Below, one piece after another: positions 1 to 64,000 of a DNA stretch of 64,000 nucleotides. Location of the stretch: positions 83,329,895 through 83,393,894 of the forward strand of contig CM056995.1 of NCBI GenBank assembly GCA_029891345.1. The letters are read 5' to 3'. The stretch's first letter is position 1, and each line of letters starts with the position of its first letter. A model generated the notes under the pieces. That model was not told the DNA's origin. It was given only the letters and a program-made list of their open reading frames with translations, and ran no database searches. Source of the stretch: Dryococelus australis (Eukaryota; Arthropoda; Insecta; Phasmatodea; Phasmatidae). A program made the position numbers and the translations under genes.

Positions 1-164
1 TCTAATTGTGGACATCAACACACATTCAGAAGCTGAAATAAGTTGTGTGTGAAATTAAAGTACGTATTTCTGTATTGGAGGTCACAGTGATGCTGTATTT
101 TTATGGTGATAGAACTTAACATTTCGAGTTCGTTAGGTGAAAGTCACATGGAAATGTTTACATA
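1..164. other. AT-rich DNA, nothing recognised
   Basis: There is no open frame, repeat end or RNA-like structure that I can support here. Confidence 0.5.
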
Positions 165-1363
165 AACTGTTTACGGTTAACTCAACGTTTTTGAAAGCTG
201 TGCTTAAGGTTGAAGTAACGCAACTGCATATGGAGCGCTGCACCCGACTATACCATGTGAACTCATAAAAAAAGTAGTACAGACACCATAAAAATTATCA
301 GAAAAGTGTGATTTATGCTATATATGAAATAATGTATATATTTTGCAATATTATAAAATATTTCATTAAAATACACTTTTTAAATGTAAAAAATTAATCG
401 AACAATAGTCTGCATTTTTAACAAGATTTAAGCGCATTTCCGTTTTGGATGCTTCGGAAAGCAGAATTTACAAGAAAATATTCTTTAAAAAGATCGTCAT
501 AATATTTATTGTGATCAAATGTAATAAAATCATAGTACTAATGTATCGTATAAATTATATAATTAATTTTATTTACTTCAATTTCAGTCATAAATGTTCG
601 TGACAAATGTACGCACACAAAATCAATTATAAAAATCATTTCCTACATTATTATTACAATATTCTTACACGCAATCAAAGTAAACCTTATGACGATATTT
701 CATGACGAAGATTTTCTTGCAAATTCCTCTTTCTGAAGCATCCAGAATGGAAATGCGCTTAAATTTGGTTAAAAATAGAAACATTTTAATCGATTAATTT
801 TTTAAATTTAAAAATGTATATCTTAGTAAAATATTTTATAATGTTGCAAAATATATACATTCTTCTTTCGTATACAGCATAAATCACACTTTTCTAATAA
901 TTTTTATGGTGCCTTTACTACTTTTTTAGGAGTTCTTCACATTGTATAGTCGGATACAGTGCTCCATAGGCAGTTACTTACTTCAACCTACGCATATTGT
1001 GTATTATTCCGCCACATGTCAAATTAACATTACCATGGACCTGATCACTTTATGCATGCGTAGGTCAAATCGAATTGTGAAATTAATTAAAAAAAAAAGG
1101 AACATTTTATAGATGTTCGTATTCTTAACCAACATTAAACATTAAAAAACAGGAATAAAAGAAATCATTATAGTATCCATGAATTGTTAACTAAAACTTT
1201 TAATTCAACGTTAGCACACGGACCTACATTCCCTCCATCGTTGCCAACTTTACTGGGCGCATCCCAGCCAGTGCGTGTCCGTTAAAATAGATGCAGTTAG
1301 GGACAGTGACATTATTCGGAGTTTGATTTCAAAAGTGCTCGGTTAGGTAACCGTGGACAACCT
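165..1363 (+). mobile_element. Family A MITE, split by a foldback element
   Basis: The left end reads CTGTTTACGGTTAACTCAAC, a diverged form of the family A terminus. The body resumes at about 989 with GTGTATTATTCCGCC and runs to the right end at 1363 (CCGTGGACAACCT). The interior matches the copy at 8053-8478, including CATTACCATGGACCTGATCAC, CCATCGTTGCCAACTTTACTG and GATTTCAAAAGTGCTC. The family normally joins GCTTAAG directly to ATCTACTTGTATGC. Here about 780 bp of a foldback element sits at that point. There is no coding capacity. The superfamily is unassigned. Confidence 0.8.
208..988. mobile_element. Foldback element FB1 (long inverted repeat)
   Basis: The two arms, about 208-515 and 670-988, are inverted copies of each other with a loop of about 150 bp. 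The termini are GGTTGAAGTAA and its complement TTACTTCAACC. Internal landmarks occur in both arms: GCGCATTTCC, GGATGCTTC(G/A)GAAAG and ATAAATCACACTTTTC. The left arm matches a solitary arm at 16732-17045, so this is a repeat family and not a local inversion. It interrupts the family A copy at 165-1363. Confidence 0.8.
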
Positions 1364-2153
1364 ACGCTTACACGTCACCAATAAATAAAACAATTGTTCG
1401 AAGGAAGAAGTAATTTTCTAAAGTATTCGCGAAGCCCAGTAGCGATCCCGCCAGTCATAGACCATAGCATAAGGTTAAAAATAAAAAGTTTTGTTTAACA
1501 TCATCATTTAAGCCGGGGACAAAAAAAAAGGGCAGTGGTTTTTTGCGTGTGTTTTCGAGCCGCCAGATACGACTGCCGCTTCTGGCAATTATCGATGGCC
1601 GAGATATGGTTTTGGCGTGGAGTCTGGCATTGCCCGTTACGGCACGGGCGGGCGTCGCCAGTCCAGAAAACAGTTTTCCATCAAAACCTCGGACTAACTG
1701 ACGCACGTATCCCAGGCCCGATCAATGATCAGATAACACTGATGGAATGCTTTATTTTCCCAGTCAAAAACAGTTGCCGTGCCGCGGAATTTATTGAATT
1801 ATTACGCAAGTTACGGATCTGAAAGAAAAAAAAAACGCAATTACGGCGAGTTTTCCAATAACAGGTGTGAGCTGTGAGCTCTCGGAGTGATTCCACTGGC
1901 GGGAATTGCATCACGCATATACAGCACCCCCCCCCCCCCCATACTTCTGTACTACCATCCACCAAATCACAATTTCATTTCGCGTTTAAACTGTTTCACT
2001 TAGCACGCGGAATGCGTGTATGAATGCAGCAAAGGTACGCCAATATCCAAAGCTCCAGTTGTAGATTCTTAAAATATTGCAGGATCATGCCACTGTAGCA
2101 ATAGGATTTCTGAGTACGGTAGGACAATATTTTGTGTATTTAATAAAGCTTTC
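1364..2153. other. Unassigned spacer with a C-run
   Basis: I recognise no gene. A run of about 14 C lies at 1926-1940. Short open frames on both strands at 1455-1965 overlap each other and show no recognisable domain. Confidence 0.4.
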
Positions 2154-2155
2154 TA

Positions 2156-2428
2156 CACTGTAAAAACATTTCGGGTAAACTTCCTAAACTGTAATGGAAG
2201 TTTTTAACCTATACTTCGTATGGAAATAACACCACATGTCAGACTGCAAATATAGGAAATTTGAGGGTCGTTACTATACAAGGTTGGGGACTTATCTGCG
2301 CATTTGACTGTTTCGTGAGCGAATGTAGGAACGGTACAACAGATGTATGGGAAAATGGTTCAACATTCGCGCTTTCTCAATATTCGTATAAATTTATATG
2401 GTAACTTTACGAATAATTTCTTAGAGTG
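2156..2428 (+). mobile_element. Family C MITE, complete copy
   Basis: The element is 273 bp and starts CACTGTAAAAACATTTCGGG. It ends with the complement of CACTCTAAGAAATTATTCG and is flanked by TA on both sides (2154-2155, 2429-2430). The body motif GGTAAACTTCCTAAACTG, then TAATGGAAGTTTTTAACC, also occurs in the copies at 28326 and 29977. The TA duplication would fit a Tc1/mariner-type transposase acting in trans. Superfamily assignment is inference. Confidence 0.75.
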
Positions 2429-2592
2429 TATACTTGTCAAGTATTTTTAATTGCCATTTACACGTTAGGGACCATTGAATTAAAATTAAATATATTTTCC
2501 CCGTGAGCAAAAAAAAATTATAACAGTTAAACGCATTTGAGACGGAATCATTATTTGCACTCGCATCAGAACATAGAACATTTCAAAGATAT

Positions 2593-3203
2593 TGGTCGTG
2601 TCCCAATTCGCCGCTCTCGCTCACTCTTGACGTCACAGAGAGTCCTCTCTGCTGCCCCAACTCCGAGGAGAGAGAGCGAGAGGCAGAGTGAACGACGATG
2701 TACACTCGGTGCTCACTCTCTCACCCTCTCTTACAGCCATGTTGTTATCAAATCTAACCTCAAATATCCAGAAATATATTTAAAGCAGTGTTAGAAATAT
2801 TTTTTTCGACCTAACTTAATCACTGCGATTGTGAAATGTCTAATAACAACTAAATTCCGTTTGATTCAGATCATAACAAATTATGATATGTTCACCTTTC
2901 ATTTAGGTTAATTGTGTGCATATTATTAAATACTGTGATTTGAACATAGCAATTATGTTTTAATCATGCAAAAATGCAACAAATTAAAATGAGTTACTAT
3001 TACATGAAACACTGTGCATTTCTTCAAGGAAAGTGAAAGGCCAGCAATATTTTATTTTTCACTATTTATTACTTTTTCTCTCAGAGAAATAATGCCGAAG
3101 GCTTTCAAAGGGCTCAAAAGTCTCAATTCGCTAGAGTGAGCCAGAGTGTGCCAGAGTGAAAGTGGTGAGTGAGTGAGCACACTTTCTAGTTGAGACACGG
3201 CCA
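2593..3203. mobile_element. MITE-like element with TGG(T/C)CGTGTC ends
   Basis: The left end TTGGTCGTGTCCCAA and the complement of the right end TGGCCGTGTCTCAA form an imperfect inverted repeat. Just inside are CT/GA-rich stretches, for example GCTCACTCTCTCACCC on the left and GTGAGTGAGTGAGCACAC on the right. The element is about 610 bp with no coding potential. I could not fix a target duplication, so the ends are approximate. Confidence 0.45.
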
Positions 3204-3519
3204 TTGTAACCTACCAATAATCAGAAAATACAAAATTCTCACTACTCAAATTACGCGTATGCCAGCAAAAAATATCTCACATCACTCACTAACTATTTTT
3301 ATGTAAACCTATCACTGGCAGGTGTGTTTACCTTCAAGACCTTTTCCGGTTGGCGACACAACTTTCGTACTGCCCCGGACAGACGGTGGGGTTTTGATGG
3401 CAGCACCCCGAGCAAACAAAGGGCGTAGCAGAGAGATAAGACTCTCACAATGTTGTGGCGTATTGTGTAGAGGAGTAGTGAGTGCGTTGATTGAGAGATC
3501 TCCATCCTTCTGTCATGGG

Positions 3520-3813
3520 TAGGGGTAGTGAAATTTCGCGAAATGATTAGAAGACAAGTTATATTTTAAAACACTGTAGGGTCACTTACCTATCTTGATT
3601 GGCTGAATTACATCTTGACACGTGTTAAATCTCAACACACGAATCACGTAAGCGCTGTGCCGATGTTGCCGAATTCCGAGTGGCTCTGTCAAATATGAAA
3701 ACGCCTTCTCAAGCAGAGAGCAACCAATGGCAATAGACAAACTGTTGGTGGGTGCTTATAGTATTGAAGTCTACCGTGTACTCGTATTTTTTCGCGAAAA
3801 GTCATTAGCTCTA
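3520..3813. mobile_element. hAT-like MITE with perfect 8-bp duplication
   Basis: The element is 294 bp and begins TAGGGGTAGTGAAATTTCGC. The complement of its right end is TAGAGCTAATGACTTTTCGC. It is flanked by GTCATGGG at 3512-3519 and again at 3814-3821, an exact 8-bp target duplication as expected for hAT transposition. A damaged second copy in inverse orientation lies at about 54515-54722 and shares ACCTATCTTGATTGGCTGAA and CACTCGGAATTCGGCAAC. Confidence 0.85.
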
Positions 3814-3821
3814 GTCATGGG

Positions 3822-4195
3822 GACAGCGCCGAATTTAGTCCTACTCGAAGGCAAGTTGCAGATACGGGTATCTCATTGTGCGTGTTAGACGGGCGGTGAC
3901 AGTTCCATAACGACTGGAGGCACAGAACCAATCGTACAAAAGCGAAACTGCCGCTTAACTCCAGCCGCGCGTGCGCACGGCCTAACTTACCAGCAACACG
4001 GCACAGAGTCTGTCGTCAATCAGTGGCTGTATATGAAATTGCCGAACGCCGGCAGAAACGATGTGCAATCTCCGTCAGTATGACGTAGCCAATCGGCAGT
4101 AAAAGGCCCGTTATAGGGTTTCCAATCTACGGCTGAGTACTCTGACGTGAAAGAGGCCGCCAAGCCATTTCGCTTTGATGAATGGATGTATGTAT
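3822..4195. other. Moderately GC-rich spacer, no gene recognised
   Basis: The stretch has several CpG-rich motifs, for example around 3960-3980 and 4040-4060. It has no open frame of note and no identified repeat end. Confidence 0.35.
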
Positions 4196-4565
4196 AGGCT
4201 GTTCACGGTAAACTGAGCATTTTTTAAAGCTCTTCTTGTGATCTACTTGTATGCACAGAGTGTATCGTTAACATTGCCATGAACCTGATAATTTTATTCA
4301 TGCGTCGGTCAAGGTAAACTATGAAATTATTAGAAAAGTGGTTATTTTTCGAATCTGCTAATTATTACACATATTTATTTAAAAAAAAAGAAAGTACTTA
4401 CATAGCAATATATATTTAAAAACGCGGTTGAACGATAATAAATTGATGAAATAGAAAAAGTAACTAGGGCATCAAAAATGCTCACTGTACCGTGAACAGT
4501 ATATAAGGGGAATAATATTCTACAAAGGTTAAATTTAAAAGTGCTCACTTTATCGTGAACAGCCT
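4196..4565 (+). mobile_element. Family A MITE with an extra internal terminus
   Basis: The left end is AGGCTGTTCACGGTAAACTG. A right-type terminus (CACTGTACCGTGAACAGT) is reached at about 4500. After 65 bp a second, better one (CACTTTATCGTGAACAGCCT) ends at 4565. The body carries the family motif GATCTACTTGTATGCAC. The doubled right end suggests a nested or partly duplicated copy. Confidence 0.7.
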
Positions 4566-5014
4566 TTACGTACCTGATACGTGCTTGATATGTATTGCTT
4601 GCATCAACGTTTCTTGCAAAAAAAACTTGAACCCAGAGTTAAAATTACGTACTTTTTATCAATACGCAATACAAAAGAGAATTTTCACTGTTCCACAAGT
4701 CAACTTATACTAAGATCTCCCTTATTTCATAAATTTATTTTCGTTACTAATAACTGACGAACTTATTTTAAATATCAATGAAACCTTGTCTATAACTTGC
4801 GCACTCTGAATATTTGGTAAACCAACTTACATAACTGGCTCTATTGAAATTTCAATGTAAAACTGCCGTTAAGCCGCAAAAGACTGTAAATAAAGATTTA
4901 AAAAAATGGCGAACAAGCAGATTTCCTACACGTTTCAAATTGAATGGGTTAAACTCACTGAAATCTACTTGAGGCTAGTTTTATTTCCCACTGTCGTCTA
5001 ATGAAAACTAAGCA
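4566..5014. other. AT-rich spacer, nothing recognised
   Basis: No coding region, RNA gene or repeat terminus is visible. Confidence 0.4.
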
Positions 5015-5082
5015 TAACTCGCCTTGGACGAATCAAACCCTGGCCTTTCCCTTAGCAGCATGATCGCTAACTGCTCTCACTT
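5015..5082 (-). repeat. tRNA-like SINE remnant
   Basis: Read on the minus strand, AGAGCAGTTAGCGATC resembles a pol III A box. GGGTTTGATTCG, about 35 bases on, resembles a B box. There is no cloverleaf-quality acceptor stem, so I call a SINE head and not a tRNA gene. Confidence 0.4.
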
Positions 5083-5367
5083 AAGTGTGGTAATACTTTG
5101 CAGGCCGGCCAGCTGGTATCCTAAACTACACGAGATGTATTTCGGCGTCTGGGTTGGAGGCAACATTTTTGCTGAGACTAGCAGTAGCAGACGGTCGAAA
5201 ATGATGGTGGTGCATAATAATTATAACAAAAAAAAACTATAATACTGCTGTTATTTGCCGAGCGCAAGGATATATTAGCATACAATTGTTTTCCCCTGGA
5301 TTAAAAGTCCATTCAGAAATCTTTACAAGTTAATATACTGATCTTCAGAAAACACATCCACTATTAA

Positions 5368-5755
5368 AGGCTGTTCACGATAAAGTGAGCACTTTTGAAA
5401 TCAATCTTAGAAAAAAAAAAGTCACTGTCCCTGCCTGCATATATTTTAACGGGCGAACTGAGTGACATGCACCCAGTAGAGTTGGTAACGATGGAGGGAA
5501 AGTAGTTCCATATTTTAACGTCGAATAAAAAGTGTTGGGTAACCATTTCTGATTACTTAGATTATTTATTTTGCTTCTGTTCTTTTTTAATGCATCGAAG
5601 TGTAAAATTGACCAGATTCGAAACATATTTACTTTTCTAATGATTCCGCAGTTTCACCTAACCGACGCATGAATAAAGTGATGAGGCCCATAGCAATGTT
5701 AATTTTACATAAGGCGGAAGAATACACAAAGTGCTCATTTAACCGTGAACAACCT
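5368..5755 (-). mobile_element. Family A MITE
   Basis: The termini are AGGCTGTTCACGATAAAGTG on the left and the complement of AGGTTGTTCACGGTTAAATG on the right. The internal order (TAACGGGCGAACTGAGTGAC, GTTGGTAACGATGG, then GACCGACGCATGAATAAAGTG) shows that it lies inverted relative to the copy at 8053. Open frames inside it are by-products of the repeat. Confidence 0.85.
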
Positions 5756-7272
5756 ATAATGACATGACAACAAACTCGTTCGTAGGACATAGTGGGCAGC
5801 ATTATATTTTTCCTGCTGATGAGTGTTCCGTCACTGAGACCGGCTGTTAGCGTTCCTAAATGGTTTCAGTAACCTCAGCGCTGTCAGTAGACAAATGAAC
5901 GTAGCCTTATAACGCCACCGTTCCAGATAACCAGTAAAACCACAAGCCTTGTAGTTGCTGAGTTTGCCTCGTTCATTTGGAAAATCCTACTCGCGGAACA
6001 AGAACATCGCAATTAATTTATAGACTGATTTTTAATTGAGAGCAAGGCCATACGGTCCTTGGCTCGAGTGACGTCATGTTTTACGATAACAAAGAAGCAA
6101 GGCAAAATAGAAACGACTATTAATGACGAAAGAACTGTTCCCGCAGTTTCCTGGGTTAAGACGATCAGTGGGCTCTTCAGTACATTAGGGAAGTGCACGT
6201 ATCGCATTTAATGGAAGTACGTGAATCTTGAGGCTTGAAGCAGAGAAACGCAAGAGCGATAGGGACGACACTACCACGCAAATCAAGTGCGCCGTCGCCG
6301 CTAAGCGCAAGGCTCTGAACGGGCCCACAGTGTTGTAGTCGTGTTACGTCTACCTATGAGACTTTCAACGGCAACCCTGTTATTTTATTAATAGAAAGTC
6401 TGTGGGCAGGTTCAATGCAAGGCCCTTGAGTGGTTTCGTATACATCTGAAGCGCATATTTTGAGATCCAGCGCTTTTAAAAAGCAGTTCTTAGCCACTCT
6501 GAACTGGAGTTTCTACGTGCGTAACGTTTTAAAAGCTCTCAAAAAGCTTCGCCTAAAGTGAGTTTATTTTCGCAGATCATCACATTGGACTCACATTTAA
6601 TAGTTTTGGGAGGGAAATAGTGCATTTCAAACACTCTGTGCAACACAGTTCCAAGCCACAGCTAGGCTGGCCAGCCTCACACTTTGCCCAGTTCCGTAGC
6701 AATTATCATACCCATTTTCTGCTAGCGTTTCTACTGTCGTGTAGGTTGCGATCCAGCCCCCTACAGAGGCGTCTAACTTTGTGTATAAGGCGCGTTCTAC
6801 AAATCCGTGTAGCCAATAAGAATCGAGTATTTGGTTTGTTGATATTCGTTTTCGTGATCATTGTGGTATACACAACAAGTGCTTCGATTTGCCGTGGCGA
6901 TTATCATTTGTGTTTTATTAAGTAAGTGCACGTGGTTCGGCAGTAGTATTTAAGCATTTATAAACACTGTAAAAAAATATACAAAAACGAGATGTGTATG
7001 CTATGAAAACTGTATCAGTAATTTGCAAACAGCTGAGTCATTTCGATTTCGTAAGTTAAAATTGTACGTTTATGCGTATTGTAGAAATATTGAAATTTAT
7101 CCCAAGTCGTCGGTCGGCTTGTTCCGCTTGTGTTTCCGAGTCTGTTTTCTTACGTGTCCGTGTCCGTGTCCGTGCATTGTAGAACGGAAGTGACAGTTTT
7201 AGTACCCGCAGCTCAGGTGAAAATTCCAGCCGCAAGATGCGCTGGTATTCCAAAGAAGTCGCCTTTAAGCTG
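5756..7272. other. Spacer without recognisable genes
   Basis: The stretch is mixed-composition DNA. An open frame at 6620-6925 (plus) has no domain I recognise and a basic, low-complexity translation. A short GTGTCC tandem lies at about 7156-7174. I see no convincing promoter or exon. Confidence 0.35.
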
Positions 7273-7280
7273 GCGGCAAA

Positions 7281-7664
7281 CATAGACTAAAGATAAGGTA
7301 GACCGATAATTCGTCTTCTGCATATGTACCCAACATTGACCTACCCCATCCCTACACAACTGTCAACCTCACATGGTCAACAGTGATGAAAGTGTTTGTT
7401 TACATCTTAATATTTAAATGACAAGCACTATTATATGAATAAAATGCATTTACTAGTATTGAATTTAGCCAAACTGCATTATAAATTGGTTAGATGCAGT
7501 AGACATACATCACAAAACATTTGCTTACATATCGGTTTTCTGACCTAAAATCCAAACCATGCCGTTTTCGCTAGTCGTGCTGGCAGAAAAGCAGTTCAAT
7601 GCTGGGACACGGTGATCGGTTGTGCGCAGCCAGCGAGATCGGTCTACCTCATCTTTAGTCTATG
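7281..7664. mobile_element. hAT-like MITE with exact 8-bp duplication
   Basis: The 384 bp element has 27-bp TIRs differing at one base. Each begins CATAGACTAAAGAT and ends GGTAGACCGAT. GCGGCAAA flanks it at 7273-7280 and 7665-7672, a perfect 8-bp duplication. This fits hAT-type transposition, although the CATAG start is not the classical CAGGG. A second, truncated terminus lies at 36764. There is no coding content. Confidence 0.85.
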
Positions 7665-7672
7665 GCGGCAAA

Positions 7673-8052
7673 TAAAGAAATTCTATATATTTTTGTGTTA
7701 AAGTTAGTGTTTGGCTAAAAATGCAATATATGTTTGCTCCAGCCGTAATTTTAAGCATTACTGTAACTTTGTCCCGTAATTCTTATTCAAGCCCTCCAAA
7801 TGTGTTTACAAGAGCAAACAGTAGAAACTACAACTGTATTTGGCATTGGGCGATCATAAATTAGCTTAGTTCAATGAGAAAACGAAACGTATTTAAGTGC
7901 GAAAAATATAGCCGTCATCAAAACAAACTTTGTATTTTTTTCCATTCGCTTAAGGAAACTGCGGAGGAAAGCATTAAATATTATGTTTTTTAACAGTTTC
8001 AATACTGTATTTTTCGACTCAGCTGTAAGATTTAAATAAAGTAACTGTGTAT
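7673..8052. other. AT-rich spacer, nothing recognised
   Basis: No repeat end, RNA or open frame is supportable here. Confidence 0.4.
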
Positions 8053-8478
8053 AGGCTGTTCACGGTAAAATTAGCACTTTTGAAAGCCCTGCTTAAGATC
8101 TACTTGTATATACATAATGTATTCTTCCGCCTTATGCAAAATTAACATTGTCATGGGCCTCGTCACTTAATTCATGCGTCGGTCAAGTGCAACTGTGGAA
8201 TTATCACAAAAGAAAATGTTTTGCGAATCTGCTCATTTTTACACTTCGATGCATAAAAAAAAAAACAGAAAGTGCAAGAAATAATTTAAGTTATCATCCA
8301 TTGTTACCCTACACTTTTTATTCGACGTTAAGTTATGGAACTACTTTCAATTCATCGTTACCAACTTTACTAGGTGCATGCATGTCACTCAGTTCTCCCG
8401 TTAAAATAAATGCAGGTAGGGATAGTGACTTTTTTCTATGGTTGATTTTAAAAGTGCTCACTTTATCGTGAACAGCCT
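8053..8478 (+). mobile_element. Family A MITE, best full-length copy
   Basis: The 426 bp element is bounded by AGGCTGTTCACGGTAAAATT and the complement of AGGCTGTTCACGATAAAGTG. TIR similarity extends about 32 bp (GAGCACTTTTGAAA). I used it as the reference for the other A copies. The internal A-run near 8258 is a recurring family feature. A 107-codon open frame crosses it but is disrupted in every other copy, so it is not a gene. Confidence 0.9.
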
Positions 8479-8845
8479 TTAAGCCTGCGTATTACTATAG
8501 ATCCAATTTACGACAGAATATTTAACAGTGTGTGAATATATTTCGTTATATTCCCACTCTATAGTGAATTGAACAAATTGTTTTCTTTACGTAGGCCTAG
8601 GGTCTAACACAATTCAACTTAGAAGAGTTTACACAACTGTATTTATTTTATGAAAATTACAATTATCCCATTTACTTACGTACAAAACACAAAAATCGGT
8701 ACACATGCGATACCTGTACTAGCTGGCGGCGAAACATTTTAGTTGCCAACCTAAAAGCACTGATCTTCCCAACCTGAGTAGAATAAACCTTACCCATGGG
8801 TATAACTGGGTTTACAATAGAAAAATTACGCTTTAAATTATGCGT
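8479..8845. other. AT-rich spacer, nothing recognised
   Basis: No supportable feature. Confidence 0.4.
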
Positions 8846-8914
8846 TAAGGGTCTCGCCTGCCTGGCTCTCGAACTGCGTTGCTGTGTGTTCGAAATCCAG
8901 GTTTTTTTTTTTTT
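8846..8914 (+). repeat. tRNA-derived SINE fragment with T-run
   Basis: GGGTCTCGCCTGCCTGGC is followed by GTGTTCGAAATCC. This looks like a tRNA-derived head with a B box close to GGTTCGANTCC. A run of about 13 T follows directly. The A box is weak. A functional tRNA is unlikely. Confidence 0.4.
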
Positions 8915-9240
8915 ACGAAACTATTACACGTGCGTCCAATGGGCTGGTCTACGAAAAGAACGCACATTCAGACTATGCCTGTTGATTACTTCCAAGATGT
9001 CACGCACATTAGAAACACCATTTCGGAGCACTCCAACATACCGTATGCAAATTATGTCACAATTCCATAGATAATATGCGTGAAAAGAGATGGTAGTTGT
9101 AGCGGAAAGTTTTCTCAAGGTCAGCAACTTATAACATGTTTCGAGGCTCTTATGCATTGAAGAGGCTAATCGCGCTAGCACGCAGTAATACTAGTACTAT
9201 ATTAGCGCTCTTGTTGGGTTATGTTACCCACCTCAAAATG

Positions 9241-9260
9241 TAAAAAAAAAAAAAAAAAAT
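9241..9260. repeat. Poly-A run
   Basis: A run of about 17 A lies in AT-rich DNA with no upstream SINE or LINE body that I can identify. Confidence 0.6.
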
Positions 9261-9793
9261 TAACGCATAACTGTTAAACTAATGGACCAATTTTTACAAT
9301 TCAAACACCATTAGTTTCCAAATTCATGGCAAAATACACAGAAAAAATGAACGCAAATATACCAATTAAAAAAATGTTGGTAAAGAAACGAACGACTACA
9401 GCTAAATATTTTAAATTTTGAATGTTACCTAACCCGGTAATATTTCCTGCCCTTTCACCAAATGGCACCAAGACGAAAGTGTTGTATGGTGCAGTGTTAT
9501 CCCTGCAGATGCAAAGTAGCCCTGGTTTACGATAGCTAAAAGCAGCTTTCTCAAGGTGCTGTATCTCAAAATATATGCATTATATACACACAAAAGTAAT
9601 CGAGGGGCATACACTGAACCTTGCTACAGACTATTCACCAATAGAATTTTAGGGTCGCCGCTGAAATCCCCATAGGTACAGGCAGCACGATGAGAACACT
9701 TCACGCCAATTCAGATCCCTGCGCGTAGTGGCGATGGCGCACTTGTAGCAGGAGGCAGTTTCGCCTCAAAGCTCCAGGCAGACGGACATGCAC

Positions 9794-9926
9794 CTTAAGA
9801 CTCGGCTTCACTTCTTTGAATAAATTATTCGTTTTCACGTCATAATTTAGGAATGCCTCTTAAGACTCGGCTTCACTACTTTTGAATAGATTATTCGTTT
9901 TCACGTTATAATTTCGGATTCATGGT
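9794..9926 (+). repeat. Tandem duplication, two ~66 bp units
   Basis: Each unit contains CTTAAGACTCGGCTTCACT, then TTATTCGTTTTCACGT and a TATAATTT or CATAATTT tract. The second unit carries small substitutions (AAATTA to AGATTA, CGTCAT to CGTTAT), so the duplication is not very recent. It directly abuts the left arm of the foldback at 9928. Confidence 0.75.
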
Positions 9927-9927
9927 G

Positions 9928-10165
9928 ACAATGCACGATTATAGAAAATTTTCATTTTACGAGTTGTTTAATGTCTGTGCGTTATTTTAATTGTATGCTA
10001 TCTGTTTGTTGTAAAATTCCGAGAACTCATCAATAAAATATGAATATGTTCTCAACTTTTTATAACAAGCAGATAGCACGCAATTAAAATTACGCACAAA
10101 AATACTAAAAAAAAAAAAAAAACTCGAAAACGTAAAATTTCTATAATCACACATTGTCAGCAATT
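9928..10165. repeat. Foldback palindrome (FB3)
   Basis: The left arm (TGACAATGCACGATTATAG ... GCTATCTGTTTGTTGTAAAA) is the inverted copy of the right arm (complement TGACAATGTGTGATTATAG ... GCTATCTGCTTGTTATAAAA). Only a short centre separates them, near 10030-10055. A run of 17 A at about 10108 lengthens the right arm. Confidence 0.7.
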
Positions 10166-10944
10166 ACTAGGAATACGAGCCTTAAGACGTTTGCAAAATA
10201 AACGAAAGTGTGTTATCATATGTATTGGTTTCCAATGTAACTTAGCAGGTCTGCGCGTTGTTGGGGTTTACTTAAGTGTTAAGAAAATAACAATATTTTA
10301 TATCTTAAGTGAAACTTATGATTCGACGACCAATCAGAACATAGAAGTCGGCGTTGTTGGCGGGGAATTATTATTTACAGTAATGTAAGTAGGAGTTTGT
10401 GAGCACATGTTTACAATTATAATTGTTCACAAAAATAAGCTTCTATGATAGAAAATGTATGCTTTGAAGTATGGTCTGCTTAAATATGGTTGTGATATAC
10501 GATGTTAGGTTAAGAACAAAAGTAAACATGACTGGCTTGTCGCTTATTTCCATCGGCTGAAATTAAGAATAAAAAAATTTATTGGAAACTGCAAATACAG
10601 AGGACGTGTTTCCATATGCCAGATCGTCGCTTAAGGTCAATTCTACTTAGGTTGTGAATATCAATGTTAAAAGTTTGACAACCGAAAATTTTCGCCTCTA
10701 AGTAAGCACTAGTTTCGCATGTGTACCAGATTTTCTCTATTTTCTACGTCAAAAACAGGATGATTGTAACAATAATAAATAAAATATAAAATAACTTTGT
10801 AACCAAGTAAAATATTTTTTGATTATTCTCGCAGCTTAAAATTTTAATTAAAAATTACCCTTTGGAACACTGCGCCCCTAGCGGCAGAAATTTTTACTAT
10901 ACCGTCAAACTCTCTCAAAATAAATCTCATTTTATTCCTAACCT
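10166..10944. other. AT-rich spacer, nothing recognised
   Basis: I find no gene or repeat terminus. GTAACTGAAG-type splice-like sites occur only at background frequency. Confidence 0.4.
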
Positions 10945-11345
10945 AAGTAGAATAAACGTTAGCGCGGCCTTTAGGGCAGTAGTGCGACGACCGGAGCGCT
11001 ATCTGACGGCTGCAGCTGGAACCACGTGGCGAGACGTTAGGCCGACGCGATGGCCAGGTGGCCGGGTACGGTACATCTGCGGGGCTGCGGCCGACCCGAT
11101 GAATAATGATCTCATTGTGTGTAGTTGCAGAAGGGGAAGAGGAGAGGAGAAGTAGAGTGAAGAAGGGGGTCCGGGGACACGCTCGCCCGCTCTCACTCCG
11201 GGGTCAATGAGTGCGTGACTGTTTCATTAACTTGCCCGTGTCGGCCGGCGATCTGTTCAGCGAAGCCTCGCCGTAGTGGTTCGACACCCGCCCACAGCAC
11301 ACGACTCGCAACTCGAGCACCTAGGCAGCGCCACACAACTACCTG
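10945..11345. promoter_or_regulatory. CpG-rich block, possible promoter or 5' exon
   Basis: GC and CpG density rises sharply over an AT-rich background, with GCGACGACCGGAGCGC at the start and GTGTCGGCCGGCGATCTG later. A purine-rich tract (GGGGAAGAGGAGAGGAG) lies in the middle. Open frames on both strands overlap and have no domains. In insects such blocks often mark promoters or conserved regulatory DNA. That reading is inference. Confidence 0.2.
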
Positions 11346-11953
11346 CCTCCATGTCAAGCTTCTTCACCTTTAATCCTATACTATCCATCAGCCAGTGACG
11401 ATGTGTTTCCATTACAGCTAGAGCAACATCAGGCAATTTCCATGCTGCAGTTTGTGCGCTAGTGTTCAGTGGCTTCGTTGCACAATGGACAACAAAATAA
11501 CGCCGTAACCGTTAGAATTAATGTCATCTCAACAGTGAACTGGGTGCGGCGTCAAATAAGCAAAGGATATTTAGGGGCTATGCATTGCCTGAATATTTTT
11601 TTTATCTCCCGTAATATCAGCAAGTTTCCACACCTTTCAATATAATACACAAAATTATTTTTAATAACATGTACGACCCTCGCCATTATTATTATTTTTT
11701 TGCTGTAAACAGAACATAGTTGACACAGGAATTCAACGCGATCAATTGTTATATTATCTAATACAATTACAAAAAAAGGCATTTGTATAATACGTATCGA
11801 TGAAAAAATTAGCAGGCTTTGTCTATACTTATAAACTTTTCTCAGCAATAAAAAAACTTGACTATATGTGTCAGAAAAGTCATTCTTCCTCACAACAACA
11901 AAAATCATCTAATAAACTGTGCATTTCATACACGTAACCAACACTGTAATAAG

Positions 11954-11988
<35 letters not shown>

Positions 11989-12721
11989 CGAAGAATACGA
12001 TTTCAGACAGGCGAGTTCGTGAAATCACTCCAAAATTTGGATTTATTTTGTCATCAAGACAAAGTGAAGCTCAACACTAATGGTTAGGCAAATTTTTTTT
12101 TTCTCGAAGCTAATGCAAAATTTTCCATTAGCGGAGGTTGAAAATGGTTTGTGAAGCTGTTTTTAAGCTCCTACAGTCAGAGTAGAAATGTGCACACAAA
12201 TTTTAGATAGCACTAGTGTTGCATATGTAGTAGATTTCTCGATTTTGTACGTAAACACATAAGTATGATAATTGCAATCTTCATTAAATAAATACAACAG
12301 AGTAAAATCTTGCGATGTATATTGTGTTAGAACCTACATAAATAATAAACGTTTTCTCCGGACTAGAGTGGAAATTTACCGAAATAAGTCTGCATGTTGT
12401 TTTGCATTCTACCGTAAAACTGTATTCAGAAAAGCGTTGCATTGCAAGATTAATTTGTTAACATGTGGCAACAGAACCAAAATATTTCCTTTAATGGCAC
12501 TTAACTTTATTTCGCCCTAAAGTCGTATTTGTTTCTTCGCTAAAATAAGCACGTTTATGAAAGATTATTGCAAAACGCAACTGTGGTTTTGCTGTTCACG
12601 AGTGTAAGGAGAGCAGGAGAGCATGCGTGATTTAGTTACATTTCTAATAGCAGGGGCATAAGGCACATACACACACACACATACATATATAGTCATAAAG
12701 TTACATTATGAAGATTTAAAA
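11346..12721. other. AT-rich spacer with a (TA)n tract
   Basis: The only structure is (TA)n at about 11955-11986. The 118-codon minus frame at 11552-11908 is AT-driven and has no recognisable domain. Confidence 0.4.
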
Positions 12722-13005
12722 ATAATAAGATAGAAAATATTGCTCAACCATAACCAAGATAAAGGCTGTTCACGGTAAATTAAGCACTTTTGAAATCAAT
12801 CTTTGAAAAATTTAATTACTCCACATAAGAGTGTGTATATATATATATATAATATATATATATATATAATATATATATATATTATATATATATATATATA
12901 TATACGCCTCTTATGTGGAGTAATTAATTTTTTCAAAGATTGATTTCAAAAGTGCTTAATTCACCGTTAAGGTTGAGCAATACTTTCTATCTTATTTTTT
13001 TCAGT
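12722..13005. repeat. Palindrome built from family A ends around (TA)n
   Basis: The left arm contains AAGATAGAAAATATTGCTCAACC, in part followed by the A terminus (GGCTGTTCACGGTAAATTAA) and TTTAATTACTCCACATAAGAG. The right arm is its near-perfect complement, from CTCTTATGTGGAGTAATTAA to GCAATACTTTCTATCTTA. The two arms (about 110-115 bp) meet in a TA tract at about 12836-12904. About 17 bp including CTGTTCA is present only in the left arm. Confidence 0.8.
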
Positions 13006-13387
13006 CTTCGTAATCGAAGATTATATATATAATATATATATGATGAGTCATCAGCTCTGCGACAAACGGTGAGAGGACGTTCGTTGCAAAATTTCACTTA
13101 GAAAATGTCTGACAGTGAAAGCCAGGAAACCACTCCTAAAGGCAGGAAACCCTTGTGAAGATGGGGTTGCAATTATGAACTTTATTTAATTACACTGAAA
13201 CCATGTGATATTAAGGGATGAATTTCTGTAGGCATGCCAAACAATTTAGTCTCTGTAACATGCAAGTACCCATGTTGACCTACCGCATATCCTGTATAGT
13301 AAAATGGGGGTTCCCACCCCTTCAAATAGTGAAAAAAGGGTCTTCATGCATCGTTACGTAAATTATGATTACGGCCTATAAATTACT
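13006..13387. other. Spacer, nothing recognised
   Basis: A second short TA tract lies at about 13021-13041. No gene is visible. Confidence 0.4.
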
Positions 13388-13578
13388 ATTGCAAGACGTA
13401 AAAAAATGCCCTCTTGGTAAGAAAACCTCCGACGAATGGTTTGCGAGAAAACAGATTTCCAAGATACTAGATGCCTCATAAGCATTACGTGGTATTTAAT
13501 ATCTTGGAGGTCTGTTTTCTTGCAAAAAATTCGTCGGAAGTTTTCTTATCAAGAGGACTTGTTTTCAAGTATTGCAAA
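13388..13578. repeat. Foldback palindrome (FB4)
   Basis: The left arm (CCTCTTGGTAAGAAAACCTC ... AAAACAGATTTCCAAGATAC) pairs with the right arm (complement CCTCTTGATAAGAAAACTTC ... AAAACAGACCTCCAAGATAT). The arms are about 85 bp and separated by roughly 20 bp. The open frames at 13471-13692 are products of this symmetry. Confidence 0.75.
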
Positions 13579-13809
13579 AAAAAAAAAAAAAAATTACTAC
13601 ACCTAACTACATATATGCTATACTTGCATGCAAGCTCCCAGTTAGATTTGATAAAAACAGTTCCAGCAATTAACATTGTATTGCGAGTCTAATATTTAAA
13701 TCTGTTGCAGCTGAAGACAGAGTTTCTTGCTTCATGCATATTAAAGCTCGAATTTGCATATTAGTAACATATTCAAATTCCTAAAAAAACTGAACGGTTG
13801 CACTTGGAC

Positions 13810-13905
13810 GGCGCGGCGCATGAATAAAGTGGTCGGTCCCGTGGTACATGTGGCAGATGGATATGAAATGAGAAGTAAAGTAGATCCTAAGCAGGACCTA
13901 CACAA
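13810..13905 (-). mobile_element. Family A fragment
   Basis: CGCATGAATAAAGTGGTCGG, then AAAGTAGATCCTAAGCAGG, match the inner right part of family A. Neither terminus is present. It lies just upstream of a complete A copy. Confidence 0.5.
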
Positions 13906-13942
13906 GTCCTCAACTGACTATGACCGTAAACTATGTTACTGT

Positions 13943-14358
13943 AGGACGTTCAAGGTAAAATAAGCACTTTTGAAAGCCCTGATTATGATGTATTTATATG
14001 CTCGTTGTGTGTTCCTACGCCTTATGTAAAATTAACATTACCATGGGTCTCAACACTTTATTCATGCGTCGGTCAAGTGAAAATGTGGAATTATTAAGTA
14101 AGTAAATATTTTTCAAATCTGCAAATTTTTACACTTCGATTCATAAAAAAAAAAAAAAAAACAGAAATGGAAAGAAGTAATTTTAAGTTATCACAAATGG
14201 TACGTTCCGACGTTAATATATGGAACTACTTTCCATCAATCCTTGCCAACTTTACTGGGCGAATGCCACTCAGTGCGCCCATTAAAATATACGCATGCTG
14301 GGCAGTGGCCTTTCTGTAAGGTTCATTTCTAAAATGCTCACTTTATCGTGAACAGCCT
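13943..14358 (+). mobile_element. Family A MITE
   Basis: The left end is AGGACGTTCAAGGTAAAATA (two substitutions in the terminus). The right end is the complement of AGGCTGTTCACGATAAAGTG. The body motifs TTATTCATGCGTCGGTCAAG and CCAACTTTACTGGGCG, plus the internal A-run at about 14146-14161, are as in the 8053 copy. Confidence 0.85.
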
Positions 14359-14379
14359 TTACCGTCTTTTTTTTCTCGC

Positions 14380-15030
14380 CCGTCTTAAGGCAAGCAGGAC
14401 GTCGAAGCAGAGCGACGCAAACGAGCTGTCGGAGAATTAGTCACGTAGACATGACGTCGGCGCGAGCAGGAGAGAGGCCCGTGGTGTCGCGACGTCAACA
14501 CACTGAAAAGGGGGGGGGGGAGGTGGAAACAAGGGAGAAGGAGACTTCCAAATAGGGCGGCGAGCCGCGGAATAAAAACAAAGCATGTCCCGGGACGGGT
14601 TCGAAGTCTGGCAGGGGCAGGCCTGTCTCACGCTCCTAGCCCTGCGCGTCGCTACGCCGCTCCAGCCGAGGCAGCTCGTATTGGCAATTAGTTAGGGATA
14701 TTAAATTGAGCCGCCGTCATAACCCGACATGATTCACGATCAAAAGCTTTCTCTCGACACGCGCGTTAAATTAGGGCCGGCCCCTTGATTGGCTCGTAAA
14801 TCGGCTATTGTGTGACGGCGAAAGAGAGAGATCGGCCGGGGGGCGGGGGGTTGGGCGACGACGCGACAGGTTTCGCCGTGCCCCACCCCGGGGAGAAGAA
14901 GAACGACTATTTGTTACATTGCGCGAGCAAATACTCGAACCTCCTGAGCTTCTTCCGCCAGCGACCACGGGCAACAACGCTTCCAAGCTCTTCACGCAGA
15001 CCCAGTCCATTTTGGATTTTATTACTACGG
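14380..15030. promoter_or_regulatory. CpG-rich block with candidate conserved element
   Basis: The strong CpG enrichment contrasts with its surroundings. The part at 14690-14830 is not repetitive and holds homeodomain-type and CCAAT-type words: GGCAATTAGTTAGGG, GATATTAAATTGAGCC and CTTGATTGGCTCGTAAATC. These could be transcription-factor sites. Open frames on both strands (14771-15128) overlap and lack domains. A run of about 10 G lies at 14511-14520. A regulatory role is inference from composition only. Confidence 0.25.
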
Positions 15031-15034
15031 TCCA

Positions 15035-15105
15035 TTCGCGGCTACTACGTACTTTTCGGAAGCCCTGCTACAGTTCTACTTCCATGATATTCCTCTGCCT
15101 TATGC
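15035..15105 (+). mobile_element. Family A fragment (weak)
   Basis: ACTTTTCGGAAGCCCTGCTAC, read in part, and TATTCCTCTGCCTTATGCA resemble the first 80 bp of family A. The terminus itself is missing. The similarity is short, so I keep it tentative. Confidence 0.3.
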
Positions 15106-15425
15106 AAACAAAGCTCAACCTAGTCTAGACAGTTACACCAAATGGGCAATGCACAGCATTCGTGCACGTCCAGTGTAATAGAGACTAGATGGAGATTTTC
15201 GGACACTCGCCATTGCGCTGCAGATGACTGTCGTGTTATTTCCATGACAGACATCTTCATCGCACTGGCGAATGACCAAAAATCTCCACCTAGTCATTCA
15301 CCTCCATTGCAATTACCATTCAAAGATCACAGTACAATAATATTTTGCAAAACAACTATTTATTACTACGCATTACCAACACACCTATTTTCACCATGGT
15401 GTTATTCGTATTACCAAGAGATGAA

Positions 15426-15600
15426 ATACGATTTATAAATAAAATATAAGTAAGTGTTCAATTTAACCAAAAATCAGATTCCTTTCTGTTAACAGGCGTA
15501 AACAAATGTTGTGGTAAGTGGCACATTTAGGAAACAACTAAAAAGTGTGAAGAAACTGCGAATAGACTATAAACGTTATGTTCAAACTTCATGTCCGGTG
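15426..15600 (+). repeat. Dispersed repeat X, copy 1
   Basis: The stretch shares order and sequence with 58030-58245: TTTATAAATAAAATA, TCAATTTAACCAAAAAT, GTTAACAG, CACATTTAGGAAACAA and GTGTGAAGAAACTGCGAATAG. At 58 kb the same block directly follows a hAT-type end. It may therefore be the interior of a longer relative of the 15669 MITE. Confidence 0.5.
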
Positions 15601-15668
15601 ATTAAACATTAAAACTTGTCATGGCATAGAGGACTGACACAATTTCAGAAGTTTGTATACAGTTTCAG

Positions 15669-15964
15669 TAGAGATGATGGAAAATCGCGAAAAAATTTTT
15701 GAGCCAACATTTCTTCTATAACATTTTAACTAGTTTATTCATTTATGATTGTATGAACGAGGTTCTGATTCGGCTTAAGTTGTTTGCAGACCAATTACGA
15801 ACGTTCTTCCTTATGGTATAAGAATCCTCATTGGGCCATTGAAATGGGGTAGTAGCTTTATACATGCATGAGAGCCAATAAGGAAAGAAAATTTTCGGAT
15901 ATGCGTACAGTACGTTGAATCCTAGCCAACAGTCGACTTTTCCCGCGATAAGCCATCATCTCTA
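15669..15964. mobile_element. hAT-like MITE with 8-bp duplication
   Basis: The 296 bp element has termini TAGAGATGATGGAAAATCGC and, as complement of the right end, TAGAGATGATGGCTTATCGC. The flanks are AGTTTCAG (15661-15668) and GGTTTCAG (15965-15972), which match at 7 of 8 bases. Length, TAGAG start and the internal TCGCG place it with the MITEs at 3520, 41576, 44865 and 62208. Confidence 0.8.
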
Positions 15965-16070
15965 GGTTTCAGTTATAACCGTATTTTCCCATGTAAGACA
16001 AAAATGATTAAATAACATGGGTAGACTACCGTTAATTTACAGTTACAGACGTGACTGACTCACATGAGAG

Positions 16071-16388
16071 CAGTAAAGTTGGCAATGACAGAGAGAAATT
16101 AGTTCCATGTTTTGACGTTGAATTAAAAGTGTTTGGTAAATACTTGTGAATAGAAAAACTGTTTATTCTTCTTCCTGTTTTTTATAATGTATGTAAGTGC
16201 AAGAATCAGCATATTAGTAAATTATTTACCTTTCTAATTATTTCACAGTTTCGCTTGACCGACGACGCATGAATAAAGTGACGAGGCTCATGGCAATGTT
16301 AATTTTACACATGGTGTGAAAATACTCGGAGTGTATAAAAGTAGGTCTCAAGCAGGGTTTTCGAAAGTGCTCAGTTTACCGTGAAAAA
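16071..16388 (-). mobile_element. Family A MITE, truncated
   Basis: The left end is lost. Sequence begins inside the family at GTTGGCAATGACAGAG and runs through GACGCATGAATAAAGTGACG to a degenerate right end (GCTCAGTTTACCGTGAAAAA). Confidence 0.7.
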
Positions 16389-16731
16389 TGTATACCTTTA
16401 TACATAATCTGCGAAGCACGCCACGGGTTCGTAGGCGGCTTTGTCTAGGCCTCGCGGCATGATGAACCAGGCTCGATTACCGAGCGGGGAAGGGGTCCCC
16501 CCCGAATTATTTCACGTTGCTGTTGACCAGTGTTTTCTCGGAGTACTGCCATGTCACCGCATTTCGATTCCGCCGCTTCTCCGCGTGTCTTCGCATGATT
16601 TCACCCTCGTCAGAGTTCAAGATCTCGATGTTTAAGGGATTAGTATTGGATTTATTTTTGTTTCATCGTAGCTTACTCTTCAGATCGAATATTTTAAAAC
16701 GAGGGCTGTCAGGGCATAGGGCATATCATAA
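16389..16731. other. Moderately GC-rich spacer
   Basis: Open frames at 16441-16747 overlap in two frames and show no recognisable domain. I see no repeat boundary. Confidence 0.35.
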
Positions 16732-16909
16732 GGTTGAAGTAAAGTAATTACCTATTGAGAACTGCACCCAACTATACGACGTGAATAATTTATAAGAAAA
16801 GTATTACAGATACCATAAAAAATAGTGCGATTTATGCTGTATATGAAAGAAAAACTGTATACATTTTGTAACATCATAAAATATTTTAATAAAATATACT
16901 TTTTAAATG

Positions 16910-16945
<36 letters not shown>

Positions 16946-17045
16946 AGATTAAAATAGTCTGTTATTATTATTATTATTTTTTAAATTTAAGCATATTTCC
17001 ATTCTGGATGCTTCAGAAAGCAGAATTTGCAAGAAAATTGGAGTA
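16732..17045 (+). mobile_element. FB1-type foldback, single arm
   Basis: The stretch starts GGTTGAAGTAA, like the arm at 208. It follows the same order: CTGCACCCAACTATACGA, TTATGCTGTATATGAAAG and GGATGCTTCAGAAAGCAGAA. It ends near AAGAAAATTGG with no second arm. An A-run of about 35 (16910-16944) interrupts the middle. Confidence 0.75.
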
Positions 17046-17561
17046 TACTGTATTCAATACTGACTACACACGAAATGCAATGCTGTTAAGTTGCAAAATC
17101 TAGAGTTAGCGATTCCGATACACTCCATTGGATAGTCGCAAATGTCGTCTCAAAAGTGCGCTATACTTCGATACTCGCTACCAGCATGAAAGTATCGACT
17201 CAATCCGCTACCATATTCATTCCGATAGTTTCAACAAGTGATCATCTGGAAACGAACATGCGATATTAGAGGTGGAAGGGCGCTAGTAGTGTTAATAGAT
17301 GTTATTTAAGGTCTTTTGATACACAGCGATAATGCCATTAAACAATACTAAAATAAATAGTAAATAAAAAGGCCATGAAAATGTGGTCCATTCATACTAT
17401 AATAACATTGTGTGAAAATAACGGTTAATATACTTTTTTTAAATTTTAAACATAAAGTTCCAGACATTACAACAAAACATTTTGGCTTTGTGCATTCATG
17501 GATACTGTAGACGTTTTGAGTGAAGTCAATTTTGGAACCATAGCTACAGAAATAAAATCCA
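17046..17561. other. AT-rich spacer, nothing recognised
   Basis: No supportable feature. Confidence 0.4.
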
Positions 17562-18499
17562 CACTCTAAAAATTCGAATAAGTGGAAAACCACAGATTCG
17601 CAGTGAAATACAACCACTCGAATCAGTGAAAATGGCTCCACTTAGAATCAGTAGAAAATCACTGATTGTTAAAGTGAACAAATTTAACTGATTGAATTAG
17701 TGACGTGAAACAAGTTCACTGATTGAATAAGTGACAGCCAACTGCAGTGGCGAATTAAATATTTTTTTTTATTAATGCAGTCAAATAATTACGCGAAACA
17801 AACATATTTACGATATTTTACTGTTTATATTGCGCAATTTAGAGTAATTTGAACATAAACACACGGGATTGAACATAAACACACATCATTTCCTCTTCGA
17901 TTTTAGGATGTTAGCTTACCAACTGCGTTACCAAGCCAAATTGATCAATGTTAGAGGAAAATGTAAGTCTTACCGTTCTTATCGAAATTGTAAAGAATTA
18001 AATTGTCTGCCCTTACTTTTCGTTTTTGGTTTAATTGGTACTGTTAGGATTGTTAAATCGAATAGTATGAGTGCACTCTCTTCAGCACATTATATGCGGT
18101 TGAAACCTTAAAACAGCGCACTTGAAAGACGCAAAAGCGGAACGAAAGGCTGAATGTTCATATTACCTCTTAAAATGGTGTTTTGAAAGACGAAACACAT
18201 TTCAGAAAGTATTTTGTACTGGGTTTTATTAGTTTATTCGTTGTTGGTTCACTTGATACACGTCGTTTAACGGCCATTTTCACATGCTGTTTAACTGATC
18301 CATCGGGCAAAAAACAAACCACTGAAAAAACACTGAAAAAAATTACTGATGAATCAGTGGGAAATGTCACTGAATCAATAAGTGCAGGAAATCTGGCATT
18401 TTTGCACTGATTCATTAGTAAAATTCACTGAAGTGACTGTTGAATCAGTCAGATACTGTTGGCTGATTGAAACAGTGGAATTCTCACTGATTCAGATTA
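17562..18499 (+). mobile_element. Family B element, copy 1 (CACT-ended, iteron-rich)
   Basis: The left end is CACTCTAAAAATTCGAATAA. The first and last 200 bp are packed with variants of CACTGATTCA and its complement. Examples are CACTCGAATCAGTGAAAATG on the left and TCACTGAATCAATAAGTGC on the right. The right terminus is degraded near 18499. A better terminus-like string (GAATCAGGCATTAGAGTG) ends at 18572, so a small insertion may have split it. A tRNA-like module lies at about 17862-17938. Copies 2 and 3 are at 38327 and 59679. No coding region. Confidence 0.7.
17862..17938 (-). repeat. tRNA-like module inside family B copy 1
   Basis: On the minus strand, GGTAACGCAGTTGGTAAGC resembles an A box and TGTTCAATCCC resembles a B box about 55 bases downstream. 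The equivalent position is tRNA-like in both other B copies (39195, 59965). Confidence 0.5.
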
Positions 18500-18600
18500 A
18501 TGATTGGTGTTCTAGTTTTCCGCTCTGTCTGTTCAGCGCGATCGGCTTACGTTTGAATCAGGCATTAGAGTGTAATCAAATCCGCACGTGTTTACGTGTG

Positions 18601-18821
18601 ATGGCAGCAAGTACCGTGTAACAGGTTATGCCATGGTATCCTTCACACCTGCTCGCATGCAGGCTCGGATAGCAGGCCACGTATATAGCGCCCGCGTGCC
18701 ATGGTACATTATTCCGTACAAGATCCAGTGGAAGCTAGTACGAGACCTGCTATTCGAGCCTCCATGCAAGTAGCTATGGAGGTTTTTATGAAATAACCTG
18801 CCACACGATACTTGCTGCCAT
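18601..18821. mobile_element. Small foldback MITE
   Basis: The 221 bp element begins ATGGCAGCAAGTACCGTG. The complement of its end is ATGGCAGCAAGTATCGTG. Inverted similarity continues inward (GCATGCAGGCTCGGATAGCA against GCATGGAGGCTCGAATAGCA), so most of the element folds on itself. I could not fix a target duplication. Confidence 0.7.
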
Positions 18822-20404
18822 ACAAGAAAATGCGCTGACATTTGTTTCGGTTTTACTTCTACAACTGTGATTTCACGACGGATTTCATTCAGAGATTCTA
18901 CGAAGTTCATTCAGAGTAATTGTTTTTTTTTGTTATTATTGGGAATTCTTAAGTTAAATAAGCAAAGCGGTTTACTGTAATTGTCACATGACGTTGTTAT
19001 AGTGATAATAGACTACATTTTATATTGATTGTTTATTTAACTCTTATTTAATGCGCTTGGCGCTTATTCTCGGAACTAAGTACACTAAATGACAACTATC
19101 GTCACTAGCACCCTACAAACACCACCCTCTCTCTCTGATTACCTAAAATTTCCACCCTGTGGGAAACCTTCCAATGAAAACTGCACACGACGAATCACCA
19201 AAACGTCCACGTAAACGGCCTGCAGTTGGTTACATCTTCCACAGAAGAATCCACAACAGCGGCAATGCAAGCTCATTTTAAATCTTACAGGAAATCTTAC
19301 ATCATGGCGCAGGGCCTCGGCTTCCTCCAGAGCTGTACAGAACATTGAAACGTAGCACATGGGTTTTAGATCAGCGACTGGCATGCCGCGTTATGCTGTG
19401 GTCATGTTTGTGGTTGGCGAGACTGGGGTTCGGGGCAAATGTTCTGTGTTGTGTTCGTTATTCCTTGCCAACACTGGAGAGAAATGACTTTTGGCTAAAT
19501 GCCGTTCCACGATATTTCAACATCGAATGGCTCGTGCTGGCAGACAATAGCAGCTATATCAACTTTTTCGTAATCGTTATGGAAAAACACTGGTAGAAAG
19601 ATAAATGAACGCTCACTGATGATGTATTGTAAAAACGTGAGTTCATATTCCCTTAAGTATATAGGGAAAATAAAATACTTTTTAGCAGTAAATTTATGAT
19701 ATAAGTAAAGTAGTTTTCCTTAGTCGTCAAAGAAAAAGAATACTTGTAAAAAGCAATGGAAAATCCCATAGTGTGACTGGGAACATTCCGTCGATTGTAA
19801 GGAAAAAACATTCGATGAAAGTAAGGGGGAAACTATTAGAACAAAAATGTGTGTTGCTTAGTGCATAATCATTCTGCGCCAATAAAAATTTCGTCCGTAT
19901 TTTTCAACACATTAAGTCTATTTTACCCGAAAGCTGAGTGCGACCTATAGTGTTTTATTGAAATAAAAGGCCATATTATGTTCCTTTGTATCGTTAGAGA
20001 TAGATACCAAAATGAATAGCTGCTTTCAACGTTTACGTAAGTAATTTTAAAGTTATTTTAACATACTTCTTGCTTGCTAGATTACAAATTGTTGTTTTAC
20101 TGGTATTAATATGAAAATCTCTCGGAATAAATTGTTAGCAATAAATAAAAGTGTCATCATGAGACCTGCAAAACGTCTCAGAGTTCTACTTTCTGTAAGG
20201 AGCCAAATTGAATTACAATATAATATGTATAATACTTCCGTAACTATTTAAGCCGGAGACCTGTGGCAGTCACCCATTACGAACGCTTTCCTATTAAACA
20301 TAGCACAATCACTTAACCCTTTGTTTTCACATAAGTAAGATTCCTGTTGTACGTTAACGCATCACAGCTTACCACACCTCTGAAAGAACAACTGTATCTG
20401 GAAG
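18822..20404. other. AT-rich spacer, nothing recognised
   Basis: Overlapping short frames at 19139-19596 lie on both strands without recognisable domains. No repeat termini found. Confidence 0.35.
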
Positions 20405-20450
20405 GAACTTGAGCTGGCTACAGAGGAAGCTGGTTCGAGTCCAGTCTTAG
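20405..20450 (+). repeat. tRNA-like fragment
   Basis: GAGCTGGCTACAGAGGAAGC followed by TGGTTCGAGTCCAG gives a good B box and a poor A box. It is probably a SINE head remnant. Confidence 0.35.
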
Positions 20451-20609
20451 TATATTTGTTAGAATATGTTTTTTATGCCAGCTACAGTTTTATAGCTTCC
20501 AAATAAGTCGACACAAGGTGTATGTAAAAAATAATCAGCTTTTCGGGGTGTCAAGTTTTTCCTCGGCATCTAAGGAACAACAAAAGAGCGCCTAGGAAAT
20601 GCACATTTT

Positions 20610-20631
20610 ACAAAAAAAAAAAAAAAAAAAA
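20610..20631. repeat. Poly-A run
   Basis: About 20 A, with no identifiable retroelement body attached. Confidence 0.5.
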
Positions 20632-20789
20632 CACTTCAGGAAATAGACGTTGGGGACGTCGGCCTACTTTTCTGTATAATATCATGTCGCCATATTAACG
20701 ACGTGGAGGAAATAATCATAAAAGGTGACGTGTAAATGGAGAAACATAACACCCTAACATGACACTCTACTCGACTCCAAACCTCTCAT

Positions 20790-21660
20790 ACTCGTCGGCC
20801 TCTAGAGGCCAAAGCCTTCACGACCTTGGACAGAAGTAACAGATGATTGGGTCGGCTAAGCATCAAAGGAGTGTCACTCCATACGTCCTGGTGGATGCTC
20901 AAAACAGGCAAACGTGCATGAGTTGCCAACGAATAGGTTCGCTGCCAGGCCACGGAGCGCGTCCTTCCATCACTTACGGAGGCAGCATGAGTGATCAGAG
21001 ACGCCCTCCAGGGTCAGGCTGGAAGGTGTAAAGATCGCCTCGAGTGTGCCGTCGGTTTGCAGAGGACGGGGGGAAACAACCTTGAACCATTAGTGGATAA
21101 TACTGGGCTCGAGTCCCAAGAGCCATTTTTTGCCGGGAATTTTTTTGCAATGAAGAGGCAGTTAGCAGCAGACTGGGCAAGGGGTCGGTCACTGTTTTTT
21201 GTTGTCCGCCCGTCGCCTGACCCGCGGCCCTACAAAGTATCCTATGAGACGACCGGAGACGAGTCAGTGGACGACTAACAGGTGGAGCCGACTTTTTTTT
21301 CTTCCTATCCTTCCGCCGCTCCAGAAATAATGAGGTCTGAAAACGTTGCTGTGGTTTGTTTTTCGCTCTATTCCCCCCACGCGGCATCGGCGGCGAGGGA
21401 TAATGAGGATGGAGCAAAACCAGTTGGCCAGCGCCTAATCGGCGGCCAGCCCGTCTCCCTGGCCTCTTCGAGCGTACATCGCCTGCCTGGCTCGGCGATC
21501 GACGAGTCGCCGTCTCCAACTCCGGTGTCGTCCTCGACCTCGCCCGTGGGAACACCTGGCGGCCACGTTTCGCACGTGGGTCCAGTAGGAATGTGAGCGA
21601 GAATCGCGCCCCAGTCCACGTGCGGGACACGTGCCACTAGAGCATACGGGGTTGTTTTCA
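20790..21660. promoter_or_regulatory. CpG-rich block, possible regulatory DNA or exon
   Basis: This is a long GC-rich, CpG-rich island in AT-rich surroundings. It holds E-box words (ACAGGTGG at about 21280, CCACGTGC near 21617). A tRNA B-box-like string (GGGCTCGAGTCCC) lies at about 21106. A 211-codon minus frame (20995-21630) is arginine-rich with no domain, as expected of a shadow frame in GC-rich DNA. A candidate plus-strand exon is listed separately. Confidence 0.25.
21325..21592 (+). CDS. Candidate internal exon, unidentified Ser/Pro-rich protein
   Basis: A pyrimidine tract (CTTCCTATCCTTCCGCCGCT) ends in CCAG at 21321-21324, which resembles a splice acceptor. An open frame runs 88 codons to a GTGAGC donor-like site at 21593. 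The frame is GC-rich at third positions in its second half. It ends in a Ser/Pro/Gly-rich stretch (ESPSPTPVSSSTSPVGTPGG) of the kind seen in disordered parts of transcription factors. I recognise no domain. GC-rich DNA gives such frames by chance and the opposite strand is also open, so this is tentative. It is not an intact gene: start and stop would lie in other exons. Confidence 0.18.
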
Positions 21661-21769
21661 TTCAAGTTCCCTGCATTCCTGAACTGCTTTAAGGGCGGTG
21701 GCCACGGTAAAAGGTTTTATTTTATATTTTTACCACTGTTCGACTCGTAGATATTATTAGTGACTAGCT

Positions 21770-21985
21770 GTTACCCGCGGCTTAAACCGCATGCAAAATT
21801 CATATGTTGTATATTCCCTAAGAAACTGTTCGTTCTTCCGGAATGAAAAATACCTTATGTGCTAATCCAGAATATAATCGATCCCTGTACCAAATTTCAT
21901 CCAAAACCGCCGAGTCGTTATGATGTGATTGAGAAACAAACATACAAACTTTCGCATTTATAATATTAAGAGGATTAGGATATTA
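21770..21985 (+). repeat. Insect-wide interspersed repeat, degraded
   Basis: The stretch contains CTAGCTGTTACCCGCGGCTT near the start, CCCTGTACCAAATTTCATCC in the middle and TTTCGCATTTATAATATTAA near the end. From memory this matches a repeat common in many insect genomes. The class (LINE or SINE tail) cannot be decided here. It has no coding capacity. Confidence 0.5.
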
Positions 21986-24550
21986 TGATTACCCTCTCCT
22001 CTCCCAAAAAAAAAATTCAGCGCATAGTTTTGGCATAAATATATATTAAAATCACAATTTTAATGTTTTAGAAATGTACTAATAATTAAAACTAACTTAC
22101 GTGCTTCGTGCTGAGTACGAGCGTAGCAATACTTGTGGAAATGTGGCCGTGTGCATTTGCGAATAAGGGCGGTGCTTTGTACCTGTTCAACACAATGCTC
22201 ACCCCTCCAGCACCACCCAGAACCAATCACCAATGGGGTATATTGGGAGCACTACTTGCTCTTATTTTACCTACACTTATGGGATCCTGCAGACTTTATC
22301 AGGCCTCACGGCTTCCCCGAGAAATATTGCACAGAAACGGGCCGTCCTGTTACTCATAACCTTAAGACTTCAACCTTCCTCGAGGGAAGTCCATTCCGTT
22401 CTATAATGGTTCCAGTCCAGCTCGGAAAATTTCTATCAAAGCTGGGATTCTCAGATCAACACCTAATAATGTCACGTCATGGCCACTGCTACCTCAAACA
22501 CCTGAATCACACTCCTGTTCCCGTCATCTTGAGTCAGTGTGATTATGTCATATTCAGTTGGTGATTAAGTCTCAGTTGGGAATTACTTGTCACCATGGTT
22601 AAATCGTCCAGTTGGACCACTGGAGAAAACCATATACAGGTCCACCTGGTCGACTTAGGTGACAGATGGTCACACCTACGATGAAAGGCGGGAAGTGAAG
22701 CCTTTCCTCATCGATAGTGCAATCGAGGTGCGGTAAGGCCTAGTGGCTAGAACGTCATGTAAAAATAACAAAAGGCATAGTCACAGAATGTGATAATGGT
22801 ATAGAAATGATCTTGGGCAGTTGCCACCGCCGCGCTAGGGTTCCCATCAAGCCGCCTCCACACAACATACATTCGTGTCACCTCAACGTTATGTCATGTG
22901 TAATTTTACACTATACTGTCAGCATATTCACTTATGCACTGAAATGGCGCAATGACTGCGTTCGTGGCTCCAATACGATGTCAAAGAAAGAATTGCAACA
23001 TCATGCATTTATCACACTGTAAAAACAATAGCCGTGTTTTTTTTTACCATCACCACAGAGCGGCGGTCGAAAGCTCTCAGCTATAGGCATATACATTTTC
23101 CAGGCCAACTGTATCATGAATAAGAGAAACAATGATTAAAAGAAGCGTCTAGGCATTCAACCTACCTCAGTAATCTAATTCAGAGAGCGAACTAAACGCT
23201 TGCATAAGTTGCCAAAGAAGTGGTATAACTGTGACAAGAATAAATCTAACAGTGGTGTTTACAATATCTTTTTTATCCTGTATAAGAGTGTTCTACTGAA
23301 TGTGGGTACTGACATGACACGCCATTGTGTTCCACTTACTATAACTTTCACCACGTGGTGTGTTAAAAGTTTCACAGTTTCAGTTCGTAAGCATTTCCCA
23401 AGGGCCCGCAATTTTTCTCAACAAAACGGTTGCTTAGCGGTAGCGAGCAAGAAATCCGACCTTTAGAACTAACGAAAACTGCCACATCTGAGCTAACTAG
23501 CAGCACGCACCCGGATGATAACTAGTTTCAGCAGCGATGAGTTCCCGTCAGCGCTTTATTTGGTAATTCTGTGCATGTTTGCATCATGAAAAAATCACTC
23601 CGTTCCAAAAAGAAATCCTCTTCTTTCCATAGTGATAACCTTAGTGGGTTCGCATACAGGCGATTGTCGTGAAGATCATTAAATTGTATACAAATTGAGA
23701 TGTAACATAACTGAAACAATATGACGATACAGCAATCACCAAGACCATTCATATGAAATATTAACAATTTTCCTCATAAAAAGTTTCTTTTAAAGAAATT
23801 TTTACACAATTTATGTTACCATTTTATAAAACACTGTTTCAATACGTTTATGTTCCATAGGACCGTATTTCGCACATGACTGTAAAATAGCTTATTAGGA
23901 AGCCATAATTTAAATAGTTATTAACCGAGAATGTTATATAAAGATTTGTTTTACAAAATGAAAATTATAAACGTGTATTCAAAATTAGCAACTACTAGTT
24001 ACAAGTCTGCTGTTAAGCATAACTGTTAGGCTTATTTCATATTAACGCTACTTTATATGCTTCTCATACATGCAATTATACTTATTAATGAATGATAATT
24101 TTTGTGTTGCTGAATTTAAGAAAACTGAAGGTATCTCGTGTAAGGACTGAGATATGTAGATGTTTAATTCAGTTGTTGGGAGGTTGCCTGCATTGAAACT
24201 TCATTAGGGTGGTCAAAGCTTTCGCAATAATTATCAAAACAAGTTTGACGGGTTTCTCTACCAAAACGTACATAAATAATTAGAAAAGTTTTCCTGATGT
24301 TTACGTAACTTTAGCAACAACCGAACTCGAATTATCTACCTGTCGTTTGCAAAAGACGGAGAAGTTTAGAATACATAATATTCTACATAAACTGAATATC
24401 ACAGTAAATTACTAAACATTCAAGTAAAATAATGTTCGAGATTATTATAAAGAAATAAATACACGTCTGCCAGATGTGTGCTAAAACATGTAACATCAGT
24501 AAGTCCTGTTAAAATTCTAAGTAATTTGTACTGTAACTAAAATGCGTATA
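21986..24550. other. Long AT-rich spacer, few landmarks
   Basis: A 143-codon frame at 22133-22564 has no recognisable domain and overlaps a second open frame. A lone CACTGTAAAAACAATAGCC at 23014 resembles a C/D-type terminus without a visible partner. Nothing else is supportable. Confidence 0.35.
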
Positions 24551-24551
24551 G

Positions 24552-24554
<3 letters not shown>

Positions 24555-24634
<80 letters not shown>
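24555..24634. repeat. Compound microsatellite (TA)n(GA)n
   Basis: About 22 TA units pass directly into about 18 GA units. The frame at 24542-24748 is made by this repeat (Tyr-Ile then Arg-Glu). Confidence 0.9.
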
Positions 24635-24636
<2 letters not shown>

Positions 24637-24918
24637 AATTACACGAGTAGGGAATCTTCAGCGGAAAAAAACGAACCTCATAGTGTTGCCAGAACTATGT
24701 CGTTATTTTCCATATTTTATCAGTGTGTTTCAAGTGGCATGGAACTGACCAACACATGCGCTACCGTAAATCTTTAATCAAGTCGACGGATTTGGAAGAT
24801 AATCACAGGTGCCTTATACATTCCCCCCATTGTTTATGTCAGTCTGAAATGTTCAACCGTCTTTTAATCACGTGTTTTCTCCTAAACCTTTGCAAATGCG
24901 TGGATGTTTTTTACTGAA

Positions 24919-25638
24919 ATGCTGTTCACGGCTAACTGAACGCTTTTGAAATCAACCTTTAAAAATATCACCGCCTCTACTTACATATATTTTAAGGGGC
25001 ACACTGAGTGACATGCGTTCAGTCAAGTTGGTAACGATGGAGCGGAAGTGGTTCCGTCTCTTAACGTTAACCCTTTTAGACCCACTTCAATTTATGGTTT
25101 GAGGTGCTGCAAACAAGGAAATTTATGATGTGTGCTGTACTCAAGTCGACAAAACACTTGTTTCACTGTAACAGCCAATGAGCTGTACGCTATATGTTAG
25201 GCTACAGTTATATGAACAAATTAAAACGTAGACAGTAAGACGGTTTACGAATCATTTACCCACAAGTATGATCAATGGTCATTGAGCTTCACGGTGTGCA
25301 GTACACACCAAAAATTACTTTGTCTACACGTGTGTAATGTACACGATTGTGCACACTGGATCCGAATGGGTTAAGTTAAAAGTGCTAAAAAATAATTTGT
25401 GAATACCGAAATTATATCCTTTGCTTTGTTTCTTTTAATGTAAATAAATGTAAAAATCAGCAGATTTGCAACTTATTTACGTTTCTAATAACTTCATGGT
25501 TTCCTTGACCGATGCCTGAATAAGGTGATCAAGCCCGGGGCAATGTTAATTTTGCATATGGCCGAAGACTACACAACGTGCGTAAAAATAGATCTTAAGC
25601 AGGGCTTTCAAAAGTGCTCATTTTACCGTGAACAGTCT
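24919..25638 (-). mobile_element. Family A MITE with a nested piggyBac-like MITE
   Basis: The left end is GCTGTTCACGGCTAACTG and the right end is the complement of AGACTGTTCACGGTAAAATG. The family sequence GTCTCTTAACG continues at 25371 with TTAAAAGTGC-like sequence after the 300 bp insertion at 25071-25370. Without the insertion the copy is about 416 bp, the normal family length. Confidence 0.8.
25071..25370. mobile_element. piggyBac-like MITE with TTAA duplication
   Basis: Exactly 300 bp lies between TTAA at 25067-25070 and TTAA at 25371-25374. The termini are CCCTTTTAGACCCA and, as complement, CCCATTCGGATCCA, matching at about 10 of 14 positions. A CCC start and a TTAA target are the piggyBac hallmarks. 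There is no coding region. It is younger than its family A host. Confidence 0.75.
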
Positions 25639-25639
25639 A

Positions 25640-25965
25640 TAGTGAGTAAGAGCGAGCAAGAAGTGTTGTGGAAGAGCATGCGCCAGAGAACAACACAAGA
25701 TGTTCATGTCTTCCAGTTGAAGGCGACGTGGGCCGCGGTTGCCGCTCTACGCAGCAGCGGCGCCTCGACGTGAATAATCACGACCGGCCCTCCGTGCAAC
25801 AGTGATGGCGCTCGCTCGTTATGCCAGCTGACACCTCTGGCGGAACCCGGGGAACAGGTCTGCGAAGGTCACCCGTTGTCGCCTCACCTCTGGCTGACTC
25901 GCTATTTAGCAACACTTCGATCGGGCCGCCTCCTGTCCCACGCCTCACACTACACGCCGAGAAAT
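25640..25965. promoter_or_regulatory. CpG-rich block
   Basis: The block is GC- and CpG-rich, with GGGCCGCGGTTGCCGCTC near 25730 and CTCACCTCTGGCTGACTCGC near 25880. No open frame has domains. A regulatory role is only a guess from composition. Confidence 0.15.
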
Positions 25966-26023
25966 TATCCGCGAATTTGCCACATCATTGAATACGTTCA
26001 GTAAGAAACAGCAGATGGTCAAA

Positions 26024-26038
26024 TCCCCCCCCCCCCCC
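26024..26038. repeat. Poly-C run
   Basis: A run of about 13 C lies just outside the 3' tail side of the following minus-strand SINE. Confidence 0.6.
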
Positions 26039-26104
26039 AATACATCCACTGAAGTGTTCCTATATTTCCTCATGAAACAGTCAAATGAGTTGGTTTGAGA
26101 GATT

Positions 26105-26315
26105 TGGGCGACTACTAGGTCTCGAGAGCCGGTAAGGTTGAAGTGAGGGATACATGGGCGGGAGAAACAGGAGATCCTCGAGAAAACCCGCCGACCAGCG
26201 GTATCGTCCGGCAAGATTCCCATTTGTGGAAATTCGGAGTGACCCAGCCGGGGATTGAACCAGGTTTGCTCCGGTGAAAGGAGAGCAGCCTAACCGCACA
26301 GCCACCGCGGCCCCT
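26105..26315 (-). repeat. tRNA-derived SINE, type 1
   Basis: On the minus strand the head reads GGGGCCGCGGTGGCTGTGCG, with A box GGCTGTGCGGTTAGG and B box CTGGTTCAATCCCCGG. The body follows with CCGCTGGTCGGCGGGTTTTC. Related bodies lie at 26395, 27412 and 51720, all on the minus strand. Confidence 0.75.
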
Positions 26316-26394
26316 TAAATGAGTTGGGAATACCCAACAACGGTTCTGAACCGCTGAGGTCTTCAGCGCCGATGGCGGAACTTGGTGCAGATAG

Positions 26395-26578
26395 AGCTAC
26401 AGCGACGGGATGCAACAGTCGGGGGAAACGGGAACACCCCCGGGAAAACCCACCAAAGGTAACGCCCGCCACGTTTTCCTCGTGCGTAAATCCTGGACGA
26501 TCCCGTCGGGAGTTGAACCATGCTCGTCGTGGTTGGGAGGAGGCGAACAGTGTTGACCGCTACACCGCCGTGGCCCCA
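26395..26578 (-). repeat. tRNA-derived SINE, type 1, second copy
   Basis: The minus-strand head is GGGGCCACGGCGGTGTAGCG. The B box lies in ATGGTTCAACTCCCGACGGG and the body includes GGTGGGTTTTCCCGGGGGTG. The open frames on both strands here come from the SINE. Confidence 0.7.
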
Positions 26579-26645
26579 GGTGGCTAGCGCACCGGCATTC
26601 CGTCAAGTTGGTCCGGGTTCAATACCAGGCGGGACCAAGCCCTGC
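26578..26645 (+). repeat. tRNA-like head, plus strand
   Basis: GGTGGCTAGCGCACCGGC is an A-box-like string and GTCCGGGTTCAATACCAGG carries a good B box. It stands head to head with the minus-strand SINE at 26395. Confidence 0.5.
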
Positions 26646-27291
26646 GGTGCCATCTTGAAGACAGTCACTCAGTGGGAGTAACTCCCGCACTAGGACGCAT
26701 CTTCCACAAGCTAGATAGGGTAAACCGGTTTACCAAGACGTGGCAACCAGCAAATATCATTTTATACGAAGCATGCAATTATGTAACTGATACAACATTA
26801 CGTGACACGAATGAAACTTTTATTATTGAAGGCCATCATTAATTATGATTTTTAATAACACGTCTATTGAGTTGTTTACTTTGTGAGGATAATGACAAAA
26901 TGACCAGTTCTTTCTTTCTCATGACTAACTTGGTAATTAGTTTAGTAAATTGGTTTCACATTTTTTTGTACACTCACTATTTGCGTCGGAGAGTTATGAC
27001 CGTTAGGAGATAAGGCCGATTTGAAATAAATCTGGTTATGCCTCTTCAAAAATGTGTTTATGTCCACATTTCCTTACAAGAAAAACCTGTTTGTATATGT
27101 GTTTACACTTCAATCAAATTGTATTACTAAAATCACTCCATTATCACAGGATGCTTATGCTTGTGAGTTTATGACAGAGTGATGGTTCACCGTAGTCATT
27201 TTGAATGGACATGGGAGCGTCGTAAGGACTAAACTATGTTGGAGTCTCGTACAAACGTGTGCCTTATTGACCGAGGCCTGTCTTCTCTCAC
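26646..27291. other. Spacer, nothing recognised
   Basis: No supportable feature. Confidence 0.35.
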
Positions 27292-27400
27292 ACCGAGCGA
27301 AGTGTCGTAGTAGTAAACGTTCCGATTCGCATTCGGGAAGACGTGGGTTCGAATCCCAGTCCAGCCTTCCTGACTTAAATTTTCCATGGTTTCATGACAT
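27292..27400 (+). repeat. tRNA-derived SINE, type 2 (polyneopteran-like)
   Basis: The stretch contains CCGAGCGAAGTGTCGTAG, GCATTCGGGAAGACGTGGG, a perfect B box (GGGTTCGAATCCC) and the tail TTCCTGACTTAAATTTTCC. It matches the minus-strand copy at 28815-28996. From memory this SINE type is common in Orthoptera and related insects. Confidence 0.75.
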
Positions 27401-27411
27401 GAAATGAGACC

Positions 27412-27600
27412 CTAGGATGGAGCGGCGATGGAATGCGGGGGCGGGGGAAGCGGGGGTACCCCGAGGGAGCCCGCCGGCAAGCGGCATCGACCAGCACGAT
27501 TCCCACATGTGAAAATCCGGGAGTGAACTCGCCGGGTATCGAGCCCGGGTCGCCGTGATGGGAGGTGAGCGCCCTAGCCACTGCGCAACCGCCACCCCAA
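27412..27600 (-). repeat. tRNA-derived SINE, type 1, third copy
   Basis: On the minus strand the head is GGGGTGGCGGTTGCGCAGTG and the B box lies in CCCGGGCTCGATACCCGGCG. The body includes GCCGGCGGGCTCCCTCGGGG. It lies tail to tail with the type 2 SINE at 27292. Confidence 0.75.
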
Positions 27601-28325
27601 TACTGGGATGATTCCTCCTCACCACAGGCCCCGGCAGATTCCTTCCCCACTGCTGTTTCTCTAAGCACCTTGCTCTCACTCCTAATGACCTCGTTGTCGA
27701 CGAGGAGTTATGCCCCACCTCTACCTGCATCCTTCTTGGCACAGTCGTAATGCAGGTTTCGTTTTCATAATCTACAGAAGGGAAAACCTTGCCTTAATTA
27801 TATAACTGGACCCTTATAATAAATAGGTTTTTATTCATTTTGTTATTCCGTTGACACTGATCAGACGATACTTTACAGGAGCGGATCTAGACTTTTCTGT
27901 TGTTGATGGTTGTTGTGTGGGAGGGGGGGGGGGTAATCATCCCATTGTGAAGGTTCAGGTCTATACCTACTTTCGACTGGTGGCATAGGAAGGGGATACT
28001 GTCTAATAATATTTTTAAGAAACAATACTAAGGTTAATAAAATAAAATCAGCATATTAAGCAATTCCTTTATAATTCCATTTCAGCTTTACAACAATCTC
28101 GAGACAGTTTCATGTCAATCTGGGTTTTTTAATGTCCCCTGTGAATCCCCTCACCCCTTCTGGATCCACCAGTTGATTATAACTCAAGCAAGATTACTCT
28201 TTTAAGTTTTCGGATTTTCTTTTTTTCTGGCGCTATGAGGAAGAGAAGAGGGGACGGGAGCAGTAGGATAGTTCTGCGCGTGCATGAGATCGATTATTTC
28301 GATAACTTTTGTGTGATCGATCATA
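27601..28325. other. Spacer with a G-run
   Basis: A run of about 10 G lies at about 27923-27933. No gene is recognisable. Confidence 0.35.
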
Positions 28326-28590
28326 CACTGTAAAATTTTTTTCTGGTAAACTTCCTAAGCTGTAATGGAAGTTTTTAACCTATTCACTGTATGGAAATAA
28401 TACCATACATCAAGCTGCAGATATATGAATGTTTACTATACAAAGTTGGGAACTTTCCAATGAATTTGACTGTTTCCCGAGAAAACGTAAGAACCCTACA
28501 AGGAATGTATAGGGGAAAACATTACCATTCCTACTTTCTCACTAAGCGTATACACTGGCATGGAACATTTCCGAATAATTTATTAGTGCG
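28326..28590 (+). mobile_element. Family C MITE, copy 2
   Basis: The 265 bp element starts CACTGTAAAATTTTTTTCTG. It shares GGTAAACTTCCTAAGCTG and TTTCTCACTAAGCGTATAC with the other copies and ends TTCCGAATAATTTATTAG. TA flanks it on both sides (28324-28325, 28591-28592). Confidence 0.75.
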
Positions 28591-28814
28591 TACGAACCAT
28601 AAGAGCTAATAAAGCAAATTTAACAGTTCACGTTTTGAAACTAAACATTTTCAGGAATCGCAAGTTGAACTGCTGCCAGCTTTAAAACGTGCTCGAGAGT
28701 CCGACGAATAGCAAACTTTGTGTCGTAGGGAAAAGGTAGGTGAGTAGTTGGGCTTTACGTTTCGTCGACAGCGAGGTCATTAGAGACGGTGCAAGTTGCG
28801 CAAGGAATAGGGAT

Positions 28815-28996
28815 TGGGGGAAGGAATGGGTGGGAGTCAGCTATGGCCTTTTGTTACGGATCCATCACAGCATTCGCCTGGAGTGATTTCGGGAAATCAC
28901 GGAAAGCCGAAATCAGGATGGCCGCACCGGGACTCGAACCCCGGTCCTCACGAATGCGAGTCCAGTAAGTTATCAGTGCGACACCTCGCTCGGTTC
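28815..28996 (-). repeat. tRNA-derived SINE, type 2, second copy
   Basis: The minus strand reads CCGAGCGAGGTGTCGCAC, ACTGGACTCGCATTCGTG, the B box GGGGTTCGAGTCCCGG, GGCCATCCTGATTTCGG, then CCGTGATTTCCCGAAATC. Box spacing is good, but the sequence continues into a SINE body, so it is not a tRNA gene. Confidence 0.8.
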
Positions 28997-29835
28997 GTAA
29001 GGAAAAGGCGGGTCTAAAGAAACAATGGAAAACTAAAGCAGCAGGTACCAATGATCAGATTGATATAAGAAAGTGACGATTTGTGCAGTCATCTTCGTGA
29101 TATTTCTGAAAACACTTGGCTGTTTAAAAGTACTGTGCACCACTAATGGCAGCAACTCTGGACGTGAGAGACATACACGGGGTTGTGATGGGGCAGGCCA
29201 ATTTCAGGAAAGTCCAGGATTATAGTTATTAACTCTTAGCAAGAGGCACGTGATGTCACGCGAAACATCGGTACCGTCTTTAAGGCTTGGTGCTATCAAG
29301 TTAAAGCATATTCCTTCTAGGGACATTTTCATCAGTCAAGAACAGTACGATGGTAGCTTCCACGTGTTACTCGACAATCAGGTATGTAATAAGGTCGAAG
29401 TGAAAATCGAATATCGTGTTCATCATTGTATTACAGAAGTGACAACAGAACAATTCTGTAATCGGTACCAGTAACAGAATGTTCCGTAAGTTTGTTACAG
29501 TTCTATTTCTTGCTGGAACAATCGAAACACTGCCGAAGTCGCTCTACTGAAGGAACTATCTATTATGCAGCAAGGACAGGTTGTTATGTTACAGTTGCAA
29601 GTATAATCATAGACAGGGCCACAACAGACAGTTCTATTGCTATTACTATCTCTGTTAACAATACTTCGACTGTAGGTACCAGGGATATTCAAGGTCACAA
29701 ATTTACTCACTCGTTTCTGTGGTACAAAACGGGATTCGCTTATTCATATGAGCCTAACTCGTGCGCAACGTCGGCCCAAACATCCGAGGCACATGGTTGT
29801 CCACGGCGCTCTTTCACGGATTGGACAGAGTTGAG
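28997..29835. other. Spacer, unrecognised open frames
   Basis: Frames at 29250-29474 and 29492-29917 (plus) have no recognisable domain. The second runs into a transposon fragment at 29836. Confidence 0.3.
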
Positions 29836-29968
29836 CAGGAATCACATAGCTCCGACAAACACGACACGACACGAAGAAAACAGCAGCAACGACACGACAG
29901 TTAAAGTTTTACTGTGACTGCCTGAATTACAGTACGACACAACAGAACCGACACGACGCTCTCGGCAT
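29836..29968 (-). mobile_element. Harbinger-like MITE fragment
   Basis: GGAATCACATAGCTCCGAC at 29839, then CGACACGACGCTCTCGGCAT near 29950, correspond to the right part of the element at 62785-63298 in opposite orientation. The fragment stops just before a family C MITE and lacks its other end. Confidence 0.65.
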
Positions 29969-30176
29969 TTTACCTACACTGTAAAAAAATTTTCTGGTAA
30001 ACTTCCTAAACTGTAATGGAAGTTTTTAACCTATACAGAGTATTGTAATAATATCATGCAACAAGCTGCAGATATAGGGATGTTTAGCATCGCCACTATA
30101 CAAAGTTAGGAACTTCCCTATGCATTTGACTGTTTCCTGAGAAAATTTGGGAACGGTACAATGAATGTATAGGGGA

Positions 30177-30700
30177 AATAAAATAAATGTAAAAAAAAAA
30201 CTTTTCAACCCAACCTTTTATTAATAAATGCACTAAAAAGAGACAAATAATGATAATAGTTACACTATTTGTAGAACTTGTAAGATGTGGTCGAACAGCC
30301 GTAATAAACTTGACTACAAATTAATTTGTTTGTATCAATTTATATTTAGTATATAAAGGCTTGGCGCGAAAAGTCAAGAGACTTACGCACGATATGTGCT
30401 TTCAATGCTTACGCAAATGTGATATACGTTCTATATAGTGAATAATTTAAGAGCCTTACGCAAGATATATGCTTACTATGCTTACGCAAATGAGGTATAC
30501 GTTCTATATTGCGCCAATATTTTATACACTAAATATACATTGATACAAACATATTAATTTGTAGTAAAGTTTATTAAGGCTGTTCGACCACATCTTACAA
30601 GTTCTACAAATTGTGTAACTATTATTATTTTTCTTTTTAGTGCATTTCAAAATAAACGGTTGGTTTTAAAAGTTTTTTTTTTACATTAATTTTATTTTTA
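30177..30700. mobile_element. Foldback element FB5 with tandem repeat in its loop
   Basis: The left arm is about 30177-30365 and includes GATGTGGTCGAACAGCC and AGTATATAAAGGCTTGGCGC. It pairs with the right arm, about 30512-30700, whose complement includes GATGTGGTCGAACAGCC and AGTGTATAAAATATTGGCGC. The loop holds two units of about 72 bp sharing TGCTTACGCAAATG and ATACGTTCTATAT. Confidence 0.8.
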
Positions 30701-31186
30701 ACTTTTTAGTCTCCAACCATGTGTTTGTTTCACGAATATGGCTTCCCTTGCTAATAATGATCCCCATGATGTATCATGATCGACCAGTAGTTCGCTTTCA
30801 TTCCGATACGCGACATAGTGTAGGAGCAAACTATAATAATAGTTTTCAGAAAGACATTGCCGCTCAAAAATAGGGCACGCGCACAACAGCAGTGACACTT
30901 ATAATCTCCATTTAACTGTTATTCTATTCTGTAAAACAAACGCGATACGACGTTTACTGCATATAGTTGTAAGAGTTCCTATGGCCACCTTCCGGCTCCA
31001 TCATCAGATCAGATCAGTGGTACCTTCACATTGTAAGCTATTGTCATCGGAACTACACAAGTATGCGAAATTTCAGCTCAATTGGCTAATGGGATGTGGT
31101 TTAAAATAGACTTGCAAGATTTAACCCGAACGTACCAACAAACAAACAAACTAACTAACAAGGCAAGTTAAATAAAAGCTTGTAAA
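30701..31186 (+). mobile_element. LINE 3' fragment (RTE-like tail)
   Basis: From about 30984 the sequence reads TTCCGGCTCCATCATCAGATC, in part, then GGTACCTTCACATTGTAAGC and GAAATTTCAGCTCAATTGG. It ends in AACAAACAAACTAACTAACA. This matches 33487-33585 closely. From memory it resembles the 3' tail of RTE-type LINEs. No reverse transcriptase is present, and 30701-30980 is assigned to the same insertion only by position. Confidence 0.5.
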
Positions 31187-31256
31187 ATTACCATTCCTGC
31201 TTTCTCACTAAGCGTATACACTGGTATGGTAATTTTCCGAATAATTTCTTAGAGTT

Positions 31257-32164
31257 TAACTATTTAGAAGGTCATGTCTACTTCATAAGTGCCTTCCGTT
31301 ATCTACCTGGAAACGTCTTCAGTATTCTCGGAAGCCATTGCGTACGGCCACATTAACACGTAAGAAACTATAATCCATTTACGACTGCAGTGAATATACA
31401 ATACTTCCGTGCATTTCCTGTATCACTGTGTTGTCCACAATAACACCTCAGTTAGGGGGAGTGTGAGAGAGAGGTCGAGCTGGACAGCCGCTCGTTCGCT
31501 GCTCATAGCACTTCGGGCGGTTCGCGTTTTCCAGTACTCGAATGACCAAATGCAGTTTGAGAGACCAAAATGCATTTTATGAGCGAGTGTACAGTACAAT
31601 TTTCGAGTGCTCGAACTCACTTAATATTACCGCCCATTCGTGTCAAGATCACGAAATGGTATCAATTAGGTGATCAAACTTGCTCAATGTACATCTCTGG
31701 TAGGTGCCAACCACCCACTTGAATGCTGTCGCTAAACTAACAGTCTAAATGGACTACCACAAAAAAATGTTTTTTTTTTATAGCCATATTATTTTTGTAT
31801 ATTTGTTCCTAAATGTATAGTACTTAAAGCTGTCTGTATTTTTACGAAATGGCTGCTACACTTTCTACCGAAAACCATTAAGGTAGCAACATGACCCAAG
31901 CATTAAGTTTCGCGCAGTTTGACCACAAGAAACCGAATGAAATTACTCCTCAATTAAGGTTTCTTGGAAGCGACTAAGCCGGTAATGCGGCCGACCTCAA
32001 GACAGCTACAAGGTCGGCGATGCTGCTGTATTCTTTTTATCTCCCCGCCCGCCAGCTAGGATGTTGTCCAATACAAGGCGACTGTGCGGCCACTCACCTC
32101 CCATAAAACGAGAGCTGGAGCAATGCGCCGTGGCTCGTCATTTTGCCTCCCGAGTCCATGGAAT
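31257..32164. other. Spacer, nothing recognised
   Basis: A moderately GC-rich patch lies at about 31970-32120 with no open frame of interest. Confidence 0.35.
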
Positions 32165-32245
32165 GCAGCAGCTTGCATCTACTGTGGATTGAACATACGA
32201 CTTTACAATGCGATGCTAATCACGCGACTGCCAACCGCATTGTAG
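32165..32245 (-). repeat. tRNA-like SINE head
   Basis: On the minus strand, CAATGCGGTTGGCAGTCGCG resembles an A box and CGTATGTTCAATCC carries a B box. The preceding plus-strand 3' side begins with a T-run. No true acceptor stem is seen. Confidence 0.4.
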
Positions 32246-33484
32246 CTTTTTTTTTTTGTAAAAAAAATTTACTGAGAAACCATTCGCACATTTAGGTGTT
32301 TATGAATGGCATGCTATTTAATAATGACCATATAATTGTGATTCCCTTGCCCAGTTAGTGTAACCAACTGATTAGACTGTTATGATAATTTGTTGGTTTG
32401 CAGTGCCAGTAACTGTCATTGCAACGCAAGGTCATGAAATCATATAACCTACAATAATTATATCTTACAATTATTATAAGAATTAAAATGTCCAACTATC
32501 CAAACCAGCTGTGTACTATATGTATTTCCGAAGTGTGCTAATTGCTAAAATCATTAACCACAATCCTTCCCAAGAGATGAGATTATTATATTCAGACAAC
32601 TAAAAGAAGGCTATAGCGTGTTTGATGCGATTAGGAAGAATTATTCTCCTACATTATTATTTCATTACGGTTGTTTTCGAAATCATTGTACAAAAAATTT
32701 TCTAAGTAATACAAGCGTTTTTGTTTAATTACAGCTGTTTTCGAAATCACAATCCAAATAATTTTGTTTCCACCATTCGTTAATGTATGTTTTAATGCAA
32801 ACTTTAATTTTCAATATTACAAATACATGTATTGCAATTTTTACAAAAAAAAAAAAAACTTTTGTAAAAGAAAAAATTTCAGCGCGGGATTTAACCTTCC
32901 AAACCAAAATTTCCAGCGGAAACCGAAAGTTATTTTGTCTTTTCGAATTGTAGAAGCGTCACAGCGTTAAGGTAGACACTGCCACGGCCAGTATATGTAT
33001 CACCAACTCTATCTACAAGGCACGGAACGAGTGTGCAGTTTAGTCGACAACGTGCCAGTAAGGATCTTTCACCGATCACCATACCATCTTATACAGTAAC
33101 AATGAATATGTGTGGCACGTCTCTGCACTACTGGAATCTTCCTTCCTAAAAAAATTGCGAACACATACGTACATGAGATTTCCACGCCTAAAAAACACAA
33201 TATTTTACAATAGAGTAAATTACATTTATAAACGCGTACAAAACGTTCCTTAAACGCTATTCATCAAGAGTAGTTAAAAATATTTAACTTTTTATTAAAA
33301 AAAATTGCTGAAAAGAACTTTACACCGTTTGCCGAAGTACCCTTGTTGATGTAACTAATTAATCCGCGAGAAAGGAATATTACAAACGAACTATATGTTT
33401 GGTGGGAAAACTTGAATCTTCAACAACACACTACTTATCTCATCACCTAGTAACATACATACACGTGAAGTTACATTAAAAGCT
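32246..33484. other. AT-rich spacer, nothing recognised
   Basis: No supportable feature apart from short A and T runs (for example about 32845). Confidence 0.4.
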
Positions 33485-33486
33485 AG

Positions 33487-33585
33487 TAACTTCCGGCTCC
33501 ATCATCAAATTAGCTCAGTGATACCTTCACATTGTAGGCTATTGTCATCGGAACTACGCAAGTATGCGAAATTTCAGCCTGTGCC
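33487..33585 (+). mobile_element. LINE 3' fragment, second copy
   Basis: TTCCGGCTCCATCATCAAAT, TACCTTCACATTGTAGGC and CTACGCAAGTATGCGAAATT match the tail at 30984. It is truncated after TTTCAGCC. Confidence 0.6.
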
Positions 33586-34272
33586 TGTCTGTGATAGACC
33601 GGACAAAATTAGCAATGCTTGTTTTTCAGGTGATCAAAGACGAGAATAAGTGTTAACTGTCACCTACTTTGTAAATTACCTCTTATTTCGCATGTGACTG
33701 GGAAGTGTAACATTTGCGCCATTTTGAATGCGTTCTCTATCACTCAGTATTTCGAATGGCCAACATAATGCCATGTTTGCAATTTTTTTATGGCAGTAGT
33801 TAAAAAAAAAGCAATACATGCGGTGCGTTTTTAAAGAGTTGCACTGAATCGTTCTAACTGTACACAAGTTGTTTTAGGTGTACATTTTTATAAAATTATA
33901 CTTCCCGCCATAAGACAAGCATGTCTAATGTCTAGCCCAGGAACTTTCGACTTCCAAACGAAAAGACTTTTAATAAACCCGTCGCGCTGTGCATGGGCTC
34001 ATTGGCAAAGGAAAGCACATAAAAATGCCGTCAATAAGGACGCCACTTTTAATTAATCTGGTCTCAATATTCCCACTGGTTAAGAAAGAAAACCCCTATT
34101 GTAGCCGGGAGAGAACATCGTATTCATTAGTATTTTAGTGCCAGTTTGCAACTCGAGGCATATTTTTTCCGGGTTGGCCCGTCGTAGAGTGTGCCGTGAC
34201 GATATGCGACGCGGTAATGAAGTAAGGTCGTAAATAATTTCGCGAGCGGCTCGTTCGGACCACTCGGCCACC
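33586..34272. other. Spacer, nothing recognised
   Basis: No supportable feature. Confidence 0.35.
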
Positions 34273-34343
34273 GGGGGGGGGGGGGGGGCACCTTGTGGGA
34301 GCCAATCTTGAGCACAATGCGAGTTTCCGCCCCCCCCCCCCCC
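34273..34343. repeat. Facing G-run and C-run
   Basis: A run of 16 G (34273-34288) is followed about 40 bases later by a run of 14 C (34330-34343). The two can pair as a hairpin, and each can form a quadruplex or i-motif on one strand. Confidence 0.8.
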
Positions 34344-35160
34344 GCGCTAATGACCTTAAGGTATCGACGCAGATTTAAACGACGGTAACAGCATACCTGC
34401 TTCAAAAGACGCGCTGGTAATCTTCGTGGAAGATTGTGTTTTATCGCGCCGTTCCGGGAAACGAAGGCGCGGTGGACGCGCGTATACGGGAAACTCGGCG
34501 GCGGAATATGGGAGAAGTCAAGTCCCCAGTTGTGTCTCCGCCGATGGATTCCAAAAGTGTGTGTGTGTGTGTGTGTATGTGAGGTGGAAGGGGAGGACTA
34601 CTAGCACACAAAAAGCGCAAAGCGTCAAGTCTTCCCCTCCCCCCACACCTCTGAGTCCAAAGTCCCTTACCCGTCTCCTACCCTACCCACCTTTCAGGAG
34701 GGCCGCTGAGGTCCCGAATATAGCGTGGAAGTGAAATGTGACGATGTCTGGCGGGCAGCAGACAAGCGAGCCGCGACTTGTACATAAATACTGGGTGTCG
34801 GAGTCCGAATTCTTGTGTCTCTTTGTCTACCTGCCGTGGTCGCCTGCATACCTGTCCGGTGGGCCGGCCAGGGATCTCCCATAGCTGCCTCGCGGCAAGA
34901 TACTGTACTTGCCTGGCGCTGCGAGATGAATATACACTTTTCGACGCCGTAACCAAATCGACATCGATGCGATATATCGTTCCCACGTGTACTTTTACAT
35001 AACCGTGGCAAATTACGTTGATTCTCAGCGAATATCGATATCGGAGACATCTAAACAAACTACTGTATGTGACAAGCGAATACGTTTGTATAGCCAAAGA
35101 TGGTAAATACAAACCCCATAATACCCCGAAATCGCTGAATTCAGATTCGCCAGTAATGAT
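34344..35160. promoter_or_regulatory. CpG-rich block
   Basis: The block is GC- and CpG-enriched. Examples are GGCGCGGTGGACGCGCG near 34465 and GGCCGGCCAGGGATCTCC near 34863. A (GT)n tract lies at about 34557-34575. Overlapping open frames on both strands lack domains. Function is not established. Confidence 0.15.
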
Positions 35161-35588
35161 GCGTGGTTGATATCGGAATAATTCCCTTATCGGATTCTCG
35201 TCATTGTTTCAATTCAGGTACAAAGTCGAAATGTTTCCTAAAACAATCGCAGGCAGGACCTCCGACAATTAAACCTATCTCTGCGACCAGCAGAGGTTGC
35301 GTTGCGAGGGGCAAATGGGTCGTTAAGAAATCCAAAATTTATTTTTCTTTTAAAAAGCCGCCTGGTTGCGAATAACTTCCAATGGTTAATTTTCGCTCTG
35401 CTCTATATACTTGTACGCAGTCTGTAAAGTGTGCTTGAACAGTGTCGTCTCATAGAGTTTATTATATGCTATGTGAAGGCAGCTGCAGTGTGACGTCAAA
35501 AGTGTCCAAACTTGTGGTTACGTTTTTTTGGGAGGTTGTTGTTTCAAACATAAGAGATTGTTTACACTTTGAGTAGAAATCCAGGAAA
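35161..35588. other. Spacer, nothing recognised
   Basis: No supportable feature. Confidence 0.35.
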
Positions 35589-36007
35589 AGGCTGTTGATA
35601 ATGTGAGCACATTTGAAATCAACCTTAGAAAAAAGTCACTTCCCTTGCCTGTATATATTTTAATGGGCGCACCAACTGACAATCGCCCAGCAAAGTTGGA
35701 AACGATGGATGGAAAGCAGATCCATATCTTAGCGTCGAATGAAAAGTGTTAGGTAACCATTTGTGATAGCTTAAATGATTTCTTACGCTATCTTTATTTT
35801 TTTTAATACATCAAAATGTAAAAACGAGCAGATTTATAAGATATTTACTTCCCTAAAAATTTCACAGTTTCACTTGACCGACGGATGAATAAAGTGATAA
35901 GGCTCATGAAAACGTTAATTTTACATATGGCAGAAGAATACACAAAGTGCATAAAAGTACATCTTGAGCAGGGCTTTCAAAAGAGCACATTTTACCGTGA
36001 ATAGCCT
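35589..36007 (-). mobile_element. Family A MITE
   Basis: The left end is AGGCTGTTGATAATGTGAGC and the right end is the complement of AGGCTATTCACGGTAAAATG. Inner motifs AAGTTGGAAACGATGGATGG and GACGGATGAATAAAGTG are as in the other inverted copies. Confidence 0.85.
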
Positions 36008-36763
36008 ATAGGTAGAATATGGGTTTTGTACCCCATAGACTACATACAGACATTCTCTGTAACTATTTTTACTTCAGATAAAAATATTTTATTATAACTC
36101 ACTGTTTTTTATGACGTGTCAACGTCAAAATTTCATTGGTTTTGTACCGTACGAATCAAATTAACCAAACTATTTGCAACCAATTTACCAAAGCTAACTA
36201 AGATGCATTGTCCTTAATTCATTTCGATTTTTAAGGTATTTTTAGCAAAAGTTATTGTACAAGAATTCGTGGGCTGCCATAAATAAAAGTATGCAAGAAT
36301 TGCCATTTTCTTCCCCAAAAAATTTCGGAAATCGCGAAAACATTTTCTTCTTGCAAAAAGCACGATGGTAGCTTCCACAAGTTACGAAACAGTCGTATAT
36401 GAAACGACATTCCTGGTTTCTATAAAAGAATAAGTCATGAAACACAGAGGCAGATGTTTCTTAACTAGAATGTCATCGCGCGATTAACAGACATCTTGTA
36501 CTCTTGGCATTTTCTTTTCAATGTGAATTATCTTATTTCTGTACAAGTTAGTTTACATTATTTGTACACTTCTAAAACTACAAAATTGTGGTTTTGACAT
36601 GTATTTATGCGAAAACAATGCGCTCAATACTTTTTGATTTTTTTGTTTCTAAAAACGTAGAAAGTGAAGAAAAGCTGATCTATGATCGACAACTAGACTG
36701 AGTGTGATGCTAAATACTAGTCACTTTTTGGAATGCCGTCACTGCTGACTAGAACGATGCACC
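36008..36763. other. AT-rich spacer, nothing recognised
   Basis: No supportable feature. Confidence 0.4.
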
Positions 36764-36860
36764 CATAGACTGAAGATGAGGTAGACCGGTTATATTATTC
36801 TGCGCATGTACCCAACATGGACTTACCCAATGTTAAAAAACAGTTTATTTTGACTACAAA
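36764..36860 (+). mobile_element. Fragment of the 7281-type hAT MITE
   Basis: CATAGACTGAAGATGAGGTA, then GACCGGTTATATTATTCTGC and CATGTACCCAACATGGAC, follow the left part of the element at 7281. The right end is not found. Confidence 0.65.
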
Positions 36861-38326
36861 TCAATATAATATATATGTAAAAATTGCATTATTATTTTCA
36901 TCATGATTGTCAAGTGAAACATTTTCTATTTATTGGCCGCTGTAAAATATTTGTGCACGAAGTATTATCATTTCGCATATTACAAATGTGTACTGCGTGC
37001 AGTTTTAGCAGGTGTAACAAATCCTCTTAAAGCCGGCAGGCACTACACCACATGCATCTAATTAATGCTGCCCTCTGTTTTACACATGGGAATTATAGCA
37101 GAGTATACACGTTACCGTGGCAGAGGAGAAGAAATAACACATAATTGTGTGTTCACATATTGACTAAATTCTAACAGAAAGGCAGTCCGTAATTAATTAG
37201 AGTGCAGCTGCACTCTAATAATGGCTGTAGGCCGTATTTAATACAGTCTAGGATTAGGTATTTTTTTTTAAATGCTAAAAGCATCTGAGTTTCTGAGTAC
37301 CACTTAAGTATGGGAAATAACATTTTACCAAGGTTTCAAAAGCCCTGTGCAATGAATATTTACGTCATTCATTAATACATAACGAGCAAATTATTTTCAT
37401 TATTTATTTATTTATTTATTTAGCATAACCAAACATGCGCTTTGTACACAGTTTTATATCGTTCCAAAGCGAAAAGAAGACAAAACCCATTTCATTGACA
37501 AAAAAAGCATTTTCTGAATGTCCTTTAAAATTACTTACATTGCATATCTCAAATATATAAATGACAAACCAATAAACTGGAAATGGAAAGAACCGCAAAA
37601 AGTAGACTGAACTGGCATTATGCCATTTAGGCAAATGGAGTCTAAAAATATGAATATATATATATAAGTAAGTAAGTTATAAACCTCAATTATACACCAC
37701 ACAGAATAAATGGAAAACAAATTAGTCACCCTACAGGTATTTGAAGACTAAAACAGGGAACGCATGAAGAGCGGACGCAAACGCAATGAGCTAAAATTCC
37801 TAAAAAGAACTCGCTTGTGGGTTGAAATATATACGCTTTATTTGTATATTGGTATAACTTCACGAATTTTTCACGTTGTGTTTACTATCTTATTATGATA
37901 ATTTGAGTTATTCTGTGTATTTCTCGTCATTTATGCAAGTACAATTTCATTTATCGCACAGATGTGTTTTACACAATCCATAATTTTTACACAGGGCCAC
38001 ATAAACCGCTCCAGGTTATAACTCTAGTGTCCGCGAAAGCTCGAGGGTGTAGCAGTAATATAGAACATGTTCTATTACGCTTCCCATGTGGGGGAAGGAA
38101 ATTGTTATATACCCCAAGCCAGTTGTTTCGGAAGGGGCTGAGCTGTATCCTACACGAAAGCAGAAATGCTAGCAGAAAACGGGTATGAGAACTACTGAGG
38201 GATTCCGCATTGCATAAGAACGGATTTCTCGCTGTTCAAATACCGAGTATATTTTATGGTTTCATGGCATGATATCGATGGCAACTTCACAAAAATACCA
38301 AATAACTTGAAAAATAACTTTCCTCG
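36861..38326. other. AT-rich spacer, nothing recognised
   Basis: A short (ATTT)n tract lies at about 37402-37422 and a (TA)n tract near 37655. No gene is seen. Confidence 0.4.
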
Positions 38327-38504
38327 CACTCTTAAATTCGAATGAGTGGAAATCGACTGATTCGCAGTGAAATTCAACTACTCGAATCGGTGAAAATGGC
38401 TAGACTTAGAATCTGTGGAAACCCACAGGTTCACTCAGTGAAACAATTTCACTGATCGAATTAGTGGCAGACAACTGCGTGCGGCGAACTACATATTGTT
38501 TTCG

Positions 38505-39105
38505 ACGTGAATACGTCTTTAAATTTGCGAACGTAGTGGGAGGCAATCCAGAAAATCCGATGATAATAACAAAATCGGGGGATACAGTTTGGCGTAGCAG
38601 CTACATTCAAAATTCCAAAATTCAATTACACCACTCGAGTGCCAAAGGATCAAAGAATATGTTACGTTGAGTGAGGACTGCGAAGCAACCCAAGGAGGGG
38701 GGGGGGGGGTGTGTGCAATTTTGAGTTCTTTTTGCCGCGTCTCATAACTTCCGCGTAGTATAACTTTTGACTAGGAGAAGCTAAGATTGCGTGTAGAAAA
38801 ACATCTGTGTGGCGTGGTTATAGTGAAATTGTATGCGTTTAATGTAAAAAAAAAATTAAGAAAACTTAACACAATGTTGGCCTATACTCGTCAAAAAGCC
38901 GAGTCGAAATACAGAAATCATACACGGTTGGAAAGAGCATCTCAAAAGCATACCAGTGACACCCATGAAACTGCGTATGATCCAGTGAAGCGGTGCCCGG
39001 ACGTAAAAAAAAACATCGAGGCGTCCGAGCGCGTCAACGTATACGTATTCACGCAAAACAAACGGCCGTGTCCCCAACACAGCCACACCCCATTTTTATA
39101 GACTT
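38505..39105. mobile_element. Insertion of unknown type inside family B copy 2
   Basis: The stretch is absent from B copies 1 and 3. Left context GCGTGCGGCGAACTACATAT and right context GGCAAACCATTACGAGAAAT are adjacent in those copies. It holds a G-run (about 38697-38710) and a 104-codon lysine/arginine-rich frame (38787-39101) with no recognisable domain. I cannot place its ends exactly. Confidence 0.5.
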
Positions 39106-39194
39106 TAGGCAAACCATTACGAGAAATAAACATTTTTCCGATCGTCGCTGTTTATATTGTGCTATTTAATATTATGTAATAAAAAAAGTATTAA

Positions 39195-39255
39195 AATGTT
39201 GAGCGGTGTCTAGGATTCGAACCCACAGCACATCCGCTCCTAGACAATTACCTTT
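39195..39255 (-). repeat. tRNA-like module inside family B copy 2
   Basis: On the minus strand, GTAATTGTCTAGGAGCGG is followed by GTGGGTTCGAATCCTAG, which holds a perfect B box. The position corresponds to 17862 and 59965 in the other copies. Confidence 0.55.
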
Positions 39256-39429
39256 CCATTTTTTTTGATCGACTACATTGGCCGATAGAAGTTCCGTTGG
39301 ACATAGCGTGTGTGACGTTTTGACGTTTGACAGTGTATGTGTGTGTGTATTGCGCAGTTTCGAGCTCAAGTAGACCGACTTGTTGACAAATTCACAGTAT
39401 GCATGTGCGCTACATACGAGCTGAGGATC

Positions 39430-39512
39430 TGCTGCGGAGTAACCGGGGCGCGAGCTCCCGACCCTGTGACCACAAGTCGGCCACTCTGCCCCTCAGCTAT
39501 GAGGGCACAGCC
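39430..39512 (-). repeat. tRNA-derived SINE head
   Basis: On the minus strand, CATAGCTGAGGGGCAGAGTG resembles an A box. GGTCGGGAGCTCGCGCCCCG stands where a B box would be. It is part of the second extra block in B copy 2. Confidence 0.4.
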
Positions 39513-40088
39513 GAATTACCTAGCCAATGTTAACATCAAAGCGGAAATTATAAGTATTATGAACGTTATGAAAATTTTGTATAGCTTTAAATGGTATGTC
39601 AATTTTTTTTATTGGTAACATTTGGATTATAAAAACGAATAGTAGGTACGCATGAATGCATTTACCTAACCACATTTAATGCAGTTTGATATTTCAAAAT
39701 GAATGCAATGATGATACGTGGAAACGAAATGAAAGAGGTAAAAACGGAATTAAAGATTGAATGTTCATGTTGCCTCGTAAAATGGTATTATGAAAGACGA
39801 AACTCATATTTGAAAACCAAAATAATGGGTTATATTAATTTGCGTTGTTATTTCACTTGATACGGGTTTTCTAACTGATCCATCAGTCAAAAAGCAAATC
39901 ATTGAAAAACAGAAAATGAATTAGTTGATGAATAAGTGGAAAATGTCACTGAAACAAACAGTGAAGGAGAATTGGCATTTTTTCACTAAAATATCAGTTA
40001 AATTGACTGAAGTGGCTGCTGAATAACAAGATGAACTGATTTAAACAGTGAAATTCTCACTGAATTCTCACTGATTCAGATTTAGAGT

Positions 40089-40369
40089 GCATTTTTTTTG
40101 CATAACTATGAGAAGTTTAACTTAAAATCTCTTGATTAATACAAATGTTTCAAAAATCTATTTTAACACAAAGTTTAATTTCAGCTAGCGAGTTTATTGA
40201 AGTCACGGGAGCGTCACGTTGAAGTTTCTTTGAAATCTGGCACGTGATTCACTTGCGGCAAGGGTTTAACTTATGGCTATTCTGAGTTTAAATTTTGTCT
40301 AAAAATTAAAATTGAAATACAGGCAAACCGCATAACAAATTTTCAAAAAAAAATACTCCAAGACGTCCT
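40089..40369. other. AT-rich spacer, nothing recognised
   Basis: No supportable feature. Confidence 0.4.
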
Positions 40370-41380
40370 CACTGAGAAAAAGGTTTTTGTTGAATCAAAC
40401 AAAGTTCGTTTGGCGCACACAGTGAAATATTTTATCCTTAGTTGGTTGCCCCGAACAAATATTTGGTTGATGCAACCACTGCCGTAGAAGACAGGTCTGG
40501 ACACTCGCCTAACTAACAATGTTAGAGAGTCGACGGCCTTAGTGAAGCATTTAGTTCATGAAGTGGCCGCAAATGCGCTGTACCAAACTAGCACTATTAG
40601 CATTGCTGGTATAGGGATAACACCATAGAGATATGAACGTCATTTTTCTATTTTAAGAGAAAGTTGTAATTCCCCTCCCTATGCTTGCCATGTCAAACAG
40701 CACTACTTTGGTAGCAGCGCTCTGTGGTTGGGTTCATGAACTACATGGATCAATAAAGCGGTCAACTTTTCAAGTTAGTGTCCAGACTTGTTTTCTAGGG
40801 CCGTGGATGCAACTAAACACTTGTTTGGCTCTAGGTATATTAAACCGTTTCGGAAGTCGAGCCGGAAATCGAACCGAGGTCATGTGAGCGGGAAAACTAG
40901 GCCTGAGAAACCTTAGCGGAAGTGACTACTGGTCAAGTCTAGGTGTTATTTAAGTACATATATTCAAATACTGGACAACATGTGCAAATAAAGATTTACA
41001 ACTTCAATTTTTAGTTTCCTCTTGAAATAGTTATAATTAGGATGTTTATACCATTACGAAGCTTCGGTGAATGCACTAACCAACACTGTCACTATCCTAA
41101 CTATGGCGAAACACAGAAACAAATCTCTTGAGTTGTATTTTCAAACGAAGGCAATCTAATGAGTGGCCAAACATAAATACACAGTCGATTCAACAAAATA
41201 TTTTGTTGACAGCAAAATTTCTTTTATTTATGCAAACGTGTAGGGCTATTTGGTTAGACGAACAAAATTAATTTTGTTGCTTTTCACGTTTTGTCAACTC
41301 AACAAATTATTTTCTTGGGGCAACTAAATATATTTTCGACCCCTATGAAAACAAATATTTTGTTGGCAGTTCTCTCAGTT
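40370..41380 (+). mobile_element. Family H element (CACT-ended, AACAAAATATTTTGTT motifs)
   Basis: The left end is CACTGAGAAAAAGGTTTTTG. The complement of the right end is AACTGAGAGAACTGCC. Subterminal DNA repeats a self-complementary motif: TCAACAAAATATTTTGTTGA at about 41192, GAACAAAATTAATTTTGTTG at about 41261 and AAACAAATATTTTGTTGG at about 41350. Partial forms lie near 40385 and 40454. A tRNA B-box-like string (minus strand GGTTCGATTTCCGGC) lies at about 40860. No coding region is recognised. Confidence 0.6.
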
Positions 41381-41575
41381 TAATAACATGAGAAATTACT
41401 TTGAGCTGTAGTATAACATATTGATTTGTTTCATTTTTGAGGTTTGCTCAGGGGAAAAAATATGAATTTCAAATTCGTATGCTTTTTTCAAATATTTTAA
41501 TGTCATTTTCCACCATTTTCATACTTTCCTTTTCAGGCTATTGTTTCATATCACAACGAAAAGGGACGTAATAAG

Positions 41576-41869
41576 TAGGGATAGGAACATTTCGCTAGTT
41601 CATTTCAGGACAAGATAGACGTCAAACACGTGTACGCTGAAGTTGACTTTATAATTGGATCGCAGTGTATTATACACGCCCTGGACGACTCTGAGCCAAT
41701 GGCAGACTTGCAGGGAAACAAGTAGCGAGTGCCATACTGCCAGGTGTGAAGTAACACTGGCTACTCTATGGGGCAGCAGTCAATGAACAAACATCTGAGG
41801 TTCAAGTATACACATGACTGTGGGGTCTAGCCTACAGGTCATTGCACTCGCGAATTTTACCTATCCCTA
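41576..41869. mobile_element. hAT-like MITE with perfect 8-bp duplication
   Basis: The 294 bp element has termini TAGGGATAGGAACATTTCGC and, as complement, TAGGGATAGGTAAAATTCGC. GTAATAAG flanks it at 41568-41575 and 41870-41877, an exact match. Interior words (GACGTCAAACACGTG, CACGCCC) are shared with the elements at 44865 and 61945. Confidence 0.9.
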
Positions 41870-41877
41870 GTAATAAG

Positions 41878-42148
41878 CTAAACACACAGAAAACAATTCA
41901 AGCACGTGAACTCCCTTGAATGACATAAATAGAGCACAATTTCACGACATCTGTCAAACAACACGCTAGATTCGCCATATGAGCTTATAAATACACCTGT
42001 CATCCACGCGTAAACCTGATCTTTTATTGCCCACAGTTACAGAGAGGGAAACGGTAACACGCGACAATTATAATAAATTCCTTACGGTAAAATTTTTTTG
42101 AGAAACAAAATAACACACCTACAGTATGTTCCAAGTGTTTACTACTAT
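41878..42148. other. Spacer, nothing recognised
   Basis: No supportable feature. Confidence 0.4.
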
Positions 42149-42381
42149 AGTCTGTTCACGGTAAAGTGAGAACTTTTGAAGCCCTACTTACTTTTTCCTT
42201 TCGGCCATTTCCTATCCTTTAACGACCTCTTCAAACAAATATGGTCATGTAAGTAATAAACACAGTGCGTATATTCCCCCACTTTCGGAAGTTGACGTCT
42301 GAGACCAAAATAAAATATATTTATTGACTATTATTCCAAATGACAGGATTTTAAAAAGTGCTCACTCACTGCGAATAGCCT
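42149..42381 (+). mobile_element. Family A short subtype
   Basis: The element is about 233 bp. The left terminus is AGTCTGTTCACGGTAAAGTG and the right is the complement of AGGCTATTCGCAGTGAGTGA. The interior differs from long A copies and matches 50714-50949 instead, for example AATAAACACAGTGCGTATAT. Confidence 0.75.
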
Positions 42382-43354
42382 ACACTTACCTGTAGTCGAT
42401 GTCTGTTGTAAAAATATTAGTTTAATACAGACTGTGATTATAGACAAAAAGTTGTGTGAGGGAAAAAAAAAATTTTTTTTAGAGCCTTCCTGGTGGCAAT
42501 CGGCATGCATCTGAGCAAACGGACGATGAGTATTTATTTTAAAACTCCGCCTCTCCCCTCTCGCCTCTTTTTCTCTCAACTGCTCCTTTTCTACCACTTT
42601 TTCTGTTTTAAAGAGTGTTATTTAAAAAACATTCCACTGCCAAACAACGTGATTAAATAACTCACATTACTGGTATTTATGCACAACAAATAACTGATAG
42701 GAGATTACGGAGATTGGTTCACGAAAGCCTATCTAGTTCCTGTCACAACGTGTTTTGCAAAGGATTTTTCGATATTTTTGGCAAGAAAATACATGAATAA
42801 TAATTTTGGGACACCTTACGTTGTGAGGCATTCATCACCATTTTTACTCTCGGGACACACATGAAAAATAAGAAAGAGTATCTTATTTCTTATCTTCCAT
42901 CAGTGTTCCGAGAATAATAAAGGCAGTGGATATCTCAAAATCTAACACTGTGTTCGTAATGATTATTTATGCCTTGTCGCCCCAGCAATTTCGATAAACC
43001 ACCTGAAAAACAACTTATGACGAAAATCTGGCTAATATATTGCTTTCGTGCACCATTCCCCATAACCAGGATTGCTATGTAGGGCTACTGCCGCACTGCT
43101 CCTAATCACAGCGTTAAAAAACTTCTTACATTCGGACTATCGTTAAAATTGCATTCATTTACTCAAGCATGAGTCTCTGTGGCCATATCAAAACATCTAT
43201 ATTGATTCCCTTATTTATTTGCCTTGCAAACGAAGAACTGGGACTAAATAACTTGTTCAACCCCCCTCCAAAAAAAAATCACGTTTTGCATAAACTCCTA
43301 AAGTAAGTCGGCTATAGAGCTTTATGACATAAACAATGCTATTAATTTGAGTAA
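42382..43354. other. AT-rich spacer, nothing recognised
   Basis: No supportable feature. The frame at 42331-42597 has no domain. Confidence 0.4.
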
Positions 43355-43540
43355 ATGAAGGAGAACAGTTCCATGTCTCGGCGTTCAATTAAAATTGTTT
43401 GGTAAACTTTTGCGAATTCTGAAAATATTTCTTTAGCTTTCTGTTTTGTTTTGTAATGCTTATAACTGTAAGATTGAGCAAGTTTGTAGAATGTTTTCTT
43501 TTCTAATTATTTCAGAGTTTCACTTGACCGACGCATAGCA
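43355..43540 (-). mobile_element. Family A internal fragment
   Basis: AGTTCCATGTCTCGGCGTTC through GTTTCACTTGACCGACGCAT matches the middle of family A. Both termini are missing. Confidence 0.65.
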
Positions 43541-43979
43541 AAAACAGCTTTGAAGTAAGTAGGGTTATTGCCAGTAGGTGTGTAATGTGCCTGAAACGCT
43601 GGAATGGCGCTGTCTAGTACGGAACCGGTCGAGCGAAAGGATAAGGTTTCACAGGTTAAAACATTTTAGACGTGACACGTTTTGAAGAGAAAAACATTGC
43701 AACAAGAGAGCAAGTGTGACAAAATTAATAAGTTAGTGTTTTTTATGATTTCGGCAATGTCCAGGCCAATAAATATTCTACACAGAACATTTTGGGGAAA
43801 TCTAGATGGGGCGAAGATGGACAATTTTTTTTTGTTTGAAAACAATATAGCGAAGGTGGCTTAGATACTCCTAAAATAATTTAAAATAAAATTACTTAAG
43901 ATAATTTCCTAATTCATTTACAATGTGATAAAAATGAATGCAGCTTTTATTGACAAAATACAATTGATTATCCCTAGTA
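43541..43979. other. Spacer, nothing recognised
   Basis: No supportable feature. Confidence 0.4.
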
Positions 43980-44387
43980 TAATCTGTTCACGATAAAGTG
44001 AGCACCTTTGAAATCTACCTTAGAAAAAGTCACTACTCCTACCTGCATATATTTTAACGGGCGGCATGAGTGACATGCGCCCAGTAAAGTTGGTAACAAT
44101 GGATGGGAAGCAGTTCCGTATCTTAACGTCAAATAAAAAGTGTTAGGTGACTATTTCTGATAATTCAAACTTTTTTTTTTTTTTTTTTTTTTTTTAAATC
44201 TACGCCGAAGTGTAAAAATGAGCAGATCTGTAAAATATTTACTTTTCCAGTAATTCCACAGTTTCACTAGACCGACGCATAAATAAAGTGATGAGGTCCA
44301 TGACAATGTTAATCTTACATAAGGCGAAAGAATACACAACGTGCATACAAGTAGACCTTAAGCAGGGCTTTCGAAAGTGAATAGCCT
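43980..44387 (-). mobile_element. Family A MITE with damaged right terminus
   Basis: The left end is AATCTGTTCACGATAAAGTG. At the right, GGGCTTTCGAAAGTG passes straight to AATAGCCT, so the CTCATTTTACCG part of the terminus is deleted. A T-run of about 26 lies at 44171-44195. Confidence 0.8.
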
Positions 44388-44746
44388 ATATTAACACTTA
44401 CCACTGTTTTTAACAGTGACATCAGTTTTATGTTAATCTCAGTCGTAATTAGTCCTAATCGCCGTCTTCATACTAGCTACAGTAACCTAATCTTCACTCA
44501 TTAATTACAAATATAAGATGAAAATCCAAGTGCCGTCTCTAACGAGACAAGTCCTGGTTTTTAAAGTCCAGCCGCTCAGTCACAGTGACTGCTCTCCCGA
44601 TAGTCACACCTTGCATTCGCTGGTCTTTGCACCGTCGTCCTTCGTCTCCCCGAGTCACCTACGTCGTCGCACACACCGGCACTGACGGCCACGCAAGACT
44701 GCCGCCACAGGGGCACGCCGCGACGAATTTTATACCCGTAGCTGAC

Positions 44747-44825
44747 CTGTCCCAGAACGTTCTTCGCACCTCGATCATCACGCCGGTGAAGGCGATGACC
44801 AGGATATTCGCGCAATGGCTCCCAA
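44747..44825 (-). CDS. Candidate 79 bp exon with one hydrophobic segment
   Basis: In one minus-strand frame the GC-rich stretch reads HCANILVIAFTGVMIEVRRT, a hydrophobic run followed by basic residues, as in a membrane segment with a cytosolic edge. Third codon positions are almost all G or C. A GTCAGC donor-like site follows GGGACAG, and a CTCTCTAACGAG acceptor-like site precedes the exon. A stop lies just upstream in frame, so splicing would be needed. I do not recognise the family. A hAT MITE starts only 40 bp upstream. Chance is a real alternative, because other frames here are also open. Confidence 0.2.
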
Positions 44826-44864
44826 CTCGTTAGAGAGATCTCGTGCAACTCAGTAACTTATAAT

Positions 44865-45144
44865 TAGAGGCCCGAGTATTTCACGGATTGATGAGGCAAC
44901 AGGCTAGGCTTTACATTCGAGACACTATCGTCTGCTTATTGGTCGCTGCGGTAAAGCGAGGCCTTCTTACAGGACCGTCCATAGCTCACTCGCACTACTT
45001 CTCCCTGCTTATTATTGGCTCGCAATTAAACGGGGCGTGTACACACAACTCGTGTGCGTGTCCAGTCACAGTTGCGGGAGAAACTAACACGTGTTTGAAG
45101 TCTACCTCGTCAGAGAAGGACTTAGCGAAATACTCGGGGCTCTA
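44865..45144. mobile_element. hAT-like MITE with near-exact 8-bp duplication
   Basis: The 280 bp element has termini TAGAGGCCCGAGTATTTC and, as complement, TAGAGCCCCGAGTATTTC. The flanks are CTTATAAT (44857-44864) and CTTACAAT (45145-45152), 7 of 8. The interior GATGAGGCAACAGGCTAGGC is shared with 61945-62199. The 159-codon frame at 44888-45367 runs through it and is not a gene. Confidence 0.85.
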
Positions 45145-45152
45145 CTTACAAT

Positions 45153-47946
45153 ACACTACTGAAATAACACAGGGAAATTCGAACTCGAAATCACTCAGGC
45201 CGAAAGTCAGTGGTGTTGTACTATTCACACCATGGACGTTGACACCGTCCGAGAACCTGTTTTTCATCTGCTTTCACAATTCTCGCAACCAGATGTCACA
45301 CTGGGATTCGCAAATGAGGCGCACGTCGTATGCTTTGGCAATACTGACATCTCCGCTGATCCGTTAAAATAATCTTGTTGTTACCACAGGCGCGCGGTGT
45401 CTTCAGAGAGAAAGATCTACCCCAGCTGGGCTTCCCTCGCAGGTTGTCCAACCACTGAATGCACCGTGAAGTGTAAACGGAGCCCATTAACCCACCTGCA
45501 CCGTGACACCTGAGTAACTCCACCGTACACTCCCCACAACAAGTCTGGAGGGGAGAAGTGCTGTACACTACCGCTATCAACTCTCTACAAGGCCGGTCTA
45601 CGAAAGGGCTGTTATATGTTTCGATGTATCGATTATTACAATAGTTGAAAATTAAATAGCGATCTATACACTATTAATGGTAGTATCGATGTACTGGTGA
45701 TACAGTATTACTGAGGTTATCGGCATTATATATATTATTTGCGTGATCTATTCACACTGTCGAATTTTAACTTTCATATACAAACTCATTTGACAAAATT
45801 TTAAGAGGGTTGTTTGACGAAATACGGCCCACAAATTTTTCCATCTAAGTTCATGAGATAATCTCAGTTGCGACTGGAAATATGTAGGGTTGTAGAGCTT
45901 TTCATTTGACTTACCTAAAATCAGGTGTATTTTTTTTTTCAAGATAAATAATGCTGCTGTGTTAGAATGTAATCTAGCATAAGTACAAATTATAAATACG
46001 AATTTTTTTAGATTTCAAACTACGTTTTATTTAATGTATTAGATGCATTTATTTGCACTATGAAATTTAATGCTTTTAATTTTTTTTTAATATTACCGTG
46101 CAATAAGCACTTTTAAGAATATTCACGTCGAATACAGTTTTAATATAAATTATTTCCATAGAATCGTCTTATTTCCAATTTCCCTATTTTGAAATTTTGT
46201 TTGTGTGGGAGGAGATGGTTTTTCCTGTGCACGATTCTGGTGGATGAAGCTATCAAACATAGAAATTAAAAAAAATAGCTCCTACCCAAAGTATTTAACG
46301 GAAACTGGAGCCATCGTACAGCTTTTTTTTTTTTTTTTTTAATACAGAAAATGGCGGCTTCAGAAATATTTCCGTGACGTCAAAACCTTTCAAATTTATT
46401 TTACAATCTTTGAAACGTTTTGGCGGGAAAATATTTGACAGTATGACAGGGCTTTAGCTACCTCGCTCTCGGAATTCGTTATCGCGCTTATGGCGAATGT
46501 TCAATCTTCTCAGTACCTACTCAGTACTTAGTAACAAAATTTTGACCATGTTATTGTAACCATTAAAAAAAAAATCATATTCGTCTCTACGTTTTGAGCT
46601 AAGCAAATTTCCTACCCAGAGAAGTCATTCCTGAAATGAACATTAATGGAAGATAATGGTAATGTTTTTAGTTGCACAGGGAGAATCGTTACAATGATGT
46701 TAAAAGTGACACAAACGGTAGAATAAAGAATAAATCTGGCCCCATTCATATTTATTCCCACAACAACATACGACATGCTCGCACGAACTTCGCAGAACTC
46801 ACAAGCGAAAATTGTTTGATAAGGGCGACAGACAGCTAAACTCATTTCTGGAAAAACGCTTATCGTCTTTCAGAACCACGATGTGCAGTATGTGCATCAA
46901 GTTTAGCACATTTCTCCCCACAATATATCCAAGACGTCAGTATTTGCGGAAATTTATTATCATCCCGTGAATAAATAGACTGCACGGTGCACTGTGCTTG
47001 ACCTCTACCTACAATTCAATGCAAACAATTCCCGGAAACACAGACTATATAAAATGAATACATGCTCTACATCAATGAGATTTGTATCTAATGGGTTTGA
47101 GTTCATTTAGCAGTGACTTCTTAAACCTACATTATTTATTTGGAGAAAGGGCTATGTTGTTCGTATTTCCAGCAATGGACTGCGATGGTTACAAGAATGT
47201 TTTGGCATTGTAGTACAATGCAATCGAATTCCAACAAGACCTCTGTTACACTGTCGCAACTGTAATTATGATATCGTGTAAATTGCATTCAATAAAATTG
47301 TTGAAAATATGAGTAGTTTTAACTATAGATGTGTGCACAATTGTGCATTGCCCAACACAAGTAAATCGTGTTTATAAAAGTTTGGCGGTTGATCCGCTAG
47401 GACATATACGCATTATAACATGATTGATAATAGATAATATTCAGGTCTACATAAATGAATGACCTTAAAACGGACGAATACATTATAATTTTAATATTGA
47501 ACTACTAACTCCCATGTCCGAATTTCAAACGGATTACATAATAACATTCTCATCTACACCTTACTAGAAACAGAAAATCTATGCTAATAAATTCGAGATG
47601 GGACATTTTCCTAAATGTTATTTTCATTATTTGGGAGACAAAGCAAAGAGAAGCAAGACATGCGCATCAAAACTCGGAGAGCATTTATGTGCAATGTATT
47701 CATCTGGCGTTGTTCGTATACGGTTTTGCAGAGTATAAACATGGGATTTAAGTCAGTTATATTTTAATTGTATAATTTAATAGCATCTTAGTTCAGACTG
47801 TTTTTGCGTGGAGGAATTAAAATATAGAAACAATAACATTTAAAGCATTATTTATGATTGCTTTATTATAATAATTACAGCTTGCATTTTTCGGTAAAGT
47901 TGAATCCACATTCGGCCAAGTGCACTTATGCACTTATATAACAAAA
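45153..47946. other. Long spacer, nothing recognised
   Basis: The spacer is moderately GC-rich up to about 45600, then AT-rich. T-runs lie at about 46323-46340. No domain is seen in any frame and no repeat termini are identified. Confidence 0.4.
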
Positions 47947-47948
47947 TA

Positions 47949-50207
47949 GGTGAGAGTTGCCTATATCGTACCACTTTTTACATTTGCAATTTTATCTGTT
48001 TAAAATGAAAAAATACACGGTTTTACGAATTAGTATCAAAAAGTATGACTATTCATGGGTACATTTATGTGGGTTACATTTCAAAATGTAGCATCGGGGA
48101 AGAAATAAAGAACTTTTCGTAACAGACTGCAACTGGTACGATGTAAGAAACTGGTGTACTTAATAATACCCCCTATGACCTAAATCGTACCACAACGTTA
48201 TAAATTAAACCAAATGAGAGAACAAACAAGACAGCATGTAATAACACATACGATTATTGTAGTATTTATATACTAATAAAGTTTAATTTTTTTTTTCTAG
48301 TAAATGCAAGAAATATTAAATTATGTACAGGCTACACAAACAAAATGTTTCAGTTCTGACTTAACACCCGCACAACTCTCATGAACCCAGGATGTGCACA
48401 CTATACACTAAACCATATCTTTCAAAAAAGTTTCTTCACATACAGAACAATACCAGTCGTCACGTTGTAAGACACTTTCTATGTGGATCGGAATATCATG
48501 CTGTAATGAAGTGGATGACTGGTGTACATTGTGATCTAGGCCTTGATTTCTTCCTGCAGATGTAGAATGTTTCTTCGTTGTAGGTCCGTTAGTCTTTCTC
48601 TTCTTAATACTGGGCTGTGATAATTGTAGGTCATATGGCATGTCCTTTGCGATTTTCATTTTTAACTCTTTTACTTTTGCCTGTGTCACTTGCAACGCCT
48701 TCGCCAACTCCAAATCGTTTTTTGTATGGACTGCTTGTCAAAACACGTGCCCGTTGGGCCTTTCCTAACATACATCTTTTGTTGGGTCTAGGAATCAGTG
48801 AAAGTGATTCAATAGACACGCTGAGATTACAAGAAGTGGTCTGTGTTACATTAGGGCCAGTTGCATCACTTGGTTTTTCAACCAAAAGGACATTGTTTTC
48901 ATCTGAGTTAGGTGACTCATTAGTGGCATTGTCAGTGGGCCTGGAAGATGCACACAGATCAGCATCTTCATTGACTGGTGTAGGATCATCTGTTTGCTTT
49001 AGGTAGTCGGCTGAACGTTTGATCCTGACGCGCTTGTGCAACACACCACTGTCATGTTTACACCTCTTTCTCCACTAGAGACTGAACCCACCTGGCGTTT
49101 TGCTTTGTTAGCTAAAACCTTTTGGCATTTGTTTTGAACAGTGTACTAACGCCTGTTTCATCCACATCAAATAGGCGGGTCGCATCGATATTGTTTTCAT
49201 CAATGACTTGCTTTAATACGTCGAAAAACTCACCAACATGTTCCCTATTGAGCCCTCTTGCTAGAGCCATGGATGTTGCTTCTGGTTAACGTAATGCCAA
49301 CTCTTTATGACGAACTCTGAAAGCGTAAAACCACTTTTTACCCGCCATTTGAGTATCTCGATTAAAGTTATGTGAAATGTGTTGTGCTTTGCTATCTGAT
49401 ATGCCAGATTGCGTACATCGTTAATCGTGAATCCAAAAAGTAGTTCTTCCAATTTTAAAATATGTTCTACACGTTGATTTTCTATTTCAAATGGTAAGGT
49501 AGTAGTCCATCCAAGCGCCTTCGTACCACCGTTAGCAATTACGTTTCTACAGTCCAAGTGACCCTTTAGCGTTGGTTTTGTAATGCCGTACTGGCGGCAG
49601 CGCTCGTTGAACCCCATGTCCCCATTTCTGTACGCTGTCAGAGCCCTTTCCATGTCTGATTCACTCCAGGTACTATATTTTCGCCATTCTATAACACACA
49701 ATTAACACGTGTGTTACCTGTGTTTATTTAAAATTTATTTAATTGATGCAAATAAATTGCAAATATAGAGCTTCAAATAATATGGTATCCCAATTCGTAC
49801 CGGTACGAATTAGAAACCCCACCCGTGGTACGATTTAGGAAACTGCGAACAACTTCCACTCTTTACGAAATTCCTAACCTAAAACAGGTGCCTCGATACA
49901 ATGCGATCAGCCGTTACGTTCAATATTACTTACACCACAATGATAACTGCATGAAATCCAATAACACTTACATTGAAGTGCTGTATTATCTTACGTATGG
50001 AGTAGAAAAACTACATCAGCAAACACTCAAACAATATAACTGTAATAAAAACGCAACACGTGCTTACACTGACTAGCTATTTTCAAGGACTGCTCAATAT
50101 ATCTAGTAGTTCAAGTATTCACCGTGAGAGCACTCCACTAGTCCTGCTTTATAGAAAACCAGTCGTGGTACGATTTAGGTGGTTGTACGATTTCGGCGCC
50201 GTTCCCC
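47949..50207 (-). mobile_element. pogo/Tigger-like DNA transposon, internally deleted
   Basis: The element is 2259 bp. The left end reads GGTGAGAGTTGCCTATATCG and the complement of the right end reads GGGGAACGGCGCCGAAATCG. About 18 of the first 26 bases match, and TA flanks both sides (47947-47948, 50208-50209), as expected for the Tc1/mariner-pogo group. The motif GGTACGATTTAGG and variants recur at both ends. Inside lies a minus-strand transposase pseudogene without most of its DDE core, so the copy cannot move itself. Confidence 0.8.
48408..49701 (-). pseudogene. Broken pogo/Tigger-like DDE transposase
   Basis: The start chosen is at 49701. The N-terminus (TWSESDMERALTAYRNGDMG, residues about 10-30) followed by YGITKPTLKGHL is a Psq-type helix-turn-helix of the pogo/jerky/Tigger group. 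Next come ELLFGFTINDVRNLAYQIAK, a frameshift near 49366, then MAGKKWFYAFRVRHKEL with a TAA stop at 49286-49288. FDVDETGVST follows, with the first catalytic Asp at 49160-49162. A second frameshift lies near 49140. SSGERGVNMTVVCCTSASG follows. The frame then ends at about 48999, where the rest of the DDE core should be. The C-terminal tail is present in two further frames (48631-49044, 48408-48713) and ends in a Cys-rich WYCSVCEE. Family members usually have about 200 more residues in the core. It is clearly non-functional. Confidence 0.85.
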
Positions 50208-50209
50208 TA

Positions 50210-50713
50210 CTAGCCATCACACGCACGCTTTTACATGTTTATGCATGTGTCGATAAAAAAAATTTGCGTTTGTTAAACATTTTAATAATCATGTTAATTT
50301 ACCATTGCTTTTTTTTTTTAGCAAGGAATGTAGTGTGCAATCCGATAGAATTTAGTGTCGGAAACGTCAAAACTAACACAACTGACAGGTACACTTGCGG
50401 TAATGTCTTGCAAAAGTATCGCAATTAAATGTGGGAACAGGCGTACATCTTGGCCAAGGTTGCCTCGCTCAAATCCTGCACAGACTAAAAAGATCTGAAA
50501 AGTATTTTTAATGCAGACATTTGCGCGAATCCACTATTACAAGTTCAGGAAAGGTTTCAACTGATGATAGGCGAATGTCACTACTGACAATCATGCTTGT
50601 CAATACTGACAGCTGGGCAAGTGAGGTGCGACAGTAGGGGATAAATCAATCTTGAAGTAGTTTGAAAATACTGTCTTATTTTTCAATTTAAATTCTGAAG
50701 TGTATATTCATAT
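50210..50713. other. Spacer, nothing recognised
   Basis: No supportable feature. Confidence 0.4.
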
Positions 50714-50949
50714 AGGCTGTTCACGGTAAAGTGAGCACTTTTTAAGGCATTTTAAATTTCTCCTTTCATCCAATTTCCATCTTCCCGCTGCTTTTTAATA
50801 TCAACATTGCAAAAGTGATCAATAAAAACAGTGCATACATTTCACCAATATCAAAATTTAATGCCTGAGGCGGCAATAAGATATATTTATTAGCTGTTAA
50901 TGCCTGTTGGGAGGGCCTTAAAAAGTGCTCACTTTATCGTGAACAGCCT
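50714..50949 (+). mobile_element. Family A short subtype, second copy
   Basis: The 236 bp element has intact termini AGGCTGTTCACGGTAAAGTG and, as complement, AGGCTGTTCACGATAAAGTG. The interior corresponds to 42149-42381. It is the cleanest terminal pair of family A in the window. Confidence 0.85.
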
Positions 50950-51719
50950 ATAACTATAAAGTGCGGTTGGGAAGACTTCAATGGTCAGTACTGCCCCAAC
51001 TAAAATGTACGTTGGTAATAAATATCACGCAAATCAATTTTCTAGCACAGCTAATTTTTTGGTAACTTGTAAGCAATAATGGTTGCTGTACTGGCAAAAT
51101 TATAAAAGTTTATGCCGTTTCTGCCAAAAAAAAATTTGTTAGTCGTATTACCGGAAGAAAAAAATAAAATAGAAAGGAAAAAGAGATAAAAATACTTTCA
51201 TAAAAAGTCGAAAATAAAAAAAAACGCAAAAAAAAAAAAAAGCTGTTTCGACAAAAATGACACAAATTAAAAAATGTATAAGGATTCTATACAACCACAC
51301 ACAAAGAGTAGTGAAAAAAGCAGAAAGCGGAGTTCTGGTTCCCCCAAGAAAAATAACTGGATAAAGCCAAAAGTAGGCAAACAAGGAGAGGAATTCCAAA
51401 GGAAACATAAGAAAAAAACCCAATTAAAAACTAGCATAAATAAGGACGAGAGACGTGTCAAACTTCAAGTTTATCGTTAAGATTAATTTAATTTATACTA
51501 ACCTATAATGTTTATTTTATACATTGTTGTTAGTTCGGTAATAGCTGTTATTTAAATTTCCCTTTAATTTTTGTTCGACTTCAGACTATATCTTTTCACC
51601 ATACTATTGTTTCGTCATTACTGCTGACATTTACTTCTGTTATCAGTAGGTACTTTTTTAAAATTAGTTAGCTCGCAGATCGTTAATGGCCTACTGATTA
51701 TGCAACCCTTTCCTGCACC
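50950..51719. other. AT-rich spacer with A-rich tract
   Basis: A low-complexity A-rich stretch at about 51127-51245 generates Phe-rich frames on the minus strand. No gene is seen. Confidence 0.45.
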
Positions 51720-51925
51720 CGGAGGAATTCAGCGGGGATTCCGTACAGAATGAGAGAAGAGATTTTGGCGGCTCGTAACAGTGAGGTCTTGAGAGCCGAT
51801 GAGAGTGATCGAGGTGAGTATGCAGCAGTACCGGAATGAAAGGGCGGGACAAACGAAAGATCCCCGAGAAAAACCCGCCGACCAGTGGCAACGTCTAGCA
51901 CGACGTGTAACATCGTGCATCATAA
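51720..51925 (-). repeat. SINE type 1 body, head missing
   Basis: The minus strand has CCACTGGTCGGCGGGTTTTT and CTCGGGGATCTTTCGTTTGT, like the SINE at 26105. No A or B box remains. Three overlapping minus frames are SINE by-products. Confidence 0.65.
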
Positions 51926-52432
51926 CAACAACAGCAACATGTGTTCAAGCCTGGTGCAGGTAATGTGTGACCTACTCACCAAGCCATGGCCTTGTTACCA
52001 CTTTACCCTTCGTTTGCATTTTACATGGAAATGGCGGGTCCTAGGGAGTTACAACTAGGGGGGCTTATTTTCTAATTACGACGTCCTGCTTCGTCGAATG
52101 GTATCCACAATCACTTTAACCTCGCGGTGAAAATGTTGCATGCATTCAAAGGGTGCTAACCTCTATTATTTACATTGTGGGGGTGTGTACGACGGACCAT
52201 TCCTTCGTTTTATCCAAGATAGTGGTTTAATTAATCCGCATACCAATTTGTGCTCCTCTAACGGAAGTACTTTGCTTAATATCCTACGTAATTTTCTTTG
52301 TCACCCTCCGGCTTTAGGGGCTTCTACAGCCCTTATTATTTGTGATGGACCATGGGTGTCCGGAATCAATCTTCCTCTTTTCCGGTCGCGAATCACGTGC
52401 CCCAGTTTGTGAATATGTTTCCTAAACACGCT
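51926..52432. other. Spacer with one unrecognised frame
   Basis: A 90-codon plus frame at 52140-52412 has no domain I recognise and no clear splice or start context. Confidence 0.3.
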
Positions 52433-52485
52433 GCGCGCGCGCGCGCGCGTGTGTGCGTGTGTGTATATATATATGCACACTCACA
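52433..52485. repeat. Compound microsatellite (GC)n(GT)n(TA)n
   Basis: About 8 GC units pass to GT and then TA units. Alternating purine-pyrimidine DNA like this can adopt Z-form. Confidence 0.85.
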
Positions 52486-52717
52486 TATATAACAAATACT
52501 ATATTAATCAAGTTAAGAAAAATTTCGTACAACTCCCCCCCTCCTCCTCTTTTTCCCGGGTCATTAAACTCACAAGTTTTCTGTTAAAATCAAACGTAAA
52601 ACAAACCACCTCATTGTTGAAACACGAAAATATGACAGTTATTGTGGCAATTCTGCAGCCAGTGTTTGGAGCGTGCGAAAATCAGTCTACTCTAGCTTCA
52701 GTCTGCAGCTGCTAACT

Positions 52718-52780
52718 GGGTTGGAGCCAGGAATTCAACTCAGGGCGCATGTGCCGTCACTCAGAGATTCCATATAATAG
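52718..52780 (-). repeat. tRNA-like fragment
   Basis: The minus strand reads CTGAGTGACGGCACATGCGC, then CTGAGTTGAATTCCTGGC, giving weak A and B boxes. Probably a SINE head. Confidence 0.35.
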
Positions 52781-53599
52781 CATTCAGTTTAACCGAATAT
52801 TTTTCCTAACATAAACGGTCACACAGCCTATTCAGCATAGTGAAGCTTGGAGGCACTCCCTCACGTGATTTGTCTGATAATATGGCGGGAATAAAAATTA
52901 ATTCATGTTTGTTATTGCATATCTGAGGTAATAACGCACATATAATAGCCGCTTCCGAGTTTTATAATTCATGAATATGGATCGGGTAAAGGGGGTCACT
53001 TATGTGTTTCTTTAATACCTAATAGGTCATTAAGGTCTTAGCATTGTTGTTGTAGTAATGACAGCGGTGTATTTCTCCCGTCGTGGAAACAGGGAAAATT
53101 TTTGTCTTGTGATTAAATTGGCAGCTTATCAGCATATATAGTATCTGTTAATTGTTCGGATTTACATTATACAATAAAAACCCTTAAAAAGTTAACCATA
53201 TTATTATTTTTTTAATCTCGGAGTTATTACTTGCTGTATAGTGGGGGAGTCCGTTTATAATATATTCCATTTGCAAACAAATAAACCCGGTAGTACTATA
53301 ATGTAATTTTGGTTTTTTAGTTATAAATTTCAATCGCCGCAGTACATATACCATTCTGCACTTCTTCAAGTGGTCGTGACGGTGTTATTTTGCAAGAACC
53401 AATATATTCCATAATTTGTAAACATTAAAAAAAGTCTATATTGCCATTTAATATCCTTCTAGAAAATAACCACTATAATCGTACAATAATTAAAATTAGC
53501 TATTTTCCTTATTTCAGAACCTCGAAGGCAAGATGTCCCTACTCCATTCCTTTAAACTCAATCAACATCTTACCTTTGTAGTACAAAATTATTCCTTTT
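52781..53599. other. AT-rich spacer, nothing recognised
   Basis: No supportable feature. Confidence 0.4.
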
Positions 53600-54016
53600 G
53601 GCTGTCACGGTAAAATGGGTACGTTTGAAAGCCCTGCTTGAGATCTACTTGTATGCACGTTGTGTATTCTTCCGCCTTATGTAAAATTAACGTTCCCTTG
53701 GGCCTCATCACATTGTTCAAGCGTCGGTCAAGCGGAACTGTAAAATTGTTAGAAAAGGAAAATCTCTCAAATCTGCTCATTTGTACACTTCGATGTATTA
53801 GAAAAATACGGAAGGCGAAATTAATAATTTAAGTCATTATAAATAGTTACCCAACACTTTTTATTCGCCGTTAAGATATGGAACTACTTTCCCTCCATCG
53901 TTACCAACTTTACTGAGCGCATGCCACTCAGTGCGCCCGTAAAAATATATGCAGGCAAGGGCAGAGACTTTTTTCTGAGGTTGATTTCAAAAGTACTCAT
54001 TTGATTGTGAACAGCC
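53600..54016 (+). mobile_element. Family A MITE
   Basis: The left end is GGCTGTCACGGTAAAATGGG and the right end is the complement of AGGCTGTTCACAATCAAATG. The body follows the 8053 copy throughout (TTCTTCCGCCTTATG, GCGTCGGTCAAGCGG, CCATCGTTACCAACTTTACTG in part). Confidence 0.85.
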
Positions 54017-54514
54017 TTTTATCAGATTATTACTGATGAGTATATTATAAGTGACAGCAGTGAGAAATGTATTAAATGGAGAGGATCTGCACAGAAATCA
54101 AAGCCCCTCATGCCCTTCTTCAGAAACATTGTAAATGTGATGGAACGTTGTCATTGCACTTGATAGCATTCAGGCTAACATCACATAGGTTATTATTTAA
54201 ATAACGCGAGACAGGATTTAAAAAATGTACGATTTGGTAAATGAAATTCTATTTTGTAGTATTGTACACTCCATAATTACAATATAATCACTCCTTAATT
54301 ACAATATATTTAAACAAAAACTTACGTGACGTTATCCTGAATACTACTCATTGTAGCGACAATGTTAGGTCACACAATGTTTGTGAAGATAGGGAGGTGG
54401 GTTTTTAAATTCTTTTTGCGAATCAACTGAACTGTTTCACATGCTCCTTGTGTAGTCCATTTTCAATGTTTTAAAACTGATTTTCTGGAAATTATTTGTG
54501 GTTTTTCTACACTC
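54017..54514. other. AT-rich spacer, nothing recognised
   Basis: No supportable feature. Confidence 0.4.
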
Positions 54515-54722
54515 TATTGCTATTGGCTGCTCTCTGCTTGAGAAGACATTTCATATTTGACCGGGCCACTCGGAATTCGGCAACATCGGCATAGCTCCTA
54601 CGTGATTCGTGTGCAGACAGTTAACACGTGTCAAAAAGTAATTCAGCCAATCAAGATAGGTAAACGACTCTACTGTGTTTTAAAATATAACTTGTTCTTG
54701 AAATCTTTTTTGCGAATATTTC
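54515..54722 (-). mobile_element. Truncated copy of the 3520 hAT-like MITE
   Basis: In inverse orientation it shares GGCTGCTCTCTGCTTGAGAA, CACTCGGAATTCGGCAAC, ACACGTG and TTTTAAAATATAACTTG with 3520-3813. Both TAG-type ends are missing, so it is a remnant. Confidence 0.7.
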
Positions 54723-55555
54723 CGCCAGGAACGCAGATCGCAGTTGTTATCAATGTAACTACCAAATGCACGATCTCCTGAAGTTATTGGTGGAGTTAAC
54801 CGAACCTACCGAAACCAATACTAACCCGAGAATGTTGTTTGCATTTTAAGTGACCAGTGTAAACTACACGACGTGGTCGCTAGTCTGGCTCCGAACTGGC
54901 CAATCACAGCGTCCCTGTTCTCAAGTACACCAAGAATTACTCTCAACACTAGATTATTCTCGTGCTTGTTATCATAACAGTACGCGTCTCACAGTTTTCC
55001 ATGAATGAATAAATAAATAGGCTGATATTTTTAAAGATAAGTAAATAAAAAAATCCGCTGAAAAACGCAAAGCCAAAAAAAAAAAAAGTTTTGAACTCAG
55101 GCCTTGCTCGAATTCAGTTATATATTGGGTATTTGCATCGTTGCATACTTTACTTGCCCTTGGCACCCAAACTTGATGAATTCGGACAGGCAGTTTTGCT
55201 GGCTTCGTCAACAACTATTGTTAGCCAACTAATCACTTTTAATGAATGTGTATTCCTACGAAGAAATTGATAGTAAATTGCCGAAATTAATAGGGTTAAT
55301 CGAGGATTAAATAATATTTCAATTTGATTTACGTAACGTTTATTGTCTTGCTGATTGCACGTGAGTTTGCAATTTTGATTGCTTGTTCCTTACCTTTTGT
55401 AGATTATGAACATAAGCAAAATTAGAATTTATTCTTTAGAATTTTTTTAAGGTTCACCTGGCGATTACTATTACCTGAGTTCAAAATGCTATGCTACGAA
55501 GTAGTAATGTTGCCCTACTAACATCAAAATAAAATGATTAAGTCAAAATCATTTG
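54723..55555. other. AT-rich spacer, nothing recognised
   Basis: A short A-run lies at about 55075-55087. No gene is seen. Confidence 0.4.
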
Positions 55556-55599
55556 TAACCAACAAATTACTTCTCAAAATGGTGGCATATATATCGCAA

Positions 55600-55733
55600 A
55601 TACGGGACAAGTATACATCTTCGTGCACTCGTATACTTGCATACTTCATTTACAATTCGGACAGCGCCTATGATGTCACATCCTAAGACAGGTACGCACA
55701 AGTATGTACTTAAGGCGAATTCGGACACAGCCT
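55600..55733. repeat. Small repeat with GTGTCCGAATTCGCC end
   Basis: The complement of the right end, AGGCTGTGTCCGAATTCGCC, is a typical MITE terminus. TTCGGACAGCGCC lies inside at about 55655. The left boundary is not clear. Confidence 0.3.
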
Positions 55734-56159
55734 GAGTATCTATAAAGATTATGAGTATTATAGTGGCGTACAGCATTCAGTTTCAACTTGACAGCAGTAA
55801 CTGACAGCGAAATATTTTTGTAACTTATGCAGCATAAAGCTTCCTTATAGAAACATGTTCATAGTTTAATCCCTCTTCATTCGTATATTAGCATTGGATT
55901 CATTACTGCAGTTTTCTCGTGTGGTCACAAAAACTAGATTGCCGACCGTCAACTAGAGAGTTTTTCACTGCCTTTTTTCTCAATATTTTTTATGTTTATT
56001 TATAATTTTATATAGGTACACGAACTTAGAAATTATCCTGCACCCAATAAAGCAGAAAGCCGGTAACGTCACAGTATTTCCACAGCATATTTTTGAAACT
56101 AACGCTTACCTTGTTCTTTCCAGTTTAATGAGGGTGAGGTAGGTAACCACCACGAAGGT
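55734..56159. other. Spacer, nothing recognised
   Basis: No supportable feature. Confidence 0.4.
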
Positions 56160-56600
56160 ACACCATCATTTCAAAAGTATCCGGAATTTAAACTTGCGCG
56201 AAGTGTGTGCAGAACGGGACGAGTCTGTGGTATCGCGGTGAAAACTTGATGGTGCGCGGAGCCAAGCCTCGGCAGGCCGCGGGACAATAACACCACCGGA
56301 CCGGAATGCTTTACCTCCACATCCAGGTTTTTTCCCCTCCGGGGCCCCCCCCCCTCCACTTTCCCCCCTCGACCACCCTCCTACAAGTCGACAGGCTGCC
56401 TGCCACCTTCTCCCCTTCACGCACAGCGGACCGGCCGCGGACAAAGAAGAAAGAGGTCCTGTCCCTTCACCCCTACACCCCCCCCCCCCCCAGCAAGAAG
56501 TAGGCGACCCGGGAAGGTAAGCGCGCGGAACACATCGGCACTGCCGCAACACACCCCTCTCTTGACCCAACAAGACAGGCTTTCCACCAGTCTTGCCAAC
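56160..56600. promoter_or_regulatory. CpG-rich block with C-runs
   Basis: The block is GC-rich with C-runs at about 56345-56354 and 56478-56492. The 135-codon minus frame is Gly/Arg-rich and has no domain. Function is unknown. Confidence 0.15.
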
Positions 56601-56634
56601 TCAGTTGATTTTCCTCCAGATTGAGAAGATTTTA

Positions 56635-56829
56635 CACTGGAAAAAAAAATTGCGGCGTCCACAAACTGGTTTGTTGGTATTTATTCTGCCAAATTATTTT
56701 AGTTCTAACCACTAAACATTTATGCCACTGAAAATGTACGTATTTTATGGTGGCTACACGAAATAATTTCGCAGGTTGAATACCTACCAACAAAACGTTT
56801 TGTGGCCGCTACAAAGTATTTTCCCGGTG
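56635..56829. mobile_element. Family I element (CACT-ended, short)
   Basis: The 195 bp element has left end CACTGGAAAAAAAAATTGCG and complement of right end CACCGGGAAAATACTTTG. Both ends then show GCGGC-like and CCACAAA motifs. The interior has CCAACAAAACGTTTTGTGG and TGGTTTGTTGG, self-complementary words recalling family H. Confidence 0.6.
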
Positions 56830-57975
56830 TGCTGGGGTTGACACAATCAGAAAAAAAAACTTAACGGCAATAAGAAGTACGCAGTAGACATCCCCACCAC
56901 GATGAATTTGTACAAACCTAGTCCAACACAACGGAGTTGCTACTGCTTAGTGCAGTGGAAATATTTTGGGAAGTCTCGAGTTAAGCCAATCACTGAAAAG
57001 CATACATAAGAAATTTTTTTTTTTTTAATTTATCTAAATTAAGCACTTCAACGTTAATACATTGACCTGCTTCGAATCAACAACCGCCGAAAACCATAAT
57101 ACGAATAAATTAACAACTGGTTCCATTTTGATCGAATACAGCTCAAGCAAATATTGCGTTTTTATTGGCCAAACATGTGCAGTAACATCGCTATTGTGTT
57201 ACTTAGATTTTGGAAGCCTGCCGCTTACAGCTTTATGCTTACTGCCAAAGTTTTTAATTGCGCTAACCCCTACCTGGTGGGACAAATTATTATTTAATAG
57301 TTAGTGGATATGCTAGCAGATTTTTTTAAGGGCGTGACAGACAATTTTCTGGAAGGAAAAAGTATCTTATCTGCAAAATATTTATTAAAAATGTGTAGGC
57401 TTATATGGTGAAGCGATAAAAATTTTTTAGCGTACTTCTGAAGTTATTATTCATGAACTGATGGCATTACATAATTACGCATATTTTTCACGAAAATAAA
57501 ATAGTTTTAAAACTACTTTAAACTATCATATCACGCTGAATTCAAAATATGGGTACTATTGTTATTCTAGAGATGAAAAAGGTTATTTTCGTAACCTAGT
57601 GGATATTGGTGGATTTCTAACGCGTGGCCTAGTGGAATTCTCTGCGTACATGTTGGCAGTACAGGTTGCCACGTTCACGACCACCCGATAGTGAGTGGCG
57701 ATAACACTCGTGCTTACAACTAACATTACCTTACGTCACCTGCACGTCCTTGTTTCGCCTCTCAGTTACATCTGCCTTGTCTGCAATCCGCTCAGCACAC
57801 TTCCCGATGGGATATACCGCGACGGAACACGCCACGAACTCGGAATTTCTAGTGCACTGGCTGCAGCTGGTATGTCAATAAAGGGTAATTACGTTTTACT
57901 GCCACCAGTAGCTCATTTTATTCGTGTATCTATGTGTATATATACGTAATGACTAGACATAAAACACACAATGAC
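56830..57975. other. Spacer, nothing recognised
   Basis: Frames at 57062-57304 and 57695-57949 lack recognisable domains. Confidence 0.35.
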
Positions 57976-58035
57976 TAGAGATGATGGTTTATCGCGGGAA
58001 AAGTTGACTGTTGGCTAGGATTCAGCGTACTGTAC
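57976..58035 (+). mobile_element. hAT-like MITE end (15669 type)
   Basis: TAGAGATGATGGTTTATCGC, then GACTGTTGGCTAGGATTCAG and GTACTGTACGCAC, match one end of the 15669 MITE. The sequence then passes into repeat X. Confidence 0.7.
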
Positions 58036-58245
58036 GCACATTATAATTTATAAATTAAATACAGGGGAAAATTCAATTTAACGAAAAATGAGCTACTTTC
58101 ATGTTAACAGAGGTACAAAACGCTTGTGATACATGGCATATTTAGGAAATAATTGAACAAGTCATTCATGGGGTGATTTTAGAAAGGTTTAGTTCAAAAG
58201 GTGTGAAGAAACAGCGAATAGACCATATAGGAAATACGGAAACTT
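58036..58245 (+). repeat. Dispersed repeat X, copy 2
   Basis: Homologous to 15426-15600 with about 60 extra bases in the middle. It may be the interior of a longer hAT element whose left end is at 57976. Confidence 0.5.
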
Positions 58246-58255
58246 CCAGTATATA

Positions 58256-59435
58256 CACTGTGAAAAAAAATTGTGTAATTCTACACTATATGTATGTGGC
58301 AGCCGTGTCTCCACTGACGGCGGTATAATTTTACACCTACATATGTCAATGTTATTTTACTCTACGTCTAAGTAAATTTAGCCTACAAATTAGTAAAATA
58401 ACATATAATTTATGCAACTAAATTTACATAGAATGGTGTAAAATTACTATTACTACATAGCACAAAATAAACTGCAACATTCGTGTATTTTTTCTCCACG
58501 TGAAGTAAATTTACAAAGAAATCGCAATTGTAATTTCACCACTGTTATCTATATTTCCTCACTGAAAAAGAAAAGTGAAATCGCAGATTCTCTGTAATTG
58601 TAATCACACAATTTCTGTACATTTCCCCCTGTTTTACTAAGCAATTTTACCGTCATATGTTCTTATACAACTGTGTCATGTTAGTTTACATACTTGGTAT
58701 GTGTCTTTTTTTTTATAACTTTCGTGCTATTTTACTCCGTTTTGTAACTTGGTAGTTTAACAGAGTTATAAAAAGATATCTCCAAAATGTGGATAACAAT
58801 GGACTTTAGATATAGAATAGGTAGTTATATACACAAACCAGCATATTTCATCAGAGGGGGTAAAGATTCCCTTTTTAACACTTAAAAGTAGTTAGATATA
58901 GTTGTACTCCCTGACGCTAGATCGCATGTTTTAAACAAATGCTTGCAGTTATATTTAGATTCACAGGAACATTAATGTAAAATTACAAATACTGTACTCT
59001 TTTTAGTAAATTACACATACAAGTGTAAAAGTACCGAAAAATTGCACGCGTTAATTTACACTCACAGATACTCCAGAATGGAAGTTTACACACACACGGT
59101 CATTGTAAAATTACACAATGAAGATGTACAACTATACTGACATTGGGTGTTCATACAACGACAATGTAGCAGTAAAAATATTTAACCGAAGATCTTAGTA
59201 CAATGAGTAGTTGCATTTTTACGCATACTTCAAAATGTCTAAATTTACACCAACATTGTATCTATTAAGATATACATTCATGTATTTTCACCAAAGACAT
59301 GTAGTACTCTCTGGATGATAAAGAACATTTGTGAAAAATTACACGTACTGTAGTAGTTTCAAATTAAACAAACAAAATGTAAAATATAACCAAGAATTTG
59401 AACATTGTGTAAATATACACTTATTTTTTACAGTG
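58256..59435. mobile_element. Family D element (CACT-ended, GTAAAWTTAC motifs)
   Basis: The 1180 bp element has termini CACTGTGAAAAAAAATTGTG and, as complement, CACTGTAAAAAATAAGTGTA. It is flanked by TA (58254-58255, 59436-59437). The whole body is sprinkled with GTAAATTTAC, TGTAAAATTAC and TGTAATTCTACAC variants in both orientations. No open frame of interest is present. Confidence 0.75.
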
Positions 59436-59549
59436 TAGTACATGTACGATAGCACGCTGGCTTCCAGCGTACGGCTAGTGATGTCAACATGTCTTGTTTC
59501 GTACACATAAAAGCATAAATTCGCACAATAATCGACACATTTACTTTCC

Positions 59550-59625
59550 TAAAAATCGTGGACGATGCATGAACAAAGTGAGACGGCCTACGGCAAAAAT
59601 TTTTATCTTACATTTAGCGAAAGTA
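59550..59625 (-). mobile_element. Family A fragment (weak)
   Basis: GGACGATGCATGAACAAAGT, then ATTTTTATCTTACATTTAGC, resemble the family A interior. No termini. Confidence 0.4.
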
Positions 59626-59678
59626 AACAAAATTAAAACACAAGATCATAAATACAAGAACAGCTCGCGCAACGACTG

Positions 59679-60614
59679 CACTCTAAATACGAATCGGTGG
59701 AAAATCATTGATTCTCAGTGAAATTCAACTACTCGAATAATTGAAAATGGCTCCACTTAGAATAACTGGAAAACCACTGGTTGTTTCAGTAAAATATTTT
59801 CACTGATTGAGTAAGTGACGGGCAACAGCGTGCGGAAAATTAACATTGGTTTTATTGAATTCAGCCAAATCATTACGAAAAATAAACATATTTCCGACGG
59901 GTAGTCACTATTTATATAGCTCAATTTACCTTAATTTAAAAAAGGTAAACAATTTTGGCAGGGTGCTCAGGAGTGAACCCCCACCATCCCCACCCTACGT
60001 TTAGACCATTACCAACTGAGCCACCAAGCTAATGCTGACTACGAAAGGGGAAATTTTATGTATTATTCTTTATGTGAAGTATGTAGTTTTAACTTGTGCG
60101 ACCTTTCTTTTCGTTTTTAGTTTAATTGGTAACATTTTGAATTGTTAAATCAAATAGTAAGCCTACTTATGTATGAATGCACTCACTTCATCACGTTTAA
60201 ATGCCGTTTAAACCTTCGAAACCGAGCGCCATCATGGTTACGTGAAAACAAACTGAAAGACGTAATAACGGAGTGAAAGACTGAATGTTCATGTTGCCTC
60301 ATAAAATGGTATCATGAAAGATGAAACTCAAAAATTTGAAAGCACATTTATTGGTTTTATTAGTTTATGACTTATTTTCATTTGATACGCATTGTTTAAC
60401 TGAGCCATCAGTCAAAAACTAAATCAATGGAAAACAGTGAATAAGAAATGGTTGATGAACCAGTGGAAAATGTCACTGAATCAATAAGCGAAGGAAAACA
60501 GGCATTTTTTTTTCACAAATATATCAGTTAAATTCACTGAAGTGACTGTTGAAACAGTCAGGCAGTATTAACTTATTTAAAAAGTGAAATTCTCACTGAT
60601 TCAGATTTTGAGTG
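59679..60614 (+). mobile_element. Family B element, copy 3 (cleanest)
   Basis: The 936 bp element has left end CACTCTAAATACGAATCGGT and complement of right end CACTCAAAATCTGAATCAGT. Subterminal words CTCAGTGAAATTCAACTACT, TTTCACTGATTGAGTAAGTG and GTCACTGAATCAATAAG are the B signature. A tRNA-like module lies at 59965-60035. There is no coding region. Confidence 0.8.
59965..60035 (-). repeat. tRNA-like module inside family B copy 3
   Basis: On the minus strand, TGGTGGCTCAGTTGGTAATG contains a near-consensus A box. GGGGGTTCACTCCTGAGC is B-box-like about 40 bases on. It is the best A box of the three B copies. Confidence 0.55.
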
Positions 60615-61414
60615 TAGAAACGTGTAAAATCAGCGTTATTATTTGGAAACATGCAATACTTCACTGATTTACGCAATCCGTGATTTAATTAGCTACTGGC
60701 GACTATTTGGCAGCATATTGCGTGATCTCTTCACCGTGGATTGGTTGTTCAAACCTTCAGTCTTAGCTGTGGGCTACAAGCGTCGTCGGGACAAGCCCCA
60801 CAAGTTGCCGGTCAATGGCAGAAGTCAAAGGAGTTTAGTCTGTAGCCGCAATATAACGCGAATTTTGCAGTGCTCCAGCAGTGAAGTAACCAAGGAGTTT
60901 CCTACCCCTTCGAGAACGTGATCCCGCGGTTACAGAACAGACATCACGCTAACCACTGCGCTCGCTGTACAGGAGCACCTCTGGCTCCGCGGAGGATGCA
61001 AGACAGCTGTGTAACAGCATCGACCAAGCACTGCTTCCTGAAGATTAATGACTTGCAAACATCCGGCAGCACTCAGAGGAAGAGAAAGCTCCCGTGAACG
61101 ACCGCGCAGATGCAGTAAAATCATACTTCCTGCAAGCTCCCGAAGAAATAATTGCTCGGCAAAAACAAGTCACTGTTCTCCCGGGGGCTGTAAATCTTAA
61201 CTTGCGTCACCTTCCCAGCGTGACTGACACAACTGACGTCTTCACATGACGCTCGGGAGGGCATTCGACTGTAAGTTCATCACAGGCTACGAAGATACGC
61301 CTACTCACTTTAGAAATTGATTCACACCTGCTGTACACGAAGTCGACGCCTGATGTAAGGTTTTACGGAATTGGCGCCGACGGACTGTAATGCAATGTTC
61401 ACCGCTCAGAATAA
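60615..61414. other. Moderately GC-rich spacer
   Basis: The minus strand at about 60905-60985 has an A-box-like GCGCAGTGGTTAGCGTG without a good B box, perhaps a SINE remnant. The plus frame at 60643-60921 has no domain. Confidence 0.3.
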
Positions 61415-61600
61415 TTGTAATTGGAAAGGGCTTATTAACGTCCCACAGTGTTACACCTGACGGCGTATCAGGGGACGGCTTACAAAGTTACTTATGACCT
61501 AACTGAAACTGACACCGTTGCTTTGCCCAGGATTCGAACCCAGAGCCTTCCGCAGCTAAGATCGGCGGCGCACCAACCAAATGCGACACGGGAGGTCGGC
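61415..61600 (-). repeat. tRNA-derived SINE, type 3
   Basis: The minus strand reads GACCTCCCGTGTCGCATTTG, GGTTGGTGCGCCGCC and the B box CTGGGTTCGAATCCTGGG. A body running to AAGCCCTTTCCAATTAC differs from types 1 and 2. Confidence 0.65.
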
Positions 61601-61944
61601 GCACTCAGAATAAGGTAGTAAATATATTTACTAGGGCTATGGTTACCTTCCTTATGCTAACCTAACTTGACTACAAACGACAACGAGAGAAACAGACATA
61701 GGCACTGTAAAAACCCTTCGTCAGACAACAATTTCAAAACTGAATGTAAATTACGGAGTAGAAAAAGATGTCTACTAAAAGAGGGGATGGGAAATGATAA
61801 TCTTTATTGAAAGGGTGTTTGAAATACTAGGTGAGAAAAAATTGTCGGAGCAGGGGGGGGGGGGGGTGCTTTCTTGTCTTTGATCACGCAGGTTTGATTT
61901 GTAATCGGAGGGTGGCAGGCACCAAACCCGTGATGGATGGGTGA
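61601..61944. other. Spacer with a G-run
   Basis: A G-run lies at about 61854-61866. No gene is seen. Confidence 0.35.
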
Positions 61945-62199
61945 ATGCACAATTCGCGAATTCCTTATGGGACGATATAGACTTCAAACACTTGTTGTTT
62001 TCTCCTGATACTCTGATTGGATAGCAGTTGTGTGTCCACGCCCCGTTTGACTGCGACCAGTAACAAGCAGGGAGGAGTAGTGTGAGTGAGCTATGAACAG
62101 TGGCCTCGTTTGATCTCAGCAACAAAGAGTCTCGAGTATACAAAGGACTGTAAAGCCTAGCCTGTTGCCTCATCGATCCGCGAAATACTCGGAGCCCTA
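61945..62199 (-). mobile_element. hAT-like MITE, degraded left end
   Basis: The complement of the right end is TAGGGCTCCGAGTATTTCGC. The interior GATGAGGCAACAGGCTAGGC and AAACGGGGCGTG match 44865-45144. The left terminus is degraded (AATTCGCGAATTCC). It abuts the element at 62208, separated only by that element's target duplication. Confidence 0.7.
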
Positions 62200-62207
62200 G
62201 CAATTGG

Positions 62208-62506
62208 TAGTGACATGTGTTTTTCGCTTTTCGCGAAAATATTTCAATACCAGCTGGACTCCAAAACACTTTTGTTCATATGCACTTTCATAGTTGGATG
62301 ATCTTTAATGCCACGTGCCTCAGTGCCTATCTGGGAATAATGGACGTTCGGTATCGGAGTACTTTATTACGATTAGCCCAGTCAAATAGAAACACGTCTT
62401 CTCACGTAGTCATGCAGCCAATAACCAAAGGAAGATGTGGTTGTAGACATAGGATATTGAAGTCTAACATGGCCATACATATTTTCGCGAAATGCACCTG
62501 TCTCTA
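62208..62506. mobile_element. hAT-like MITE with near-exact 8-bp duplication
   Basis: The 299 bp element has left end TAGTGACATGTGTTTTTCGC and complement of right end TAGAGACAGGTGCATTTCGC. Both are followed by GCGAAAATAT. The flanks are GCAATTGG (62200-62207) and GCAATTGT (62507-62514), 7 of 8. Confidence 0.8.
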
Positions 62507-62514
62507 GCAATTGT

Positions 62515-62781
62515 TCATGCCCCCTCCCCCCTCCGAGGATTGAACCACACTGCACCTGTCCGGTTCTCTTCGGCGGGAAGAAGCATGACCGTGAGACGCA
62601 ACGAAACATAGGGAGGGGGGGGGGGGCAAAGGCAGCGGGAGTCACGGGTCAGCGATGACTAGGTATTGGTGTGCCGTCGAGACGAGGCGGCCGGTCTCCC
62701 ACGAGCACCTCCGGGCACGGTCCACCAGGCACGGCGGTCGCAAGAGGCTGCGAGCACTCCGACAGACGTCAAGGAGGACCG
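62515..62781. other. GC-rich spacer
   Basis: The stretch has a G-run (about 62614-62626) and overlapping open frames without domains. Confidence 0.3.
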
Positions 62782-62784
62782 TTA

Positions 62785-63298
62785 TGCCGGAATCACATAG
62801 CCCCGACGCGCACGACACGACGGCCAACAGCCAATGAAATAAAAGATAGATCGTCGTAAGCCCGACCGATTCTGTCGTTCGACTAGCAATTTTGGATTAG
62901 AAATTATTTCTATTCATCGTCGTGTCGTGCGGCACGACGCACAGAATGTACAACCTTGCAAAATGAAATGGTATTTTAAGATTTCCCTACAATGGTAAAT
63001 ACGCAGCTTAAAAGAAAAAATAAATTGAAAATTACTGTATTTAACTCTTAAAAATAAAATTTTTTACCTTTGTATGCATTAGCGATACTAATTTGTCACC
63101 ATTATGTATTACAAATTTCCCTCTTGTTCACCGCCTTTGAAACTAACGTAGGCTATCAGCGCCTTCTAAATAGTTAGGTTAAATGCCGAGAGCGTGGTGT
63201 CGGTCGTGCTGTAAATTCAAGTAGTCACAATTAAATGTGCCGTGGTTGGGTTTTTGGATGTGTCGTGCTGTGTTGGTCGGGGCTATGTGATTCCGGCA
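62785..63298. mobile_element. PIF/Harbinger-like MITE
   Basis: The 514 bp element has a TIR identical over about 23 bases, beginning TGCCGGAATCACATAGCCCC. It is flanked by TTA at 62782-62784 and 63299-63301. A 3-bp TTA/TAA duplication is the PIF/Harbinger hallmark. The interior is AT-rich and non-coding. A fragment lies at 29836. Confidence 0.8.
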
Positions 63299-63301
63299 TT
63301 A

Positions 63302-64000
63302 TAGTTCCGGGCGCACGACGGCGCCGGCAGTACTGTCTTTGAATATGTAGAAGTCGCCAAGGGATAGGATTTATTCTACGCGTTTCAGGACAACGAGAAG
63401 AGCAGCTTGGAAACTTCGCAACTGCACTGCGCTCCTGTCGCTTGCATCGTCTATCTTAGTTCGTAACTCCATCGTCAGAGCGCTGCACTCTCGCCCGCTG
63501 CTGTCATTCATATCTACCCCACAGTTCGGCACTTGTTCACTTGGGGCACCACATTTCGATGCCTGAGCGATGGTGGCGATTGCGGCGGCGAAGTTACCAA
63601 CTAAATCGAGCTGTGTTATAATTTATAACCTTGTCTGGCGACTTCTAAACCTGAGGTCGACGTAGCAAGTGGCGAAATATCCCCGCCACTGACCTAGACG
63701 GCCAGCAGGGAGGATCCATATCTGAATGCTAAAAGAATTAGGAGGTGATGGTGGTGGTGGTGAGGCCAGACCCAGCCTCGGCCAGTAAAATTGTCGTTTC
63801 AGCCAGAGATTACCCACGATGACCAGGCATATCTGCCTGGTGCTCAGATGACGTAAAACAAAACCACTGTCATATTGGTACTCGGCCTTATGATATGTGA
63901 AACCTGTGAGGTGTAGTGGGACCCTGAGCGCTAGCGTAGCTATTGAGTAGATACGATCAGATCCGCGCAGGGGAAATCTATCACGCCTAGGCGAGCGCGT
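63302..64000. other. Moderately GC-rich spacer to window end
   Basis: A (GGT)n-like tract lies at about 63744-63760. No gene or repeat end is recognised. Confidence 0.35.

Follow-up and report, generated by a model that had tools for sequence, protein, structure and literature searches.

Several short repeats in a 64,000-bp stretch of the Dryococelus australis genome (C3:83329895-83393894, referred to here as the window) begin with CACT, followed by C or G and an A-rich run, and carry copies of a short word that differs from one family to the next. The question raised by this locus is whether these repeats belong to one superfamily with exchangeable words, as proposed in the initial annotation, and whether the words could be binding sites of a protein or hairpin-forming replication signals. 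Repeats make up 63.29% of the D. australis genome and the majority of them, amounting to 1.56 Gb, could not be classified (PMC10268593); an answer would assign a class to repeats that are numerous in this large genome and may be part of its unclassified fraction. Copies were sought in a genome of 3,415,067,245 bases.

CACT(C/G) termini in the window

Direct reading of the window showed CACT(C/G) at the start of all six elements that had been assigned to families B, D, H and I, with the coordinates as first given. Allowing at most one mismatch, CACTGTAAAAA was found 14 times in the window as compared to 3.3 expected occurrences, and this number was reached in none of 100 shuffles. All elements described here are given on the forward strand. 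Family B is represented by three copies: one at 17562..18505, recognized by alignment with genomic copies and by its excess of words, with a decayed right terminus and hence an approximate end; a long variant at 38327..40089, recognized by BLAST to other B copies and by its termini, with degenerate arrays and the flanks CG/CA; and one at 59679..60614 with the flanks TG/TA. Family D was seen as a single copy at 58256..59435, flanked by TA on both sides, and family I is located at 56635..56829 with the flanks TA/TG.

The family H element (40370..41380, right end approximate) is interrupted by a nested repeated element at about 40474-40806 (40474..40806, limits approximate), leaving about 670 bp of H proper, with a damaged right terminus and the flanks CT and TA. 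A genome search with H yielded 71 matches besides H itself, all of which were located in positions 90-454 of the query and thus represent the nested element. Family C was said to have similar ends and no obvious iteron, and this description is borne out by C1 (2156..2428), a single window copy flanked by TA on both sides, which has the same kind of terminus and no word array. Further family C copies are found at 28326..28588 and at 29977..31255, the latter in two parts separated by a further insertion at about 30180-31184.

Family-specific words and their placement

Word arrays were assessed by counting direct and inverted pairs of 8-mers in each element, with 300 dinucleotide-preserving shuffles and 300 random pieces of the window as controls. 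For the B copy at 17562, neither the direct nor the inverted count was reached by any shuffle, and 0 and 15 of the random pieces, respectively, reached them. The D element behaved similarly (0/300 and 0/300 shuffles; 0/300 and 11/300 random pieces). For H, counted with the nested insertion included, 1/300 and 0/300 shuffles and 38/300 and 9/300 random pieces reached the direct and inverted counts. The excess in I is limited to inverted pairs, the count of which was reached by four shuffles and three random pieces, while the direct count was reached by all 300 of either control. Signals were weak for the B copies at 38327 (shuffles 7/300 direct and 49/300 inverted; random pieces 87/300 and 184/300) and at 59679 (shuffles 3/300 and 141/300; random pieces 33/300 and 133/300), and no clear word excess was found in C1 (shuffles 300/300 direct, 12/300 inverted) or C2 (300/300 and 190/300). 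Overall, the arrays are less distinct against random window pieces than against shuffles.

Recurrence of terminal sequence was evaluated by searching the body of each element for matches to its first 45 bp, from position 10 on, with 200 shuffles as controls. By summed matches, neither end of the B consensus (described below) nor either end of D was equaled by any shuffle, and the same was true for the right end of H; recurrence was weak for the left end of H (9/200) and for both ends of I (7/200 and 9/200). No recurrence was found for C by this measure (57, 200, 200 and 200 of 200 shuffles). When only the most frequent single word was considered, the left end of H and both ends of I were not unusual (60, 76 and 76 of 200 shuffles). 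The terminus can thus be described as a common outer part with the family word further in; in B, D, H and I this word begins some 12 to 20 bases inside the terminus and is present in both orientations.

Subterminal, family-specific arrays in both orientations are thus found in B, D, the right end of H and I, and are not found in C. As had been noted from the window alone, each of the four families has a word of its own, i.e., GAATCAGTG/CACTGATTC in B, GTGTAAATT / GTAAATTTAC in D, CAACAAAATATTTTGTTG in H and words similar to TTTTGTGG/CCACAAAA in I. The accompanying description of the interiors as arrays of palindromic words holds only in part. Arrays are plain in the B consensus, D, the right end of H and, as inverted pairs, I, where words cover most of the element; however, they are confined to the end regions in B, to the outer parts in D, where word matches are absent between about 396 and 722 of 1180, and mainly to the right end in H.

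Genomic copies of families B and I

The B consensus was built from 29 sequences, i.e., 28 genomic loci, one of which (L001) is the window copy at 17562, and the copy at 59679. It is 1001 bp long and has CACTCTAAATTCGAATCAGTG at one end and CACTCTAAATCTGAATCAGTG at the other; the terminus in genomic copies reads CACTCTAAATYYGAATCAGTG. With up to two mismatches, the B words match the consensus 21 times, with some overlap; ten of these matches are located in positions 13-170 and eleven in positions 791-989, leaving a word-free interior of about 600 bp. The mean mismatch of the 29 sequences to the consensus is 0.118, indicating that the sampled copies are not very recent. In the genome, the B terminus occurs with at most one mismatch in 11,998 places, among which one element may count twice, and the reversed control occurs in none. 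When 20 of the 28 loci were searched against Rfam, the two matches obtained scored below their gathering thresholds. Family B also includes a 199-bp version (L051), which consists of little beyond two arrays placed back to back. The longest of three paired B elements (L049; 2,226 bp) was considered as an autonomous partner and rejected, since its extra length is an insertion that appears LINE-like by eye.

The genome search for family I returned at least 68 matches (40 scored of 69 candidates). Among 20 sampled loci, 19 conform to the end rule, including two (L090 and L091) with apparently internal right ends; the remaining locus (L072) does not conform, despite TA/TA flanks. The ends of genomic copies show CACTG, an A-rich run and then TATTTTGTGG; this terminus is quoted from individual copies because the A-rich start is poorly aligned in the consensus. 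The consensus of the 19 sequences is 210 bp long, is rich in TTTTGTGG and CCACAAAA and, when folded with RNA parameters, forms a single hairpin with hardly any interruption. Copies of both B and I have precise ends of the form CACT(C/G)...(C/G)AGTG.

Target site duplications

The flanks of family B were analyzed in 54 rows, representing 51 loci and the three window copies, with the copy at 17562 present as both. Both ends were recognized in 36 rows (35 distinct copies) and the other 18 were dropped. Identical 2-bp flanks were found in 23 of the 36 rows, and no matches were found at 4, 5, 6 or 8 bp. The matched flanks are TA/TA in 16 rows, CA/CA in four rows, one of which (L007) has a doubtful right end, and CG, TT and TG in one row each. 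Seven matches are other than TA, whereas shuffling gave 1.7 such matches on average and seven in none of 2000 shuffles. Family I showed the same spectrum; 14 of the 19 copies have identical 2-bp flanks (TA in seven, CA in three, TG in two, CG and TT in one each), and the seven matches other than TA, against a shuffle mean of 1.2, were reached in none of 5000 shuffles. When both families are pooled, TA accounts for 23 and pyrimidine-purine dinucleotides account for 35 of the 37 matched duplications, as compared to window background frequencies of 0.08 and 0.25, respectively. In the window itself, the 2-bp flanks differ in all three B copies and in the I copy; the rule is derived from other genomic copies.

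A duplication longer than 2 bp was rejected for both families, as flanks matched at 3 bp in none of the 36 B rows and none of the 19 I copies. This sets these elements apart from Chapaev and Chapaev3, which are described as defined by a duplication of 3 to 4 bp (PMC4079192). Differing ends or differing target duplications had been named at the outset as evidence of independent origins. As B and I have one end plan and the same 2-bp duplication spectrum, a single superfamily withstands this comparison for these two families. Moreover, the 2-bp duplications flanking B and I copies indicate that these copies are inserted DNA, and on this ground replication iterons were rejected as the main role of the words in these families; hairpin replication signals likewise received no support in this analysis.

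Classification and alternative explanations

The layout known from plant CACTA elements, combined with the 2-bp duplications known from animal and CMC elements, leads us to place B, I and D, and with less certainty H and C, among the CACTA/En-Spm (CMC) transposons, as non-autonomous elements that move by cut-and-paste and whose words are protein binding sites; we assign a probability of roughly 0.55 to this reading. The termini are of the CA..TG type and a close variant of CACTA; strictly CACTA ends are not seen in B and I copies, which have C or G in place of A at the fifth position. The duplication falls in the 2-3 bp range of CMC elements, as exactly 2 bp in B and I. Size (about 1 kb for B and about 210 bp for I), terminal inverted repeats, the target duplication, the many copies and the lack of coding capacity, as judged from the open reading frames listed for the window, are those of MITEs. 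Judged by ends, duplication and plan, the proposal of one superfamily is partly supported by these sequence comparisons. It holds for B and I by ends and duplication, and D and C1 agree with one copy each; H, with its damaged right terminus and the flanks CT and TA, is a candidate member.

The same elements could instead be gene-less members of Tc1/mariner, specifically pogo-like elements whose words are sites of pogo-type helix-turn-helix domains, and TA is indeed the commonest duplication (23 of 37). Pogo-type DDE_1 genes are abundant in the genome (150 scored of 8,242 candidates) and the window itself contains a decayed pogo-like element at about 47955-50215 (HTH_psq, E 1.6e-6), which has an array of its own, GTGGTACGATTTAGG/CCTAAATCGTACCAC, near both ends. 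Arrays alone therefore do not single out CACTA elements. However, Tc1/mariner elements duplicate TA (PMC10379824), whereas 14 of the 37 matched duplications found here are CA, TG, CG or TT, and the pogo-like element in the window lacks CACT ends as far as its ends can be read. Similarity to pogo-like elements in TA preference and word arrays is thus accompanied by differences in termini and duplications, and we consider a Tc1/mariner origin unlikely.

A lineage of its own, with CACTS ends (S denoting C or G) and 2-bp pyrimidine-purine duplications, belonging to neither CACTA nor Tc1/mariner, would agree with the large unclassified repeat fraction of this genome (1.56 Gb; PMC10268593) and with the fact that the available text of the reports consulted nowhere describes such ends together with this duplication spectrum and this arrangement of words. 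In the same reports, though, every one of these features has a close precedent among CACTA/CMC elements, which makes a separate, unnamed lineage quite improbable. Independent origins of the families, with the words as by-products of hairpin formation or template switching that have no binding role, are very unlikely. The nearly perfect long hairpin of I and the word-free C elements with their shared terminus would agree with such origins, but the B word stands right behind the terminus on both sides, with variable spacing and orientation and a word-free interior, and the duplication spectrum is common to B and I.

Comparison with known elements

For the CACTA-type reading, the closest layout is that of plant CACTA/En-Spm elements (e.g., Tgmt*, Tgm1 and Spm/En). 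These elements have short conserved termini of the CACT type and subterminal direct and inverted motifs, which differ between families within one species and are regarded as binding TNPA-like proteins (PMC2613891). Their motifs can form stem-loops and their gene-less derivatives, to which we liken the present elements, are moved in trans (PMC2613891). By contrast, the termini described for plant elements read CACTA, and Tgmt* duplicates 3 bp (PMC2613891), while the elements analyzed here end in CACTC or CACTG and have 2-bp duplications, and no transposase was seen in them. A 2-bp duplication as found here is reported for the animal CACTA (TRC) elements SmTRC1 from Schistosoma and those of Tribolium and Aedes (PMC1636069) and for Spongebob (PMC4298943); however, these animal elements are described as beginning with CCC (PMC1636069, PMC4298943) and not with CACT. 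The report on SmTRC1 does not use the word "subterminal" in its main text (PMC1636069). CMC-NA_1 and CMC-NA_2 from wasps and their polydnaviruses are short and gene-less, with CAC..GTG termini and a 2-bp duplication (PMC6004678); this likeness is one of description, and the available text of that report does not mention word arrays. The fungal EnSpm-like elements ESTA and CNEST also belong to the CMC group and have a 2-bp TA duplication (PMC12730594, PMC12810828), but the CNEST terminus is given as CACGG with TA duplications, unlike the CACT(C/G) termini and additional CA, TG, CG and TT duplications found here.

Taken with these comparisons, the elements appear to fit a known plant-type transposon design, of which they would be a good instance without being wholly new. 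This would suggest that the plant CACTA plan, i.e., fixed ends with family-specific binding arrays, holds in an animal too.

Proposed role of the words

A role of the words as protein-binding iterons is favored, with the words as candidate sites. The outermost CACTS and A-rich run would be the site of cutting and joining by the transposase core, and the inner word may be bound by a transposon-encoded DNA-binding protein, either TNPA-like or the binding domain of the transposase itself. Many copies of the word could gather this protein at the element ends and so bring the ends together, with the enzyme supplied in trans by a putative autonomous element. We propose that families differ by word because each binding protein has changed in step with its word, the cutting site remaining fixed.

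It is conceivable, if somewhat doubtful, that the CACT-ended series as a whole, with a constant cutting site and a swapped binding word, reflects one enzyme lineage with many DNA-binding specificities, and represents an undescribed animal branch with 2-bp pyrimidine-purine duplications. If true, the series of swapped words would be a natural set of matched protein/word pairs and, if partners are found, comparison of words with binding domains could indicate how transposons change their DNA specificity.

Wider searches

In titles and abstract openings, no report on stick insects naming these families was found; subscription journals and Repbase, where some of them may be catalogued, were outside the scope of this search. 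No tRNA was predicted in the window by ARAGORN, and positions 1-12000, compared with Pfam in one reading frame, gave no match. A scan of the sampled sequences for word-rich stretches, with loci L001 and L009-L028 left out, showed tandem repeats and tRNA-like arrays and no new CACT family among the best 60, seven of which were read. Random genome sequence totaling 200 kb (L029-L048) showed no match to B, C, D or I at E 1e-4, and the H query identified in it the nested element (L032) and one homologous terminus (L046:787-740).

Results and Discussion

The iteron plan of the CACT-ended families, in which many copies of one short family-specific word lie in both orientations near the element ends, is shared by a pogo-like element at window positions 47955-50215, even though this element belongs to another superfamily. 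It carries a decayed pogo-like transposase gene on the minus strand (HTH_psq, E 1.6e-6), a word array (GTGGTACGATTTAGG/CCTAAATCGTACCAC) lies close to each of its ends, and the palindrome AATTCGTACCGGTACGAATT is also present in it. A dispersed family, D4, with the core AGGCTGTTCACGGTAAA, was found at ten places in the window, from 4193 to 50711.

One copy of family C, a CACT-ended family without a word array, is interrupted at 30180-31184 by a ~1-kb insertion with 122-nt inverted arms. Within the CACT-ended element H, an element of roughly 333 bp is nested at 40474-40806; among 6,493 first-look candidates from a genome search with H, 40 were scored, and their long matches showed 83-87% identity.

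The least conserved region of family B, a ~1-kb gene-less CACT-ended element, is where a tRNA-like stretch sits on the complementary strand (about consensus positions 308-386; e.g., in the window copies starting at 17562 and 59679), with a box A motif, TAGCGCAGATGG, and a box B motif, AGTTCAATCCC, spaced ~50 bp apart. ARAGORN made no call for this stretch at 95% scoring; at 75%, it was called together with four other stretches, all with similarly low scores. Elsewhere in the genome, arrays of ~40-bp units (GCAGTGGCTCAGTGGATAGA...) that by eye resemble the 5' half of a tRNA were seen in a family B locus (L007:3110-3330) and in two random genome pieces (L033:2000-2540 and L043:4830-5180), spread over two chromosomes (C1 twice, and C7).
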